Made by a program: the position numbers and the translations under genes. From positions 1,488,001 to 1,552,000 of the forward strand of contig NZ_CP080575.1 of assembly GCF_019575955.1 (NCBI RefSeq): a stretch of DNA of 64,000 bases, in the 5' to 3' direction. Within the stretch, counting starts at the first letter, position 1. The number at the start of each line of letters is the position of its first letter. The notes beneath the pieces are model-generated. The model made no database searches. It was not told the origin of the DNA and saw nothing but the letters and a program-made list of their open reading frames with translations. The DNA is from Nesterenkonia pannonica (GTDB lineage Bacteria; Actinomycetota; Actinomycetes; Actinomycetales; Micrococcaceae). This document shows, one piece after another, positions 1 through 64,000 of this stretch.

Positions 1-726
1 TGCTCACCGGTGCTGATCGTCGTGGGCCTGATCCTCTTTGTGCTGCTGGTGCAGCCTGCGCCGAGTGTGATCCGAGCAGCAGTGATGGGCAGCATCGGGG
101 CGCTGGCGGTATTCGCTTACAGGGGAGGGCCTCATCGGCGCTGCTGTGCCTGTGCACTGTGATCCTGCTGCTCTATGACCCATACTTCAGCACGGAGTAA
201 GCGTTTCAGCTGAGCGTGACGGCCACGGCTGGGATTGTGCTGACGGGTCAGCCGATGAAGGAGATCTTCGAGCAGCGTATGCCGGGGATTGTGGCAGGGC
301 CCTTGGCCCTGGCGGCGTCCTCCCAGCTGTTTGTGACCCTGTGCTTCTGCCGATCGCCGCGGGGGTGAACACCTACAGCATTCCGGCGAACATTGCAGCT
401 GGTCCGCTGCTGCCCTTCGTCACCGTTCCGGGGACGCTGGCCGCAGTGCTGTCCACGGCTGTGCCGTGGCTGAGTCAGGCGCTGCTGTGGTGTGCGGGGT
501 TCCCGGCTGCGGGCATTGCCGTGATCGGCAGAACGTTCGCGGGTCTGCCGCAGGCGTTGGCGCCGTGGCCCGAGGGCCGGTGGGCCTGGGTTTGGTGCTG
601 GTGTACCTCTCCGGCTCCGTGGTGCTCTCGCGTCTGCTCATCGGCAGGAGAGCACCACGGAGGTGGGAGAAGGTGACCCTGGCCGTGGTGGCCGGGGCGG
701 TGGCTGCGGTGATCAGCCCTGGGTGA
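1..726 (+). CDS. comEC: ComEC/Rec2-family DNA-uptake channel, C-terminal part
   Basis: Membrane channel that passes transforming DNA across the cytoplasmic membrane; the 5' part lies outside the window. The readable frames give a run of hydrophobic helices and the family signature DP-x(n)-F-x-LSVTATAGI around 175-240. An in-frame TAA at 198-200 sits where the family has Pro (STE-P-AFQLS); AGCCGGCG read as AGTAAGCG explains it. Further breaks are near 130, 335 and 585. The protein ends at 726 without the metallo-beta-lactamase domain many ComEC proteins carry, so it is either a short form or cut by an error. Its last 14 bases overlap the end of the convergent rpf gene. The family call is good; the exact product end is uncertain. 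Confidence 0.7.
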
Positions 727-1503
727 CGGGGAGCTTCAGCTCGTCGCCGACGAAGATGAGGTTGGGGTCCTCCACCTGGTCGGTGTTGGCGCCCCACAGG
801 TCGGTCCACTCGAGGCCGAGCTCGTCGGCGATTTGAGCGAGGGTGTCGCCCGACTGAATGGTGTAGGTCTCGTCCGAGACCTCAACGTCAGTGTTCGGCT
901 CAGCGGAGTAGGCAGCGGAGTAGCCGTTGGACTGACTCTCTGGTTCAGGCTGCGGCTCTGGCTGGGGCTGAGTCTCGGGCTGGGGCTCTGGCTCTGGCTG
1001 CGGCTGCGGTGCAGGCTGAGTCTGCTCCTGCTGCGGAGCGGACTGCTGGGGAGCCTGCTGCTGAGGAGCGGACTGCTGCTCCTGCTGCTGGGAGCCTGCT
1101 GCTGGCTCTGACCGCCCGTGTTGGAACCAGAGCTGGTCGCGCCGGCGTTCGGGCTCTCACCGTAAAGGCCGAGCTGGGAAGCACATGACGGCCATGCACC
1201 CCACCCCTGAATGGCGTGAAGCTGCTGGGCGCGGCTGATCTGCTCGGCCTTGGAAGCCTGCGAAGGCAGTCCACTTCCGCCTACGGCCTGCCATGACTGC
1301 TGGGAGAACTGCAGGCCACCGTAGTATCCGTTGCCGGTGTTGATGGACCAGTTGCCGTTGGACTCGCACTCAGCGAGGCGGTCCCAGACGTTAGAGGCAG
1401 AGGCCACGGGAGCCTGGGCCACGATTGCGCCGCCGGAGATGGCTGCTGCGGCAATGCCTCCGCCGATGAGCCTCTTGAATGTGGAGTGCTTAGAAGTCTG
1501 CAT
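713..1503 (-). CDS. rpf: Resuscitation-promoting factor: secreted transglycosylase-like domain plus LysM
   Basis: Secreted muralytic protein that cleaves peptidoglycan and promotes resuscitation and growth. Residues 1-36 are a signal peptide ending near VASAS. Residues 38-110 are the Rpf domain (WDRLAECESNGNW, GYYGGLQFSQQSW), with the catalytic Glu in the ECESNG motif. A Gln/Pro/Glu-rich linker follows, then a C-terminal LysM domain (YTIQSGDTLAQIADELGL) near the end. The linker is broken by a lost C near 1090, which hides the LysM in another frame; the true stop is the complement of 713-715. A purine-rich ribosome site (GAAGGAAAC) precedes ATG 1503. Rpf plus LysM is the Micrococcus-type architecture. 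Confidence 0.88.
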
Positions 1504-1713
1504 AGTTGTTCTTTGTTTCCTTCAACGAGTGAACGGGATGGGAAGGCCTGGGTCACACCCAGGTCACGAGTTGTTCGGAGACCATTCAAATGTCTCAATT
1601 CGATTGCGTCAAACCCCCGCAATGCGGTAAAAGTCGGCAAAAACCCCGGAATCGCGGGGATGCGGGGCTGTTATCAACCTGTTATCTTGTTTTATGTGAG
1701 AAAACTGTGAATC
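1504..1713. promoter_or_regulatory. AT-rich rpf upstream region with hairpin
   Basis: This 210-bp region between divergent rpf and the 3' end of dnaE2 is clearly more AT-rich than its surroundings. It holds a perfect small hairpin, CCTGGG-TCACA-CCCAGG, at 1547-1563, which would lie in the rpf 5' leader, and a GCGGGGATGCGGGG stretch near 1655. It must contain the rpf promoter. Actinobacterial rpf leaders often carry c-di-AMP riboswitches, but I could not match one here. Confidence 0.35.
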
Positions 1714-4700
1714 TCACAATGGTGTGCCGCTGCGCTGCCATTCGTTCCACATGTGCTTAAGGTCCCATGCCTCTTCGGCCTGCAGGAGACTCCTCGGGCG
1801 CCGGTGCGGCGGATGCGCCCGCGGATGATCATCAGGCGGGTGCCGAAGAGCAGGGGGCCGTTTCCTGTGCGTCCTCGAAGAACGTGGTGTCGGCACAGCC
1901 TGTGCCGTCGTCGAGGCTGATGAACACCGTCCGCTTCCCGGAGCGCATCGGCGGGGTCTGGGTGGCCACCCGGATTCCGGCGACGAGCACCTCGGTGTTG
2001 TTGCGTGCGTGTCGCAGCTCTGCGGCGGCGGTGACGCCCAACTCCTGCAGCATGGGCCGGTAGGTCTCGATGACGTGTTCGCTGATCTCTGAGGAGAGCT
2101 CCTGGAGCTCATCGGCGGTGCGCTCTCCGGCGGTGGGGTCCGGCACGGAGGCGTCCATCAGGGCTGCCTCCTCGAAGAGCTGGGGCTGGTCCGGGTCATG
2201 CGGGGCCGCGCTGCTTCTGCGGGGAGGCTGTCAGCTGCCGCACGTAGGTGATGATGCTGCCGCGGGTGCTGGTGTGGTCTTCGGCGCTGAGGCTGTCGAA
2301 TGCGCCCAGCTTCGCCAGCCGCATCATCAGGGCCCGGGAGGGGCGAGCCTGCTGATAGACCTCGTAGATGGAGGTGTAGGGACGGTGTTCGATGATGCGG
2401 GAGATTTCGGCGTCGCTGATGCCGCGGATGTCGCGGAGGCCGAGCCGGATGCCCTTCTCCTCGGCGGTGATCCGTTCAGTGCGGTAGCCAAGCGTCGGAG
2501 GCGTTGATGTCGATGCCCAGCAGGGGAATGAGCATGCGGCGAGCTTCGGCCATCAGCAGTAAGCGGGGGTACATGCCGGGGTCGTGCTCGAAGATGGCCG
2601 TGAGGAACTCCACCGGATAGTGGGTCTTCAGCCAGGCGGACTGGTAGGTGGGCAGGGCGAACGCGGCGCCGTGAGCCTTGCAGAACCCGAAGCTGCCGAA
2701 GCTGCGCAGAGCCTTCCAGAGCCTGTCGATGTCGGCGTCGCTGAAGATGCGGTTGTTGTCCTCGTCGGTGTTCCGGGCAGTGCGCTCCCTGAACTCGCCT
2801 TCGATCTGCTCGGCGTCCTTCTCCATCCGGCGGCGCAGCTCGTCGGCCTCAGCCAGGGAGATGCGCATGGTGTCGGCGAGGATCCGCAGCACATGCTCGT
2901 GGTAGAGCACTACCCCGTAGGAGTCCTGCAGGAAGGGTGCGAAGCGCGGGTGGAGATAGTCGATCCCGCGGAAGCCGTGCTTGCGCTCCACGAAGGGGTG
3001 ACCATGTCTGCCTTCATCGGACCCGGTCGGAACAGGGAGATGTCGGCGATGAGGTCCTCGTAGCGGTCCGGCTGCAGCTTGCCGATGAGCTCGCGCTGGC
3101 CGGGGACTCGATCTGGAACATCCCCAGGGTGTGGGTGGTGCGGATAGCCGCGAAGGTGGCCTCATCGTCCTTGGGCAGTGAGTCCAGGTCGATGCGGCCC
3201 TCGGGAGACGTAGGGGCATCTGGAGCCAGGCCGCCCTCCACCGCGGCTGCCGGGCCGTTGATGCGCTGGATCTCGTCGACCGCGTAGGCAAGGGTCGACT
3301 GCATCCGCACCCCGAGGACGTCGAGCTTCAGCAGCCCCATGTCATCGATGTCGTCCTTGTCGAACTGGCTCATCGGCAGCCCGATGCCGGAGGGCTGGGT
3401 GGGTGTGGTGGAGAGCAGCCCTTCGTCGCCGAGGATCACTCCGCAGGAGTGCATGGAGATGTGGCGGGGCAGTCGGTCGAGGCGTTCGGTGAGGTCCACC
3501 AGCAGGTCCACCTGGGGTTCTGCGGAGACCAGCTCGGCGATGTCGCGCAGCTCCGGCTTGGAGTCCAGGACCTGCCGGAATTCGCGGGCGTTGAACCGCC
3601 AGAGGCTCTCGGCGATCTGGTCGATGCGATGCTCCTCCATGCCCAGGGCCAGGCCCGCGTCCCGGGCGGCGCCGCGGGCGCGGTAGCGGTTCTGCATGGA
3701 GAGCAGGGTGACCTGATCGTGGCCGTAGCGTTCGAAGATCGCGTGGTAGACCTCGTGCCTGCGGGCGGATTCGATGTCGACGTCGATGTCCGGCAGGGTG
3801 CTGCGCTTGCTGCCCAGGAACCGTTCGAACAGCAGGTCATGCTCCACCGGGTCCACGTTGGAGATGCGCAGCAGGTAGGTCACCAGGCTTCCGGCGCCGG
3901 AGCCTCGGGCCTGGGCGCGAACCCCATGTCGCGGATCATGTCGACCGTGTCTGCGACGGCCAGGAAGTAGGTGCTGAAGCCGAAGGCGCCGATGGTGCCC
4001 AGCTCCATGTCGAGGCGTTCGTTGAGGTCCGTGAGCTCCTGGTAGGCGGCGTGCGGGTAGCGTTCGGCGAGCGCGGATCGGCATCGGCGGGCCAGCACGT
4101 CGGCGGGGTCGTCCGCGATGCCGAGGATCTCCAGCTCGGGGACCTTGGGGTGGCGCCACCGCAGGTCGGTCTCGGGGTCCAGCTGGCATGTCCGGGCGAG
4201 GCGCTCGGTGGCGGAGAGCATGTCCACGGCCTGCTCTCGGCGCAGGTGGCGTGCTCAGCCAGGGCGAAGGCGAGCTGGTGCATCGTCTCGGGCGGCTTCA
4301 GCCATGCCTGCCCGTTGGGCTGGGGGCGAAGCTTCCCAGGGGCAGCAGGTGCGCGGCGGCGTCGAGCACGTCGCCGGTGAGGGCGTCGTCGGGCTGCAGG
4401 TAGCGCACCGCGTTGGTCAGCACTGCCGGGATTCCGCAGGTGTGGGCCAGGCTCAGCATGTCCGCGGCGTGCTGCATGCTTGCCGACTGGCCGGGCTGGG
4501 TGCTGTGGCAGACGACCTCTAAGGCCACGCCTCCGGGCAGCAGGTCGCACCATTGGCTGAGCAGCTTCTGCGCGGCGGGCATGTCTGCGGCCAGGACGGC
4601 GTGGCCCACATCGGAGTGGGGTCCCAGCAGCACGGTGCCGGTGGGGCCTGAGTCGTCCTGCAGGAAGACCGCGGGTCGGCGCTTGTCGATGAATGCTTCA

Positions 4701-5081
4701 CGGTGGGTGGAGCCGTGGCGGGCCGAGGTGCGGCGTCGGGCTCCGCGTTTGGGTGCGTGGGCGGAGGAGACCAGTCGGGCCAGTCCGGCCCAGTAAGCGC
4801 CGCCGTTGCGGCCGTGGGCCAGGATTGTCACTTCGGTGGGAGCAGCCTCTGCGGCGCCCTTGCGGGGCTTCTCGCGCACCTGGAGGCTGACTCCACGATG
4901 GGGGCCAGGCCCGCTTCGATGCAGGCCCGGATGTGGCGGACGGACCCGTAGAGGCCGTCCCTGTCGGTGATGGCGGCTGCGGGGCGCCATGGTCCGCCGC
5001 GGCCTGGACCAGCTCTTCGGGCCGGGCGGTGCCGTGGTGTGCGGAGAACACGCTGCAGGCGTGCAGGTGGGTGAAGCGCAC
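1714..5081 (-). CDS. dnaE2: Error-prone DNA polymerase III alpha subunit DnaE2
   Basis: SOS-induced translesion polymerase of about 1120 residues. In order: PHP domain (FTHLHACSVFSAHHG), polymerase core with catalytic acidic triad region LPDIDVDIES near 3780, the MHSCGVI and FGFCKAHGAAFA motifs, and a C-terminal OB-type domain. Start chosen: GTG complement of 5079-5081, preceded by AGGAGGT and 22 bp from the LexA box; an upstream ATG at 5111 would overlap the operator. Frameshifts from lost G/C occur near 1850, 2215, 2995, 3110, 3905, 4245, 4310, 4870 and 4990. GCCGGC-type errors lie at 2487 (insertion), 2558 (R read as L in MYPRRLL) and 4792 (GW read as YW). No imuA or imuB is adjacent. Confidence 0.9.
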
Positions 5082-5103
5082 GGTATCCGAAGGCACCTCC
5101 TGT

Positions 5104-5119
5104 TCGAACATACTTTCGA
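5104..5119. promoter_or_regulatory. LexA (SOS) box upstream of dnaE2
   Basis: TCGAAC-ATAC-TTTCGA differs by one base from the actinobacterial LexA consensus TCGAAC-N4-GTTCGA. It lies 22 bp before the GTG start of dnaE2 and about 70 bp before divergent dgt, so SOS control of dnaE2 is strongly suggested; control of dgt is possible but not shown. Confidence 0.85.
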
Positions 5120-5186
5120 ATAGAGTGTAAGTCCTGCGGGAAGGTTCGAACAGGCGGGCCTGCGCTCTGCGCTTAGGGTGGTGTCC

Positions 5187-6728
5187 ATGAGCGCCGCCCC
5201 CGCCTACGATCCGCGCACTGCGCGCAGCGTCCCGGAGACTCTCGACGCCTCCCAGCAGCTGGAGCGCTCGCCGGACTTCCGTGCGGATCTGGAGCGCATC
5301 CGGTTCTCCCCGTACTTCTCCCGTCTCTCGGCGGTCACTCAGGTGATTTCGCAGACGGGGGCGGGCATGGCCATCCACAATCGGCTCACCCACTCGCTGA
5401 AGGTGGCCGCAGTGGCCCGGGCGATCGCGGTGGGCCTGTCGGCGGAGGGCGGACGCGCCGGTGAGCTGCTGGAGTCGCTGGGGGCTGCAACCCGGCGGTG
5501 GTCCAGGCCGCGGCCTGCGCCCATGATGTGGGGCACCCGCCCTTCGGCCATTTGGGGAGTTGGCGCTGGACCGCCTGGCTCGCGGACATTTCGGCCTGGC
5601 TGAGGGCTTCGAGGGCAACGCCCAGTCCTTCCGAATCCTGACGCGACTGGATGAGTACGACCGTGACGGGGCGGGGCTGAACCTGACCGCGGCAGTGCGC
5701 TCGGCAGTGCTGAAGTACCCGTGGATTCGTGCTGAGGGGTTCGGGCGTCCGGGCGGCCCGCAGACGCCGCAGGGCCTGTCCCCGGATCCCAACGGCGCTG
5801 GTGCCAGAAAGTTCGCCGTCTACACGCTGGATCTGCACAGCATGCGTCAGGCCCGGGCGGCTTACCCGGGCATCGGGGAGCTTCAGCAGACGGTGGAGTG
5901 CTCGGTGATGGACACTGCCGATGACATCGCCTACTCGCTGCATGACCTGGATGACTTCTACCGGGCCGGTCTGCTGAACCAGACGGCGATCTCGGCGGAG
6001 TTCAGTGCGTGGAAGGAAGCGCGCGCGGAGCTCTCCGCGGCCTCGGAGGGTCAGCTGCGGCGCGTCTCGCACACCCGGGACGGGGTCTGGAGCTGCTGTG
6101 GCGGCAGCTGCACCGCAAGGACCCGTGGATCGCCGACGGGGATGCCTTCCTCGCCGCGGTCGAGAGGGTCTCCGAAGATGTGGTGGAGGGGCTGCTGATG
6201 TCGCCCTTCGACGGCTCGCGGGAGGCGGAGCGGTCGCTGGCGACGTTCACCGCTGAGTGGATCACCCACCTGCAGAGCTCGGTGGAGCTGCATGCTGAGC
6301 CCAATGTCCGCTCAGGCCATGTGAACCTGAACCAGCAGGCCTGGCACGAGGTGGCGGTGCTGAAGTTCCTCCATCAGCGCTTCATCCTCGGGCGGGCTGA
6401 CCTGACCGTCTACCAACGCGGCCAGGCCCGCCTGATCGAACGCCTGGTGCTGGGCTTCTCGGCATGGCTGGAGGATGAGGACGACGCCTCACGCGCTCCC
6501 CGCCGTCTGCTGGATCTGGTGGAGCTGGCTGCTCAGGACATGCTCACCCTGCGCCGGGAGTCCCCGGAGCTGCTCGACGCGGTCGATGAGCCCAGCCTGC
6601 TGCGCAAGGCCCAGGGCCGCGGCATCATCGACTACGTGGCCTCGCTGACAGACGCGCAGGCCACCTCATTGGACGGCCTGCTGGCAGGCACCTCCGAGCG
6701 CCTCTGGGACGCAGGCCAGGGCCTGTAG
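5187..6728 (+). CDS. dgt: Deoxyguanosinetriphosphate triphosphohydrolase (HD domain)
   Basis: Hydrolyses dGTP or related dNTPs to the nucleoside and triphosphate, shaping the nucleotide pool. The HD-superfamily core is clear: NRLTHSLKVA (first metal His) near residue 65, AHDVGHPPFGH (HD pair) near residue 115, GFEGNAQSFRIL (second catalytic region) and DTADDIAYSLHD near residue 240, the usual order in Dgt. Length after repair is about 510 residues, somewhat longer than the common ~420. One-base losses break it near 5497, 5555 and 6075. The ATG at 5187 is the first sensible start; a GTG lies 9 bases upstream in frame. It is divergent from dnaE2 with the LexA box between them, and convergent with the flavoprotein gene downstream. 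Confidence 0.87.
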
Positions 6729-6773
6729 CTCACACTCTCTGCAGAGACTGCGGGCTGCCGGCCAGGCGTCGCT

Positions 6774-7818
6774 TCAGAGCCCCACTGCGGCCCGTCCTGC
6801 CCGGTTGGCGCCCACGGTGGACTGGGAGGGTCCGAAGCCGATCAGGTGGATGCGCGGATCGGCACGGACTTCGGTGCCGCGCACAGCGATTCCTCCCTGC
6901 TCGTTGGTCAGGTTCAGCGGTGCCAGGTGCTCCAGCGACGGCCGGAATCCGGTGGCCCACAGGATGGTGTCCACGGTGGTGAGCGTGCCGTCGGCCTCCC
7001 GCACACCGTGGGGCTCGATGCCGGTGAACATGGGTCGCCGGTCCAGGGCCCCGCGTGCGGCGGCCTCGCGGGCCTCGTCAGACCAGACCAGGCCGGTGTA
7101 GGAGACGATGCTCTGGGTCGGCAGGCCCGCCTCCGCAGCGGCGGTGACCCTCTCGATAGTCTCCCGGCCCTCCACCTCCGGGCGGAATCCCTCCTCCCGG
7201 AAGACGGGCTCGCGCCGGGTGTACCAGAACGTGGTGGCATGGCGGGAGATCTCCGTGAGCAGCTGCACAGCAGAGATCCCGCCGCCGACCACGGCGACTC
7301 GATGCCCGGCGTGCTCCTCGGCGGAGACATAGTCCCGGGTGTGCATCTGTCGGTAAGCGAAGCTCTCGGTGCCGGGATACTGGGGCAGCACCGGGTTGTT
7401 CCATGTCCCGGTGGCGTTGATCACCGCCCGGGTGACCCAGACACCGGCATCGGCGTGCACCCGCAGTGGCCCTCAGCCGCCTCCTCGACGCGACTGACCC
7501 TCACCGGCCGCCGGATGGGCAGCTGCCGGTCGTCCTCAAAGTCAGCGAAGTATCGAGGAACCGCACTGCGGCTGGGCTCAGCATCGTCCAAAGGCGGTGT
7601 GGGGAAGCCCGGAAGGCCGAAGATCCCATTGACGGTCCCCATGCGCAGCGACTCCCACCGGTGCTGCCACGCCCGCCCGGGGCGTCCTCGGCATCCAGCA
7701 CCACGAAATCCAGATCAGTGCGCTGCAGATGATGCCCCGCAGACAGCCCAGCCTGCCCCGCACCGATCACCACCACATCAACGTGCTCGATGCGGCCCGA
7801 GCCGAAGGGCTCACCCAC
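6774..7818 (-). CDS. FAD/NAD(P)-dependent oxidoreductase (flavin monooxygenase-like)
   Basis: Single-chain flavoprotein with two Rossmann nucleotide sites: [16 protein letters not shown] near the N-terminus for FAD and [14 protein letters not shown] mid-protein for NADPH. The ILWATGFRP motif near the C-terminus is typical of flavin-containing monooxygenases and CzcO/YpdA-like enzymes. About 345 residues. Breaks lie near 7675 and 7470. The GTG at 7818 overlaps the TGA of the DUF2200 gene by 8 bases, indicating translational coupling in an operon LLM-DUF2200-flavoprotein read leftward. The substrate cannot be deduced. Confidence 0.75.
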
Positions 7819-8167
7819 GCAGGATCTTCTCCATAGCCTTGCCCTTGGCCAGCTCATCAATCAGCTTGTCCAGCCGTCGGATCTCCCGCATCGTCTCCTC
7901 CGGAACCTCCTGGACCTTCACCCCGCACACCGAACCAGTGATGAGAGAGCGGTTCGGGTTCAGCTCAGGCGCCTGCGCGAGGAATGCTTCGAAGCTGGTC
8001 CCCGCCGCCAGCTGCTCGGCCAGCTGCTCAGGCGAATAGCCGGTGAGCCAGCAGATGATCTGATCCACCTCGGCCTGTGTCCGATTCTTGCGCTCGGCCT
8101 TGGTCACATAATGCGGGTAGACCTTGCCGAAGGGCATCTCATACACCGGGTGCTTCGTCATACTCAT
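7811..8167 (-). CDS. DUF2200 family protein
   Basis: Small soluble protein of about 117 residues with the DUF2200 pattern: N-terminal [20 protein letters not shown], then [11 protein letters not shown] and a [16 protein letters not shown] core. No signal peptide or membrane helix; biochemical role unknown. It reads without interruption. Two ATGs (8167 and 8161) are close; 8167 was taken. It begins 5 bases after the LLM oxidoreductase stop and overlaps the start of the downstream flavoprotein gene, so the three are one transcription unit. The family assignment is from memory of the conserved core. Confidence 0.75.
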
Positions 8168-8171
8168 CAGG

Positions 8172-9158
8172 CTACGGGGCACGCCCGAGAACAAGCTCAG
8201 AAAGGGCCCCGTCCAGCTCGCCCAGGGCCTGCAGGTCATGTGTTGAGGTCGAGGCCATGATCTCGGCGGCCCCTGTGCGCTCCGCCAGGGCCTCCAGCTG
8301 AGGCCCCACCGCGCTCGCCGATCCGGCCACCGCCTGGTGGAGCCCCTCCTCGACGCGCTCAGCTGTCCTCCGGCTCCATGATTGGGCCCGAATGGTCTCT
8401 GGGGCCTCCAGCGGCCCGAACTCGCCCGTCTCTCGGGACCGGGCCATAGCCCAGATCTCCGGCAGCGCAAGCTCCTGAGCCTCTTCGGCGGTGTCTGCGA
8501 CATAGATGTCCAGGGAGATGATCACCTCAGGCTTGGCAGCCTGCGCGCGTGGACGGAACGTCCGGCGGTAGTCGCGCAGCATGTCGGTGAGCTCCTCGCT
8601 GTGCAGGACAGGGCCTCCCACCACGACGGGCAGGCCCAGCTCCGCGGCGAGGCTGATGCCCTTCCCGGTGGCGAGCAGGAACATCGGCGGCGGCTCACCC
8701 ACCGTGGGCTGGGCGGTGACCTCAGCGGTGCCCTGGAGGTACGCGCTGAGCTCACGCAGATCGTTCGTGAAATCCTCCGCCTCCCCGGACTCCTGACGCA
8801 GCGCACGCCGCACCGGGGAGTGAACCCGAGGGATCGTCCCAGGCCCAGGTCGATGCGCCCGGGATGGAGGCTCTCCAGCATGAGGAACTGCTCTGCGACG
8901 ACGAGGGGCTGGTGGTGGGAAGCATCACCCCGCCGGACCCCAGCCGAATGCGGGAGGTCTTGGACGCCGCAGCTGCGAGCACCACAGTAAGCGCCCCGAT
9001 GCCACCCCGGGCACCGCATGGTGCTCGGCAGCCCACAGGCGGTGGTAGCCGAGCCTCTCGGCCCGCACGGCCCGCTCCACGGTGTGGTGCAGGGCAACCC
9101 CAGGGGCATAGCCCAGCCGGGTCCGCGACCGGTCAAGAAGAGAAAGCCTCACGCGCAC
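8172..9158 (-). CDS. LLM-class flavin-dependent oxidoreductase (luciferase-like)
   Basis: Bacterial-luciferase-like TIM-barrel monooxygenase of the MsnO8/YhbW type, FMNH2-dependent. Landmarks: RLSLLD start, [12 protein letters not shown] near residue 45, [13 protein letters not shown] near residue 75, [20 protein letters not shown] and [18 protein letters not shown]. Start taken at GTG 9158; GTG 9152 is an alternative. The stretch at 8986-8992 reads AGTAAGC on the plus strand; restoring GCCGGC turns the odd GALTVV into GAPAVV, the usual sequence here. A lost base lies near 8820 and another near 8940. First gene of a three-gene operon with DUF2200 and a flavoprotein, divergent from the HAD gene. 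Confidence 0.83.
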
Positions 9159-9246
9159 CGCAACCCGAACGGGCGCCCAGATGTTCCGAGGACGCCGCGC
9201 TCGCAGGGACCTGGGTGATCGGCCCGGGTGTGGGTATGGTTCGAGA

Positions 9247-10063
9247 GTGCTCATTGCAACGGACCTGGATGGGACGCTCGTCCCGAACGGCAGCGCGCGC
9301 ATGGGCGGCTACACCGCCGAGGTGCTGCGCCGCGCCGACGCCGCCGGCATCCACGTCGTCTTCGTCACCGGTAAGCCGCTGCGCTGGATGAGCGAGATGT
9401 GGCCCCATGTCGGAGCGCACGGCAAGGCCGTCGTCTCCAACGGCGCGATCCTCTACGACGCCCACGAGCGCAGGACGCTGGCAGTCGACGGCATCGAGCC
9501 TGGGCTGGGGCTGGAGCTGGTCGAAGCGATCACCCAGGCGGCCCCTGAGACCGTCTTCGCCATCGAATGCGTCGACGGAATCCGGCTGGACCCCACTTCG
9601 TGTACGAGCGCCCAAGCTCCACCCCTCCGACCCGGGGCGCCTTTTCCGAGATCTGGGACGCCCCGGCGGTGAAGCTGCTGGCACGCAACCCAGGTCTGGG
9701 CGATGAGAGATTCCGTGAGCTGGTGAAGGACGCAGTGGGAACCGGGGAGTCCCGACCTGGTCAGGGCCCGGGCTGGTGGAGATCAGCGCCCATGGGATTA
9801 CCAAGGCGAGCGCGCTCGCCGGGCTCTGTGCGGATCTTGCCGTGTCGCGCGGAGATGTGGTCGCGTTCGGGGACATGCCCAACGATCTCCCGATGCTGCG
9901 CTGGGCCGGGACCTCCTACGCGATGGCTGACGCGGACGCCTCAGTCCGAGCCGAAGCGGACCATGTGGCGCCGTCCTGCAGTGAGGAAGGCGTGGCGCAG
10001 GTGATCGAGTCGCTTCTGGGCGGCGGGGATGCGACCGCCTCACCGACGGTCCCTGACCACTGA
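9247..10063 (+). CDS. HAD-superfamily phosphatase (Cof-type)
   Basis: Haloacid-dehalogenase-fold phosphatase, probably acting on a sugar phosphate or similar small metabolite. Motif I is DLDGTLV at residues 5-11 (nucleophile and acid Asp), motif II is VFVTGKP, a C2-type cap follows, then HGITKASAL (Lys) and FGDMPNDLPML (motif IV), with SYAMADADASVRAEADHV typical of the Cof/YbiV group. About 272 residues. Starts at GTG 9247. Lost bases near 9597 and 9760 split it. It stands alone between the divergent LLM operon and the SatD-like gene; substrate unknown. Confidence 0.8.
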
Positions 10064-10119
10064 ACATCAATAAACCCCTAAGGCTTGATGTGGCGCCTTC
10101 AAGCGCCTAGCCTTTACCT

Positions 10120-10728
10120 ATGTTTGTTGTGACGGCAGATCAGCACCGCAGCCGCAGCACTGGCGACCGAGTGCCCACGCTCCTCAAAGGGCTCACCCCT
10201 GGTTCAGCAGCCACCAGGACGCCATCGCACTGCCCATGGAGCGAACCGTCGGCGACGAAGTGCAGATCCTCCTCACCCATGCAGAACCCGCCCTGGACCT
10301 CGCCCTGCACCTGATGCGCCGAGCCGACTGGGCCGTAGGCGTAGGCGCCGGACCCGTCGAGACGCCCCTGGGGCCCAGCGCTCGCCAGAGCAGCGGCCAG
10401 GCGTTCTTCCACGCCCGGGAGGCCGTGGAGCGGGCCCGCGGCCGGGGGAGCCGGTGCCGCTGGTGATCATGGGGAGCAGGCTGAGGCAGCGGGCGAGGCG
10501 ACGGCTGTAGTGCAGCTGCTGGGGGCGATCCTGCGCCGCCGCTCAGCCGAGGGATGGGAGGTGGCTGATGGTCAGGCTGCCGGCAAGCGGCAGAACCAGA
10601 TTGCCGAGGAGCTGGGCATCAGCCCCCAGGCGGTGGGTCAGCGCATGAGGGCAGCCCTCGTTCAGGAGGAGCAGAGGGTGAGGCCCGTGGCCGCCCGCCT
10701 CATGAGCGTCTGCGCAGGCGGGTCGTAG
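10120..10728 (+). CDS. SatD-like helix-turn-helix protein
   Basis: Resembles actinobacterial SatD-family proteins: an N-terminal MFVVTADQHRSRS motif, an alpha/beta central part containing ERTVGDEVQILL and VGVGAGPVE, and a C-terminal helix-turn-helix (QNQIAEELGISPQAVGQRM) near residue 180. Several lost or gained bases (near 10200, 10440 and 10480) split it. The stop is at or near 10728, but an error in the last 50 bases cannot be excluded. It is followed at once by a small membrane protein, a pairing I associate with this family. Function is not established; DNA binding is inferred from the HTH. Confidence 0.6.
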
Positions 10729-10736
10729 AGCATGTC

Positions 10737-11132
10737 ATGCGGTTCGGCGAAGATGGAGGAGTGGACATTCTGATCTCTGTCTCCGTCACCTTGGTCGCTC
10801 TGGCCCTTTCCTCGGCCGCTGGCATTGCCGTGGTGGGCGGACTGCTGCGCTGGGTGGAGCCTGCAGGGTCAGGCCCTGGGGTGCTGCGCGGTGGCACATG
10901 GATCGGTGTGCTGGAGCGTCTGGCCATCACCGGGTCTGTGCTGGCGGGGCACCCGGAGGCCGTCGCGGTGGTGCTGGCCGTGAAGGGTCTGGGCCGCTAC
11001 CCCGAGCTGCGCGCGGCCAGGGCAGAGCACCGGGCCAAGGCCACTGAACGGTTCATCATCGGCACGCTCGCCAGCTACATCTGGGCCGGGCTGCTGGGCG
11101 TCCTCGGCCTGTACGCCCTCGATCAGCTCTGA
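10737..11132 (+). CDS. Small integral membrane protein paired with SatD-like gene
   Basis: About 131 residues with three to four hydrophobic segments (VSVTLVALALSSAAGIAVVGG; LAITGSVLAGHPEAVAVVLAV; YIWAGLLGVLGLYALD) separated by a basic stretch GRYPELRAARAEHRAKATER. No catalytic motif. The ATG at 10737 opens the frame, but GTG 10761 behind GGAGGA is a credible alternative. It follows the SatD-like regulator by under 10 bases and is probably cotranscribed. Function unknown. Confidence 0.6.
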   Translation: MRFGEDGGVDILISVSVTLVALALSSAAGIAVVGGLLRWVEPAGSGPGVLRGGTWIGVLERLAITGSVLAGHPEAVAVVLAVKGLGRYPELRAARAEHRAKATERFIIGTLASYIWAGLLGVLGLYALDQL

Positions 11133-11203
11133 CCAGTATCGGTAGGCGTTCAGGTGAGAGTGATGGGCTGTGCGCCGTTCACCGTCCAGACGAAGGAGCA
11201 CCC

Positions 11204-12263
11204 GTGACACTGGTATCTGCCTATGTAGCTGAGTCCGCCGAATCACCCCTGACCCTGGGGACCATCGAGCGCAGAGAGCCCGGCCCGCACGACGTGCAGA
11301 TCGACATCCACTGGTCCGGCATCTGCCACTCAGACATCCACACCGCCCGCGGCGAGTGGGGCCCAGCACCGTACCCACTTGCCGTCGGCCACGAGATCGC
11401 CGGTGTCGTCACAGCCGTGGGCGAAAAGGTGAGCCGTCACCAGGTCGGCGACCGTGTGGGCGTGGGCTGCATGGTGAACTCCTGCCGTGAGTGCGAAGCC
11501 TGCCGGGCAGGGTTCGAGCAGCACTGTGAGAAGGGCATGGTCGGCACCTACGGTGCTGAGGACCGTGACGGGACCATCACTCAGGGCGGCTACTCAGGCA
11601 GCATCGTCGTTACCGAAGACTTCGTGCTGCGCATCCCGGAGTCCCTTCCTTTCGAGGAGACTGCGCCGCTGCTGTGCGCCGGCATCACGACATACTCCCC
11701 GCTGAAGCACTGGGGTGCCGGGCCCGGCAAGAAGGTAGCAGTGGTCGGCATGGGCGGCCTGGGCCACATGGCGGTGAAGATCGCCCACGCCATGGGAGCA
11801 GAGGTGACGGTGCTGTCGCAGACGCTGAGCAAGAAGGAGGACGGCCTGCGCCTTGGCGCCTCCGACTATCGGGCCACGAGCGGCGAGTCCACCTTCACGG
11901 ACCTCCGCAACCAGTTCGACCTGATCCTCAACACAGTCTCCGCCAGCGTGGACCTCAACGCGTTCCTGAGCATGCTCCGCTTCGACGGTGCCCTGGTCAA
12001 TGTGGGCGTGCCCGATCAGCCCCTGAGCATCGACACCGGCACGCTCTTCACGAACCGCCGGGCGATGGCTTAGCTCCATGATCGGCGGCATCGCTGAGAC
12101 CCAGGAGATGCTGGACTTCTGCGCCGAGCACAGCATCACACCCGAAGTGGAGATCATCGATGCTTCGCAGGTCAACGAGGCCTGGGAGAACGTGCTGGCC
12201 TCAAAGGTCCGATACCGCTACGTCATCGACATTTCGACGCTTCCGGAACCAGCAGAGGTCTGA
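11204..12263 (+). CDS. Zinc-dependent NAD(P) alcohol dehydrogenase (cinnamyl-ADH type)
   Basis: Medium-chain dehydrogenase/reductase of about 350 residues that interconverts alcohols and aldehydes. Catalytic zinc ligands are seen in SGICHSDIH and VGHEIAG; the structural zinc lobe is [15 protein letters not shown]; the cofactor site is [17 protein letters not shown]. It belongs to the CAD/YahK group ([16 protein letters not shown]). The stop TAG at 12071-12073 falls within GCTTAGC where the family has RRAMAGSMIGGI; restoring GCCGGC rejoins the two halves. It starts at GTG 11204 after GAAGGAG. No other break was noticed. Confidence 0.88.
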
Positions 12264-12310
12264 GGAGCGGCCCGGGGTGCGGCAGCGTCATCGTTGACTA
12301 CAGTGTTCCC

Positions 12311-12910
12311 GTGACTGCGAACAACACTTCTTCTGCGAGCAACACCTCTGACAAGACTCCCGGGGCGACTGGTCCGGGCGGCTGGTATGGATCGACTGCG
12401 AGATGACGGGACTTGTCCCTGAGCGGGACGTCCTCCTCGAGGTCGCTGCGCTGGTCACCGACTCAGAGCTCAACATCCTGGGGAGGGCGTCCAGGTAGTC
12501 ATCAAGCCGGAGTCGGGCGCGCTGGATGCCATGGGTTCCTTCGTGCGGCGGATGCACACGGACTCAGGATTGTTGGACGAGCTGGAGTTGGGAGTGAGTC
12601 TGGGGAGGCCGAGTCAAGGGTCCTGAAATACGTGAAGGACTGGGTGCCTGAGGCGAACACGGCCCCATTGGTAAACAACTCGGTTCACGCCGATAAGGCG
12701 TTCCTGCGACTCGGCATGCCGCAGCTGATGGAGCATCTGCACTACCGGATCATTGATGTGTCCACTATCAAGGAACTGGGCAGCCGTTGGTATCCGAAGC
12801 AGTATGAGGGCCGCCCGGCGAAGACGGGCAACCACCGCGCCTTGGGTGATATTCAGGACTCCATCGACGAGCTGAAGTACTACCGGGAATCTATGTTCCG
12901 ACAGGACTAG
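12311..12910 (+). CDS. orn: Oligoribonuclease
   Basis: 3'-5' exoribonuclease of the DEDDh family that degrades 2-5-nt RNAs, including pGpG; usually essential. ExoI motif [22 protein letters not shown], ExoII region [11 protein letters not shown] and Exo[21 protein letters not shown] are all present and in order. About 200 residues after repair; the Thr/Ser/Asn-rich first 25 residues are an extension. Breaks lie near 12372, 12482 and 12595. GTG 12311 is taken as start. It is followed by tRNA-His in the same orientation, a common actinobacterial arrangement. Confidence 0.9.
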
Positions 12911-13023
12911 TCCGTCCGGGAAAGACCGCCGGATCCGCATCGGCGCGCCGATGTGCCGGATCGGCATCCAAGTTGTATGATGTATTGGTTGCTTTCGGAG
13001 GGAACACCTTCAAAGAAGCACAT

Positions 13024-13098
13024 GGTGGGTGTAGCTCAGCTGGTAGAGCATCGCGTTGTGGTCGCGAGGGTCGCGGGTTCAAGCCCCGTCACTCACCC
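13024..13098 (+). tRNA. tRNA-His (GTG)
   Basis: Cloverleaf with acceptor GTGGGTG / CACTCAC (one G-T pair), D arm TAGCTCAGCTGGTAGAG, anticodon arm TCGCG-TTGTGGT-CGCGA giving anticodon GTG, and T arm CGGGTTCAAGCCCCG. The extra G at 13024 matches the G-1 that marks tRNA-His. It lies just downstream of orn. Confidence 0.95.
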
Positions 13099-13103
13099 CG
13101 AAC

Positions 13104-13160
13104 GAACGAGGTCCGGACGTCGTCCAAGGAAACAGACTTGGACGACGTCCGACCTCGTTC
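13104..13160. terminator. 24-bp inverted repeat, probable bidirectional terminator
   Basis: The left arm 13104-13128 and right arm 13137-13160 are complementary over 24 bp with a single bulged base in the left arm, around an 8-base loop GAAACAGA. It sits exactly between tRNA-His and the end of the convergent MmyB-type regulator. There is no T tract, so terminator is inferred from position; the arm length is unusual. Confidence 0.6.
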
Positions 13161-14089
13161 TCATGTGGGACTGTTTCGTTGCGGCCGTGCCGACATCAGG
13201 GGCGCTGCGGCGATCCTGATCGCTGGGGTCGGACAGTGGTGAGGCTGCGAATCTCGTGGCGCCGACGATGGCGAGCAGCTCCAGCTTCTCCTGCGCCGCG
13301 CTGCCCGGCGGAACGGTGAAGACGAGCAGCGTCTGCGACTGATCCTCAGTGAGCAGTGCCTGGCAGTCGAACTCCAGCGGGCCGATGTCCGGGTGCACCA
13401 GCACTTTGTGATCCTCATATCGGGTGCCGACCTCCTGGAGCTCCCACAGCTCAGCGAACTCGTCGCTGCGCTGCAGCAGTTCACCCGCCAGCCTGGAGGC
13501 CGCCGACGTCGGCCCGCGTCGTCCGACGGCAGTGCGCAGCGCGGCCACCAAAGCACGCCCCTGCCGTGCGCGGTCCTGCTCCGGGTAGAGCTCACGCTCG
13601 ACCTCGGGATGGAGGAACCACCTGGCCACACCGCTGCGGGCGAGCCCGCTGAGTCCCGAGGCGTCGCCGAAGAGCGCTGCCGCCAACCTGTTCTGAACCA
13701 AGGTTTCGGCGAGATCAGAGATGATCATCGCCGGAGTGTCCTGCAGGCGGTCCATGACCCGCTGCAGGGCCGGGGCGACGTGCATATCGCCCGAGAGACG
13801 ATCGGGGCATTGTGCCCGGCCAGCCGGTACAGGTGGTCACGCTCATCAAGCGTGAGGTGAAGCACCCGCGCAAGGACTGTGAGCATCTGAGGGCTGGGCT
13901 GGACCCCCTGCCGCGCTCGAGGCGGCTGTAGTAGTCCACAGAGATTGAAGCCAGATGCGCCACCTCCTCTCTGCGGAGGCCGCGGACTCGTCGGCGAGCA
14001 CCTGGACTCAGCCCAACGTCCTGGGGGCGCAGCGATGCCCGCCGCGCACGGAGGAAGCTGGCAAACGCTGATCGGTCCATGCAGTCCAT
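13161..14089 (-). CDS. XRE-family regulator with MmyB-like ligand domain
   Basis: DNA-binding regulator. Residues 5-65 form an XRE helix-turn-helix containing the MmyB-family phrases LRARRASLRPQDVGL, RRVRGLRREEVAHLA and SVDYYSRLERGR. The C-terminal 180 residues are the MmyB ligand domain (WELQEVGTRYEDHKVLVHPDIGPLEFDC), which binds fatty acid in the founding member. A lost base near 13900 separates the domains. One frame runs on through the inverted repeat into tRNA-His; another ends at 13161 just outside the repeat, so I place the stop there and assume a second small error near 13200-13250. Divergent from an SDR, the usual MmyB context, so it probably controls that gene. Confidence 0.78.
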
Positions 14090-14182
14090 CCTCCCCACTC
14101 CCGGTCGGCCCAGACAGGACCTGTCAGGTCACTGAACAAAGCGGCCTGGCTCCAGGCCAGCGACCCGAGCATTCTCGTAGCC

Positions 14183-15091
14183 ATGGACATCAACAGGAAG
14201 ACACAGAGCACGAGCAGGAAATGGACCGAGGCAGACATTCCAGACCTCACCGGAAAGTCCTTCATCGTCACCGGAGCGACAGCGGGATTGGGCGAGGTCA
14301 CCGCACGAGCACTCTCGCAGGCCGGGGACGGGTAGTGATGGCGGTTCGCAACGAAGCAAAGGCCGCTGACGTGGTTCGGAGGATCGGGCACACCCGCGGT
14401 GAGATCGAAGTGCGTCACCTGGATCTTGCTCGCCTGGCATCCGTGCGGGAGTTCGCCCAGGAATGGACAGAGCCCCTGGACGTGCTCATCAACAATGCAG
14501 GCATCAGTCTGGTGCCGCTGCAGCACACCGAGGATGGCTTCGAGCTGCAGATGGCCACCAACTACTTCGGCGCCTTCGCCCTGACCAACGCGCTGCTGCC
14601 GCACATCAGCGACCGGGTTGTGTCACTCTCTTCTCAGCTCCACCGCATCAGCCTACTGCGGATTGATGACCTGAACTTCAGAAAGCGCCCTTACAGTCCG
14701 GCCGCCGCGTACTCCGACTCCAAACTCGCGAACGTCCTCTTCGCCAACGAACTTCAGCGACGCCTTGTCGCGGCAGGCAGCAAAGTTCGCTCAGTCACCG
14801 CGCACCCCGGCATTGCGCGTACAGGGCTGGTCGCACACGACCCCGGCATCTTCGGCCGGGTCAATTCGTTGGGCTCCTCAATGACGTCGAGCACGGCGCC
14901 CTGCCCACTCTCTACGCAGCCACCCAAGACATCCCAGGCGGTTCCTATGTCGGGCCTGACGGGATCGCGAGCATCAAGGGGCACCCCACAATCCGCAGAC
15001 CTTCGGCCGCCGCACGCGCTCCGCGTAGGGCATCAGCCCTATGGGAGGCCACGACCGCGCTCGTGGGGTCGAGTCCAGCGTGTCCCCATAG
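14183..15091 (+). CDS. Short-chain dehydrogenase/reductase next to MmyB regulator
   Basis: NAD(P)-dependent oxidoreductase of the classical/extended SDR group similar to retinol-dehydrogenase-like enzymes. Cofactor motif FIVTGATAGLGEVTARAL near residue 27, NNAGIS, catalytic Ser in VVSLSSQLH, and Tyr/Lys in AAYSDSKLANVLF; HPGIARTGL follows. About 300 residues. Breaks lie near 14328, 14860 and 15068; the last hides the stop TAG at 15089-15091. It is divergent from the MmyB-type regulator, which probably represses or activates it. Substrate unknown. Confidence 0.8.
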
Positions 15092-15196
15092 ACCGCGGCT
15101 GAATCGACGGCGAGCAGCTGACCATGATCCCGTGGCGCGGGACAGGTGCGGCGAGCCAGGATAGAGTGTGACGCACATCACATTCATGGAGGGGTC

Positions 15197-15972
15197 ATGT
15201 CCGAGTATCCAATCCAGCCAACCGAGAAGCTCTCCCTGTGGCAGCGGTTCAAACGGTGGCCGCTCATTGCGCGGGTGGCAACACTGGGCTGCGGCGGGCT
15301 CGTGGTGCTCGTCGGGGCCTCATAGCCCTCGGAACGATGATTCTGATCATCGACCCGGACGGTATGGAGGAGATCCGGGCGGAGCAGGAGCAGGAGCGCG
15401 AAGAGCAGGAAGCTCTTGATCGCGCCGCGCAGGAAGCGGAGGAGGAGGCTCAGCGGGAGGCGGAGGAGGCCGAAGCAGAGGAAGAGGCCCGCCAGCAGGC
15501 TGAAGACGAGGCAGAGGCAGAGCGTGATCGTGAGGCTGAGGAGGAGGCCGAGCGCCAGGCTGAGGAAGAGGCGGAACTGGCGGCCGAGGAGGAGGCCGAG
15601 CGTGAAGCCGAGGCCCAGCGCGAGCGCGAGGAGCAGGATGCTCTCGAAGCCGAGCAGCAGGCGGAGCAGGAAGCCGCAGATGCCGAGACCTCCGGGCAGA
15701 GGAACGCCAGAGGTTCAGCCGAGTCTTACCTCGCGTTCATGGGCTTCTCACGGTCAGGCCTGATCGAACAGCTCGAATTCGAGGGCTACAGCCGAGAAGA
15801 TGCAGAGTATGCCGTCGATGCGGTGGACCCTGATTGGAACGAACAGGCTGTGCGGTCTGCCGAGTCCTACCTGGAATTCATGTCCTTCTCACAGCAGGGG
15901 CTGATCGATCAGCTCATCTTCGAAGGGTTCACTGCGGAGCAGGCTCAGTACGGCGCCGACGCAGCGTACTGA
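15197..15972 (+). CDS. Membrane-anchored coiled-coil protein with two Ltp-type repeats
   Basis: About 258 residues. Residues 20-55 form a basic-flanked membrane helix ([16 protein letters not shown]). Residues 60-165 are an extreme Glu/Ala/Arg-rich charged helix likely to form a coiled coil. Two copies of the Ltp/host-cell-surface-exposed repeat follow: [20 protein letters not shown] and [20 protein letters not shown], each ending in an F/Y-EGF-like segment. In a streptococcal phage, Ltp blocks DNA injection by other phages; in actinobacteria such repeats are common and mostly uncharacterised. A lost C near 15328 breaks the membrane helix region. ATG 15197 follows GGAGGGG. No phage genes flank it. 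Confidence 0.75.
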
Positions 15973-16043
15973 TCAGCGCTCCCGGTCCATGCCGCGCCGG
16001 GATCCTGAACTACGCTGTCGGGCACGGGAAGGAGCCGTCCACT

Positions 16044-16863
16044 GTGCCTGAGGGAGATACTGTCTACCGCCACGCAGCCCAGCTGCGCGACGCCCTAGCC
16101 GGACGCGTACTGGAATCCACTGACTTCCGGGTGCCCCGATACGCCACCGTGGACCTCAGCGGCCGCGCCGTTGATGAGGTCATCTCCCGTGGCAAGCACC
16201 TCATCATCCGCGTCGGGGACACCACCATCCAGTCCCACCTGAAGATGGAAGGGCTCTGGCACACCTACACCCGCACCGGCCAGCAAGCCCCGCGGTGGCG
16301 GCGGCCAGCCCACACCGCCCGCTGCGTGCTCACCACCGCAGAGACCCAAGCCGTCGGCTTCTCCTCGGCGAGCTCCGCGTCCTCACCCGCGAGCAGGAGG
16401 ACGACCTGCTCTCCGGGCTCGGCCCCGACCTCCTCGGCCCCGACTGGGACCCCGACGAAGCTCGCCGCCGCATCATGGAAGAGCCGCAGCGCAGCATCGG
16501 CGTCGCCCTCCTCGACCAGCGCAACCTCGCTTGCGTCGGCAACGTGTTCCGCAGCGAAATCTGCTTCCTCGCCCGGCTCAGCCCCTCACACCCGTCGCCG
16601 AAGTCCCCGACCTCGACCGCATCATCGAGCTCTCCCACCGGCTGCTCACCGTCAACAAGCTCCGGCCCCGACGCGCCACCACCGGCGACGCCGTCTCCTC
16701 CATCAACTACTGGGTCTACGGACGCGCGAAGAAGACCTGCCTGCGCTGCGGCACACGGATCCAACGCTCCGAACTCGGCGAAGAGGAGCTCCGGGAGCGC
16801 GCCATCGAAGACCGCTCCATCTACGTCTGTCCGTACTGCCAACCCGCCTGGATCCCCGCCTGA
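16044..16863 (+). CDS. Fpg/Nei-family DNA glycosylase
   Basis: Base-excision repair glycosylase/AP lyase. The catalytic N-terminus PEGDT (Pro nucleophile after Met removal, then Glu) is present at residues 2-6; [14 protein letters not shown] carries the conserved Lys; [10 protein letters not shown] follows; the helix-two-turn-helix lies around [16 protein letters not shown]. The C-terminal zinc finger is C-LRC-GT...VCPYC. About 275 residues. PEGDT and SHLKMEG favour the endonuclease VIII (Nei) branch over MutM. Breaks lie near 16290, 16358 and 16595. GTG 16044 is the start. Confidence 0.85.
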
Positions 16864-16943
16864 CAGAGTCAGCGTGCGTGAACACTCCACAGGCGGGACC
16901 TCGAACACAAGAGCTTCGGCTGGACCCCGGTAGGATATGGACA

Positions 16944-18703
16944 ATGACGAGCCCGACGTCCGAACGCGCCCCGCACGTGCTCTCGGGCACCCGGGGACCG
17001 CTCGTCGAAGGGCTCATCGGCTCCCTTCTCATCCTCCTCGGATCATTCGGGGTCGGCTGGCTCATCACCGCCTCGCCCATTGCACGCATGGACTGGGTCA
17101 TCAGGCTGCGCACCGAATCCGACGGCGTCATCCTCTCCACGGTGATCCTCACCCTCGGCTGCTGGATCATGTTCCGCGCCTGGCTGCGTCTCGGCAAAGC
17201 CCTGGGCGAAGCCAAGCTTCACCAGCAGCAGGACGACGTCGCCACGCAGAACCAGCCCGCTGACGGCAGAAGCAAAGTCCAGTGGCCGCCGGGGCCCTGA
17301 AGACCGTCAACATCGCAGTGGCCCTCTGGAGCCTGCCGCAGCTGATCGTCGTGCCGATCTTCTCCCGGGACGTCTTCGCCTACCTCAACCAAGGCCGCCT
17401 CGTCCTCGCCGGGCAGGATCCCTACGTCTCCGGGGTCTCAACCCTCGAGAACTGGTTCCACCTCGGGACCGACCCCTATGGGCAGAGGACGAAACCCCTA
17501 CGGCCCCCTCTTCCTCTGGATCGAAGCCGCCGTGATGCGCATCGCCGGGGACGCCCCAGACCTCGCGATCCTCCTCTTCCGGCTCGCCTGCGTCGGCGGC
17601 GTCGTGCTCGTCATGATCTACCTTCCCAAGCTGGCCGTGCTGCACGGAGTCGACGGTGCGCGTGCCCAATGGATCGCGTTGGCCAACCCCTGCTGATCAT
17701 CAGCTTTATCTCCAGCGCCCACAACGACGCCCTCATGATCGGCTTCGCCCTCGCCGGGGTCTGGTATGCCGCCCACGGCCGCGGAGTCCTGGCGACCTCA
17801 CTGATCGTCCTGTCCATCGGCATGAAGCCCATCACCCTGGTGCTGCTGCCCTTCATCGGACTGCTATGGGCCGGACCGGGCTCCGACTGGGCCAGGAAGT
17901 TTCGCTGCTGGTTCGCCACCGCCGCACTGGCTTAGCGCCATGCTGTTCGCCATCGGCCTCGCCCAGGGGTACGGCTTCGGCTGGGTCGAAGTCATGGTAA
18001 GCACCGGCACCGGTGCGGTCTTCTGGTCCCCGGTCGGCATCGCCGACGGGCTGCTCTCCGGGGTGCTCAGCAACCTGGGGCTCACCCATTACTGGACCCT
18101 CGACACCCTCCAGCTCATCGGCCGCCTCACCAGCATCCTCGTCGTCCTCTGGCTGATGTTCCGCGGCCGCGACGACCGCATCACCCAACGCATGATGTGG
18201 GCCTTCACCGCGCTGGTGGTGTTCTCACCCATCATCCAGCCCTGGTACCTGCTCTGGCTGCTTCCCCTGTTCGCCATCACCGGGATCAGGTCGAACTGGC
18301 AGCTCAAATGGGTCGCGTTCACCGTCGCTTTCTTCCTCACCTTCGGCGCGGCCGATCAGCTCTCTATTCACCAGTTCCTCGGCCTCGATCAGCAGATGGA
18401 GATGCTCTCCCTCGCCATCTCATACACCTGCCTGGTGGTGCTGGCACTGGTAGACCCCGGAACCCGGTGGCTCATCTGGACCGGATGGCGCCACCGCAGC
18501 CTGCCGCCGATCAGACCGGGGTCCACCCCGTCGTGGGAAAGTCTCCGACGCGACGCCCGACCACCCGCAGCCCCAGCCCGCTCGACACCAGCCAGAGTCC
18601 AGTGCCTGACGGACGGTTCTACCCGAAGACCGGACCCATCTCGACCATGGGCGCCCCAAAGAGCCGCAGGGGTTCCGGATCACGCGCGGCGTCAACGCCC
18701 TGA
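16944..18703 (+). CDS. Polyprenol-phosphate-mannose alpha-1,6-mannosyltransferase, MptB-like (copy 1)
   Basis: GT-C fold integral membrane glycosyltransferase with about 12 helices; uses polyprenyl-phosphate-mannose on the outer face to build the mannan core of lipoglycans. The extracytoplasmic catalytic loop has [20 protein letters not shown] (acidic Asp after Arg) and the [10 protein letters not shown] motif; later come [28 protein letters not shown] and the [14 protein letters not shown] signature. GCTTAGC at 17930 replaces the GCCGGC of TAALAGAMLF and adds a false stop. Lost bases lie near 17280, 17470, 17690 and 18520. The C-terminus is read to TGA 18703 after one frame change; this end is uncertain. 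Confidence 0.82.
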
Positions 18704-18711
18704 GGCGATGG

Positions 18712-20310
18712 ATGAGCGGATTTCTGCTCACCCGATGGCTCATCGGCGGACCCGAGGGCCAGGCGTCCCACACCATGCGCCAAGGCCTCCTGGCCTCCCT
18801 GATGATCATGGTCGGCTCGTGGGGGGCTGGATCCCGATGCACGCCGCCGTCGCCGTTCACCCGGCTGTCCTCCCGCTGCGCACCACCGACGAAGGAGCCA
18901 TCACCTCCGCGATCCTGCTCGTCATCGGTGCGCTGCTGCTGATGCGCTCCTGGCTGCGGCTCGTCCAGCGCATCGACATCCGCGGCCCCCAGGCCGTGCC
19001 CGCCATGCGGAAGGCGCTGATCATGTGGAGCGCACCCATGCTCCTATGCCTGCCGATCTTCTCCCGCGACGTCTACTCCTACATGGCCCAGGGACGCGTG
19101 CTCCACGCGGGGCTCAACCCCTACGAATCAGGGGTCTCTGAACTGCCCGGTTGGTACGCCGAAGGCGCCGACGGCCTCTGGGCCGAATCCCCGTCGCCCT
19201 ACGGGCCGCTATTCCTCCTCATCGCCCAGACCGTCTGGTATGCCACAGATGGCAGCCCCGAACTGGGCATCCTGGCCTTCCGCGCCCTCTCCGTCCTCGG
19301 CGTCATCCTCATGGTCACCTACATCCCCAAGCTGGCCTCCGCCTTCGGCGCGCGCCCCGCATGGGCAATATGGCTCTGCCTGCTCAACCCCCTGAGCCTC
19401 ATCGTCTTCATCCCCGCAGCCCACAACGACCCCCTCATGATCGGGCTGGTGCTCGCCAGCGCCTGGTACGCCCTCAGGCGCCGCCGCCTCGCCGCCGTCC
19501 TGCTGATCACAGCCGCCGTTGCGGTGAAGCCCATCGCCATGGTGCTGCTGCCGTTCATCGTCCTGCTCGCCCTGCCCGACACCCGCAGCTACCTCCTTCG
19601 CATCAGAGAATGGGCCTTCGGCGGCGGCCTCTCCGGGGCGCTGCTCATCGGTGGGGACTGGCCCTCGGAGTGGGCCTGGGATGGTTCACCGCCGCCCTCT
19701 CCGCAGGATCCGCCGTGATGCAGGCGGCCCCCGTCGGGCTGACCGGCATCGGCATCGGCGAACTCGCAGCCCTCATGTCGGATCTCGACTCCGACGCAGT
19801 CGCCGTGACCGTCTACGACCTGGCCCGGCTGCTCTCCGCGCTGGTGCTCGCAGCCATCCTCCTGAAGCCCCGGCTGGGCAACCCGATGCTCTGGTCGGCC
19901 TATGGACTGACCGTGGTGGTGCTGGCCTCCTCCGTCATTCAGCCCTGGTACCTGCTCTGGCTTCTGCCCCTCTACGCGGTGGTCCACTCCTACCGCGGAC
20001 GAGTGATGACCGGGATCATCCTGCTCATCACCGTGGTGGTGCTGCTGGCCATCGTGGGTCAGCTCTCCGTGCCCCAATGGATGGACCAATGGGCCGTCCG
20101 AGGGCCGCCGCACGGCGTCGGCGCCCTCTACCTGGTCTACCTCGCGGTCTTCGACCCTCCACCTCACGCATGTTCACCTTCCGCCACCGTTCCGAACGCT
20201 GGAATGCCGCCGACGGGTGGCTGAAGCTGAGAGAATTGTCGACGCCCGAGACCTCCTGGCGGGCGGCAGACATTCACCAGGGGACCTCTGAGCAGAAAGC
20301 CAGTACGTGA
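18712..20310 (+). CDS. Polyprenol-phosphate-mannose alpha-1,6-mannosyltransferase, MptB-like (copy 2)
   Basis: Tandem paralogue of the preceding gene with the same architecture: RQGLLASLMIMVGSWGAGWI first helix, PIFSRDVYSYMAQGRVLHAG catalytic loop, SPYGPLFLLIAQ, PAAHNDPLMIGLVLASAWYA, VAVKPIAMVLLPF and [16 protein letters not shown] 18712 gives the same 22-residue lead to helix 1 as copy 1; a start at 18648 would need a frame change. Breaks lie near 18822, 19655 and 20155. With the last repaired, the frame ends at TGA 20310, overlapping the next gene's GTG by four bases, so copy 2 and the GT87 gene are coupled. Confidence 0.8.
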
Positions 20311-21632
20311 ATCTGAGATCCAGACTGCTGTGGGGGCTGCTGGCCGCCGCAGCCGTGGGGCAGCCCTGTCCCTGCTCGCCGTCCAATGGTGCCGCGTCAA
20401 CGGATGGACTGACCCGGACCAGCACCTGGCCATGTGCTACTCCGACTTCGCCCTGCTCTACGGCGAGCGCGGCCTCGCCGACGGACTGTTCCCCTTCGTG
20501 GACGACGTGCCGGACGGTCAGGTGATGGAGTATCCGGTGCTGATCGCTGTGGTGGCCGGAGTGATGGCCGCGGCCGTGGATCTCATCATGCCCGGAAGCG
20601 GGGCCACTGATGCCCGGACGCTGGCCTTCTATGACCTCAACCACCTGGCCGCCGTGGCCTGCTGGGTCGGGGTGGTGCTCATCACCGCCCTGTCCACGGC
20701 CCGGTCGCGACGGCGCGACGCGCTCATGGTGGCGCTGGCTCCGGGGATCATCCTTTCCTGTCGATCAACTGGGACATGTGGGCGGTCTTCCTCGGCGGAG
20801 CCGGTCTGCTGCTCTGGGGAGGGGGCGGCCCGGCTGGGCTGGTGTGCTGCTGGGCCTCGGGGCAGCGATGAAGCTCTACCCTCTGTTCTTCCTCGGAGCG
20901 ATCCTGGTGCTCGCCGTCCGCGCCGGGAGAATCCGTGACCTCGTCGTCGTGCTGATCACCGGCGTGGCCTCCTGGTTGGCGGTGAACCTGCCGTTCATGC
21001 TCACTCAGTTCGACCAGTGGGCGACCTTCTACCGGTTCTCCTCCGAGCGGGAAGTCAGCTTCTCGTCCATGTGGCTGGCCTTCACGTGGCTGCCCTTGGA
21101 CGGGGAGGGCTTCAGCCTGCTGTCCAATGGCCTGTTCCTGATCTGCTGCCTGGCCATCGCATGGCTGGGTTGGGCGGCTCCGCGTCGGCCGCGCGCTGCC
21201 CAGCTGTGCTTCCTGATCGTGGCGAGCTTCATTCTTTTGGGCAAGGTCTACTCGCCGCAGTTCGTGATGTGGCTGATCCCACTGTTCGTGCTGGCGCTGC
21301 CCCGGGTGAGGGTCTTCATCATCTGGATGGCCGTCGAAGCGTTCCACTGGGCGGCGGTATGGCTGATGAGCGCGAAGATCACCTCCGGCGGTGAGATCGG
21401 CGGCGGACACCACCTCATCGAGGTCGCCTACGGCACCGGCATCGCAGCGCACATGGCCGCGGTCATCTGGATCATGGTTCTCGTGGTCCGGGACATCCTC
21501 CGCCCCGACAGCGATGTGGTGCGTGCCGCCCACGGCGGTGAGGACCCGCTAGCGGGAACCGTCACCGGTAAGCAGGACGTCTTCACCCTCCCGGGCCGGG
21601 GCCAGCCTACCCGGCTGAGGCTGCAGTGGTGA
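20307..21632 (+). CDS. GT87-type (DUF2029) membrane glycosyltransferase
   Basis: Polytopic GT-C enzyme, about 440 residues and ten or more helices, likely a polyprenol-phosphate-mannose-dependent branching or elongating mannosyltransferase. Features: luminal loop with VMEYPVLIAVVAGVM (the EYP motif), SINWDMWAVFLGG, GLGAAMKLYPLFFLGA and VYSPQFVMWLIPLFVL. Breaks lie near 20360, 20752 and 20820. GTG 20307 overlaps the preceding TGA. It forms an operon with the two MptB-like genes; together they suggest one lipomannan or polymannose pathway. Confidence 0.8.
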
Positions 21633-21644
21633 GGGTGAGGGCGC

Positions 21645-22647
21645 ATGCTTGAAATGCTCACTGTGATCGGCCCGATGTTTCTGGTCATCGTGGCTTACTT
21701 CGGCTCCGGGTTCATCCGCCGGTTCCGTCAGGCCGGGCCGCACCTCAACGCCTTCGTCTTCTTCTTCGCCCTGCCGACCTTCGTCTACACAGCGATGGTC
21801 ACCGCCCCGCCGGTCGACGAGTATCCAGTGATGGCGATGGTCATCCCGCTGGTGGTGACCCCGGTGCTCTCTGTGCTCGTCTATGTGCTCGCCCGGTGGA
21901 TGACTCGTTCCCGCGTCCCCGCTGGTGCGGCCCCGGACGCCATGGCCGCCCCCACCTCCCTGTCGGCCACCTTCGGCAACGTGGGGTATTTCGGCATCCC
22001 CATCAGCATCGGCGTGCTGGGCCCGGAGGCTGGGCTGGTCGCCGGGATCGTTCACACGCTGCACAACATTCTGTACATGAACGGCTACCCGCTGGTCCGC
22101 ACCACTGCGAATACGCTGCGGGCCTCCGGGGAAAGCTGGGCAGCATCGGCGAGCTGTGGGCCAAAGTGGTCTGGCCGATCCTCAAACGTGCCGTGCTGCT
22201 GAACCCTGTCATGCTCTTCATCGCTTTGGCGCTGCTGGTGGTGTTCACCCCCTGCAGATGCCCACCCTCTTCGACGAGCCGGTCGCGCTGCTGGGTGAGA
22301 CGGCCGTCCCGCTCGCGCTCTTCTGCGTGGGCCTGGCCCTGCACCCCGCCCTTGAGGGCGTGCGCAGCGGCGGCGTGCCGAAAACACCGATCGCTCTGGC
22401 TACCGTCGTCAAGCTCATCGCACTGCTTACCGCCACATGGTTGGCAATCCTGCCGTTCTACGACTCCATCGGGCCGATCTGGGCCGGGGTGCTCATCATC
22501 ATCGCGGCTACACCGTCCTCCACTACAGTGTTCCTCTTTTCCGAAGAGTATGACGGCGACGGCCGACTGGCTGCGGCGATCCTCGTCGCATCCACGGCCC
22601 TGAGCCTGATCACTCTGCCCCTGATCGCTGAGTTCATGCTGAGCTAG
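21645..22647 (+). CDS. AEC-family permease
   Basis: Ten-helix transporter of the auxin efflux carrier family, which in bacteria moves carboxylates, amino acids or similar anions. Family landmarks: N-terminal IGPMFLVIVAYFGSGFI, a broken-helix region SLSATFGNVGYFGIPISIGV, and C-terminal ALFCVGLALHP followed by ATPSSTTVFLFSEEY. About 334 residues. Lost bases lie near 22128 and 22248. It starts 12 bases after the glycosyltransferase and could be cotranscribed, though a functional link is not evident. Substrate unknown. Confidence 0.82.
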
Positions 22648-22812
22648 GCCATGAGAAAGAGATAGCAGCGATGCTGGGCGTCGCCCGACACAATGGCCAA
22701 GTCTCTGGCCCCAGATTCAATAAACTGGCGTCGTGAATGAGCATGAGCTTCCTCGCTATGGTCGACCGGGAGAGCATTGATCTATGTCCACATGGGAGGA
22801 GCAGACAACGGG

Positions 22813-23031
22813 ATGAGCAGCACGCCAGACGTGAGGCCCGTGGGTGACCTTCCCCACTCGATGGGAAAAACGGCAACTCGCGAGCTGCAGCGTGCAGGAA
22901 TAGATTCTCTGCAGAAGGCCAGTGCGTATACCGAAGGAGAACTGCTGGCCATTCATGGTGTGGGGCCCAAGGCCATCCGCATCATGAAAGAGACAATGGA
23001 AGAGAAGGGCCTCACCTTCCGCGACGGTTAG
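22813..23031 (+). CDS. Small helix-hairpin-helix protein (RNAP alpha-CTD-like)
   Basis: 72-residue protein resembling the C-terminal domain of RNA polymerase alpha or other (HhH) nucleic-acid-binding modules: TATRELQRAGIDSLQKASAY, TEGELLAIHGVGPKAIRIM, MEEKGLTF. The GVGPKA turn is the hairpin. ATG 22813 gives the compact domain; an in-frame start at 22777 adds 12 residues. Reads without interruption. Stand-alone versions are widespread in actinobacteria with no firm function. Confidence 0.7.
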   Translation: MSSTPDVRPVGDLPHSMGKTATRELQRAGIDSLQKASAYTEGELLAIHGVGPKAIRIMKETMEEKGLTFRDG

Positions 23032-23145
23032 GCCCCGGGCAGATGGCACGCACCCGCGCCTAGTCCGATCCTTCTGCCTCTGATCGCTGAACTGCAACTC
23101 GTGTAGTTTTCTTGGTGTTCACCTTGGCCCGATGGGATGGAGCGC

Positions 23146-24378
23146 ATGTCTGAGCCGTCCGACCAGAAGAGCCCGCCTACACCTCTTAAGCAGCGTGCTG
23201 GAAGTCTTCCTGATCTTCCTGCGCCTGGGTCTGACGAGCTTCGGCGGACCCGTCGCGCACCTGGCCTACTTCCGTGAAGCCTTTGTGGAGCGGCGCCGGT
23301 GGCTCACCGACAAGGCATACACAGACCTCGTCTCTCTCTGTCAGTTTCTCCCCGGGCCCGCCTCCTCCCAGGTGGGCATGGCCCTGGGCCTGCAACGGGC
23401 CGGCGCCGGAGGCATGCTCGCTGCCTGGGTCGCCTTCACCCTGCCCTCCGCGGCGCTGATGATCGCCTTCGCCTACGGGGTCACCGCAGCCGGGGACCTC
23501 GCCGAAGCCGGATGGGTGCAGGGGCTGAAAGCCGCAGCCGTCGCCGTCGTCGCCCACGCGGTGCTCGGCATGGCCAAAACCATGACGCCCGACGCCGCAC
23601 GAGCCACCATCGCAGCCCTCGCCGCCGGCTGCGGTCCTGCTCTTCCCGCACCCTCTGGTGCTGGTTGCCGCCATCGCAGCAGCCGGTCTCATCGGCCTGG
23701 TGTGGCTGCGCCCTGAGCCGCAGGCCCGCACCGCTGAGGATGCCTTCGCCGTCAGCATTCCCCGATGGGCCTCCTGGACGGCCATAGGAGGATTCTTCCT
23801 GCTCCTGGCAGGCCTGCCTCTGCTGATCTGGGCAGGGGCCGCAGGCCCGGCAGCCGTCGCGGACACCTTCTACCGGGCTTAGCGCACTCGTCTTCGGCGG
23901 CGGGCACGTGGTGCTGCCCCTGCTGCAGGCCGAGACCGTTGAGACAGGCGTCGTAGACTCGGACGTATTCCTCGCCGGGTACGGCGCCGCCCAAGCGATG
24001 CCCGGGCCACTGTTCAGCTTCGCAGGGTTCCTCGGCGCTGCCCCCGACGCCAGCGGCACCGACGGGCTGCTCGGTGCGGCCATTGCGCTGGTGGCGATCT
24101 TCCTGCCCGGCGCGCTGCTCGTCATCGGGTGCCTGCGCTACTGGGAGCGGCTGCGGTACAACCCGACGGCTCAGCGCGTCCTGCTCGGCTTCAACGCCGG
24201 GGTCGTCGGCATCCTCGGCGCCGCACTCTATGATCCAGTCTTCACCGTCGGCGTCCTCGAAGTGGGAACCCCGGCGCTGATCATCGCTGTGCTGGCATTC
24301 GTCGCCCTGAACAGCTGGAAGGTTCCCGCGTGGGCCGTCGTGCTCGTCGCCGGTCTGGCCGGATGGGTGCTTCTCTGA
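23146..24378 (+). CDS. chrA: Chromate transporter, ChrA (CHR) family
   Basis: Two homologous CHR halves, each about 180 residues: FLRLGLTSFGGPVAHLAYFR with QFLPGPASSQVGMALG in the first, and ALVFGGGHVVLPLL with GYGAAQAMPGPLFSFAGFLG in the second. This is the long-chain, fused ChrA form that exports chromate. The false stop TAG at 23880-23882 lies in GCTTAGC where FYRAGALVFGGG is expected. A two-base discrepancy at an intact GCCGGC near 23623 and a break near 23175 (in CTTAAGC) also shift the frame. About 405 residues after repair. Confidence 0.87.
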
Positions 24379-24472
24379 CGGTGCGCGCGTTCCCATCCGG
24401 AAGGCGGCACCTATACACTGCTGGGCATTGCCCGATGGACTGCACAGCTGAACGCATGGAAGGGTCGCGAAG

Positions 24473-26185
24473 ATGCCGAGACCACAGCCGAAGACCGCCG
24501 GGCTGAGACTCAGCGCCGCCGCCGCGATGATCGCACTCGTGGGAGTCTCGTGCGGGGCGCCTGAGGAGGAGCCCGCCGAAGAGCCTGTCGAAGAGCCGGA
24601 CAGCACCGACGAGGCCGACCCTGGCCAGGACCTTGACGAGGACGCGCCCGACGCAGAGACCGAGGAGACCCAGGAGGAGGACACCGGGGACGAGGAGCCG
24701 GAGGACGAGCCCGTCCTGGGCCAAGCAGGCGTCAGCGCTTACCACCCGCTCGCCGTCGAGGTGGGGAGCAGGTCCTCGCCGATGGCGGCAACGCCGTCGA
24801 CGCCGCCATCGCGGTGGCTTTTGCCGTGGGCGCCGTGGAGCCGCCTTACCTCCGGGATCGGCGGGGAGGGTCGGTGATCCTCGCAGGGCCCGACGGGGAG
24901 CCCGTCTTCTATGACTTCAGGGAGGTCGTGAACAACGACGGTGAGGTGCCCGACTCCTCCACCGGGATTCCCGGCTTCGTCGCCGGCATGGGACAGCTGC
25001 ACGAGGACTACGGGACCCGAGAATGGGCCGAGCTGCTCGAACCCACACGGGATCTCGCTGAGGAGGGCTTCGAGGTCAGCGACTACCTCTCCGATCGCAT
25101 CGGCGGCGGCATGGGCCCCGAATACCTCGCCGAGCTGGAGGCCTTCAGCCCTGGAGGATCACCCCTGGAAGCTGGAGACCAGCTCGTGCAGCCAGACCTC
25201 GCCGAGACGATGCAGCAGCTGATGGACAGCGGCTGGGAGGGCTACTACACCGGTGAGCTAGCAGAGTCCGTGGCCAGCCAGGTGGAGGGTATCGACGCCC
25301 AGTCGCTCGCCGACTACGAAGTCGTTCAGGGCGAGCCGGTCACCGGGTCGTTCGGCGAGTACGAGATCGCCTCCTCCGCCCCTCGCTGCCGGGTGTGGCA
25401 CTGATACAGATGCTGCAGATCGCGGAGAGCCGCGGCATCGATCAGATGGAGCCGGCTCCGCCGAGTACATTGACACCCTCTCTGAGGCATGGGCCGTCGG
25501 GGAGGAGACCATGCAGACCGAACTCGGCGATCCCAACTTCGTCGACATCGATGCCAGCCGGTTCACGGACCCGGGCATGAACGCCCAGGCTGACCTCTCC
25601 GGCACTGGACCCGCGTCCGGCGACCCGGACAGCTCCGCGCCGAACACCACTCACCTCGTCGTGGTCGACGAGGACGGCCTCACCGTGTCAATGACGAACA
25701 CCGTCACCGACTTCTGGGGCTCCGGTCAGGGCGTGGACGGCTACTTCATGAACAACGCGCTGCTGCGCTTCGACACCTTCGACTCGGAGCAGAATCAGCC
25801 TGAGCCCGGGCGTCGTTCTGCGACCTGGTCCAACCCCACCACAGTGCTCGATGAGGAAGGTCGTCCGATCATGCCCATCGGCACCCCGGGGCGCACAGAT
25901 CCTGCCCGCGACCGCCCACGTCCTCATCCTGCGATACCTTCACGACTACAGCCCCCAGGAGGCAGTGGATGCTCTCCGTTTCCGGGGCGCCGAGCCTTCC
26001 TCTACCTGGAGGAGGGCCACGACGAGGAGCTCTACGAGGAGCTGGCCCAGGAGGGCTGGGAGCCGGAGCAGTGGGACGCCGCCAGCTTCGGCTCTGTCCA
26101 GCTGCTGGAGATCGACTACGAGACGGGCGAGCTGACCGGCGCGGAGGACTCTCGGCGCGACGGCTCGTTCTCCATCCTGGAGTAG
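24473..26185 (+). CDS. ggt: Gamma-glutamyltransferase lipoprotein
   Basis: Ntn-hydrolase that cleaves gamma-glutamyl bonds outside the membrane. A signal peptide ends at a lipobox-like LVGVSCG, so it is probably lipid-anchored; residues 28-75 are an almost purely Glu/Asp linker. The large subunit has DGGNAVDAAIAVAFAVGAVEP, and the autoprocessing site is PNTTHLVVVDEDG (Thr nucleophile at 25648-25653). The small subunit has DFWGSGQGVDGYFMNN. Frameshifts lie near 24765, 24855, 25385, 25452 (next to an intact GCCGGC), 25885 and 25985. About 570 residues. The acidity is typical of salt-tolerant secreted proteins. Confidence 0.85.
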
Positions 26186-26227
26186 GCTGGAACGGCTTAG
26201 CGCCCCGGATGGGCACGGCTCAACGCT

Positions 26228-26306
26228 GAACACCTCGGGGTGCCCGCGTCATCGGGCTGAGAGCACACCCGCAGAACCTGTGAGTTAGTACTCGCGAAGG
26301 GAAGGT
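26228..26306 (+). promoter_or_regulatory. TPP riboswitch
   Basis: Contains the THI-element landmarks in order: CGGGGTGCCC, GGGCTGAGAGCACACCC, GAACCTG, then GTTAGTACTCGCGAAGGGAA just before the thiD start. The CTGAGA and GAACCTG segments form the pyrimidine-sensor helix. Its end lies within about 10 bases of ATG 26311, which suggests control by sequestering the ribosome site. Confidence 0.92.
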
Positions 26307-26310
26307 CGCC

Positions 26311-27148
26311 ATGAGCTCCTCTGCACCTGCAATTCCGAATGTCCTGTCCATCGCAAGCACGGACCCCACGGGCGGGGCAGGCATCCAAGCTGATCTGAAG
26401 AGCTTCTCAGCCTTCGGTGCCTACGGCATGTGTGTGGTGACGGCTCTGGTCGCCCAGAACACCCAAGGTGTGCGGGAGATCCACGCACCACCGGTGAGCT
26501 TCCTGCGCGCCCAGCTCGATGCGGTCTCCGATGACGTCCGCGTCGACGCGGTGAAGACAGGCATGCTCGGCACAGCCTCGATCATCGAGACCATCACCTC
26601 CTGGTGGGAGGGCACCTACCCCGAGGGTGAGAGGCCCGCGCTGGTGGTGGACCCGGTCATGATCGCCACCAGCGGAGACCGGCTGCTGGAGAAGGATGCA
26701 GAGCGTGCCCTGATCACCTTCCTTAACCACGCCGACCTGATCACCCCAACGCCCCGGAGCTCGCACTGCTGGTAGGCGCCGACGAGGCGGAGACCACTGA
26801 CCAGCTGGTGGAGCAGGCGGAAGCGGTCGCGGACACTCACGATGTGGTGGTCCTCGCCAAGGAGGCCACCTGACGCAGAGCGCCATCGTCGACACGTTGG
26901 TGTTTCCCCTCGGCGCCCAGGGGCGACCCGCGTCCTACAGCCTCAGCTCGCCCAAGGTGGACACGAAGAACACCCACGGCACCGGATGCTCCGTCTCGGC
27001 CGCGTTCACGGCCCTGCGCGCCGAAGGACTCTCGTGGCAGGAGGGCCTTGACCGGGTCAAGCCCTGGGTCACTGCAGCTCTGCAGCAGGCTGACCAGCTC
27101 GACGTCGGCCGTGGAAGCGGACCGATCCACCACGGGGCGAAGTACTAG
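26311..27148 (+). CDS. thiD: Hydroxymethylpyrimidine/phosphomethylpyrimidine kinase
   Basis: Phosphorylates HMP and HMP-P to HMP-PP for thiamine synthesis; ribokinase-like fold. Markers: SIASTDPTGGAGIQADLKSF (normally SDxSGGAG), GAYGMCVVTALVAQNT, DAVKTGMLG, VVDPVMIATSG and the catalytic anion-hole motif NTHGTGCSVSAAF. About 280 residues. Lost bases near 26747 and 26865 split it. It stands alone behind the TPP riboswitch, so it should be repressed when thiamine pyrophosphate is high. Confidence 0.92.
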
Positions 27149-27151
27149 GAG

Positions 27152-27197
27152 TCGCCTCCTGAGGGGCAGGCCGAGCGCAGGCGCCGGGCGCGACTCT
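27152..27197 (+). terminator. Possible thiD terminator hairpin
   Basis: GAGTCGC at 27152-27158 pairs with GCGACTC at 27190-27196 around a GC-rich interior with further pairing. It directly follows the thiD stop. There is no T tract, so the call is positional. Confidence 0.35.
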
Positions 27198-27285
27198 GAT
27201 CGCCCAACCCATGCAGTGCGGCATGAAGGCCACTCGCACATGAATGGGGCACAATGACCTCACCTCTTACAGGAAGGGTCGTCCG

Positions 27286-28788
27286 ATGGCAGCCTTCTCG
27301 CGTCGAAAACCGCCCCATGTGGTCACACTGTCCCGACCTGATCGAATGACGGTGGCAGACGTCATCGAGGCGCTCGATGACACCGTGAGCTTCGAGTATC
27401 GGGGAAACGCCGAGCAGCTGTTCCGTGGTGCGGCCACGTCCCTCCGCCGAGGAGAGGTCCGCCGAAGGTTCTGGGTGGTTCGGGACCGTGACTGGACGCG
27501 ACGCCGTCGGGACGTCTATCGGGGCTCTGCGTCGAGCGCCGAGGGAGATCTCGCCGCGGCGATCGAATGGGGAGCCGAAGGCGTCATCTGCGGCCCGGAG
27601 TACAAGGACTCGCCGCTGCTTGAAGGCATGAACGTGTTCTTCACCCCGAGCACGATCGACTTCACATGTCGACTCATTGAAGCGCAGCGACGGCTGATCC
27701 GGGGACGCCGGACCATCGCCGTGACCGGATCAGCGGGGAAGACCACGACGACGGCGATGATCGCCCATTGCCTGCAGGCTCTAGATCCTGAAAGCTCGAT
27801 CCAGCACAACGACCGGAACCGGAATTTCCTGCACTGGGCGCTTGCCTACCAAACCCGCACGCACCGGTACGCGCACTCAGTGCTCGAAATATCCGGAGCG
27901 GCGCTGTCCCATGATTGGGACCACTATGCGATCTCACCGGACGTGGCGATCGTGACGTCCATCGCAGAAGCGCATCTTGCGGCCCACGGCGACCTCGCTG
28001 GGGTGGCCAGAGACAAGTCGAACATCTTCAAGAACCCCCACCTGACGGTGCAGCAGTCATCAACATTGACACCCCGTACTCAGAGGTTCTCGTCGCTAAG
28101 GCGCAGTCTGAGGGTGCCAAGCTGATCACCTACGGCGAAAGCCCCCACGCTGACCTGCGCCTCAAAGACTATGACCTGGAAACAGGCAGAGTGCGCGCCA
28201 GCATTGGCGAGTCAGAGGTTGAATACACGCTCTCCGCCAAGGGTAAGCACCTTGCGATGAACAGCCTGGCCACACTGGCCACGCTCAGAGATCTGGGCCT
28301 CGACTGGCAATCCGGCATGGCGTCATTGGAATCGTTCGTACCGCCGGTCGGCAGAGGCCAAGAAGCGGCCGTTCCGCTGTCCGGCGGGGAGAGTTCACGC
28401 TCCTTGATGGGTCCTACAACGCCAACCCGGCATCGATGCGGGCCGCTTTGGCGAGTCTGGGGAATCGGCTCCGCAGAGCCGGCGAATAGCGGTCCTGGGC
28501 GACATACTCGAGCTGGGCACGCACTACGAGGAGGTCCACCAGTCCCTCGTCCCAGACATCCGTGCCGCTCACCTCGACAGCCTGCATCTTGTCGGAGAGA
28601 ACATGCACGCGATGCAGCGCGGCAACCCGCACCTCGCTTCCGACGTCCAGTGCTGGTCAACCGTCGAGGAGCTCATATCCCACCTCCCCTCAACCCTGCG
28701 GCCCGGAGACGTCGTCCTCATCAAAGGCTCGGGCGCGACCGGCCTGAAGGCTCTGGCCGCCCATTTCCTCACATCAGGCAGCTCATGA
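27286..28788 (+). CDS. MurF-like Mur ligase family protein
   Basis: ATP-dependent amide ligase of the Mur/FolC/CphA family. About residues 60-145 match a MurF-type N-domain (DLAAAIEWGAEGVICG). The P-loop IAVTGSAGKTTTTAMIAH lies near residue 150; the DGSYNANPASM and VLGDILELG motifs characteristic of MurF lie in the C-terminal half. About 500 residues after repair. Breaks lie near 28060, 28390 and 28470 (the last beside an intact GCCGGC). It is solitary, not within a dcw cluster, so it is more likely a specialised paralogue than the cell-wall MurF. A CphA-like ATP-grasp gene lies 13 kb away. Convergent with the alarmone synthetase. Confidence 0.72.
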
Positions 28789-28805
28789 ACGACAGCGCGG
28801 ACTGC

Positions 28806-29715
28806 TAGTTCGCCGAGGGTCGCGGGGAGTGCCCGGGTTCTCGAAGGTGCCGCGTGTGGGGCCAGGGGTCCTAGGACGTTCGTGGGGTCGATGTCCTCCC
28901 AGTTCCACACCGGGCGGCCCTCATCGGAGAACCACTGGGCCGGGTCCGGCTCATCAGCCCGTGGTGCCTGCTGACGCAGGGCGGTGACCTTGTCCCGAAT
29001 GTCTGCCATCTGGGCATCCAGCGCGGATGCCTTCTCGGCGGCGTCGCGCAGCTCGTCGAGGATCTCGGAGGGCACCTCACCCTCATAGGTGTAGTAGATC
29101 TTGTGCTCCAGCGAGGCCCAGAAGTCCATCGCGACGGTGCGGATCTGGACCTCCACGTAGACGAACTCCGTCCGGTTGGAGAGGAACACCGGCACCTGAA
29201 GGATCACGTGGAGAGACTGGTAGCCGTTGAGCTTGGGCCTGTTGATGTAGTCCTTGACCTCGACGACGCGCAGGTCAGGCTGCGAGCAGAGCATCTCCGC
29301 GACCCAGTACGCATCGGAGACGAAGCTGCAGGTGATGCGGATGCTTACGATGTCTCGGATGCTGTGCCGGATGGACTCCAGGGTGGGCTCGCACCCGTAC
29401 CGGTCGGTCTTCTCAGGATCCGCTCCAGGGTCTTCAGCCGGTAGTTGACGTGCTCAATGGGGAGTAGTCCCGGGTGTGCTCGAACTCTTCGCGCAGCACG
29501 TTGATCTTGGTCAGGACCTCGTCCATCCCGAACTTGTAGTGCAGCTGAAACTCTGTGAGCTGTAGGCGAATGTCGATCATCCGGTCCAGGTGACTGCCTG
29601 ACCCTTTGGAGTCGGCGTTGGTGGTCAGCTGGTCCAGCAGCTTGCGGTACGGGTTTCCCGCACCGCCGAGGGCCTCATCGGGTGAGGTGAGTGCCTGAGT
29701 TGGCTCCATGGCCAT
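28806..29715 (-). CDS. Small alarmone synthetase (RelQ/RelP-type (p)ppGpp synthetase)
   Basis: Single-domain (p)ppGpp synthetase. N-terminal helices lead into LHYKFGMDEVLTKINVLREEF, the SAS substrate-binding region; YSPIEHVNYRLKTLERIL follows. The synthetase motifs are DIVSIRITCSFVSDAYWVAEM, DYINRPKLNGYQSLHVIL, and YVEVQIRTVAMDFWASLEHK (Glu and Arg for ATP/GDP). No HD hydrolase, TGS or ACT domain. Breaks lie near 29440, 29395, 29330 and 28860. The downstream frame runs into the opposite Mur ligase; TAG at 28806-28808 in another frame is the likely true stop. ATG 29715 or 29709. Confidence 0.82.
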
Positions 29716-29765
29716 GATTCTCTCCCGATTGGGGTGCGAATGTGAAGGCTGTCTGCGCTGAGCGG

Positions 29766-30412
29766 TCAGCCGCGGATGTGCGACACAGCCGCCGATGCCT
29801 CAGCTGACAGGCGGCGAATCCGGTCAAAATCCCCGCCGCTCAGGGCCTCCTGAGGGGTGATCCACGTGCCGCCCACGGCTCGCACCTGTTTCAGGCTCAG
29901 GTAGTCCTCGAGGTTCTGCAGATTCACACCCCTGTGGGCACGAAGGTGACGTCGCCGAATGGTCCGGCCAGCGCACGAAGGGCCGCCGCACCGCCGGAGG
30001 CTTCCGCCGGAAAGAACTTCACGGTGCGGATGCCGTGCTCCATGGCCGCCTGGATCTCGGTGGCCGTGACTGCTCCCGGAAGCACGGCAAGTCCGTGGTG
30101 CTGGGCGCGTTCGATCACTCGCGCCGATGTGCCGGGAGAGACCACGTACTTCGCGCTTACCTCTGCGGCGGCGTCCACCTGCTTCTCGGTGATGACCGTG
30201 CCCGCACCGATGAGGGCCTCAGGGTGGGCCGCGGCGGCTTCGGCGATCGCCTCGGCCGCAGCAGGGGTGCGAAAGGTGATCTCCGCGGCGGGCAGGCCGC
30301 CCTCGGCGAGCGCCTGCACCATGGGTGCGGCGTGGGCTGAATCCTCGACGGTCACAACGGGGATGACGCCTATGGCTGCGAGGCTGTCGAGGAGTGTGCT
30401 GCTGGAGGACAT
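29766..30412 (-). CDS. eda: 2-dehydro-3-deoxy-6-phosphogluconate aldolase (KDPG/KHG aldolase)
   Basis: Class I aldolase splitting KDPG into pyruvate and glyceraldehyde 3-phosphate. Clear family motifs: IPVVTVEDSAHAAPMVQAL, GLPAAEITFRTPAA (catalytic Glu), IGAGTVITEKQ, VVSPGTSA, and TVKFFPAEASGG with the Schiff-base Lys; the tail GGTWI is family-typical. About 215 residues. A lost base near 29930 (GGGGTG) makes a false stop; the frame continues to TGA 29766-29768. It is divergent from the gluconate-type kinase gene across a 140-bp region with a candidate GntR operator. Confidence 0.93.
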
Positions 30413-30450
30413 CGTTGGCCTTTTCTGTGTTGCACTTCACTTTTTCGCCG

Positions 30451-30466
30451 AAATGATCATACCATT
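30451..30466. promoter_or_regulatory. Candidate GntR operator between eda and the kinase gene
   Basis: On the minus strand this reads AATGGTATGATCATTT, an imperfect palindrome (AATG/CATT). The core GGTATGA recurs between gntR and gntP at 33775-33781. FCD-type GntR proteins bind short T-G-rich palindromes of this size. Assignment is inferred from position and recurrence only. Confidence 0.4.
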
Positions 30467-30552
30467 GGAGGTGCTGTGCAGTGCCGCGAGTCTCGTGCCG
30501 CGGACGCGCAGCGCAGACCTTTCCGGCTCGGCAGACTCAAGGATGCGACTGC

Positions 30553-31990
30553 ATGAAGATTCTCGCGCTCGAAGCGAGCACCACCTCAGCCAAGTCGATG
30601 CTCTTCGACACAGAGACCCAGGAGAGCGTGGTCGAGACCCGGCGCTTCGAGGTGGACGGCCCGGACACCTCGGTGCGCAATGCCGAGAGCATCTACTCCC
30701 AGCTGATGGCCTTAGGCCGTGAAGCTGCCGTGGGCCAAGAGGTCGGCCTCATCGCGCTCTCGGGGACCTGGCACGGCCTCACAGTGCGCGACGCGCAGCT
30801 CGCCGAGATCTCGCCGGTGCAGGAATGGTCCTACGCCGGGGCTCAGGACCTGTGCGCGGGGCTGAGGGAGGATGAGGAGTTCACCGAGTGGTTCTACCGG
30901 CGCACCGGATGCATGGTCAACGCCATCTACCCCGCCTTCAAGCTGATGCTGCTCAGGCGCACCGGCGTCGACATCTCCGGGGTCTGGCGCTGGATCAGAG
31001 CAGCTACACGTTCGCGCGCATGACGGGCTGGCGGGCCACCAGCGTCTCGCAGGCCTCAGGCACAGGCCTGCTGAATGCGGAGACGTGCGAGTGGGATCAG
31101 GAGATTCTGCGGCGGCTCGGCCTGGAGGATGTGAAGCTGCCCGAACTGGTCGGCGCCGAGGTCACCGCCCCGCTCAATGCCGAAGCAGCCGCACTGCTCG
31201 GGCTGGAGCCCGGGGCGGCTGTGCTGATCCCTGGTCCCGACGGCGGCATGAACCAAGTGGGCAACGCCGCCACCAGTCCGGGCGAGATGACCTTCTCCAT
31301 GGGAACCTCCGGGGCGCTGCGCCTGGCCGCTGAGGCGCCTGCCTTCTCACCACGGATGAGCACGTGGTCCTACCGCTCCCCGGTGGGATGGCTCTCCGGG
31401 GCAGCAGCCTCTGGGTGCACCAACTGTGTGGACTGGGCCAAGGATCGGCTGTTCGAACCGGGCACCACCTACGCAGACATCGAGCCGCAGCTCTCCGAGC
31501 AGCCGCGGGACCTGCCCCTGTTCATGCCGTTCCTCTTCGGCGAGCGATGCCCCGGCTGGCAGGATCAGCGCCGCGGAGGCTTCCTTGAGCTGCACCCCTC
31601 CCACACTCGGGCGGATCTCTACCAGGCGGTGCTGCACGGAGTGACGCTGTCGCTGTACCACTGCTATCGGGAGCTCACCGACCTCAACGGCACCCCGGAC
31701 CGCATCATCCTCTCCGGGGAGTGCTCTCCTCACCGTTCTGGACGCAGCTGGTCGCTGATGTCTTCGGCACCCCCATGGAGCTTTCGGAGCTGCAGCACAG
31801 CTCCGTCGTGGGTGCGGTGAGGATGGGGCTGCGGGCATCAGGCATGGATGAGGATCAGCCTGCCTTCCGGGAGAACAATCGGGAGGTCGTGAGGCCGCGG
31901 CCAGAGTTCGCCGACTACTACGCGGCTGAGTTCGAGCGCTACCTCGAAGGCTACAGCCGCACCCACCCGTCGAAGGAGCCCATCCTGTGA
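30553..31990 (+). CDS. FGGY-family carbohydrate kinase, probable gluconokinase
   Basis: Phosphorylates a sugar acid, most likely gluconate, using ATP. The FGGY two-domain kinase is visible: N-terminal phosphate loop ILALEASTTSAKSM (gluconokinases and xylulokinases have DxGTTS), SGTWHGL, GPDGGMNQVGNAATSPGEMTF with the catalytic Asp, FSMGTSGALRL, and ILSGGVLSSPFWTQLVADVFG near the C-terminus. About 478 residues. Breaks lie near 30995 and 31722. The neighbours GntP, idonate dehydrogenase and SDR support a gluconate substrate. Its TGA overlaps the next GTG by four bases. Confidence 0.82.
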
Positions 31991-32937
31991 AGCTGCTGAT
32001 CACCCCTACCTCCCTCTCCCGACAGCCGGAGCACCCGGCTCTGGATGTCCTGCGAGAAGCAGGGGCTGAGCTTGCGTTCAACCCTCACGGGCGCCCCATG
32101 ACCCCGGAGGAGCTGGCGGTCGCTCTGCAGGGCGTGAAGGGGGTCATCGCAGGGTTGGACGAGTTCTCCGCAGAGACGCTGTCCTCGGCTCCGGAGCTGC
32201 GGGTGATCGCCCGCTACGGGGTGGGCTACGACAGGATCGACCTCTCTGCCGCCCAGCAGGCAGGGATTCGGGTGACCAACGCCCCGGGCGCCAACGGGCA
32301 TTCGGTGGCGGAGCTCGCCTTGGGCCTCATGCTCTCGACAGCACGACAGATTCCTCAGACGTCGGCGGCCGTTGCGGCCGGGGAGTGGCCGCGATTCCAG
32401 GGCATTGAGCTGGCTTACCGGACCCTCGGGGTCCTGGGCATGGGCTTCATCGGACGATCGCTGGCGTCGATGGCAGCCGGAATCGGCATGGAGGTCCGCG
32501 GCTTCGATCCGGGGCTGACGGATGAGCAGATGGTCAGCCTGGGCGTGACCCCGGCGGGGCAGGAGGAGATCTTCTCCCAGTGCCATGTCATCAGCCTGCA
32601 CATCCCTCTGAACCAGCACACACGCGGCCTGGTGTCTGCGGAGAGGATCGCTGTTATGCCGCGGGGCGGGATCATCATCAACACCGCCCGGGGCGGACTC
32701 CTCGATGAGCAGGCAGCGGTCGAGGCTCTGGACTCCGGGCAGCTGCACGGCATCGGGCTGGATGCGTACGAGACCGAGCCGCCCACTGGTTCTCCGCTGA
32801 TCGGCCACTCCAGGGTGGTGGCCACCCCGCACTCGGGGGCGCACAGTGAGGAATCAGTGGCGCGCACCGCCTCCGCAGCGGTGGAGAGCCTCCTGGCGGT
32901 GCTGCGCGGCGAGGAGCCTGCAGGCGCCATCGTCTGA
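31987..32937 (+). CDS. D-isomer-specific 2-hydroxyacid dehydrogenase
   Basis: NAD(P)-dependent oxidoreductase of the phosphoglycerate/ketogluconate reductase family, 316 residues, uninterrupted. Substrate domain RYGVGYDRIDLSAA; cofactor site VLGMGFIGRSLASM; catalytic Arg in INTARGGLLDEQA, Glu in YETEPP, His in TPHSGAHS. It lacks an ACT domain, arguing against the serine-pathway enzyme. Translationally coupled to the upstream kinase, so a role in sugar-acid metabolism, for example reducing a keto-gluconate, is likely but inferred. Confidence 0.85.
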   Translation: MKLLITPTSLSRQPEHPALDVLREAGAELAFNPHGRPMTPEELAVALQGVKGVIAGLDEFSAETLSSAPELRVIARYGVGYDRIDLSAAQQAGIRVTNAPGANGHSVAELALGLMLSTARQIPQTSAAVAAGEWPRFQGIELAYRTLGVLGMGFIGRSLASMAAGIGMEVRGFDPGLTDEQMVSLGVTPAGQEEIFSQCHVISLHIPLNQHTRGLVSAERIAVMPRGGIIINTARGGLLDEQAAVEALDSGQLHGIGLDAYETEPPTGSPLIGHSRVVATPHSGAHSEESVARTASAAVESLLAVLRGEEPAGAIV

Positions 32938-32981
32938 CGCTCCGCCGGCGCCCGGCGCACCCCCAGGGGCCTACGCTGGGC

Positions 32982-33719
32982 TCAGCCCAGGGTGCGCACT
33001 TCGTTCAGGATCGATTCGCAGTAGGCCCGCACGAACTTCTCGGCGGCCTCGGTGTCACCCCTGACGATCGCGTTGGCGGCCTCGACGTGGTTGTGGAGTG
33101 ATTCCTCCACGGGCTGCGCGGGGTGAGCCCCGCGTTGTGGCGGCCGCTGAGCATCTCAGCCACGGGTTCCCTCAGGGCCGTGAGCATCAGGTTTCCGCAT
33201 GCCTCTAAGAGGAGGTTGTGGAAGGCGATGTCCGCGGCGAGGTACTCCTCCGTGTCTCCTTTGCCTGCGTTCCCCAGGGTCTGCAGCACCTGGGCCAGTC
33301 GGCCCATCTCGGCGCGCGTCTCCTCTGTGGCGCGCAGGGCCGTCAGGCGGGCTGCTGCAGGCTCCACCGCCAGCCTCAGCTCGGTCAGCGCCACCAGCTG
33401 CTGGGGTCGGGCAGGGAGTCCAGTCGCCAGGAGATGAGCGTCGAGTCCAGAGCGCTCCAGCGCGACATCGAGGTGACGGTCACGCCCACGCGACGCTTGG
33501 ACTCGACCATGCTCTTGGACTCCAGCACGCGGACAGCCTCCCGGATCACGGTGCGGGACACCCGGTACTCCGCCTCGAGGCCTGCCAGGGTCAGCACAGT
33601 TCCCGGTGGGATCTCGCCGCCGCGATGCGTCGTCCGAGGTCATCGAGCACGGAATCGTGTGAGGGCTGCAAGGGCTCTGCTTTCTGCTCGGGGTCAGGGG
33701 ACACGCTGACCGACTCCAC
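32982..33719 (-). CDS. GntR-family regulator, FCD (FadR) subfamily
   Basis: Transcription factor with an N-terminal winged helix (VLTLAGLEAEYRVSRTVIREAVRVLESK) near residues 40-70 and an all-helical FCD effector domain (TELRLAVEPAAARLTA, DIAFHNLLLEACGN, HNHVEAANAIVRGD) whose Asp/His residues bind a metal and a sugar-acid ligand. Start GTG 33719 is preferred; breaks lie near 33612, 33400 and 33118. It is divergent from gntP within the gluconate/idonate cluster and is the obvious candidate for its control, probably as a repressor relieved by a sugar acid. Confidence 0.85.
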
Positions 33720-33770
33720 ACTATGGCGTCAGGATCACACGCGCTGACCACAGATGTGCCTAATGATTGC

Positions 33771-33786
33771 AAAAGGTATGACGTTT
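33771..33786. promoter_or_regulatory. Candidate GntR operator upstream of gntP
   Basis: AAAAGGTATGACGTTT lies midway between the divergent gntR and gntP starts and shares GGTATGA with the eda/kinase intergenic site. About 90 bp before the gntP ATG. Inferred operator. Confidence 0.4.
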
Positions 33787-33877
33787 GTGGCAGGCTTCTG
33801 CCGTTCGGTCGTGTGACGGTTGCCACAGAAGTGCCTGCCGCTCATCACGAGATCCTGCAGATTCAACGGAGATTCTC

Positions 33878-35273
33878 ATGGACGATTGGTCCCAGACAAT
33901 GGGCACCGCGCCGCTGCTTGCCATCGCAGTGGGTGCCATCGCGCTCATTCTTCTTCTCATCATCAAGTTCAAGGTCCACGCCTTCATCACCCTGATCATC
34001 GTCTCGGCGCTCACCGCCGTGGTTGCCGGGGTGCCGATGGGTGCCGTGTTCGAGGTCATGACCGACGGGTTCGGCTCCACACTTGCCGGGGTCGCCCTGC
34101 TGGTCGCCTTGGGCGCGATGCTGGGGCGGCTCATTGAGCATTCCGGCGGCGCCAAGGCACTCGCCGACGCCCTGATCTCACGGTTCGGCGAGAAGCGTGC
34201 CCCGATGGCGCTGGGCATCGCCTCGCTGCTGCTGGGCTTTCCGATGTTCTTCGACGCCTAGCCTGGTCATGATGCTTCCCATCGTGTTCGCCGTGGCGCG
34301 CCGCATCTCGGAGAAGTCCGTCCTGGTCTTCGGCATCCCCACTGCGGCCGCCTTCTCGGTCATGCACGTGTTCCTGCCGCCCCACCCTGGCCCTGTGACG
34401 GCATCGAGCCCGGAGTTCTACGACGCCAACATCGGGCTGGTGCTGCTCATCGGTCTGATCATCGCCTACCCGCTGTGGCACGTGGTAGAGCTACATGTGG
34501 GGCCGCTACGTCGGCGACCGCATCTTCATCCCCACCCCCACCATCTTCGGTGAGCGCGACGACGACCAGCCCTCCAACCCTCCCCGGGTCGGCACCGTCA
34601 TCGGCCTGCTGCTGACGCCCATGGTCCTGATCCTGTTCAACACGGGTCTGAACACCCTGGCCACCGAAGGTGTGGTCGACGGGGAGGACCTGTGGGTCGA
34701 GACTCTGTCCTTCTTCGGAAACTCCGGTATCGCCCTGCTGATCACCGTGCTTCTTGCCAGCTTCTTCCTCGGCTACCGCCGCGGTGAGAACGGCACCGCC
34801 ATCGAGAAGCTGCTGGACTCCGCCCTGGGCCCCATCTGCTCGGTCATTCTGATCACCGGCGCGCATGGCATGTTCGGCGGAGTCCTCCGGGCCTCCGGCA
34901 TCGGCGAAGCCATCGCGGAGACCCTCTCCGGCACCGGCATGCCGGTGATCCTGGCGGCCTATCTCATCGCTGTCGCCATCCGTCTGGCTCAGGGCTCGGC
35001 AACCGTCGCCCTCGTCACCGCCGCAGGCCTGGCTGCCCCGCCGTGATCGCAGGCGACTTCAGCGAGCTGCAGGTGGCCTGCATCGTGCTCGCCACCGCTG
35101 CTGGCTCGGTCTTCGCCGGGCACGTCAATGACTCCGGCTTCTGGCTGGTCGGCCGACTCATGGGTATGGACGTCAAGACCACCCTGAAGGTCTGGACCGT
35201 CCAGCAGGGCCTGCAGTCCCTCATCGGCTTCGGCATGGTCTCGGTGGTCTACGCGGGAGTCTCGCTGCTGTGA
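33878..35273 (+). CDS. gntP: Gluconate:H+ symporter family permease
   Basis: GntP-family permease of about 465 residues and 12-14 helices that imports gluconate, idonate or a relative. Family motifs: GFGSTLAGVALLVALGAMLG, the GFPMFFDAG hairpin, FLPPHPGPV and QGSATVALVTAAG. GCCTAGC at 34256 (expected FFDAGLVMM) and GGTAGAGC at 34484 (expected WHVAGYMWG) carry the GCCGGC signature; a lost C near 35038 also breaks the frame. AACGGAGA precedes ATG 33878. First gene of the unit gntP-SDR-idonate dehydrogenase. Confidence 0.92.
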
Positions 35274-35284
35274 CCGGCACACGA

Positions 35285-36051
35285 GTGAACCAGCTGTTCG
35301 ACGTCACCGGTAGCTCGTGCTGGTCACCGGCTCCTCCCGAGGTCTGGGCCGAGCGCTGGCCCTCACCCTCGCCGAGGCCGGTGCCCGGGTCATCCTCCAC
35401 GGACGCAGCGCTGAAGCTCTGGCAGAGACCTCCCAGCTCATCGAGGAGAGCGGCCAGCGGTCGGCGGGCACAGTCCGCTTCGACGTCACCGACAAAGACG
35501 CCGTGAAGCAGGGGATCGCTGAGCTGATCCAGGACCACGGAGTCCCGGACATCGTGGTCAACAATGCGGGGCTGCAGCGACGGGCCCCGATCCACGAGTT
35601 CGACCCGGACGACTGGGACGCGGTGCTGGCCTCCAATCTCTCGAGCGCCTTCTACGTGTCCCGATTCGTGACGCTTAAGCCATGGTGGAGCGCGGCTCCG
35701 GCAAGATCATCAACATCGCCTCAGTCCAGTCGCACCTGGCTCGCCAGACCATCGCCCCTACTCGGCGAGCAAGGGCGGCGTGGCGCAGCTGACCAAGGGA
35801 TGGCCGCCGATCTGGCCCGGCACAACATCCAGGTCAACGCTCTCTCGCCCGGGTACTTCGCGACCGAGATGAATCGGGACCTGGTGGAGAACGAGACCTT
35901 CGACTCTTGGCTGCGGGCTCGCACCCCAGCGGGACGATGGGGCAGCTTCGATGAACTGGTTAGCGCCCTGCTGTTCCTCTCATCGGATGCGTCGAGCTTC
36001 GTCTCGGGGCAGAACATCTTCGTCGACGGCGGCATGACAGCCGTGGTCTGA
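35285..36051 (+). CDS. SDR, gluconate 5-dehydrogenase-like
   Basis: Classical SDR of about 255 residues, nearest in pattern to IdnO/Ga5DH, which interconverts 5-ketogluconate and gluconate. VLVTGSSRGLGRALALTLAEAG cofactor site, NNAGLQRRAPI, IINIASVQS (Ser), YSASKGGV (Tyr, Lys), SPGYFATEMN and FVSGQNIFVDGGMTAV. Errors at GGTAGC 35309, GCTTAAGC 35673 and probably GGTTAGC 35960 are GCCGGC-type; lost bases lie near 35757 and 35803. GTG 35285 starts 11 bases after gntP. Confidence 0.82.
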
Positions 36052-36077
36052 TCCTCGGCACCCAGAAAGGACGCCCC

Positions 36078-37081
36078 ATGCGTGCGCTGTATATCGATGC
36101 GGCTGAGAAGGCCGCCGTCAGAACCGTGGAGGCCCCACAGCCGAAGACGGGTGAGGTGCTGATCAATGTGGAGTATGTGGGGATCTGCGGGTCGGATCTG
36201 CACTACTTCTATGAGGGAACCAACGGGAGTTCACCGTCCGTGAGCCGCTGATCCCTGGACACGAGCTCAGCGGGCGCGTGGCCGAGGACCCGTCCGGCAG
36301 GTTCGAGGCGGGCCAGCCCGTCACGGTCCACCCGGCGAGGTTCGGCCAGCAGCAGGCCGAGTACCCCGACAGTCCGCATCTGTGGCCTGGAGGCTCATAC
36401 CTCGGCAGCGCCTCGACCTGGCCGCACACCCAGGGCGCGGCATCGGAGCAGCTGCTGGTGGCCGCCGACATGGTGGTGCCGCTGCCGGATGCGCTCTCAG
36501 TGCGCCGAGCGGCGCTGGCAGAGCCGCTGGCGGTGGCGCTCCACGGCGCCTACCGTGCGGGAGATCTCACCGGCAGGAAGGTGTTCGTCTCCGGCGCAGG
36601 GCCGATCGGCCTGCTGGCGCTGGTGGCGGCCCGTGCCCGAGGGGCCGCCGTCGTGCATGTCAGCGACGTGCTGCAGGGGCCCTTGGAGCGGGCTCAGGCC
36701 ATGGGTGCTGACGAGGTCATCAACGTGGCCGAGCAGGCAGTGCCCGTCAGCGCCTACGACGTCGTGCTGGAGTGCTCAGGGGCGGCACCTGCCATCTCAG
36801 CCGCCCTGGCCGCCGCCAGGCCTGCTTGCACTGTGGTGCAGGTGGGAATGGTGCCCGGCCAGGCGCGCCCGGTGAGCCTGGCGCCCTATATCTCCAAGGA
36901 GCTGACGCTTCTGGGCACGTTCCGCTTCAAGGACGAAATCCACGAGGCCGTGCGGATCCTCGCCGACGACGATGCAGCAGATGCGCTCCTGACGCATGAA
37001 TTCGGCCTCGACGAGGCCGAGGCGGCCTTTGCGGCGGCCCGCGACGCTCAGAGCAGCGGAAAGGTGCTTCTGCGCCTGTAG
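36078..37081 (+). CDS. L-idonate 5-dehydrogenase-like zinc dehydrogenase
   Basis: Medium-chain dehydrogenase of about 335 residues that would oxidise L-idonate (or a similar polyol acid) to 5-ketogluconate. Catalytic zinc residues appear in VGICGSDLHYFYEG and IPGHELSG; the segment HLWPGGSYLGSASTWPHTQG replaces the four-Cys structural lobe, as in idonate dehydrogenases. The Rossmann motif is VFVSGAGPIGLLALV. A lost G near 36228 is the only break. Last gene of the cluster, followed by a strong terminator. With the SDR and kinase it completes idonate to 6-phosphogluconate. Confidence 0.85.
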
Positions 37082-37098
37082 TTCCAGCCTGCGAAAAT

Positions 37099-37130
37099 GG
37101 GGTCCCTGCCACATCATGTGGCGGGGACCC
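37099..37130 (+). terminator. Terminator after the idonate dehydrogenase gene
   Basis: GGGGTCCC-TGCCACAT / ATGTGGC-GGGGACCC forms a near-perfect GC-rich stem of about 15 bp directly after the stop at 37081, followed by TTGCCGTT. Confidence 0.75.
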
Positions 37131-37300
37131 TTGCCGTTCGCACCACATGTTGTGGCGACACGCCCGGCCTGGGTTGGGGATCAGAAGAGTGCACACCTGT
37201 GGAGGACAGGTGCAGGAGAGCCATGGATCCGCGGTATTGCGCTGAAAGGCCCTCCACAGGTCCTGTGCAGTTCGGTGTGGGGAACTACATCGATGTGAGT

Positions 37301-37347
37301 ACATCATCTAGTGGTTGGTGACGGGGCCAAACCCAAGATGTAGTATT
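37301..37347. promoter_or_regulatory. Two probable NrdR boxes before nrdHIEF
   Basis: ACATCATCTAGTGGTT (37301-37316) and CCCAAGATGTAGTATT (37332-37347) resemble the 16-bp NrdR box (acaCwAtATaTwGtgt and its actinobacterial variants). Their starts are 31 bp apart, the three-helical-turn spacing known for NrdR pairs. They lie about 110 bp before nrdH. A weaker similar stretch begins at 37284. NrdR itself is not in the window. Confidence 0.55.
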
Positions 37348-37454
37348 GAGCAAGTCCGCAGGGAACAGGGCGAAGAGCCGCCTGGTCACCGCGGATCCGG
37401 TTTTATTCCGCACCACGTTTTATCCCGCAGCAAATGGATCGAGGAGTCTTCCCC

Positions 37455-37699
37455 ATGAGCGTCACCGTCTACACCAAGTAAGCATGCGTCCAGTGCAACG
37501 CCACCTACCGCGCTCTCGACAAGAACGGCGTGGCCTACAAGACCGTCGACATCTCCCAGGACGCTGAGGCTCTCGAGCGGGTTCGCGCTCTGGGCTACAT
37601 GCAGGCCCCGTCGTCATCACCGACGCCGACCACTGGTCCGGCTTTCGCCCCGACAAGATCAGCGAGCTGGCTGCCGAAGCGCAGGCAGTCGCAGCCTGA
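37455..37699 (+). CDS. nrdH: Glutaredoxin-like NrdH redoxin
   Basis: 81-residue electron donor for class Ib ribonucleotide reductase. Expected [20 protein letters not shown] with the CVQC active site; [11 protein letters not shown] and [12 protein letters not shown] follow, typical of NrdH. The TAA at 37479-37481 occupies the Pro codon before ACVQC: CCG read as TAA within AGCCGGC. A lost C near 37610 (GGCCCCGTC) shifts the frame for the last third. Stop TGA 37697-37699. First gene of nrdHIEF. Confidence 0.93.
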
Positions 37700-37718
37700 C
37701 GATCCAGCAGGAGTTCCT

Positions 37719-38156
37719 GTGCTCACCTCAGCCACGCTGATCTACTTCTCGTCGGTGTCGAACAACACGCACCGGTTCGTGGAGAAGCTGGGCCTGCCTG
37801 AGGGCGAGACGGCGCGGCTGCCGCTGCGCACCACCGAGGAGACTCTGCAGGCCACTGAGCCGTTCGTCCTGGTCACTCCCAGCTATGGGGCAGACGGCGG
37901 CAAGGGCTCGGTGCCCAAGCAGGTCATCACGTTCCTCAATGTGGAGTCCAACCGGCGGCTGCTGCGCGGCGTCATCGGGTCCGGCAACACGAATTTTCAG
38001 GAGAGCTACTGCGTTGCAGGCGACATCATCGCCGCCAAATGCAGCGTGCCGCACCTGTACCGCTTTGAACTCATGGGCACTGAGAGGGACGTCTCGACAG
38101 TGCTGAAGGGATTGGAAGAATTTTGGAAACAGCAGTCAAGCCTCTCAGCCGCGTAG
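37719..38156 (+). CDS. nrdI: Ribonucleotide reductase flavodoxin NrdI
   Basis: 145-residue flavoprotein that helps assemble the dimanganese-tyrosyl cofactor of NrdF. Features: [18 protein letters not shown] phosphate-binding loop, [23 protein letters not shown], and [19 protein letters not shown]. Reads without interruption. GTG 37719 follows CAGGAG. Its 3' end overlaps the start of nrdE by about 30 bases. Confidence 0.95.
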
Positions 38157-40299
38157 CCGAACCGGCACTCGCCAAGAGCGTCCCCCGCAGTGGGAGGGCC
38201 TGAGCTACCACGAGCTCAACGCCATGCTGAACCTCTACGGCCCGGACGGCAAGATCCAGTTCGAGGCCGATCAGCTGGCTGCGCGCAAGTACTTCCTGGA
38301 CAACGTGAACACCAACACGGTGTTCTTCCACGACCTCGATGAGAAGCTCAACTACCTCGTAGAGAACGACTACTACGAGCCTGAGACTCTCGAGCAGTAC
38401 TCCCGCGAGTTCGTGCGACGCCTGTGGGATGAGGCCTACGCCTACAAGTTCCGCTTCCCCACCTTCCTGGGCGCCTTCAAGTTCTACACCTCGTACGCGC
38501 TGAAGACCTTCGACGGCAACCGCTTCCTGGAGCGGCTCGAAGACCGCGTGTGCATGGTCGCGCTGCACCTGGGCCAGGGTGACGAGCACCTGGCCACCCG
38601 CATCATGCAGGAGATCATCTCTGGGCGGTTCCAGTAAGCGACTCCCACGTTCCTGAACTCGGGCAAGAAGCAGCGCGGCGAGCTGGTGTCCTGCTTCCTG
38701 CTGCGCATCGAGGACAACATGGAGTCCATCGCCCGCGGGATCAACTCCGCCCTGCAGCTGTCCAAGCGCGGCGGGGGAGTGGCGCTGTCGCTGACCAACG
38801 TGCGTGAGCACGGCGCCCCCATCAAGCAGATCCAGAACCAGTCCTCGGGCGTCATCCCGGTGATGAAGCTGCTGGAGGACTCCTTCTCCTACGCGAACCA
38901 GCTCGGAGCCCGCCAGGGCGCCGGTGCCGTGTACCTCAGCGCCCACCACCCGGACATCCACCGGTTCCTCGACACCAAGCGGGAGAACGCGGACGAGAAG
39001 ATCCGGATCAAGACCCTCAGCCTCGGCGTCGTGGTCCCGGACATCACGTTCGAGCTCGCCAAGCGCAATGAGGACATGTACCTCTTCAGCCCGTACGACG
39101 TGGAGCGCGTCTACGGCACCCCGTTCAGCGAGATCTCGGTGACGGAGAAGTACTACGAGATGGTCGACGACGGCCGGATCCGCAAGACCAAGATCAACGC
39201 TCGCGAGTTCTTCCAGACCCTCGCTGAGATCCAGTTCGAGTCCGGCTACCCGTACATCATGTTCGAGGACACGGTGAACCGGGCGAACCCGATCGACGGC
39301 CGGATCTCGATGTCGAACCTGTGCTCCGAGATCCTGCAGGTCTCTGAGCCTTCGGTCTACGAGGCTGACCTGGGGTACGCGCAGATCGGCAAGGACATCT
39401 CCTGCAACCTGGGCTCGCTGAACATCGCCAAGACGATGGACTCGGTGGACTTCGGCCAGACCATCGAGACGGCCATCCGCTCCCTGACTGCGGTCTCGGA
39501 CATGTCTTACATCGATTCGGTCCCTTCGATCGCTGAGGGCAACCGGCGCAGCCACGCCATCGGCCTGGGTCAGATGAACCTGCACGGCTACCTGGCGCGC
39601 GAGCGGGTCCACTACGGCTCAGAAGAGGGCCTGGACTTCACCAACATCTACTTCTACACGGTGCTCTACCACTGCCTGCGGGCCTCGAACCTGCTGGCGA
39701 AGGAGACGGGCCGGGCCTTCGACGGCTTCGAGCGCTCCCAGTACGCCTCGGGCGAGTTCTTCGACAAGTACACCGATGAGTCGTGGGAGCCGAAGACGGA
39801 GAAGGTGCGTCAGCTGTTCGGCCACGTGACCCTGCCGACTCAGGCGGACTGGCGTGAGCTGAAGGCTGAGGTGCAGAAGCACGGCATCTACAACCAGAAC
39901 CTGCAGGCTGTGCCGCCGACGGGCTCGATCAGCTACATCAACAACTCGACCTCGTCGATCCACCCGGTGGCGTCCCCGATCGAGATCCGCAAAGAGGGCA
40001 AGCTGGGCCGCGTGTACTACCCGGCGCCGTATCTCACCAACGAGAACCTGGAGTACTACCAGGACGCGTACGAGATCGGCTACGAGAAGATCATCGACAC
40101 CTACGCCGCAGCCACCCAGCATGTTGACCAGGGGTTGAGCCTGACACTGTTCTTCAAGGACACTGCGAGCACCCGTGACATCAACAAGGCGCAGATCTAC
40201 GCGTGGAAGAAGGGCATCAAGACCCTCTACTACATCCGTCTGCGGCAGCTGGCCCTCGAGGGCACAGAGGTCGAAGGCTGCGTCTCCTGCATGCTGTAG
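38123..40299 (+). CDS. nrdE: Class Ib ribonucleoside-diphosphate reductase alpha chain
   Basis: Catalytic subunit that reduces NDPs to dNDPs, about 725 residues. Conserved features: [44 protein letters not shown] (first active-site Cys), [22 protein letters not shown] (active-site Cys and Glu), [18 protein letters not shown], and a C-terminal EGCVSCML with the redox Cys pair. TAA 38635-38637 replaces the Pro of GRFQPATPTF within AGCCGGC. A lost C near 38189 breaks the N-terminus. TTG 38123 inside nrdI is the likely start, because frame and overlap fit and no ATG or GTG lies closer. Confidence 0.94.
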
Positions 40300-40375
40300 C
40301 CCTCCTGCGCGCTGAGCGCGGAGAGCATTGGTTTTCGAGAACATACACAGGCCCCGCCGTCGGCGCCTACCGTGA

Positions 40376-41395
<1,020 letters not shown>

Positions 41396-41435
41396 GATTG
41401 ATGTCCTGAGTTGTCGCCGTAAGGCCTGATAAGGG

Positions 41436-41467
41436 GCCCGGATCCGCAGTTGTCTGCAGGTCCGGGC
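41436..41467 (+). terminator. Terminator after nrdF
   Basis: GCCCGGA-tcc-GCAG-ttgt-CTGC-agg-TCCGGGC forms a two-part GC-rich stem 40 bases after the nrdF stop, followed by TCTTCTGT. It closes the nrdHIEF operon. Confidence 0.8.
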
Positions 41468-41573
41468 TCTTCTGTGCCCAAAGCCAAACGGCAGGCTCTA
41501 GGTCGCAGCAACTCAGCCATGGCTGAAGCCCCTAGACTTACCCTTGGACGCCTGCGCCCCCGGCCGTCTACCC

Positions 41574-42748
41574 ATGGAACGAAACCTAGGGCGCTTCGAT
41601 GAGAGGTCAAAGACGATCGTAGAGCTAGAAGAAACCCGAAAGTACTTGCTCGAGCAGGGCATCAAGGCTGGGCTCACCACCACCTTGCTGGCCAACCGGG
41701 CCATGGAAAAGGGCGTCCCCATATTTGCGGACCACAGGAACCGGCTCATCATGAAAGTAAGCAATCGCCGCGTCCGGTTCGAAGGCGCACACTCCAACCT
41801 CAACGACCGCCTCGCCCGGCGCTGCACACGCTACAAGGACGTGACCACCCGGCTTCTGCTCAACGAAGGTGTGCGGGCACCGGAGAACGTCGCGTTCAGA
41901 CGTGACCAGCTCCACGAGGCCTGGAGCTGGGCGTCGCACCAGATACCCGTAGTGGTTAAGCCGCACAACGGGAGAATGGGCGCCTCCGTCCACATCGGCA
42001 TCACTGAGTTCGCAGACTTCGAAAAGGCGTTCCACGACGTGGCAGACCAGTCTGAGTACGTGCTGGTCGAGCGATTCGTCGACGGTGTGGAACACCGCGT
42101 CCTCCTCATCTCCGGCAAGGTCGCAGCCGCCGCCAGGCGAGTGCCCGCCAACGTGATCGGCGACGGCACCTCCACCGTGACGGAGCTGGTCGATGAGAAG
42201 AACCGGCTCAGGACCGAGTCGCAGAATCCCGTCCACTACCAGATTCTCGTGGACGACATCGTCGTCAAAGAGCTGGAGAAGCAGCAGCTCGAACTGGAGT
42301 CCGTGCCGGAAGACGGCCAGCAGGTGTGGCTGAGGCCGAACTCGAACGTACATAGCGGCGGCGATGGAGTCGACGCGACCGACGAACTGACCGAAGAGGA
42401 GATCGCCCTGGCCGAATCCGTGGCCCAAGCAATCCCAGGACTGCGCGTGGCAGGAATCGACATGCTTCTTCCCCGCAACGGCAACGGCGAGAAGCCCTAC
42501 GTGCTCGAGGTCAACAGCAACGCCATGATCACCGGCCACCACTATCCATGGGTGGGCCAGAGCAGAGACGTCGCCAGCATGCTGATCGACGCCATGTTTG
42601 CCGATGCATCGGCGGGGGAGAAAGCGCCCCTGCGAGAAGCCGACCCTGCCACCGTGCAGCTTACCCCGACAACGCATCGCAGCTGCGCAAGAAGGCCCGT
42701 GCACTTCGGCGCCGACTGCAGGGGCAGAAGTCTGCTAAGCCCGAGTAG
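41574..42748 (+). CDS. ATP-grasp enzyme resembling the cyanophycin synthetase ATP-grasp domain
   Basis: About 390 residues. It contains the CphA-like ATP-grasp module: a linker with TRYKDVTTRLLLNEGVRAPE, PVVVKPHNGRMGASVHIGI, YVLVERFVDGVEHRVLLISG, AAARRVPANVIGDGTSTVTE, and the metal-binding AGIDMLLP and YVLEVNSNAMITGHHYP. Such enzymes activate a carboxylate as acyl phosphate and join it to an amine. The Mur-ligase half of full CphA is absent; the C-terminus is a short basic tail reached after a frame change near 42662. AGTAAGC at 41756 probably hides Ala-Gly. Substrate unknown; a MurF-like ligase lies 13 kb upstream. Confidence 0.72.
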
Positions 42749-42771
42749 CCGAGCTGACCCGATGCGTCGCC

Positions 42772-43167
42772 TCAGACGCCCTCATCCAGCAGCGCCCTCA
42801 GCTGTTCCAGATCCTGCCGGATCGCTGCGGCGTCCCGCTCGAACTCCTCATCAGTGAGGTCCCTTTGGCGGAGTGTGAAGACGATCTCAGAACCTTCAGG
42901 GTGAGGGATGACCCGCAGAGGATTGTGCACCACCTGTCCCGAGGGCAGTCGTACGTCATGGTCCAGCACGCCGAATGCGTTGTGGGGCGCGAACGTGAAA
43001 GACACCTCGCCCATCGGGGACTGGGCGACCAGAGCGGAGCCTCCTCTGCGGACATCGCTCTGAGCCAGTCCAGCTGCCCACCGCGGCAGATTCTCCGGGT
43101 CAGCAGCGAACGCATACACCTCCGCAGCATCGCGTGCGATCACCGCACTAAGGTGGAGGCTTCTCAT
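42772..43167 (-). CDS. SRPBCC (START-fold) family protein
   Basis: 131 residues with a polyketide-cyclase/START-like helix-grip fold: SLHLSAVIARDAAEVYAFAADPENLPRWAAG at the N-terminus, SFTFAPHNAFGVLDHDV mid-chain, and an amphipathic C-terminal helix (LEQLRALLDE). Ligand unknown. ATG 43167. Reads without interruption. Followed on the same strand by two AHSA1-type genes, but 50 bases separate them. Confidence 0.75.
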   Translation of the reverse strand: MRSLHLSAVIARDAAEVYAFAADPENLPRWAAGLAQSDVRRGGSALVAQSPMGEVSFTFAPHNAFGVLDHDVRLPSGQVVHNPLRVIPHPEGSEIVFTLRQRDLTDEEFERDAAAIRQDLEQLRALLDEGV

Positions 43168-43219
43168 CGTGCCATCACTCCATCCAGTGAGACGAACGCG
43201 GTGATGCACACGCTGCGCA

Positions 43220-43680
43220 TCAGGCTGCCAGCAGCTGGTCCAGACGGGCGTAGGTGATCTCCATTCCGTCAGTCATACCGGTTCCCAGGACCATGTCGCG
43301 CTGTTCTGCACTGGCGTATGTGATCACCAGTGACAGCAGCGTCCCGCCCCGACGGGGATGAATGTCTGCTCATTGCGTGCCAGCGGTCCCTCGATTCCCT
43401 CCATGCTCTCCAGGGATACTTCCCGGCGCGGTGGAACGCTCTCGAGGAGCTCACCCCGATCGCGAAGGTGTGGCCCTCCACGCCCGGGCTGGGCTCGAAC
43501 ACGTACCGGTAGTGCTCGCCGACGTGCACGGCTGGAGTGCACTCGGCAATGGACCAGCCCTCAGGCCCATACATCCATCGGCGTATCAGCTCAGAGTCGT
43601 GGTGGGCGTGCCATACCTGCTGGAGAGTGCCGCGGAGCACCCTGGTGATCCGAACCCGATCGTCCCCTATCAGGGTCCAT
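43220..43680 (-). CDS. AHSA1/ATPase-activator-like START protein (second of pair)
   Basis: About 150 residues of the Aha1-like START fold: VRITRVLRGTLQQVWHAHHDSELIRRWMYGPEGW near the start, PAVHVGEHYRYVFEP, then a TGMTDGMEITYARLDQLLAA tail recognised as the family C-terminus. Lost bases lie near 43350 and 43465, and the 5' end is frame-shifted, so the ATG at 43680 is a reasoned guess; it overlaps the preceding gene's stop by 11 bases. Function usually unknown, often paired with ArsR regulators, which are absent here. Confidence 0.65.
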
Positions 43681-44193
43681 TCGAGTGCCCTTCCGGGGCG
43701 AAGGTCACCGGGTCCGAGACGACCTGGTCTATCTGAGCCATAGCAGCCTTTGTGCCCTCGACGACACCCATAGAGACCAACTTCTCCATGGCTTCCGGGG
43801 AGGGAAGGTGGCGGTGCTGGTGAGCCGTGAGCCGTCCGGCGTCTCGCCGAGTGCGAACAGCACCCGAACCGATGGCATGTCGGACGAGGGCGTACCATCC
43901 TCGTCGGTCCAGCCGTCCTGCACCTCGAAAGAATGGCCTTCCTCGACGGCGAGGAAATCCCAGAAGTAGAACGAACGCGTGCCGTCCGGCCCCGTCATGA
44001 AGTACTCGCTGCGCCCGCCGGGAAAGAGATCATGCCTGGTAAAGGTTGCTGGGTATCCCGGCGGTCCCCAGAATCTCTCGATCTGGCGAGGGTCGGCGTA
44101 GCCATCCCATAGTCGACGCACCGGAACGGGAAAGTCAGCGACGACGTTCATCGTCAGGTTCTCAGAGTCTGTGGTGACGGAGATGACGGGCAT
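43670..44193 (-). CDS. AHSA1-like START protein (first of pair)
   Basis: About 175 residues: NVVADFPVPVRRLWDGYADPRQIERFWGPPGYP (the family WxxxxDP...FWGPP pattern), FYFWDFLAVEEGHSFEVQDGW and LTSTATFP, with a C-terminal helix AAMAQIDQVVSD read after a frame change near 43795. ATG 44193 chosen; an in-frame GTG 15 bases upstream is possible. Operonic with the following START gene by overlap. Confidence 0.68.
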
Positions 44194-44504
44194 GATGCTG
44201 GCTTTCACGGTCGGGGAGCGGGACCGTCTTCGGCAGCAGCGCATATAGCTTACTGATGCGCATGTGTCAGAGGCGTTCGTGCGCGTCCAATATGGTCTGT
44301 GCCCTGCGGATAGCGCCGGAGTCGTTTCAGATTAGGCCGCTCAAACACCTTGGTCAATAGGGGCTATATCGGTTCGATGACGGCCATCATTGTGGATATG
44401 CGGCTATATTCATCGAGTCGGATGCAACTTTTTCGCCGCTGCGGGCGACTCATGGGCAGCACCCCGTGGTGGCCTCCACGGAACGAGCCATGAGAAGAGG
44501 ACCG
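44194..44504. other. Intergenic region, AT-richer, no gene seen
   Basis: 311 bases between the divergent START gene and the OmpA-type lipoprotein. It is AT-richer than its surroundings (GGCTATAT occurs at about 44363 and 44403, TTTTTCGCC near 44430) and must hold both promoters. I see no ORF, tRNA or recognisable riboswitch. Confidence 0.5.
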
Positions 44505-46253
44505 ATGATTCGTAAGAACCAGTCCGCCACGATCAGCGCCGCCGCACTCGCAGCACTTCTGGGCCTCTCAGCCTGCGGCTCTGAGGAGCAGGCCTCGTTC
44601 GAAGATGCAGATCCCGCCGGCAGTCCCGAACCCGCGGAGGGCACAGGGGAGAGCGAGCAGGACGAGGCCGAGGGCCAGGAGACGGAGGAGAGCGTCGAAC
44701 CTGCTGACCCGGAAACCGCGGAGGCTGACGGCGTGGCCGCATCGGCGACCTTCTTCCCGCACTACGGAGGCAGCCTCTCAGGCGATGTGACGTTGGAGGC
44801 CGTCATCGGCCCAGTGGTGCGCGACGGTGATCTTGCGGCCCTCTCCATGGACTTCGACTACCAGGAGGGCGAGGATACGCTGAGCACCATCAACGTCCTC
44901 CACGGCCTAGCCGGAGTGGCCGACGGCAGCCGAGCTTATGGCCAGGTGCGACTGATCGACCCGGACGCGATGACGGTGGCCGAGCTGGCCAGGACGGAGC
45001 AGGGCGAAGGGAGCATCGCTGCTGCGTCCGGTTCCTCCGGTGACCGCGCTGCAGGGCGGGCGGAACCAGGCGACACCCTGAACTGGTACGGCGTCTTCGC
45101 CGCACCCGAGAGCGATACTGTCAGCGTTCTGCTGCCGCACTTCGGCCTGGTGTCCGACGTCCCGGTGATGGAGGGAGATCTGGACGAGGCCAACTCCACC
45201 GACGAGAGCCTCGACCCTTCGGATGTGGCCGGTCAGAGCCATGAGCTGGTGAGCTGGCGTGATACCCCGAGTACACCGTCGAGATCGAAGGGGATGAGAC
45301 GACCGTCAGCCTCCCTCCGACGTGCTCTTCGACGTCGACTCCTCGGATCTGTCCTCCGATGCGGAGGAGGCGCTGCAGACGGCGGCGGAAGAGATGGCCG
45401 GCACCGAGGGCGGAGAGCTGCGGATTGTCGGGCATACCGATGACGTCCTGGACGAGGAGTACAACCAGGCCCTGTCGGAGGAGCGAGCCGAGGCCGTGCA
45501 CGATCAGCTCGAGGAGATCGCCGACCTCGATGCCTTCGACGACGTATCCGTTACGGGGAGTCCTTCCGCGAGCCCATCGCGGACAACAGCTCCGACGAGG
45601 GCCGTGCCATGAACCGACGAGTGGAGCTGCATTTCACCACGGTGACCGAGCCTGACGAGCGGGCGGTGGAGGGAGAGCTTCCTGAACCGGAAGGACCAGT
45701 CGGAACTGCTGACGAGAGCATCACCGTCAACGCCGGTGACAGGGGTCCCCATGCCGACGAAGAGGTCATTCTCAGCGTGGACTCGCTGGAGCGGCATGAT
45801 GGCCTGATGGTGGCGGGCATCCGGGCCGAGGCGACCGAGGAGGGCGCGAACCTGAACTGGCCCTTCGCCCTTGGGGCCGGAGGAGCGCACCGGGCTGGTG
45901 TCAGCCAGGTCGGCTCAGTGGACCTGCCGTACTTGGTGGCAGGGGACCACTGGGGCGAACCGCTGCGGTACTTCGTCACCGACGTGGAGGTCGACGAAGA
46001 GGATCCCGAAGAGTCCGACGTCTCAGGTCGGGACTATCACCGGCTCACCGACGTGCTCTTCGGCAGCTACCGGGACTATGACGAAGGTGACTCGGCAGTC
46101 GCCTACCTCGTCTATCCAGATATTGGGGGCGAGGAGCTGACCCTGGAGTCACCGGGCGAGCATGAGGGCACCGACTGGTTCCTCCGGCAGGTCGGGGTCA
46201 ACCCTTGGCGCTTGGAAGACATTCCGGTCACAGAGTTCGACCTGCGTGAGTGA
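44505..46253 (+). CDS. OmpA-domain lipoprotein with acidic linker
   Basis: Exported lipoprotein of about 580 residues. Signal peptide with lipobox GLSACGS near residue 24; residues 28-75 almost entirely Glu/Asp/Pro/Ala/Thr. A beta-rich middle follows, then an OmpA-like peptidoglycan-binding domain (DVLFDVDSSDLSSDAEEAL; LRIVGHTDDVLDEEYNQALS; GRAMNRRVELHF) around 45320-45640, and a further 200-residue acidic domain of unknown fold. Frameshifts lie near 45265 and 45555. RBS AAGAGG precedes ATG 44505. OmpA modules are uncommon in Gram-positives; a cell-wall tethering role is inferred. Confidence 0.75.
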
Positions 46254-46298
46254 CGAAGAGCTCACTGCCAGCACCCTCGGCGTATAGAGTCCGGAGGC

Positions 46299-47446
46299 AT
46301 GGACGAGAGAGCCCTGCCTGAGTCCGAGCGCCGCACGGACACTCCTCGTTCCCAAGGCCTCGCGGACGCCATTTGGGGCCTGTGGCCGTTGATGAGCTGG
46401 GGTATGCCCGTGCTCATCGTCTTCTTCCCTGCAATATCGCCTCCAGGGGGAGGGTGGCACGCTCTGGTGCTTCTTCTCCTGTCACCGGTGATCGTGGGCG
46501 GGGCGGGACTGCTGGGCTCACTGCCGAGAATGCTGCTCCGGCGGGCCGGGCACACCTCCGCGCCCGCAGGAATGCTGTGGCTGCTCATCCTGCACTGGTG
46601 GTCATGGATACCGATCATCCTGACCTTTCGCGACGTCACCGATGGCCCTGTCCCCTCGCTGCTCACCCATATGCTCCCGGTCGGACTTTCGCACGAAAGC
46701 CAGGACACTCTTCAGATGGTTGCTCTCGCTGTTCTGATCTTCAGCTGGGCGGCGATTCTGGTCAGTGCGGCGTCGAAGAGGCCACCCCGCCAGGTGCGTC
46801 TCGGACTCGCTGCCGGGTACGCGGCCGTGGCTGCAGCGCCGGCGCTCGCTGCTCTGGGCGTGGTGATCGCCGCAGCGGACAGCGCATCCCAGCAGGACGC
46901 CGCCGGGGACCGCCCCACCGTGGTGCGTCAGCTGTCGACGGACGAGCAGCGTGAGCGCTACGAGTCCCGATACCTCGAGCTCCAAGAATCAGTGGTGCCT
47001 GTGCGGGAGGCGGTCTCCGCGGAAGATTGGGAGGCGACGGCCCGGCTGGACGGCTACGACGCGGAGCGCTCACCCACCGGATTCGACATCTACTACCTGT
47101 CCCTTCACTTCTCCAAGGACATATCCCTGGACGATGAGGTTCTCGAACAGGTTCATGAAGCGCTCACCGGTTCCGGATGGGAGCCAGCTGCGTCGTTCGT
47201 CGAACCTGCCACGGACTACGAGCACGCCAACGGGGCAGAGCTGCGCATCAACGACAGCGGGGAGCGGTTTGCGCTCCGCGTCACCTCGCCTCAGTGGTGG
47301 AGCGACCCCCAGGCTCTGCGGAACCTGCGGAGGACGACATCCCGAGAACACCTGAAGAGATGGAAGAGGCCCTCGCCGAATTGGAGGGCGAGGAGAGCGA
47401 GGAGGAGCCGCTCTACGACCATGACGAGTGGCCAGATGCTCCCTGA
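46299..47446 (+). CDS. Membrane protein with extracytoplasmic acidic domain, unrecognised
   Basis: About 382 residues. Four to five helices in the first 190 residues (LMSWGMPVLIVFFPAISP; ALVLLLLSPVIVGGAGLLG; MLWLLILHWWSWIPIILTF; ALAVLIFSWAAILVSAA; AAAPALAALGVVIAAAD), then a soluble domain of about 180 residues with TARLDGYDAERSPTGFDIYYLSL and a Glu/Asp-rich tail. A lost base near 47325 hides the final 40 residues. Preceded by the OmpA lipoprotein with a 45-base gap; possibly cotranscribed. I do not recognise a family. Confidence 0.6.
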
Positions 47447-47550
47447 CCTGAGAGGGACGGACTGTGCCGCGTCACGGGATGCCCGCAGCCCCCGCCTATG
47501 AGGCAGACAGGAGTCCGTGCCTCAAAGTGGTGCGGGTGAGACAATGACCT

Positions 47551-48022
47551 ATGACCAAGCTCACGGACTTCACCGCCACGACTCTGCAGGGAGAGGACCG
47601 AGCGCTCGCCGATTTCGACGGTGACGTGGTGCTGGTGGTCAACACAGCCTCCAAGTGCGGCCTCACGCCGCAGTACGAAGGCCTGCAGAAGCTCCACGAG
47701 ACCTACAGCGATCGGGGCTGACCATCTTGGGCTTCCTCCAACGATTTCGCCCAGGAGTCCGGGGACAGCAGTGACATCGAGGAGTTCTGCCAGGTCAATT
47801 ACGGGGTCAGCTTCCCGATGTTCGACAAGGTGCACGTCAACGGCAAGCACACGCACCCTCTCTTCCAATGGCTCAAGGACGAGCGCTCCGGGCTCCTCGG
47901 CGGAATCCATCAAATGGAACTTCACCAAGTTCCTGATCAATCGCAATGGGGAAGTCGTCCAACGGTTCTCACCTCAGACCAAACCTGAAGACCTTGCCGA
48001 CTCCATAGAATCGGCTCTCTAA
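47551..48022 (+). CDS. Glutathione peroxidase/thioredoxin peroxidase (Gpx) family
   Basis: About 158-residue thiol peroxidase. [23 protein letters not shown] contains the peroxidatic Cys; the second family motif reads [12 protein letters not shown], with Ser in place of the Cys of [22 protein letters not shown] carries the catalytic Trp-Asn. Cys-type, not selenium-type: the TGA at 47719-47721 lies elsewhere and results from a lost G in the GGGG run. Other breaks lie near 47738 and 47895. Reductant likely thioredoxin or mycoredoxin. Confidence 0.85.
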
Positions 48023-48081
48023 ACCTGCCGCGACCGATATCTGCCGCTGAGGTGCTGCGCCTATGGGTAAACTCGTGCGGC

Positions 48082-48924
48082 GTGACAGCGATCCACTCCA
48101 CCAGCGAAGCACCTGAGCCCACTGTGGGTGGCACGCCCTGCACGCCGCAACCCCGCACGCACGCCGATGAGCTCCTCCGACAACGGCCGCTCGGGGCGCC
48201 GCAGTGCCCCCGCGGCCCCCAGCTGCAGCTGATCCGGCAGACCTCGAGCCTCGGCGCGGAAGCAGACCTCCAGCGGGCCCTCGACCTGCTGCAGAGCACA
48301 CGCGAGCCAGACGTGGGGCCGATGCTGCGCATCTACCGGCCCCAGCCGACCGTCGCCTTCGGGCAGCGGGACGCGAAGCTCCCCGGCTTCGAAGAAGCCG
48401 CACGCCGCAGCCGCGCCCTCGGGTTCGAGCCCTCGTCCGTCGAGCCGGAGGACGGGCAGCCGCCTACAGCCCCGGGTCCTCGTGGTGGACCACATCGAGC
48501 CGGACGCAGACCCCATCCGCGAATCCCAAGATCGATTCGTGGCATTCGGAGAGCTCTTCGCCGACGCGCTGCAGAACGCCGGACTGGATGCCGTGATGGC
48601 GCCCCTTCCCGCCGAGTACTGCTACGGAGACCACTCCGTGCATGGCATCCACCCGACCAGGCCGACGTCCGGCTGAAGCTGGTCGGCACCGCCCAGCGAC
48701 AGGTGGCCAGCGGGTGGCTGTTCTCCACCTCCATCGTCATCGAAGACGGCCCACGCATCCGGCGCGTGCTCGCCGAGGTGTATGACGCGCTCGGGCTGGA
48801 GTGGGACCCGCTGACCGCAGGATCAGCCGACGAGCTCAACCCCGAGCTCACCGTCCACAGCGTCGAACAGGCCATCCTCGAGACGTACAGCACATACTGG
48901 AACGTGCTCGAACCTATCGGCTGA
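48082..48924 (+). CDS. Lipoate-protein ligase A-like protein
   Basis: Biotin/lipoate A/B protein ligase fold, about 280 residues. RIYRPQPTVAFGQRDAKLPGFEEA, LVRRAGGRAAAYSPG (the RRxxGGxxV/AxHxxG lipoyl-binding motif, normally with His) and VRLKLVGTAQRQVASGWLFS (catalytic Lys) are visible. Frameshifts lie near 48443, 48478, 48640 and 48665. The start is uncertain: GTG 48082 gives a long unstructured lead, and translation may begin nearer LQLIRQTSSLGAEAD. Role: attaching lipoyl/octanoyl groups, or a related transferase. Confidence 0.72.
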   Translation: MTAIHSTSEAPEPTVGGTPCTPQPRTHADELLRQRPLGAPQCPRGPQLQLIRQTSSLGAEADLQRALDLLQSTREPDVGPMLRIYRPQPTVAFGQRDAKLPGFEEAARRSRALGFEPSSVEPEDGQPPTAPGPRGGPHRAGRRPHPRIPRSIRGIRRALRRRAAERRTGCRDGAPSRRVLLRRPLRAWHPPDQADVRLKLVGTAQRQVASGWLFSTSIVIEDGPRIRRVLAEVYDALGLEWDPLTAGSADELNPELTVHSVEQAILETYSTYWNVLEPIG

Positions 48925-48943
48925 CCAGGCCCCAGACACAGAA

Positions 48944-48988
48944 ACGCCCGGGCCCCCACGCGTCATGCGTAAGGAGACCCGGGCGGGT
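48944..48988. terminator. Bidirectional terminator between convergent genes
   Basis: GCCCGGGCCCCC and GGAGACCCGGGC pair around an inner ACGC/GCGT stem, giving a long GC-rich hairpin between the ends of the LplA-like gene and the convergent metallo-hydrolase gene. Confidence 0.7.
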
Positions 48989-49004
48989 CCGCGGGAGCGT
49001 CAGA

Positions 49005-49643
49005 TCACTCGGCGCTCTTGAGCGCCTCCTCCACGTTGGGCTTCTCCGTGCCGATGGTGGTGGACGGCCCGTGCCCCGTGTTGACCTGCGTCTGATCCGG
49101 GAGCTCGAACAGGCGGGATTTGATGGAATCCACAATGGTCTCGAAGCTGCTGTAGGAGCGCCCGGTGGCCCCTGGGGCCGCCGTTGAACAGCGTGTCGCC
49201 CGAGAAGAGGACAGGCTCGCCGTCGAGATTCTCTGCGTAGTAGCACGTGGAGCCGGGGAGTGGCCAGGTGTGTGAATGGCCGTCAGGACCGTCTCGCCGA
49301 TGGTGAAGGTGTCTCCGTCGGCGATCTTGACCTCGGGCTCAGCATCTCCGTACACCTGCTCCCAGAGGACCTTGTCGTCCCAGTTCAGGTGAATGTCGCC
49401 GCCGACGCGGGACTGGACATCCCGGACCTGTCGGATGTGGTCGTCGTGGGCATGGGTCAGCAGGATCGCTGCGACCCGACGGCCGCCCACCTGCTTCTCC
49501 ACCGCGTCGGCATCGTGCGCGGGGTCGATGATGATGACCTCCTCCTCCGTGCCGACGAACCACACGTTGTTGTCCACGTTGTGCGTCTCTCCGTCCAGGG
49601 AAAAGGTTCCGGAGGTCTCCAGGTGCTCAATGCGTGCGCTCAT
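49005..49643 (-). CDS. MBL-fold hydrolase, probable S-formylmycothiol hydrolase partner of MscR
   Basis: Glyoxalase II-like metallo-beta-lactamase-fold hydrolase of about 213 residues. Metal ligands: LLTHAHDDHIRQVRDV (HxHxDH), HTPGHSPGSTCYY (His), SGDTLF (Asp) and the final NTGHGPSTTIG (His). Lost bases near 49255 and 49172 break the middle. It directly follows mscR, the usual actinobacterial pair in which the dehydrogenase makes S-formylmycothiol and this enzyme is thought to hydrolyse it. Confidence 0.85.
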   Translation of the reverse strand: MSARIEHLETSGTFSLDGETHNVDNNVWFVGTEEEVIIIDPAHDADAVEKQVGGRRVAAILLTHAHDDHIRQVRDVQSRVGGDIHLNWDDKVLWEQVYGDAEPEVKIADGDTFTIGETVLTAIHTPGHSPAPRATTQRISTASLSSSRATRCSTAAPGATGRSYSSFETIVDSIKSRLFELPDQTQVNTGHGPSTTIGTEKPNVEEALKSAE

Positions 49644-49701
49644 GAGGTCGTCCTCTCGTATCCGTAGTGGTGGTGCTGCATATGCGGCTTGGCTGCTGAT
49701 C

Positions 49702-50796
49702 TCAGGCGTCGATCTCGACCACGGACCGCAGTACCTCGCCGCGGTTCATGGTGTCGAAGGCGGTCTGAACGTCTTCGAGGCGGACCTCTCGGTGACGAAG
49801 GCGTCGAGGTCGAGACGACCCTGCTGATACATGTCCACCAGCATGGGGAAGTCGCGGGAGGGAAGGCAGTCGCCGTACCAGGAGGACTTCAGGGAGCCGC
49901 CCCGGCTGAAGAAGTCCTGCAGGGAAGCTCCAAGGTGAGGGAGGGGTCGGGGACGCCGACCAGCACGACCCGCCCGGCGAGGTCCCGGGCGTAGAAGGCC
50001 TGCTTGTAGGTGGCGGGCACCCTGACCGCGTCGATGACGACGTCGGCGCCGAAGCCGCCGGTCAGCTCGCGGATGCCTTCGACCGCGTCTGTCTCCCCGG
50101 AGTTGATGGTGTGGGTGGCGCCGAGTCTGCGGGCGGTCTCCAGCTTCCGGGGTCCAGGTCCACGGCGATGATCTTTGTGGCACCTGCGAGCTTCGCACCT
50201 GCGACCGCTGCGGTGCCCACGCCTCCCACACCGATGACGGCCACCGACTCGCCGCGCTTGACCTCGCCGGTGTTCATGGCAGCACCGATGCTTACCATCA
50301 CCCCGCAGCCGAGCAGCCCCACCGCGGCGTTGGAGGCCTCGTCCACGTCGTCGACGACGGTGCACTGTCCGGCGGCCACGAGCGTCTTCTCCGCGAAGGC
50401 GCCGATGCCCAGGGCGGCCTCGAGCTCAGTGCCATCCTCCAGCGTCATCCTCTGGGACGCGTTGTGGGTGTCGAAGCAGTACTGCAGCTGACCCTTCCGG
50501 CATGCGCGGCACTCGCCGCACACGGCACGCCAGTTCAGAATGACTTTGTCGCCCACGGACATGTTGGTCACGCCTTCACCGATCTCGGAGACGCGGGCAG
50601 TGGCTTCGTGGCCGAGCAGGTAGGGAAAGTTGTCCCCGACCTCACCCTGCTGGAAGTGCTGGTCGGTCTGGCACACCCCGCAGGTGAGAACGTCGACGAC
50701 CACTTCTCCCGGTCCGGGATCAGGGATCACGATCTTCTCCACCGTGGCCGGTGCGTTCTTGGTGAGAGCGACGATTGCGTTGACGGTCTGAGGCAC
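49702..50796 (-). CDS. mscR: S-(hydroxymethyl)mycothiol dehydrogenase
   Basis: Zinc- and NAD-dependent medium-chain dehydrogenase that oxidises the formaldehyde-mycothiol adduct; also acts as MSNO reductase. Catalytic zinc site [14 protein letters not shown] and GHEATARV; structural lobe [15 protein letters not shown]; cofactor site [42 protein letters not shown] is characteristic of the mycothiol branch. About 365 residues. Start GTG 50796 follows AAGGAG. Breaks lie near 50155, 49933 and 49785. Upstream of the MBL hydrolase on the same strand. Confidence 0.9.
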
Positions 50797-50920
50797 GGTG
50801 TTCTCCTTGAGCGGGGAGCCTGAAAATCCCATTCAACCATTGGCACCGCCACCGACTCGATCGTTTTCCTCTGTGAGACGCGCCTCGCCGCTGACGGGGA
50901 CGATCAGCCGATGCGTCTGC

Positions 50921-51499
50921 TCAGCCGGTGAACGCCCAGGAGAACTGAATCACGATGCTCGCGAAGGCGCCCAGGAAGACCAGAGCCACCAGTGCCCACC
51001 ACCACGCTGCCGTGAGCTCGCGGACGCGGGGAGGCACCGAAATCACCCCGGTGAGGATGTTGCGGGTCGTCACGACCACGAAGAGAGGGATCACGGCCGA
51101 CCACACGACCATGCAGTAGGGGCACAGAACCCCTATGACATACACGGCCGAGTACCAGAGCCAGATGCAGAAGCCGAAGGCGAACGTCGCCCCGGCCTGC
51201 ACGCCCCAGTGATACCAGCGCGGGAGCTTCGCTCCGGCAAGGATCGTCACCGCGACGAGCACCATCAGGGAAAGCCGACGACGCCCAGAAAGATGTTCGG
51301 GAATCCGAAGGTGGAGGCCTGCCAGGCGTTCATCACCTCGCCGCACGAGACCCACGGGTTCACATCGCAGGCCGTGACGTGGTCAGGATCCCCACAGCAT
51401 CACCCGCTCATGGAGGAGGAGGAAGCTGGCCGCAGCTCCGACGAGCGCGCTGACCAGCAGCCACACCCCGTAGGCGCGGTCCTTCACAAGATGCGACAT
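50921..51499 (-). CDS. Vitamin K epoxide reductase family protein
   Basis: Four- to five-helix membrane oxidoreductase of about 192 residues that reoxidises DsbA-like thiol oxidases using menaquinone. The loop Cys pair is CDVNPWVSCGEVM; the active-site CxxC is VLCPYCMVVWSAV. A frame change near 51385 and another near 51272. ATG 51499. No DsbA-like partner is adjacent, although VKOR proteins are sometimes fused to one. Confidence 0.85.
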
Positions 51500-51847
51500 G
51501 CCCCATGCTATGCCGTTCACCTGGTCATAGATGTGCATGTGCCATACTGAAAGACATCGAGGGCAGACCACACCTGATCCTTGAGAAAGCTTTGAATGCA
51601 GAGCTGCGGCAGGCGCCCGTCGTGAACCACCAGAACGAAGGTACGCACGGAAAGCCACAGAGCAAGTCGCCGCCGCAGATGCTGCGCAGACCATAGTCCG
51701 GCATCGGGCTCTCGCGCAGAGCGCGCCTCACACAGCGGAGGCAGCGCCCGGGGAGGAGCAGGTCGGGCGTTCGAAGGACGAGACAGAGCCGTCGTCCGGC
51801 GTTGAGTGTGGCTCCGCTGGAGGTCGGCGGAAATGCATTGGCCCACC
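51500..51847. other. Intergenic/leader region before rne, no gene seen
   Basis: 348 bases between the divergent VKOR gene and RNase E. Frames here lack codon bias and family matches. It contains runs of self-complementary GC-rich sequence (for example GCTCTCGCGCAGAGCGCGC near 51710), consistent with a long structured rne leader, but I cannot assign a specific element. Confidence 0.45.
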
Positions 51848-54493
51848 ATGAGCAACGAAAACTCCACAGAATCCTCCGCCGAGACGGCGGAGGAGGTCTA
51901 CAGCCCATTCTCCGTTCCTGAGCCCGGTCACCCTGGGGCGGACGCGTCGCCGAAGCGGCCCGCTGACCCGGAGCTTACCGAAGACCCTCTGACGTCCTGT
52001 TCCAGGCCCCTGACCTCTCGTCCGTGAAGCGGACGCCGAAGAAGGAGAAGGAGCCTGAGCCGGAGCCCCACGACGACGGCGACGATGCCGAGGACGACTC
52101 AGACCAGGAGTCCTCCCAGCGGTCGAACGCCGACTCCGGCGGCGACGGCGGCAGGAGGTCCCGGCGGAAGCGCCGCAGGGAGGGCGCAACCGCGGACGCA
52201 GCGCCGACGAGTCATCGCAGGGCCTGATGACGATTCCTCGGGCGGGGGCGACCGCTCTGAGCAGAAGTCTGACTCATCCGACGCAGACGGCTCTTCCGGC
52301 TCCGACGACGAGGCCCGCGCCGAGTCGACTGATGAGAGCGGCACTGTAGTCCGGCGGACCCGCAAGCGGCGCCGCGGCTCCTCAGACATGGAGATCGAGG
52401 ACGAGGACGGCCACACCGTGACCCGGGTGCGCTCCGGACGCGAAGCAAGCTCCGACGCCTCGGACAAGGTCTCTCCGTCAAAGGCTCCACCCGGCTCGAG
52501 GCCAAGCGCCAGCGCCGACGCGGGAACCGTCAGTCGAACCGTCGCGGGATCGTCACCGAGGCGGAGTTCCTGGCCCGCCGGGAGTCCGTGGACCGGAAGA
52601 TGATCGTGCGCCACCGCGACGGACGCATCCAGATCGGAGTGCTGGAGGACGAGGTGCTGGCAGAGCACTACGTCTCGCACACCACCCAGGACTCCCTGAT
52701 CGGCAACGTGTACCTCGGCAAAGTCCAGAACGTGCTGCCCTCCATGGAGGCTGCCTTCGTCGACATCGGACGCGGCCGCAACGCCGTGCTCTACGCCGGT
52801 GAGGTGGACTGGGAGTCTGCTTAAGATCGGCAACGCACCCCGAAAGATCGAGAACGCCCTGAAGTCCGGCGACTCCGTCCTGGTGCAGGTCACCAAGGAC
52901 CCTGTCGGGCACAAGGGCGCCTGGCTGACCAGCCAGGTCTCCCTGCCCGGACGCTACCTGGTGTTCGTGCCAGGGGGATCCATGACGGGCATCAGCCGCA
53001 AACTCCCGGACACGGAGCGGTCGCGGCTGAAGAAGATCCTGAAGGAGAACATGCCCCAGAACTCCGGGGTCATCGTTCGCACCGCCGCTGAGGGCGCCTC
53101 CGAGGAGGAGCTCACCAACGACATCAACAGGCTTCGCGCACTGTGGGACTCCATCCAGGACCAGACCAACGACCGCAAGGTCCTGGCCCCTGAGATGCTC
53201 TATGCCGAGCCCGATCTCACCATCAAGGTCGTCCGCGACGTCTTCAACGAAGACTTCTCCTCCATGGAGATCCAGGACGACGAGACGTGGACAACGTCGA
53301 GGCCTACGTCACCTACGTGGCGCCGCACCTGCTGGACCGCCTGAAGAAGTGGGACCCCGCCGAGCATGACGGGCAGGACATCTTCGCCCACCACCGCATC
53401 GACGAGCAGCTGAACAAGGCCCTCGGACGCAACGTGAAGCTGCCGTCCGGCGGCTCCCTGGTCTTCGACCGCACCGAGGCGATGACCGTGGTCGACGTCA
53501 ACACGGGCAAGTTCACCGGCTCCGGCGGAAACCTCGAAGAGACGGTCACCAAGAACAACCTTGAGGCCGCCGAAGAGATCGTGCGCCAGCTCCGGCTGCG
53601 CGACATCGGCGGGATCATCGTCATCGACTTCATCGACATGGTCCTGGAGTCCAACCGCGACCTGGTCCTTCGCCGAATGGTGGAGTGCCTGGGCCGGGAC
53701 CGCACCAAGCACCAGGTCGCCGAGGTCACCTCGCTCGGCCTCGTGCAGATGACGCGCAAGCGCATGGGCACCGGGCTTCTGGAGGTCTTCCTCTGAGTGT
53801 GAGCACTGCGCAGGACGCGGCATCGTCACCCACGAGGAGCCGATCCACCACCAGCCCGCCTTCAACTCGCAGGGCGAGCAGCGGTCCAACGGCAGCAAGA
53901 AGTCCAAGAAGCGCAAGAACAAGCCCAAGAAGGACGACGACTCCGGGCGGCAGACCGACCCCAGGGAGCTGAAGAAGCTCGAGCGGGCGAGCGCGGGCAT
54001 GGCCAAGGTCGCCGCGGCCACCGCCGGAGCTGGTGAGTCCGAGAAGAACGACGAGCAGGCGCCGTCGGCGGACGCCCAGCAGCTCCAAGAATGAGGATCA
54101 GGCGAAGAGCGGGCAGTCGACGCTGAAGATCGGCGGCGAGCCGGTCGAGGTTCCGCGCGGTGAGAAGTCCGGCGCGCAGAAGCGCGCAGAGGAGCCTGCG
54201 GAGCAGCCCAAGACCTCCTCCCTCGACTCCTTGGAGGAGGCGCTGGCCTCGCGGAGCGAGCAGCCGCGGCGCAGTGCACCTGCTCGACGTCGCCGTCGCG
54301 CGGCGGGGTCGGCACAGGGCTCCGGGGAGAGGTGCACCAGGTGCAGTCTGCGGAGAAGGAGCAGCAGAGTGCCAGCTTCTCCGCCGCAGCTCCCCAGAAG
54401 AGCGCCGATGAGAAGTCGGCGGCCAAGGCTGACACCGCTCCGATGATGCTCGGAGTGGGCGTGTCCGCCGATGAGATTGGCAAATCGGAGTAG
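51848..54493 (+). CDS. rne: Ribonuclease E/G
   Basis: Central RNA-processing and decay endonuclease, about 880 residues. A 230-residue N-terminal arm rich in Glu/Ser/Arg (RRSRRKRRR) precedes the catalytic core: S1 domain VYLGKVQNVLPSMEAAFVDI, then GGSLVFDRTEAMTVVDVNTG and IGGIIVIDFIDM with the catalytic Asp residues, the LVQMTRKRMG motif and the zinc link CEHCAGRG near residue 650, and an acidic/basic C-terminal tail ending GVSADEIGKSE. GCTTAAG at 52819 breaks YAGEVDWESAG-IG. Lost bases lie near 52000, 52180, 52480, 53288, 53797 and in the tail (54058-54330). Confidence 0.92.
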
Positions 54494-54592
54494 AACCGCG
54501 TAGGATTGACGGCTGGTGCTATTGCGCCCAAAGTCTTTTTGTGCGCTCCGCGCACGTATTTATTGCACGTTCAACGAGAGAAGTGAGTCCAA

Positions 54593-54904
54593 GTGGTGTA
54601 CGCGATTGTCCGCGCAGGCGGCCGCCAGGAAAAGGTTTCCGTCGGAGATCTGGTGACCCTTGACCGCGTCGACGCCGAGGAAGGCAGCACCATTCAGCTG
54701 CTTACAGTGATGCTGGTCGACGGCGACAAGGTCACCACCGGAGCTGACGAGCTCAACAAGGTGACGGTCTCGGCCGAGGTGCAGGGCAACCTGCGCGGCC
54801 AGAAGATCGTCATCCACAAGTACAAGAACAAGACCGGCTACCACAAGCGCCAGGGCCACCGCTCTGAGCTCACGCGGGTCAAGATCACCGATATCGCGGC
54901 CTGA
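54593..54904 (+). CDS. rplU: Ribosomal protein bL21
   Basis: 103-residue 50S protein, full length. [18 protein letters not shown] start, [41 protein letters not shown] end. At 54700-54705 GCTTAC gives IQLLTVML where the family has LPA; restoring GCCGGC gives IQLPAVML, so two residues here are probably wrong. GTG 54593 or 54596. Followed by rpmA. Confidence 0.97.
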
Positions 54905-54954
54905 GCCGTAGAATCGTCCTGACACAGGTTTAAGCGAGAGGCAGGCAAAACGCT

Positions 54955-55211
54955 ATGGCACATAAGAAGGTGCGAGCTCGACTCGCAACGGTCGCGACTC
55001 CAACGCCCAGCGACTGGGCGTCAAGCGCTTCGGCGGCCAGACCGTCAACGCAGGCGAGATCCTCATCCGCCAGCGCGGCACCAAGTTCCACCCCGGCAGC
55101 AATGTCGGACGCGGCGGCGACGACACTCTCTTCGCCCTGTCAGACGGATCCGTAGAGTTCGGCTCCCGTCGCGGCCGCAAGGTCGTCAACATCGTTCCAG
55201 CAGCCGCCTGA
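54955..55211 (+). CDS. rpmA: Ribosomal protein bL27
   Basis: 86-residue 50S protein at the peptidyl-transferase centre. [19 protein letters not shown] is expected; one G of the GGG after AAGAA near 54970 is missing, so the displayed frame is wrong after residue 5. Downstream, [34 protein letters not shown] and [11 protein letters not shown] are intact in the other frame, ending VNIVPAAA at TGA 55209-55211. Confidence 0.96.
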
Positions 55212-55276
55212 GCGGCAGTGCTGGTCTCGGCCTCTGATCAGAATCAGCGGCCAACCGGTCAGTGAGAGCTGACCAC

Positions 55277-55322
55277 ACACCGAAAGCCCCGCAGCTCACA
55301 CGGCTGGCGGGGCTTTCGGTGT
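55277..55322 (+). terminator. Rho-independent terminator after rpmA
   Basis: ACACCGAAAGCCCCGC (55277-55292) pairs perfectly with GCGGGGCTTTCGGTGT (55307-55322) around a 14-base loop, followed by TTCAGG. It separates the ribosomal pair from obg. Confidence 0.9.
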
Positions 55323-55380
55323 TTCAGGGCTGACGCCCTGTTCAGGCACGTAAGGTCAGCGCACCAGCAGGTGGCTGTGA

Positions 55381-56990
<1,610 letters not shown>

Positions 56991-56994
<4 letters not shown>

Positions 56995-58137
56995 GGACCA
57001 AGCTTGCTTGGCGTGGTGAGCTCAGCGGCGGAGCTCCCGCGGCGCGCCGCATCGTGATCAAGGTGGGCTCCTCATCGCTGACCACCGTCGATGACGGAAT
57101 CAACGTTGAGGCGCTGCTGCACCTGGTCGACGCCTGCCAGCAGCTGCGAGACGGCGGCACCGAAGTGGTGCTGGTCTCCTCGGGTGCGATCGCAGCCGGA
57201 CTGGCGCCGCTGAGCATGCCCAGCCGCCCCACCGACCTGGCGGCGCAGCAGGCGGCCGCTGCTGTGGGACAGGGCCTGCTCCTGGCTCACTACACGCAGG
57301 GGTTCGCGCGCCACGGTTCACCGGTCGCTCAGGTCCTGCTGACAGTGGAGGACCTCATCCGCAGGGCCACGTACACCAATGCGCTGCGCAGCCTGGAGAA
57401 GCTGCTTGCCCTGGGCGCTGTGCCCGTGGTCAATGAGAATGATGCGGTGGCCACAGCCGAAATCCGCTTCGGCGACAACGACCGACTCGCGGCGCTGACC
57501 GCGAACCTCCTGCACGCCGACGCCCTGGTGATGCTCTCCGACGTCGACGCACTGTTCGACGGCCCACCTTCGCAGGGCGGCAGTCCCCTTCGGTACGTTC
57601 GCGGGGAGCAGGATCTGACAGGTGTCACCTCGGCCCGCGCGGCCGAGCTTGGCTGTAGGCACCGGGGGCATGGTCACCAAAGTGGAGGCGGCGCGAATCG
57701 TCACGGCCCACGGGATTCCTGCGATGCTGACCTCCGCGAAGAACGCCCCCAGGCTGCTGGCGGGAGAAGAGGTCGGCACGTTCTTCCACCCCAGGGGTCG
57801 GCGTCGTGGTGCGCGCACCGCATGGCTCGCTCACCTCGCATCGACGAAGGGTCGGATCGTGGTGGATGAGGGAGCGGTGCGAGCTGTCGCTGTAGGCCGA
57901 AGCTCCCTCCTTGCCGCAGGCATCACCGCCGTGGAGGGCGACTTCGAATCCGGCGACGTGATTGAAGTGGTCGATGCCCACGGAACGGTTCACGCCCGCG
58001 GCGTCACCGGGTACTCTGCGGAGGAGCTGCCCCAGATGATGGGCCGGTCCACGGCAGAGCTGGCCGACAAGCTAGGCCCTGACTACGAGCGGGCAGTGGT
58101 CCATACTGATGACATGGCACGAGTGAGGAGCGTATGA
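56991..58137 (+). CDS. proB: Glutamate 5-kinase
   Basis: First step of proline synthesis: ATP-dependent phosphorylation of glutamate. Amino-acid-kinase domain: RIVIKVGSSSLTT, VVLVSSGAIAAGL, VPVVNENDAVATAEIRFGDND, LSDVDALFDG, then GTGGMVTKVEAARI; C-terminal PUA domain (GRIVVDEGAVRAV, SLLAAGITAVEGDF, RGVTGYSAEEL). About 380 residues. An insertion near 57655 (GGCTGTAGGC, possibly a GCCGGC error) and one near 57795 shift the frame. GTG 56991 overlaps obg; ATG of proA overlaps its stop. Confidence 0.95.
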
Positions 58138-59452
58138 GCGCCGAGACGTCCGACGAGCTGAGCACCGAGGTCACCCAGGGCGTCGCCGAGGTGAGCCGTC
58201 GCGCCCGAGAAGGTGCGCGTCCGCTGGGCTCCATGGACCGTCAGCACAAGGACCGCATACTCCTTGCCCTCGCGCGCGGTCTCCGCGAGTCCGTCGCCTC
58301 ACTGGTCGAAGCCAATCGGCAGGATCTGGAGGAGGGGCGTGAGAACGGGCTCTCCAAGCCGCTGCTGGATCGCCTCCAGCTCAGCGAGGCTCGCATCGAG
58401 GCTCTGGCGGAGGCCGTCGAGGACGTCATGGCCCTGGAAGACCCCATCGGACGTGTCTTGAACGGCCGAACCTCCCCAACGGCGCCAGGCTGACCCAGAC
58501 GACTGTCCCTCTGGGCGTCATCGGAGTCATCTACGAAGCGCGGCCCAACGTGACCGTGGACATCGCCGCCCTGGCACTGAAGTCCGGCAACGCCGCGATT
58601 CTCCGGGGAGGCTCCGCAGCGTCCCACACCAACGAGATGCTCCTGAGCATCATTCGCAATGCTCTCCGAGCCTGCTCAGCTCCCGTGGACGCGGTGCAGT
58701 CCATCGACGAGTACGGCCGGGAGGGCGCCACCGCCCTGATGAATACCCGAGGCAGCGTCGACGTTCTCATTCCCCGCGGCGGCAGCGACCTCATACAGCA
58801 CGTGGTGCAGAACGCCAGGGTCCCCGTCATCGAAACCGGCGAAGGCAACGTCCACGTCTACCTGGACGAGAGTGCGGACCCTGACATTGCTCGCAACGTC
58901 GCGATGAATGCAAAGACGTCGCGGCCCAGCGTCTGCAATGCCGCTGAGACCCTTTGATCCACGAAGGCGCCGAAGGAGCGGCCGTCGAGGCGCTCCGGGC
59001 GCTGCACCGCGCGGGGTGACTCTCCATGTGGACCCCCGTGCCCGCCAGTGGCTGCCGGACTACGGCCCCGACCTGGTCTCGCCCAACGACTACGGCGAGG
59101 TCCACGAGGTCAGCAGCGAACACTTCTCGACCGAGTTCCTGGGCCTGGAGATGGCGGTCGGGGTGGTCTCCTCACTCGATGAGGCCATCGATCACATCGC
59201 TCGATACTCCACAGGCCACACCGAAGCCATCGTGACCGACTCGGTGCGCAGCGCAGAGAAGTTCATCGCGGAGGTCGACGCAGCCGCTGTGGTGGTCAAC
59301 GCGTCGACGCGGTTCACCGACGGCGGTCAGTTCGACTGGGCGCCGAGGTGGGAATCTCCACTCAGAAGATCCACGCCCGCGGTCCGATGGGTATGGGCGA
59401 GCTGACCACCACCAAATGGATTCTGCGCGGCGAGGGTCAGATCCGTCCGTAG
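58134..59452 (+). CDS. proA: Gamma-glutamyl phosphate reductase
   Basis: Second step of proline synthesis, NADPH-dependent. Aldehyde-dehydrogenase fold: [46 protein letters not shown], catalytic Cys in [35 protein letters not shown] and [20 protein letters not shown]. About 440 residues. Lost bases lie near 58475, 58950, 59018 and 59345. ATG 58134 overlaps proB by four bases (ATGA). Confidence 0.95.
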
Positions 59453-59479
59453 GTCCGCGATGTGGGTAGACTAGCGCCC

Positions 59480-59644
59480 ATGAGTTTTCCTGTTCTGACC
59501 CTGCTCGCCGAGGAGCACAGCGAGGCGCTGTTCATGCCTACTCTGGTTCGGCATCCTGATGTTCGCATTCCTGATGCTGGCTATGCTGGTGGCTCTGAGC
59601 TTCGCGCAGAAGAACCGCTCACCTCAGGCTGACCCCGAGGCCGC
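59480..59644 (+). CDS. Small single-helix membrane protein between proA and nadD
   Basis: About 55 residues: [23 protein letters not shown], then after a lost T near 59548 [20 protein letters not shown], a single membrane helix, and a short polar tail ([13 protein letters not shown]). A protein of this kind commonly occupies this slot in Micrococcaceae. Its stop is not visible because the frame runs into nadD; the end given is approximate. Confidence 0.55.
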
Positions 59645-59660
59645 ATGGTCACTGACCAGC

Positions 59661-60362
59661 TTGGCTCACACCTCCACCACTCCCGACCCGGGCAGCCTAC
59701 CTCGACTGGGGATCATGGGAGGGACGTTCGATCCCATTCACCATGGTCACCTCGTCGCTGCGAGCGAGGTTGCGGCGGAGTTCGGCCTCGACGAGGTTAT
59801 CTTCGTGCCCACCGGGCAGCCGTGGCAGAAGCAGGAGCGCGACGTCACGCCTCCGGAGCACCGGTACCTGCTCACGGTCATCGCCACGGCGTCCAATCCG
59901 CGCTTCACGGTCTCCCGGGCAGACATCAACCGCGGCGGAGCCACGTACACCATTGATACGCTGCGCGATTTCCGCGAGATGTATCCGACGGCCGAGCTCT
60001 TCTTCATCACAGGGGCCGACGCGATGGCCCAGATCCTGTCGTGGAAGAACGTCGAGGAGCTGTGGAGCCTCGCTCACTTCGTATCGGTGAGCAGGCCGGG
60101 CTACATCAACGCGGATCTGGGCCGCAGCGACCAGGTGTCCCTGATGGAGATTCCGGCCATGGCGATCAGCTCAACTGACCTGCGTGAGCGTGCCGAAACG
60201 GGAAAGCCGGTCTGGTACCTGGTGCCCGACGGGGTGGTTCAGTACATCGCGAAGCACAGGCTGTACCGCCCTGACTCGGCCACACACGCCCATGGTGCCC
60301 CTCCAGCGACGCAGTGGGGCATAGCATGGACCAAAACGATCAGGAGGCGTCACGATGAGTGA
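59661..60362 (+). CDS. nadD: Nicotinate-nucleotide adenylyltransferase
   Basis: Adds AMP to nicotinate mononucleotide in NAD synthesis. [21 protein letters not shown] is the nucleotidyltransferase HxGH motif; [47 protein letters not shown] and [14 protein letters not shown] follow in family order; ends [10 protein letters not shown] plus a 28-residue extension. Start unclear: TTG 59661 or ATG 59715. Ends overlapping the next ATG by eight bases. Part of the conserved obg-proBA-nadD-rsfS block. Confidence 0.93.
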
Positions 60363-61679
60363 TTCAATCCCCGAGCAGATCAGCGGCGGAGACAATCTCC
60401 GTGAGCGCTATCTGCCGGTCTCCCGCAAGGAGCTGCGGCGCCGTCGTGAGGCCGAGCTGGCCGTGCACCGCGGCGCCTTCGAAGAGGCTGACGCGGCGGC
60501 GGACGAGCTGGACCTCCGGAGACGGACGCGACAGCAGCGCCGGAGCCTGAGGCATCTGTGGAGGCGCAGGTGCCTGGGGTTCCGGACGACGCCGGTGAGG
60601 ACGAACTGGCCCGCACGCTCTGGCGACGTGCAGACCATGGAGGATCCCGCCGCCGGTGACTTGGCGGAGGCAGAGCGGGAGGCTCAGGAGGCCGATTCCG
60701 AGGAGGCGCTCGAGGCGGAGCGTCCACTGGATGAGGATCCCGAAGCCACTCAGGAGTTTCAGCCCGGCGACTACGTCACTGCACCTGTCCAGCAGGTGGC
60801 GCACGACGCCGAATGGCCCGACGAGGAGCAGACCGAAGCGGCACCTTCCTACTCGGGGTCTCATTTCGGCCAGCCCGACCGGCGGAGCGTGACGATGACG
60901 AAGCTGAGGAGGAGACCTCCTGGGCAGCTCCGGAAGATGCCCCGAGGCGCCGCTGCCTGAGCCCGCGGAGCCGGACCAGTCACGGCCCGAAGAAGAGGTC
61001 GCCGATGCTCTCGGCGAGGACACCTGGGGCCTCGGTGACATCGACCACGTGCCGAGCTTCGAGGAGCAGGACTCCTCCGAGCCGGAGGCGAACGATGAGC
61101 CTGACTCCGGTGCCTCCACAGAGCTGATCACGTACCCGCAGGCCGACAGCGGTGAAGTCGCCCCTATTCCGGCATCGCGCCGGGCCCGGCGCCTGCTGCG
61201 GGAAACGTCGAGCATTCCCCGGCTCGATGAGGACATGCTCGCAGAGCTGGATGAGCTCACCAGCGAGATCAAGCTCCACGACGATCCGGAGAACGTGGAC
61301 CCTGAGCTGCTGCGCCGCCAGCAGGCCTTCGCCGCGAAGGCGATGCAGGCCAACCAGGCGCGTCTGCGTCAGGAGCAGGCGGAGCGCGAAGCGAGGGAGG
61401 CCGAGGAGCGGCGGTGGCGTCGTCACCACCCCCGGAGTCCGACGTCATTGCTTCCAAGACGGTCCGCGATGCCATGGACTCCGAGCACGACTACGTGGAG
61501 CTGCCGTCGGGCAGCATCGAACCGGTCGAAGCTCGCGGGGCCCACGGCTTGATATCGACAAGCTCGTCGATGAGACCTCCAAGGAGGCGAACCGTCCCAA
61601 CGTGATGCTGTGGCTGGTGATTGTTCTGGCGCTGCTGCTCGCAGCCGCCGTTGTTGTTCTGTTTACTGTGGTGCTTTGA
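60355..61679 (+). CDS. Acidic protein with C-terminal membrane anchor, unrecognised
   Basis: About 440 residues. Basic N-terminus ([18 protein letters not shown]) followed by long Glu/Asp/Pro/Ala-rich disorder, a charged helical stretch ([19 protein letters not shown]), and a single C-terminal membrane helix [20 protein letters not shown]. Tail-anchored topology with the acidic part inside is likely. Breaks lie near 60515, 60640, 60880, 60945, 61430 and 61545. A hypothetical protein in this slot is usual in related genomes. Function unknown. Confidence 0.6.
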
Positions 61680-61690
61680 GGCTTGGTGTG

Positions 61691-62069
61691 ATGACTGTTC
61701 CTGACAATGTGATTGCTGAACTGCGGACCGCGGCGCACGCCGCGTCTGGAGAAGTTGGCGACGAATATCTCCGGCCTGGATGTGGGGAGAGGCTCGGCAT
61801 CACCGATGCGTTCCTGATCTGCTCTGCGCCGTCGGAGCGGCAGATCAATGCGATCACCGATGAGATTGAGCTGAAGGTGAAGCAGGAGCACGGCCTCGCC
61901 TCTGCGGCGTGAGGGCAAGGACTCCGGGACCTGGGTGCTGTTGGACTACGGGCACATGGTGGTCCACATTCAGAACGAGGAGCAGCGTTCCCTGTATGGA
62001 CTGGACCGCCTCTACGCAGACGTGCCGGTGGTGGACCTTGATTTGGCTCCCGGCTCTGAGCAGGTGTAA
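61691..62069 (+). CDS. rsfS: Ribosome silencing factor RsfS
   Basis: Binds L14 (uL14) and blocks 30S-50S joining in starvation. About 126 residues: ERLGITDAFLICSAPSERQINAITDEIE, SGTWVLLDYGHMVVHIQNEEQRSLYGLDRLYAD and VVDLDLAP. Breaks lie near 61785 and 61905. ATG 61691. Followed by tRNA-Ala. Confidence 0.94.
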
Positions 62070-62119
62070 TATATAGGGGTTGCCGACGCAGAGATGCTGA
62101 AGCAGTCAAGCAGGAAAAT

Positions 62120-62192
62120 GGGGCATTGGCGCAGCTGGTAGCGCGCCTGCATGGCATGCAGGAGGTCATCGGTTCGAGTCCGATATGCTCCA
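62120..62192 (+). tRNA. tRNA-Ala (GGC)
   Basis: Acceptor GGGGCAT / ATGCTCC, D arm GGCGCAGCTGGTAGCGC, anticodon arm CCTGC-ATGGCAT-GCAGG with anticodon GGC, T arm CGGTTCGAGTCCG. Directly followed by a terminator. Confidence 0.95.
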
Positions 62193-62201
62193 TTAATCTG
62201 G

Positions 62202-62233
62202 AAAAAGACCCGCCCGGTGTGGCGGGTCTTTTT
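62202..62233 (+). terminator. Rho-independent terminator after tRNA-Ala
   Basis: AAAAAGACCCGCC-CGGTGT-GGCGGGTCTTTTT: 13-bp stem ending in a T tract, 10 bases after the tRNA. Confidence 0.95.
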
Positions 62234-62298
62234 CGTGCGTCTCTGTCCGCCAGCGATAGAACGTCCGAAGACTGATCTGGACCGAAGCGGCGTGTGCG

Positions 62299-62522
62299 TC
62301 AGAGTGCAAGCAGCCCATCGACCACGTCAACGAGGTCGTCGCCCCGAACGTCCGGCGCGAGGAAGACTTCGCCAAGCTCACCTTCCAGCCGTTGGAACCG
62401 CATAATGAACGGTTCCAACATGGAAGCATGCTATCCCACCTCCTCGAGCCGTTCTCCAATGGGGCAAGGTCGAGCAGAGTCTCGAGCACATCGAGCACCA
62501 CAGCATCTACGTGACCAGACAT
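62299..62522 (-). CDS. Doubtful small ORF, possible HAD-like fragment
   Basis: Minus-strand reading from ATG 62522 gives MSGHVDAVVLDVLETLLDL, similar to the first motif of haloacid-dehalogenase-type hydrolases. After a frame change near 62450 it would continue to a GELGEVFLAPDVRGDDLVDV tail ending at TGA 62299-62301, but an extra TAG interrupts the second part. It is either a degraded remnant or a short gene damaged by errors. The plus strand here is also partly open (HVNEVVAPNVRREEDFAKL). The rest of 62234-62670 shows no other gene. Confidence 0.25.
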
Positions 62523-62670
62523 GAGGAGCTCATTCGCATCGGGGGCATACGTGTGTTCATCGTTGCTGCGGCAACACGCGGAGAGGAGTCCCACAGGATA
62601 AGAACGACTCTTGTAGCCCCTCGACCGCAGATCTATGATCCAAGTCACATTTCGCGTGAGGAGCCCGATC

Positions 62671-64000
62671 GTGTCAGAGCAAGGGAACATCCGGAACAAT
62701 CTCTGATCAACGGACAATGGGTCGCCCCGGCAGAAGGGACGGCCTACGACGTAGAAGACCCCGCGACAGGCAAGGTGGTCGGCCAGGCCGCAGCCGCCTC
62801 GCCTACTGACGCACACACGGCAGTGCGAGCAGCACGCGCAGCCTTCGACGACCAGCGATGGTCAGGCATGCCCGCGCGGGAGCGCTCCCGCATTCTGCTC
62901 AGAGCCGCATCCCTGATGCGTGAGCACACCGAGGAGCTCGCCCAGGCGGAGAGCCTCGACGTCGGCAAACCCATTACCTTTGCGCGGAACATCGACGTAC
63001 CGAACGCCGCGGACCACTTCGAGTACTACGGGGCGCTTGCCCAGCAGCTCGATGGGTCCGTCAGGAACACTCCGCTTCCGGCGCTGGCCTACACTCGCCG
63101 CGAACCCCACGGGGTTGTCGCAGCCATCAGCCCCTACAACTTCCCTCTGATCCTCAGCTGCTCAAAGATCGCCCCCGCACTTGCGGCTTAAGCAACACGG
63201 TGGTCCACAAGCCCGCACCCCAGACTCCGCAGACCGCTCAGCTGCTCGCCTAAGCATCCTCCAGGAGGCGGGTGTGCCTGATGGGGTATACAACCTCCTC
63301 ACTGGGCCCAGCCCGGAGCTCGGTGCGGCCTTGGTGGAGCATCCTGACGTCAACGCCATCGCGTTCACCGGCTCAACCGCTGTCGGCCGCCAGGTGGCAC
63401 GGACCGCGGGGAGCACCTGAAGCCTGTGGTCGCGGAGCTCGGCGGCAACGGTCCGAACATCATCTTCGAAGACGCGGACCTCGAGGCGGCGGTCAACACA
63501 GCCATCAGCGGGTTCATCTTCAACACCGGCCAGTTCTGCATGGCTTCTACCCGACTCCTGGTCCAAGAGTCCGCCTACGAAGCGGTCCTGAACATTCTGG
63601 AAGGCGCCGTGCCGCACGTTCCGGTCGGCCGACCCAGCGACCCCGGAACCGTGATCGGCCCGCTCATCAGCAGGTCCCAGCTCGAAGGCGTCGAGGCCAA
63701 GATCCAGCAGGCGCTGGATCAGGGCGGGCGGCTCATCACCGGAGGTTCGCGCCTGGAGCAGGACGGCGGCTTCTACTTGAGCCCACGGTGCTCGCCGACC
63801 TTCCCCAGGACGCGCCAATCATCCAGGAAGAGGTGTTCGGGCCGGTCCTCACCGTGCAGTCATTCAGCACGGAGGAGGAGGCCATTCGGCTCGCCAACAG
63901 CACCCCTACGGTCTCGCGGCCGGGCTCCAGTCGCAGAACATCAGCCGCGCGCACAGAGTCTCGGCGAAGCTCGACGCCTAAGCATCGTCTGGGTCAACGG
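62671..64000 (+). CDS. NAD(P)-dependent aldehyde dehydrogenase, 3' end outside window
   Basis: ALDH-superfamily enzyme oxidising an aldehyde to the acid. SLINGQWVAPAEGTAYDVEDPATG start, ISPYNFPLILSCSKIAPALAAGNTVV, ELGGNGPNIIF (general base Glu), NTGQFCMASTRL (catalytic Cys), EEVFGPVLTV and LDAGIVWVNG. Three GCCGGC-type errors (GCTTAAGC 63186, GCCTAAGC 63248 and 63976) and lost bases near 62700, 63410, 63778 and 63905 break it. GTG 62671 follows GAGGAG. Betaine- or gamma-aminobutyraldehyde-type substrate is possible, not shown. Confidence 0.88.

What the first reader, a model, noticed from the sequence alone, without database searches (positions are those of the whole stretch)
196..63983. GCCGGC sites are systematically rewritten into TAAGC/TAGC-type strings
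Wherever family alignments predict GCCGGC, the window shows a TA-containing substitute. AGCCGGC becomes AGTAAGC (196, 2558, 4792, 8986, 37477, 38633). Others become GCTTAGC (12068, 17930, 23877), GCCTAGC (34256), GCTTAAGC (35673, 63186), GCCTAAGC (63248, 63976), GCTTAAG (52819), GCTTAAC (55615), GCTTAC (54700, 56018), GGTAGC (35309) and GGTAGAGC (34484). The restored reading fits the family at each place and is independent of codon frame and coding strand. Essential genes are hit, so this is not biology of the proteins. Inference: consensus basecalling fails at a chemically modified GCCGGC, as seen with nanopore data on methylated motifs, which would reveal a methylation specificity of this organism.
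Basis: partly seen in the sequence, partly recalled or inferred. Interest (0 to 1): 0.85.

Follow-up and report, generated by a model that had tools for sequence, protein, structure and literature searches.

The report
Misread GCCGGC sites, probably methylated
The odd TAAGC-type strings are most likely sequencing mistakes at GCCGGC sites, probably because this bacterium chemically marks GCCGGC with a NaeI-type restriction-modification system; they look like mutations but instead leave a trace of its DNA methylation.

Summary
This 2.70 Mb single-contig genome (62.5% complete) has 686 GCCGGC against 2,412-9,020 in 28 same-genus genomes, and 1,238 GTAAGC/GCTTAC against 30-544. GCCGGC shows the strongest hexamer depletion after sub-word correction. 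Two 23S rRNA copies are an internal control: both conserved GCCGGC sites are altered in both copies, spelt differently in each. In rpoB-rpoC 6 of 6 conserved sites carry TA strings; one string puts a stop into nrdE. G/C runs of six or more are nearly absent, a nanopore-like sign. Other NaeI carriers are not GCCGGC-depleted, so site avoidance is not the cause. Best reading: basecalling fails at m5C-modified GCCGGC. Methylation and platform are inferred; no reads were available. Corrections: 'wherever' is too strong, since roughly a sixth of sites escape (against G013's density), depending on flanks; and TA strings explain few of the frame breaks. A known kind of artefact with a clean likely cause.

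The parts
197..202 (+). GTAAGC where relative G013 has GCCGGC
2559..2564 (+). GTAAGC; G013 has a one-base neighbour of GCCGGC
4793..4798 (+). GTAAGC; G013 has a one-base neighbour of GCCGGC
8987..8992 (+). GTAAGC; G013 differs from GCCGGC at two bases, weak support
12068..12074 (.). GCTTAGC where G013 has GCCGGC (one base longer)
12671..12676 (+).
17930..17936 (.). GCTTAGC; G013 has a one-base neighbour of GCCGGC; frame change near it
17997..18002 (+).
21605..21610 (.). GCCTAC where G013 has GCCGGC; this spelling is only mildly enriched, so uncertain
23877..23883 (.). GCTTAGC; G013 has a one-base neighbour of GCCGGC; frame change near it
29343..29348 (-).
32413..32418 (-).
34256..34262 (.). 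GCCTAGC; G013 has a one-base neighbour of GCCGGC; frame change near it
34485..34491 (.). GTAGAGC where G013 has GCCGGC
35309..35314 (.). GGTAGC; G013 has a one-base neighbour of GCCGGC; spelling class not enriched, uncertain
35673..35680 (.). GCTTAAGC, an enriched spelling, but G013 gives no support here
37478..37483 (+). GTAAGC where G013 has GCCGGC
38634..38639 (+). GTAAGC where G013 has GCCGGC; in-frame TAA inside nrdE (Q*ATPTFLN against QPATPTFLN in G013)
40365..40370 (.). GCCTAC where G013 has GCCGGC; uncertain as for 21605
51973..51978 (-).
52819..52825 (.). GCTTAAG; G013 has a one-base neighbour of GCCGGC
54700..54705 (-). GCTTAC (GTAAGC on the minus strand) where G013 has GCCGGC
55615..55621 (.). 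GCTTAAC where G013 has GCCGGC; stop at the string in the gene
56018..56023 (-). GCTTAC (GTAAGC on the minus strand); G013 has a one-base neighbour of GCCGGC
59536..59541 (.). GCCTAC where G013 has GCCGGC; uncertain as for 21605
63186..63193 (.). GCTTAAGC, the palindromic spelling (30 in the own sample against 1 expected); no relative aligned here
63248..63255 (.). GCCTAAGC; no relative aligned here
63976..63983 (.). GCCTAAGC; no relative aligned here
11678..11683 (.). GCCGGC kept, one of three aligned sites with conserved flanks where G013 has it too

Best explanation
The strings are consensus errors. The cell carries a NaeI-type restriction-modification system whose C5-methyltransferase marks GCCGGC on both strands (inferred from gene content). 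Native DNA was read by a nanopore instrument whose basecaller did not know this mark (inferred from the homopolymer signature). Each strand's read of the palindrome was then called as roughly GTAAGC, so forward and reverse reads disagree (GTAAGC against its complement GCTTAC). The consensus kept one of them or fused them, which gives GTAAGC, GCTTAC, GCTAAGC, GCTTAGC and the palindromic GCTTAAGC (inferred). Whether a site is misread depends on its flanking bases (shown against G013's flank make-up), as a signal-level effect would. The true genome probably has GCCGGC at most of these places.
For: Genome-wide: GCCGGC 686 in own against 2,412-9,020 in 28 same-genus genomes; ratio to the reversed control CGGCCG 0.25 against 0.92-1.46. 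GTAAGC 506+732 against 30-544 in total. GCCGGC is the one strongly depleted hexamer after correction for its sub-words, among hexamers with enough expected counts: z -12.6, next -3.7. 23S rRNA: 4 of 4 conserved site copies altered, with different spellings in the two copies, which also differ in homopolymer lengths. rpoB-rpoC: 0 of 6 majority GCCGGC sites kept, all 6 with TA; in the same alignment other G/C hexamers shared by at least 70% of relatives (and with at least 3 sites) are kept at 16 of 36. nrdE: in-frame stop inside QPATPTFLN. Homopolymers: G/C runs of six or more 5 in own against about 102 expected from G013; GGGGGG 5 per strand genome-wide against 88-395. RM system: PF00145 methyltransferase pieces, PF09126 NaeI pieces (matches to PDB 1ev7 at 6.5e-18 and 2.6e-20) and a Vsr gene within about 2.6 kb. 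In 9 of 10 intact NaeI loci of other genera a methyltransferase 51-70% identical to own's lies beside NaeI; nine other same-genus C5-methyltransferase loci match at about 26-37%, one (G010) not at all, while the G001 remnant beside NaeI fragments matches at 80% over 46 residues. Flank dependence: GCCGGC kept at 89 of about 238 expected in Y..R context, 40 of about 515 elsewhere, p 1.8e-15, and 0 of about 55 in G..C context. Palindromic GCTTAAGC 30 against 1. Precedent: consensus errors at Dcm sites (PMC6591954, passages) and at two motifs in Listeria (PMC10687267, passages).
Against: No read, raw signal or platform label was available, so methylation and nanopore origin are inferred. The methyltransferase and NaeI genes are themselves in pieces in this assembly, so their activity cannot be read off. 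Excess TA spellings in the 464 kb sample (roughly 260, my sum) cover only about 40% of the loss if G013's density is the yardstick (about 624). GTAAGC and GCTTAC are not equal on the contig's + strand (506 against 732), which a simple strand-symmetric model does not predict. One intact NaeI locus of ten showed no such methyltransferase in its short flanks (L234). I did not specifically search for, and did not come across, a nanopore-only assembly without this methyltransferase as a negative control: none of the 28 relatives lacks GGGGGG as own does.
Confidence: 0.9

Rival explanations
1. A platform or basecaller weakness at GCCGGC that does not need methylation: the same error would appear with unmodified DNA.
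For: The assembly is clearly error-rich in general; no unmethylated nanopore control was available here.
Against: GCCGGC stands alone among non-homopolymer hexamers; the genome happens to carry a NaeI system, matched in only 15 of 395 family genomes, own included; Wick et al. report Dcm motifs and then homopolymers as the main consensus errors in K. pneumoniae (PMC6591954, passages).
Confidence: 0.04
2. Another modification or enzyme is the cause: for example the second C5-methyltransferase at G000:C1:1761148, in a prophage-like region, or a non-methyl mark.
For: A second PF00145 gene of unknown specificity exists. Other modification enzyme families were not searched for.
Against: The full, undegenerate GCCGGC is the depleted word and is the site of NaeI, whose gene lies beside the first methyltransferase; that methyltransferase accompanies NaeI in 9 of 10 intact loci of other genera.
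Confidence: 0.04
3. Real loss of GCCGGC by restriction-site avoidance or mutation in the genome itself.
For: Restriction systems can deplete their own sites (recalled); a Vsr gene and m5C deamination could change such sites.
Against: Ten carriers with a full-length NaeI show no depletion: GCCGGC/CGGCCG 0.85-1.70. Avoidance would not yield a stop in nrdE, frame changes, or two rRNA copies altered differently at one site. Deamination would give single C to T changes, not three-base swaps with inserted bases.
Confidence: 0.01
4. Chance: TAAGC-like strings are ordinary sequence and the reader chose them.
For: Two of 17 testable listed sites have no support in the nearest relative; GTAGC and GTAGAGC are not enriched.
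Against: 0 of 100 shuffles reach the GTAAGC count; 1,238 in the genome against 30-544 in 28 relatives.
Confidence: 0.01

Closest known systems
Nanopore consensus errors at Dcm sites (Wick et al. 2019, PMC6591954; passages seen)
   Same: C5-methylated motif misread in native DNA by a basecaller not trained on it, together with homopolymer errors; errors survive consensus.
   Different: Motif CCWGG, not GCCGGC; there measured against a reference with Illumina reads at hand; here inferred from the finished assembly alone.
Modification-mediated nanopore errors at GCAGC and GCTGG motifs in Listeria (Modpolish paper, PMC10687267; passages seen)
   Same: Lineage-specific modification causes motif-centred mismatches; in four strains a methyltransferase-encoding system was found that the unaffected genomes lack.
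   Different: Other motifs; whole-genome amplification removed the errors there. Here changes often run over three bases and may add one or two.
NaeI type IIE restriction-modification (PF09126; PDB 1ev7, 1iaw)
   Same: NaeI homologue in pieces that together span positions 2-267 of the 288-position profile, with a linked C5-methyltransferase and a Vsr gene.
   Different: The genes are broken in this assembly; activity and site were not tested.
M.NgoAIV in Neisseria gonorrhoeae (5mC at GCCGGC; PMC12871193, passages seen)
   Same: Same methylated hexamer, seen by nanopore with a modification-aware caller (32 of 33 GCCGGC sites in pilE and pilS methylated).
   Different: Different bacterium; no consensus rewriting is described in the passages seen.

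Membership tests
Modification-mediated nanopore consensus error | Errors centre on one sequence motif, not on genes or frames | tested here: met
   GCCGGC z -12.6, next hexamer -3.7; rRNA, rpoBC and nrdE alike. Homopolymer errors exist beside it
Modification-mediated nanopore consensus error | A modification enzyme of matching specificity in the same genome | tested here: met
   NaeI, C5-methyltransferase and Vsr genes together; specificity by homology only
Modification-mediated nanopore consensus error | Assembly shows nanopore signature (homopolymer under-calling) | tested here: met
   G/C runs of six or more 5 against about 102; GGGGGG 5 per strand against 88-395
Modification-mediated nanopore consensus error | Errors vanish in amplified DNA or short reads | not testable with these tools
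   no reads available
NaeI-type restriction-modification system | NaeI endonuclease domain PF09126 | tested here: met
   two pieces over the cut-off (103 and 97.9 bits), four pieces in the genome search; PDB 1ev7 match
NaeI-type restriction-modification system | Linked C5-cytosine methyltransferase | tested here: met
   PF00145, 182 and 38 bits in two frame pieces; same pairing in 9 of 10 intact NaeI loci
NaeI-type restriction-modification system | Open, full-length genes | tested here: not met
   both genes are in pieces in this assembly, as are many of its genes, so probably an assembly fault; described as NaeI-like, not as a proven active system
NaeI-type restriction-modification system | Recognises and methylates GCCGGC | not testable with these tools
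   NaeI site GCCGGC from PMC7653180 (passage); PMC4081073 prints it as GCC|CCG (passage), which I take for a misprint. The match with the depleted hexamer is circumstantial
Restriction-site avoidance | Carriers of the system are depleted in its site | tested here: not met
   11 of the 14 other carriers were counted (10 with a full-length match, one partial): GCCGGC/CGGCCG 0.85-1.70; own 0.25

The most novel reading that the evidence does not exclude
A finished public assembly alone can hold a quantitative trace of a methylome. The full recognition site can be read from one depleted word, the substitute spellings show both strands, and the sites that escape (37% in Y-GCCGGC-R, 0 of about 55 in G-GCCGGC-C) may reflect real differences in methylation by flanking sequence rather than basecaller behaviour alone. 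If so, methyltransferase specificities and flank preferences could be mined from deposited long-read-only genomes without raw signal.
Probability: 0.15. Interest if true: 0.5.

Novelty: new member of a known kind. Interest (0 to 1): 0.3.

Why it matters
A deposited genome of this kind shows false stops and frameshifts in essential genes, false rRNA differences and a false shortage of a restriction site; anyone counting pseudogenes, restriction-site avoidance or rRNA variants from it would be misled. In return, the pattern names a likely methylation site (GCCGGC) and its likely enzyme. My literature searches (listings, capped at 10-20 rows for the larger ones, of one open-licence library) showed no paper on this organism's methylation, which is weak evidence of absence. 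It also suggests that some modification specificities can be recovered from assemblies alone.

Tried and rejected
Restriction-site avoidance was tested on other NaeI carriers and rejected. A second affected motif was sought by sub-word-corrected k-mer comparison; among the words listed only homopolymer words stood out beside GCCGGC. I tried G013 and G002 as single references for the window: both are too far (about 66-85% in the aligned blocks, a tRNA block apart) to settle each site alone, so conserved loci (23S, rpoBC) were used. An attempt to show NrdE substitutions used the minus-strand frame, which is a shadow frame; that part is meaningless and was replaced. The query was likewise an antisense shadow frame of the nrdEF region; I use that call only for the genus hint, which DNA identity to a Nesterenkonia contig supports (83.8% over 4.06 kb). 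The paper on Nesterenkonia 118-M6 (PMC13373138, passages) concerns a 3.68 Mb, 99% complete genome, so not this one. An earlier count said 8 of 17 listed sites have exact GCCGGC in G013; the right number is 7. The looser TA count of 15 includes one false case (23974), so I use the strict 13. A paper on nanopore against PacBio for high-GC bacteria (PMC11649196, passages) and one on gonococcal Vsr enzymes (PMC6116569, one passage) were looked at and not needed.
Full report
What the window is. It lies at 1,488,001-1,552,000 of a 2,699,453-base single-contig genome with an estimated completeness of 62.5%.

Observation. In the window GCCGGC occurs 14 times against 60.7 expected from shuffles, and GTAAGC/GCTTAC 26 times against 7.6. 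Genome-wide, GCCGGC occurs 686 times; in 28 same-genus genomes it occurs 2,412 to 9,020 times, while the reversed word CGGCCG is ordinary (2,715 in own). GTAAGC is found 506+732 times, against 30-544 in total in the same 28. In a sample of 464 kb of the own genome (20 stretches of 20 kb plus the window) against 453 kb of relative G013, GCCGGC has 129 against 753 expected, and the gains are GTAAGC/GCTTAC (214 against 41), TTAAGC/GCTTAA (79 against 10) and CTTAAG (38 against 4); GGGGGG/CCCCCC is even rarer in proportion (6 against 114). After correction for sub-words, among hexamers with enough expected counts, GCCGGC stands alone (z -12.6; next -3.7, a G-run word).

Site-level check. Of the 20 sites 17 align to G013: 7 have exactly GCCGGC there, 8 a one-base neighbour, 2 give no support; 3 are not covered (neighbours judged by eye). 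From the other side, 68 G013 GCCGGC sites with conserved flanks align to the window: 3 kept, 13 with a new TA string (strict count), 52 otherwise different. Other G/C hexamers are kept at 700 of 2911 and gain a TA at 97 of 2911. Kept plus TA is 24% for GCCGGC and kept is 24% for the rest, so the TA strings take the place of sites that would have been kept. Three of the 13 are GCCTAC, a spelling with only a mild excess.

Conserved loci. The genome has two 23S rRNA genes. I aligned them with 9 rows from 8 relatives, a part of the 23S loci fetched. Of those 9 rows 8 carry two GCCGGC sites and one carries one; both sites are altered in both own copies, and differently: GCTTAC and GCCTAGC at one, GTTAC and GTAAGC at the other; the copies also differ in several G and C runs. 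In rpoB-rpoC six places have GCCGGC in at least half of 14 relatives; none is kept in own and all six carry TA strings, three of them one base longer. Other G/C hexamers shared by at least 70% of the relatives are kept at 16 of 36. rpoB gives ten separate matches in own, none over the family cut-off; it is over the cut-off in all 15 other genomes searched. In nrdE the change at 38634 stands as Q*ATPTFLN against QPATPTFLN in G013.

Nanopore-like assembly. G/C runs of length five are 374 against 877 expected from G013, length six and more 5 against about 102; A/T runs are less affected. GGGGGG occurs 5 times per strand genome-wide against 88-395. Of 84 G013 frames of 150 or more residues, 22 met my identity and coverage limits in the window; 20 of the 22 are broken there and 2 are intact. 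The frames were picked by length alone, so some may be shadow frames and the broken share may be too high. Of 39 frame changes at most 5, and of 19 in-frame stops 2, lie at TA strings. In the DNA alignment, coding or not, 109 frame-changing indels with conserved flanks were counted: 86 deletions and 18 insertions outside the TA class, 55 of them beside homopolymers; the TA class has 5, of which two are better read as C-run deletions. So the GCCGGC effect is a distinct extra error class, not the main cause of the low completeness.

The enzyme. A search for C5-methyltransferases found two in the genome. One, at 174.5-175.6 kb, is followed within about 1.5 kb by pieces of a NaeI endonuclease on the other strand and a Vsr gene. 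NaeI recognises GCCGGC (passage in PMC7653180; PMC4081073 prints GCC|CCG, which I take for a misprint). Motifs that I recall as typical of C5-methyltransferases (PC, ENV, QxRxR, GNAFP) can be seen in the translated pieces. In a sample of 395 family genomes 15 have a NaeI match, own included. Nine of the ten intact NaeI loci carry a neighbouring methyltransferase 51-70% identical to own's; the tenth (L234) shows none in its flanks. These loci hold only about 1.5 kb on each side, so several matches are partial. I gave 11 of the 14 other carriers to (leaving out G221 and G386, and G001, which one search had counted with a normal ratio of 1.41): their GCCGGC/CGGCCG ratios are 0.85-1.70, against 0.25 in own. 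Owning the system therefore does not by itself deplete its site.

How the spellings arise. GCCGGC is its own complement, and GTAAGC and GCTTAC are complements of each other. If each strand's read of the modified site is called GTAAGC, forward and reverse reads conflict, and a consensus may keep one or fuse both; the fused form GCTTAAGC is enriched 30 to 1 and GCTAAGC/GCTTAGC 41 to 11. This is inference. Flanks matter: with expectations from G013, sites survive in 89 of about 238 cases with a pyrimidine before and a purine after, and in 40 of about 515 otherwise (p 1.8e-15); none of about 55 survive in G-GCCGGC-C. GTAAGC is preceded by G or A in 81% of cases. Such dependence on neighbours fits a signal-level misread.

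What remains open. The + strand of the contig has more GCTTAC than GTAAGC (732 against 506); I have no tested explanation. The excess of TA spellings (roughly 260 in the sample) covers about 40% of the missing sites with G013's density as yardstick; with the sub-word expectation (381 against 129 found), which the loss itself lowers, and in the alignment, it covers about all. No reads, raw signal or platform label could be examined, and no nanopore-only genome without the methyltransferase was at hand as a control.

Known or new. Modification-driven consensus errors in nanopore data are known (PMC6591954 and PMC10687267, passages; PMC12392509, passages, where methylation explained 6.5% of differences and most methylated motifs gave no error), and methylated GCCGGC is known in other bacteria (PMC8565308 and PMC12871193, passages). 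Searches for GCCGGC with nanopore and methylation (8 papers), nanopore with methylated motifs and systematic errors (20 of 1,528 listed), Nesterenkonia with nanopore (10 papers), NaeI with methyltransferase (15 of 33 listed), assembly errors with restriction-modification (12 of 34 listed) and Nesterenkonia with methylome terms (10 of 494 listed) showed no title or abstract on this case; apart from the passages named, these are listings only. It is a new, clean example of a known kind.

Noticed in passing
whole genome; window examples 29462, 33416, 49258: G/C homopolymers of five or more are systematically shortened; GGGGGG is nearly absent genome-wide.
   Followed up: yes
G000:C1:1761148-1761705 (L210): A second C5-methyltransferase gene with an in-frame TAA, among frames that by eye look ssb-like and phage-like (labels recalled, no family search of those frames); specificity unknown.
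   Followed up: partly
G000:C1 + strand: GCTTAC outnumbers GTAAGC 732 to 506 on the contig's + strand, while relatives are near balance; unexplained, possibly a consensus-caller bias.
   Followed up: partly
G001:C7:29633-30218 (L235, L207): A same-genus genome holds NaeI, methyltransferase and Vsr fragments side by side, looking like a decayed copy of the same system.
   Followed up: partly
window 41471-48197 against G013 1712552-1760910: About 48 kb in relative G013 stands against about 6.7 kb in the window between the two collinear blocks: a large insertion or deletion.
   Followed up: no
L152 and L161: The two 23S loci differ by 9 mismatches and 38 gapped positions over about 5 kb; part of this is clearly misreading, so rRNA heterogeneity in this genome should not be trusted.
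   Followed up: yes
window 26226-26319: TPP riboswitch at gathering threshold; tRNA-His at 13025 and tRNA-Ala at 62119.
   Followed up: no
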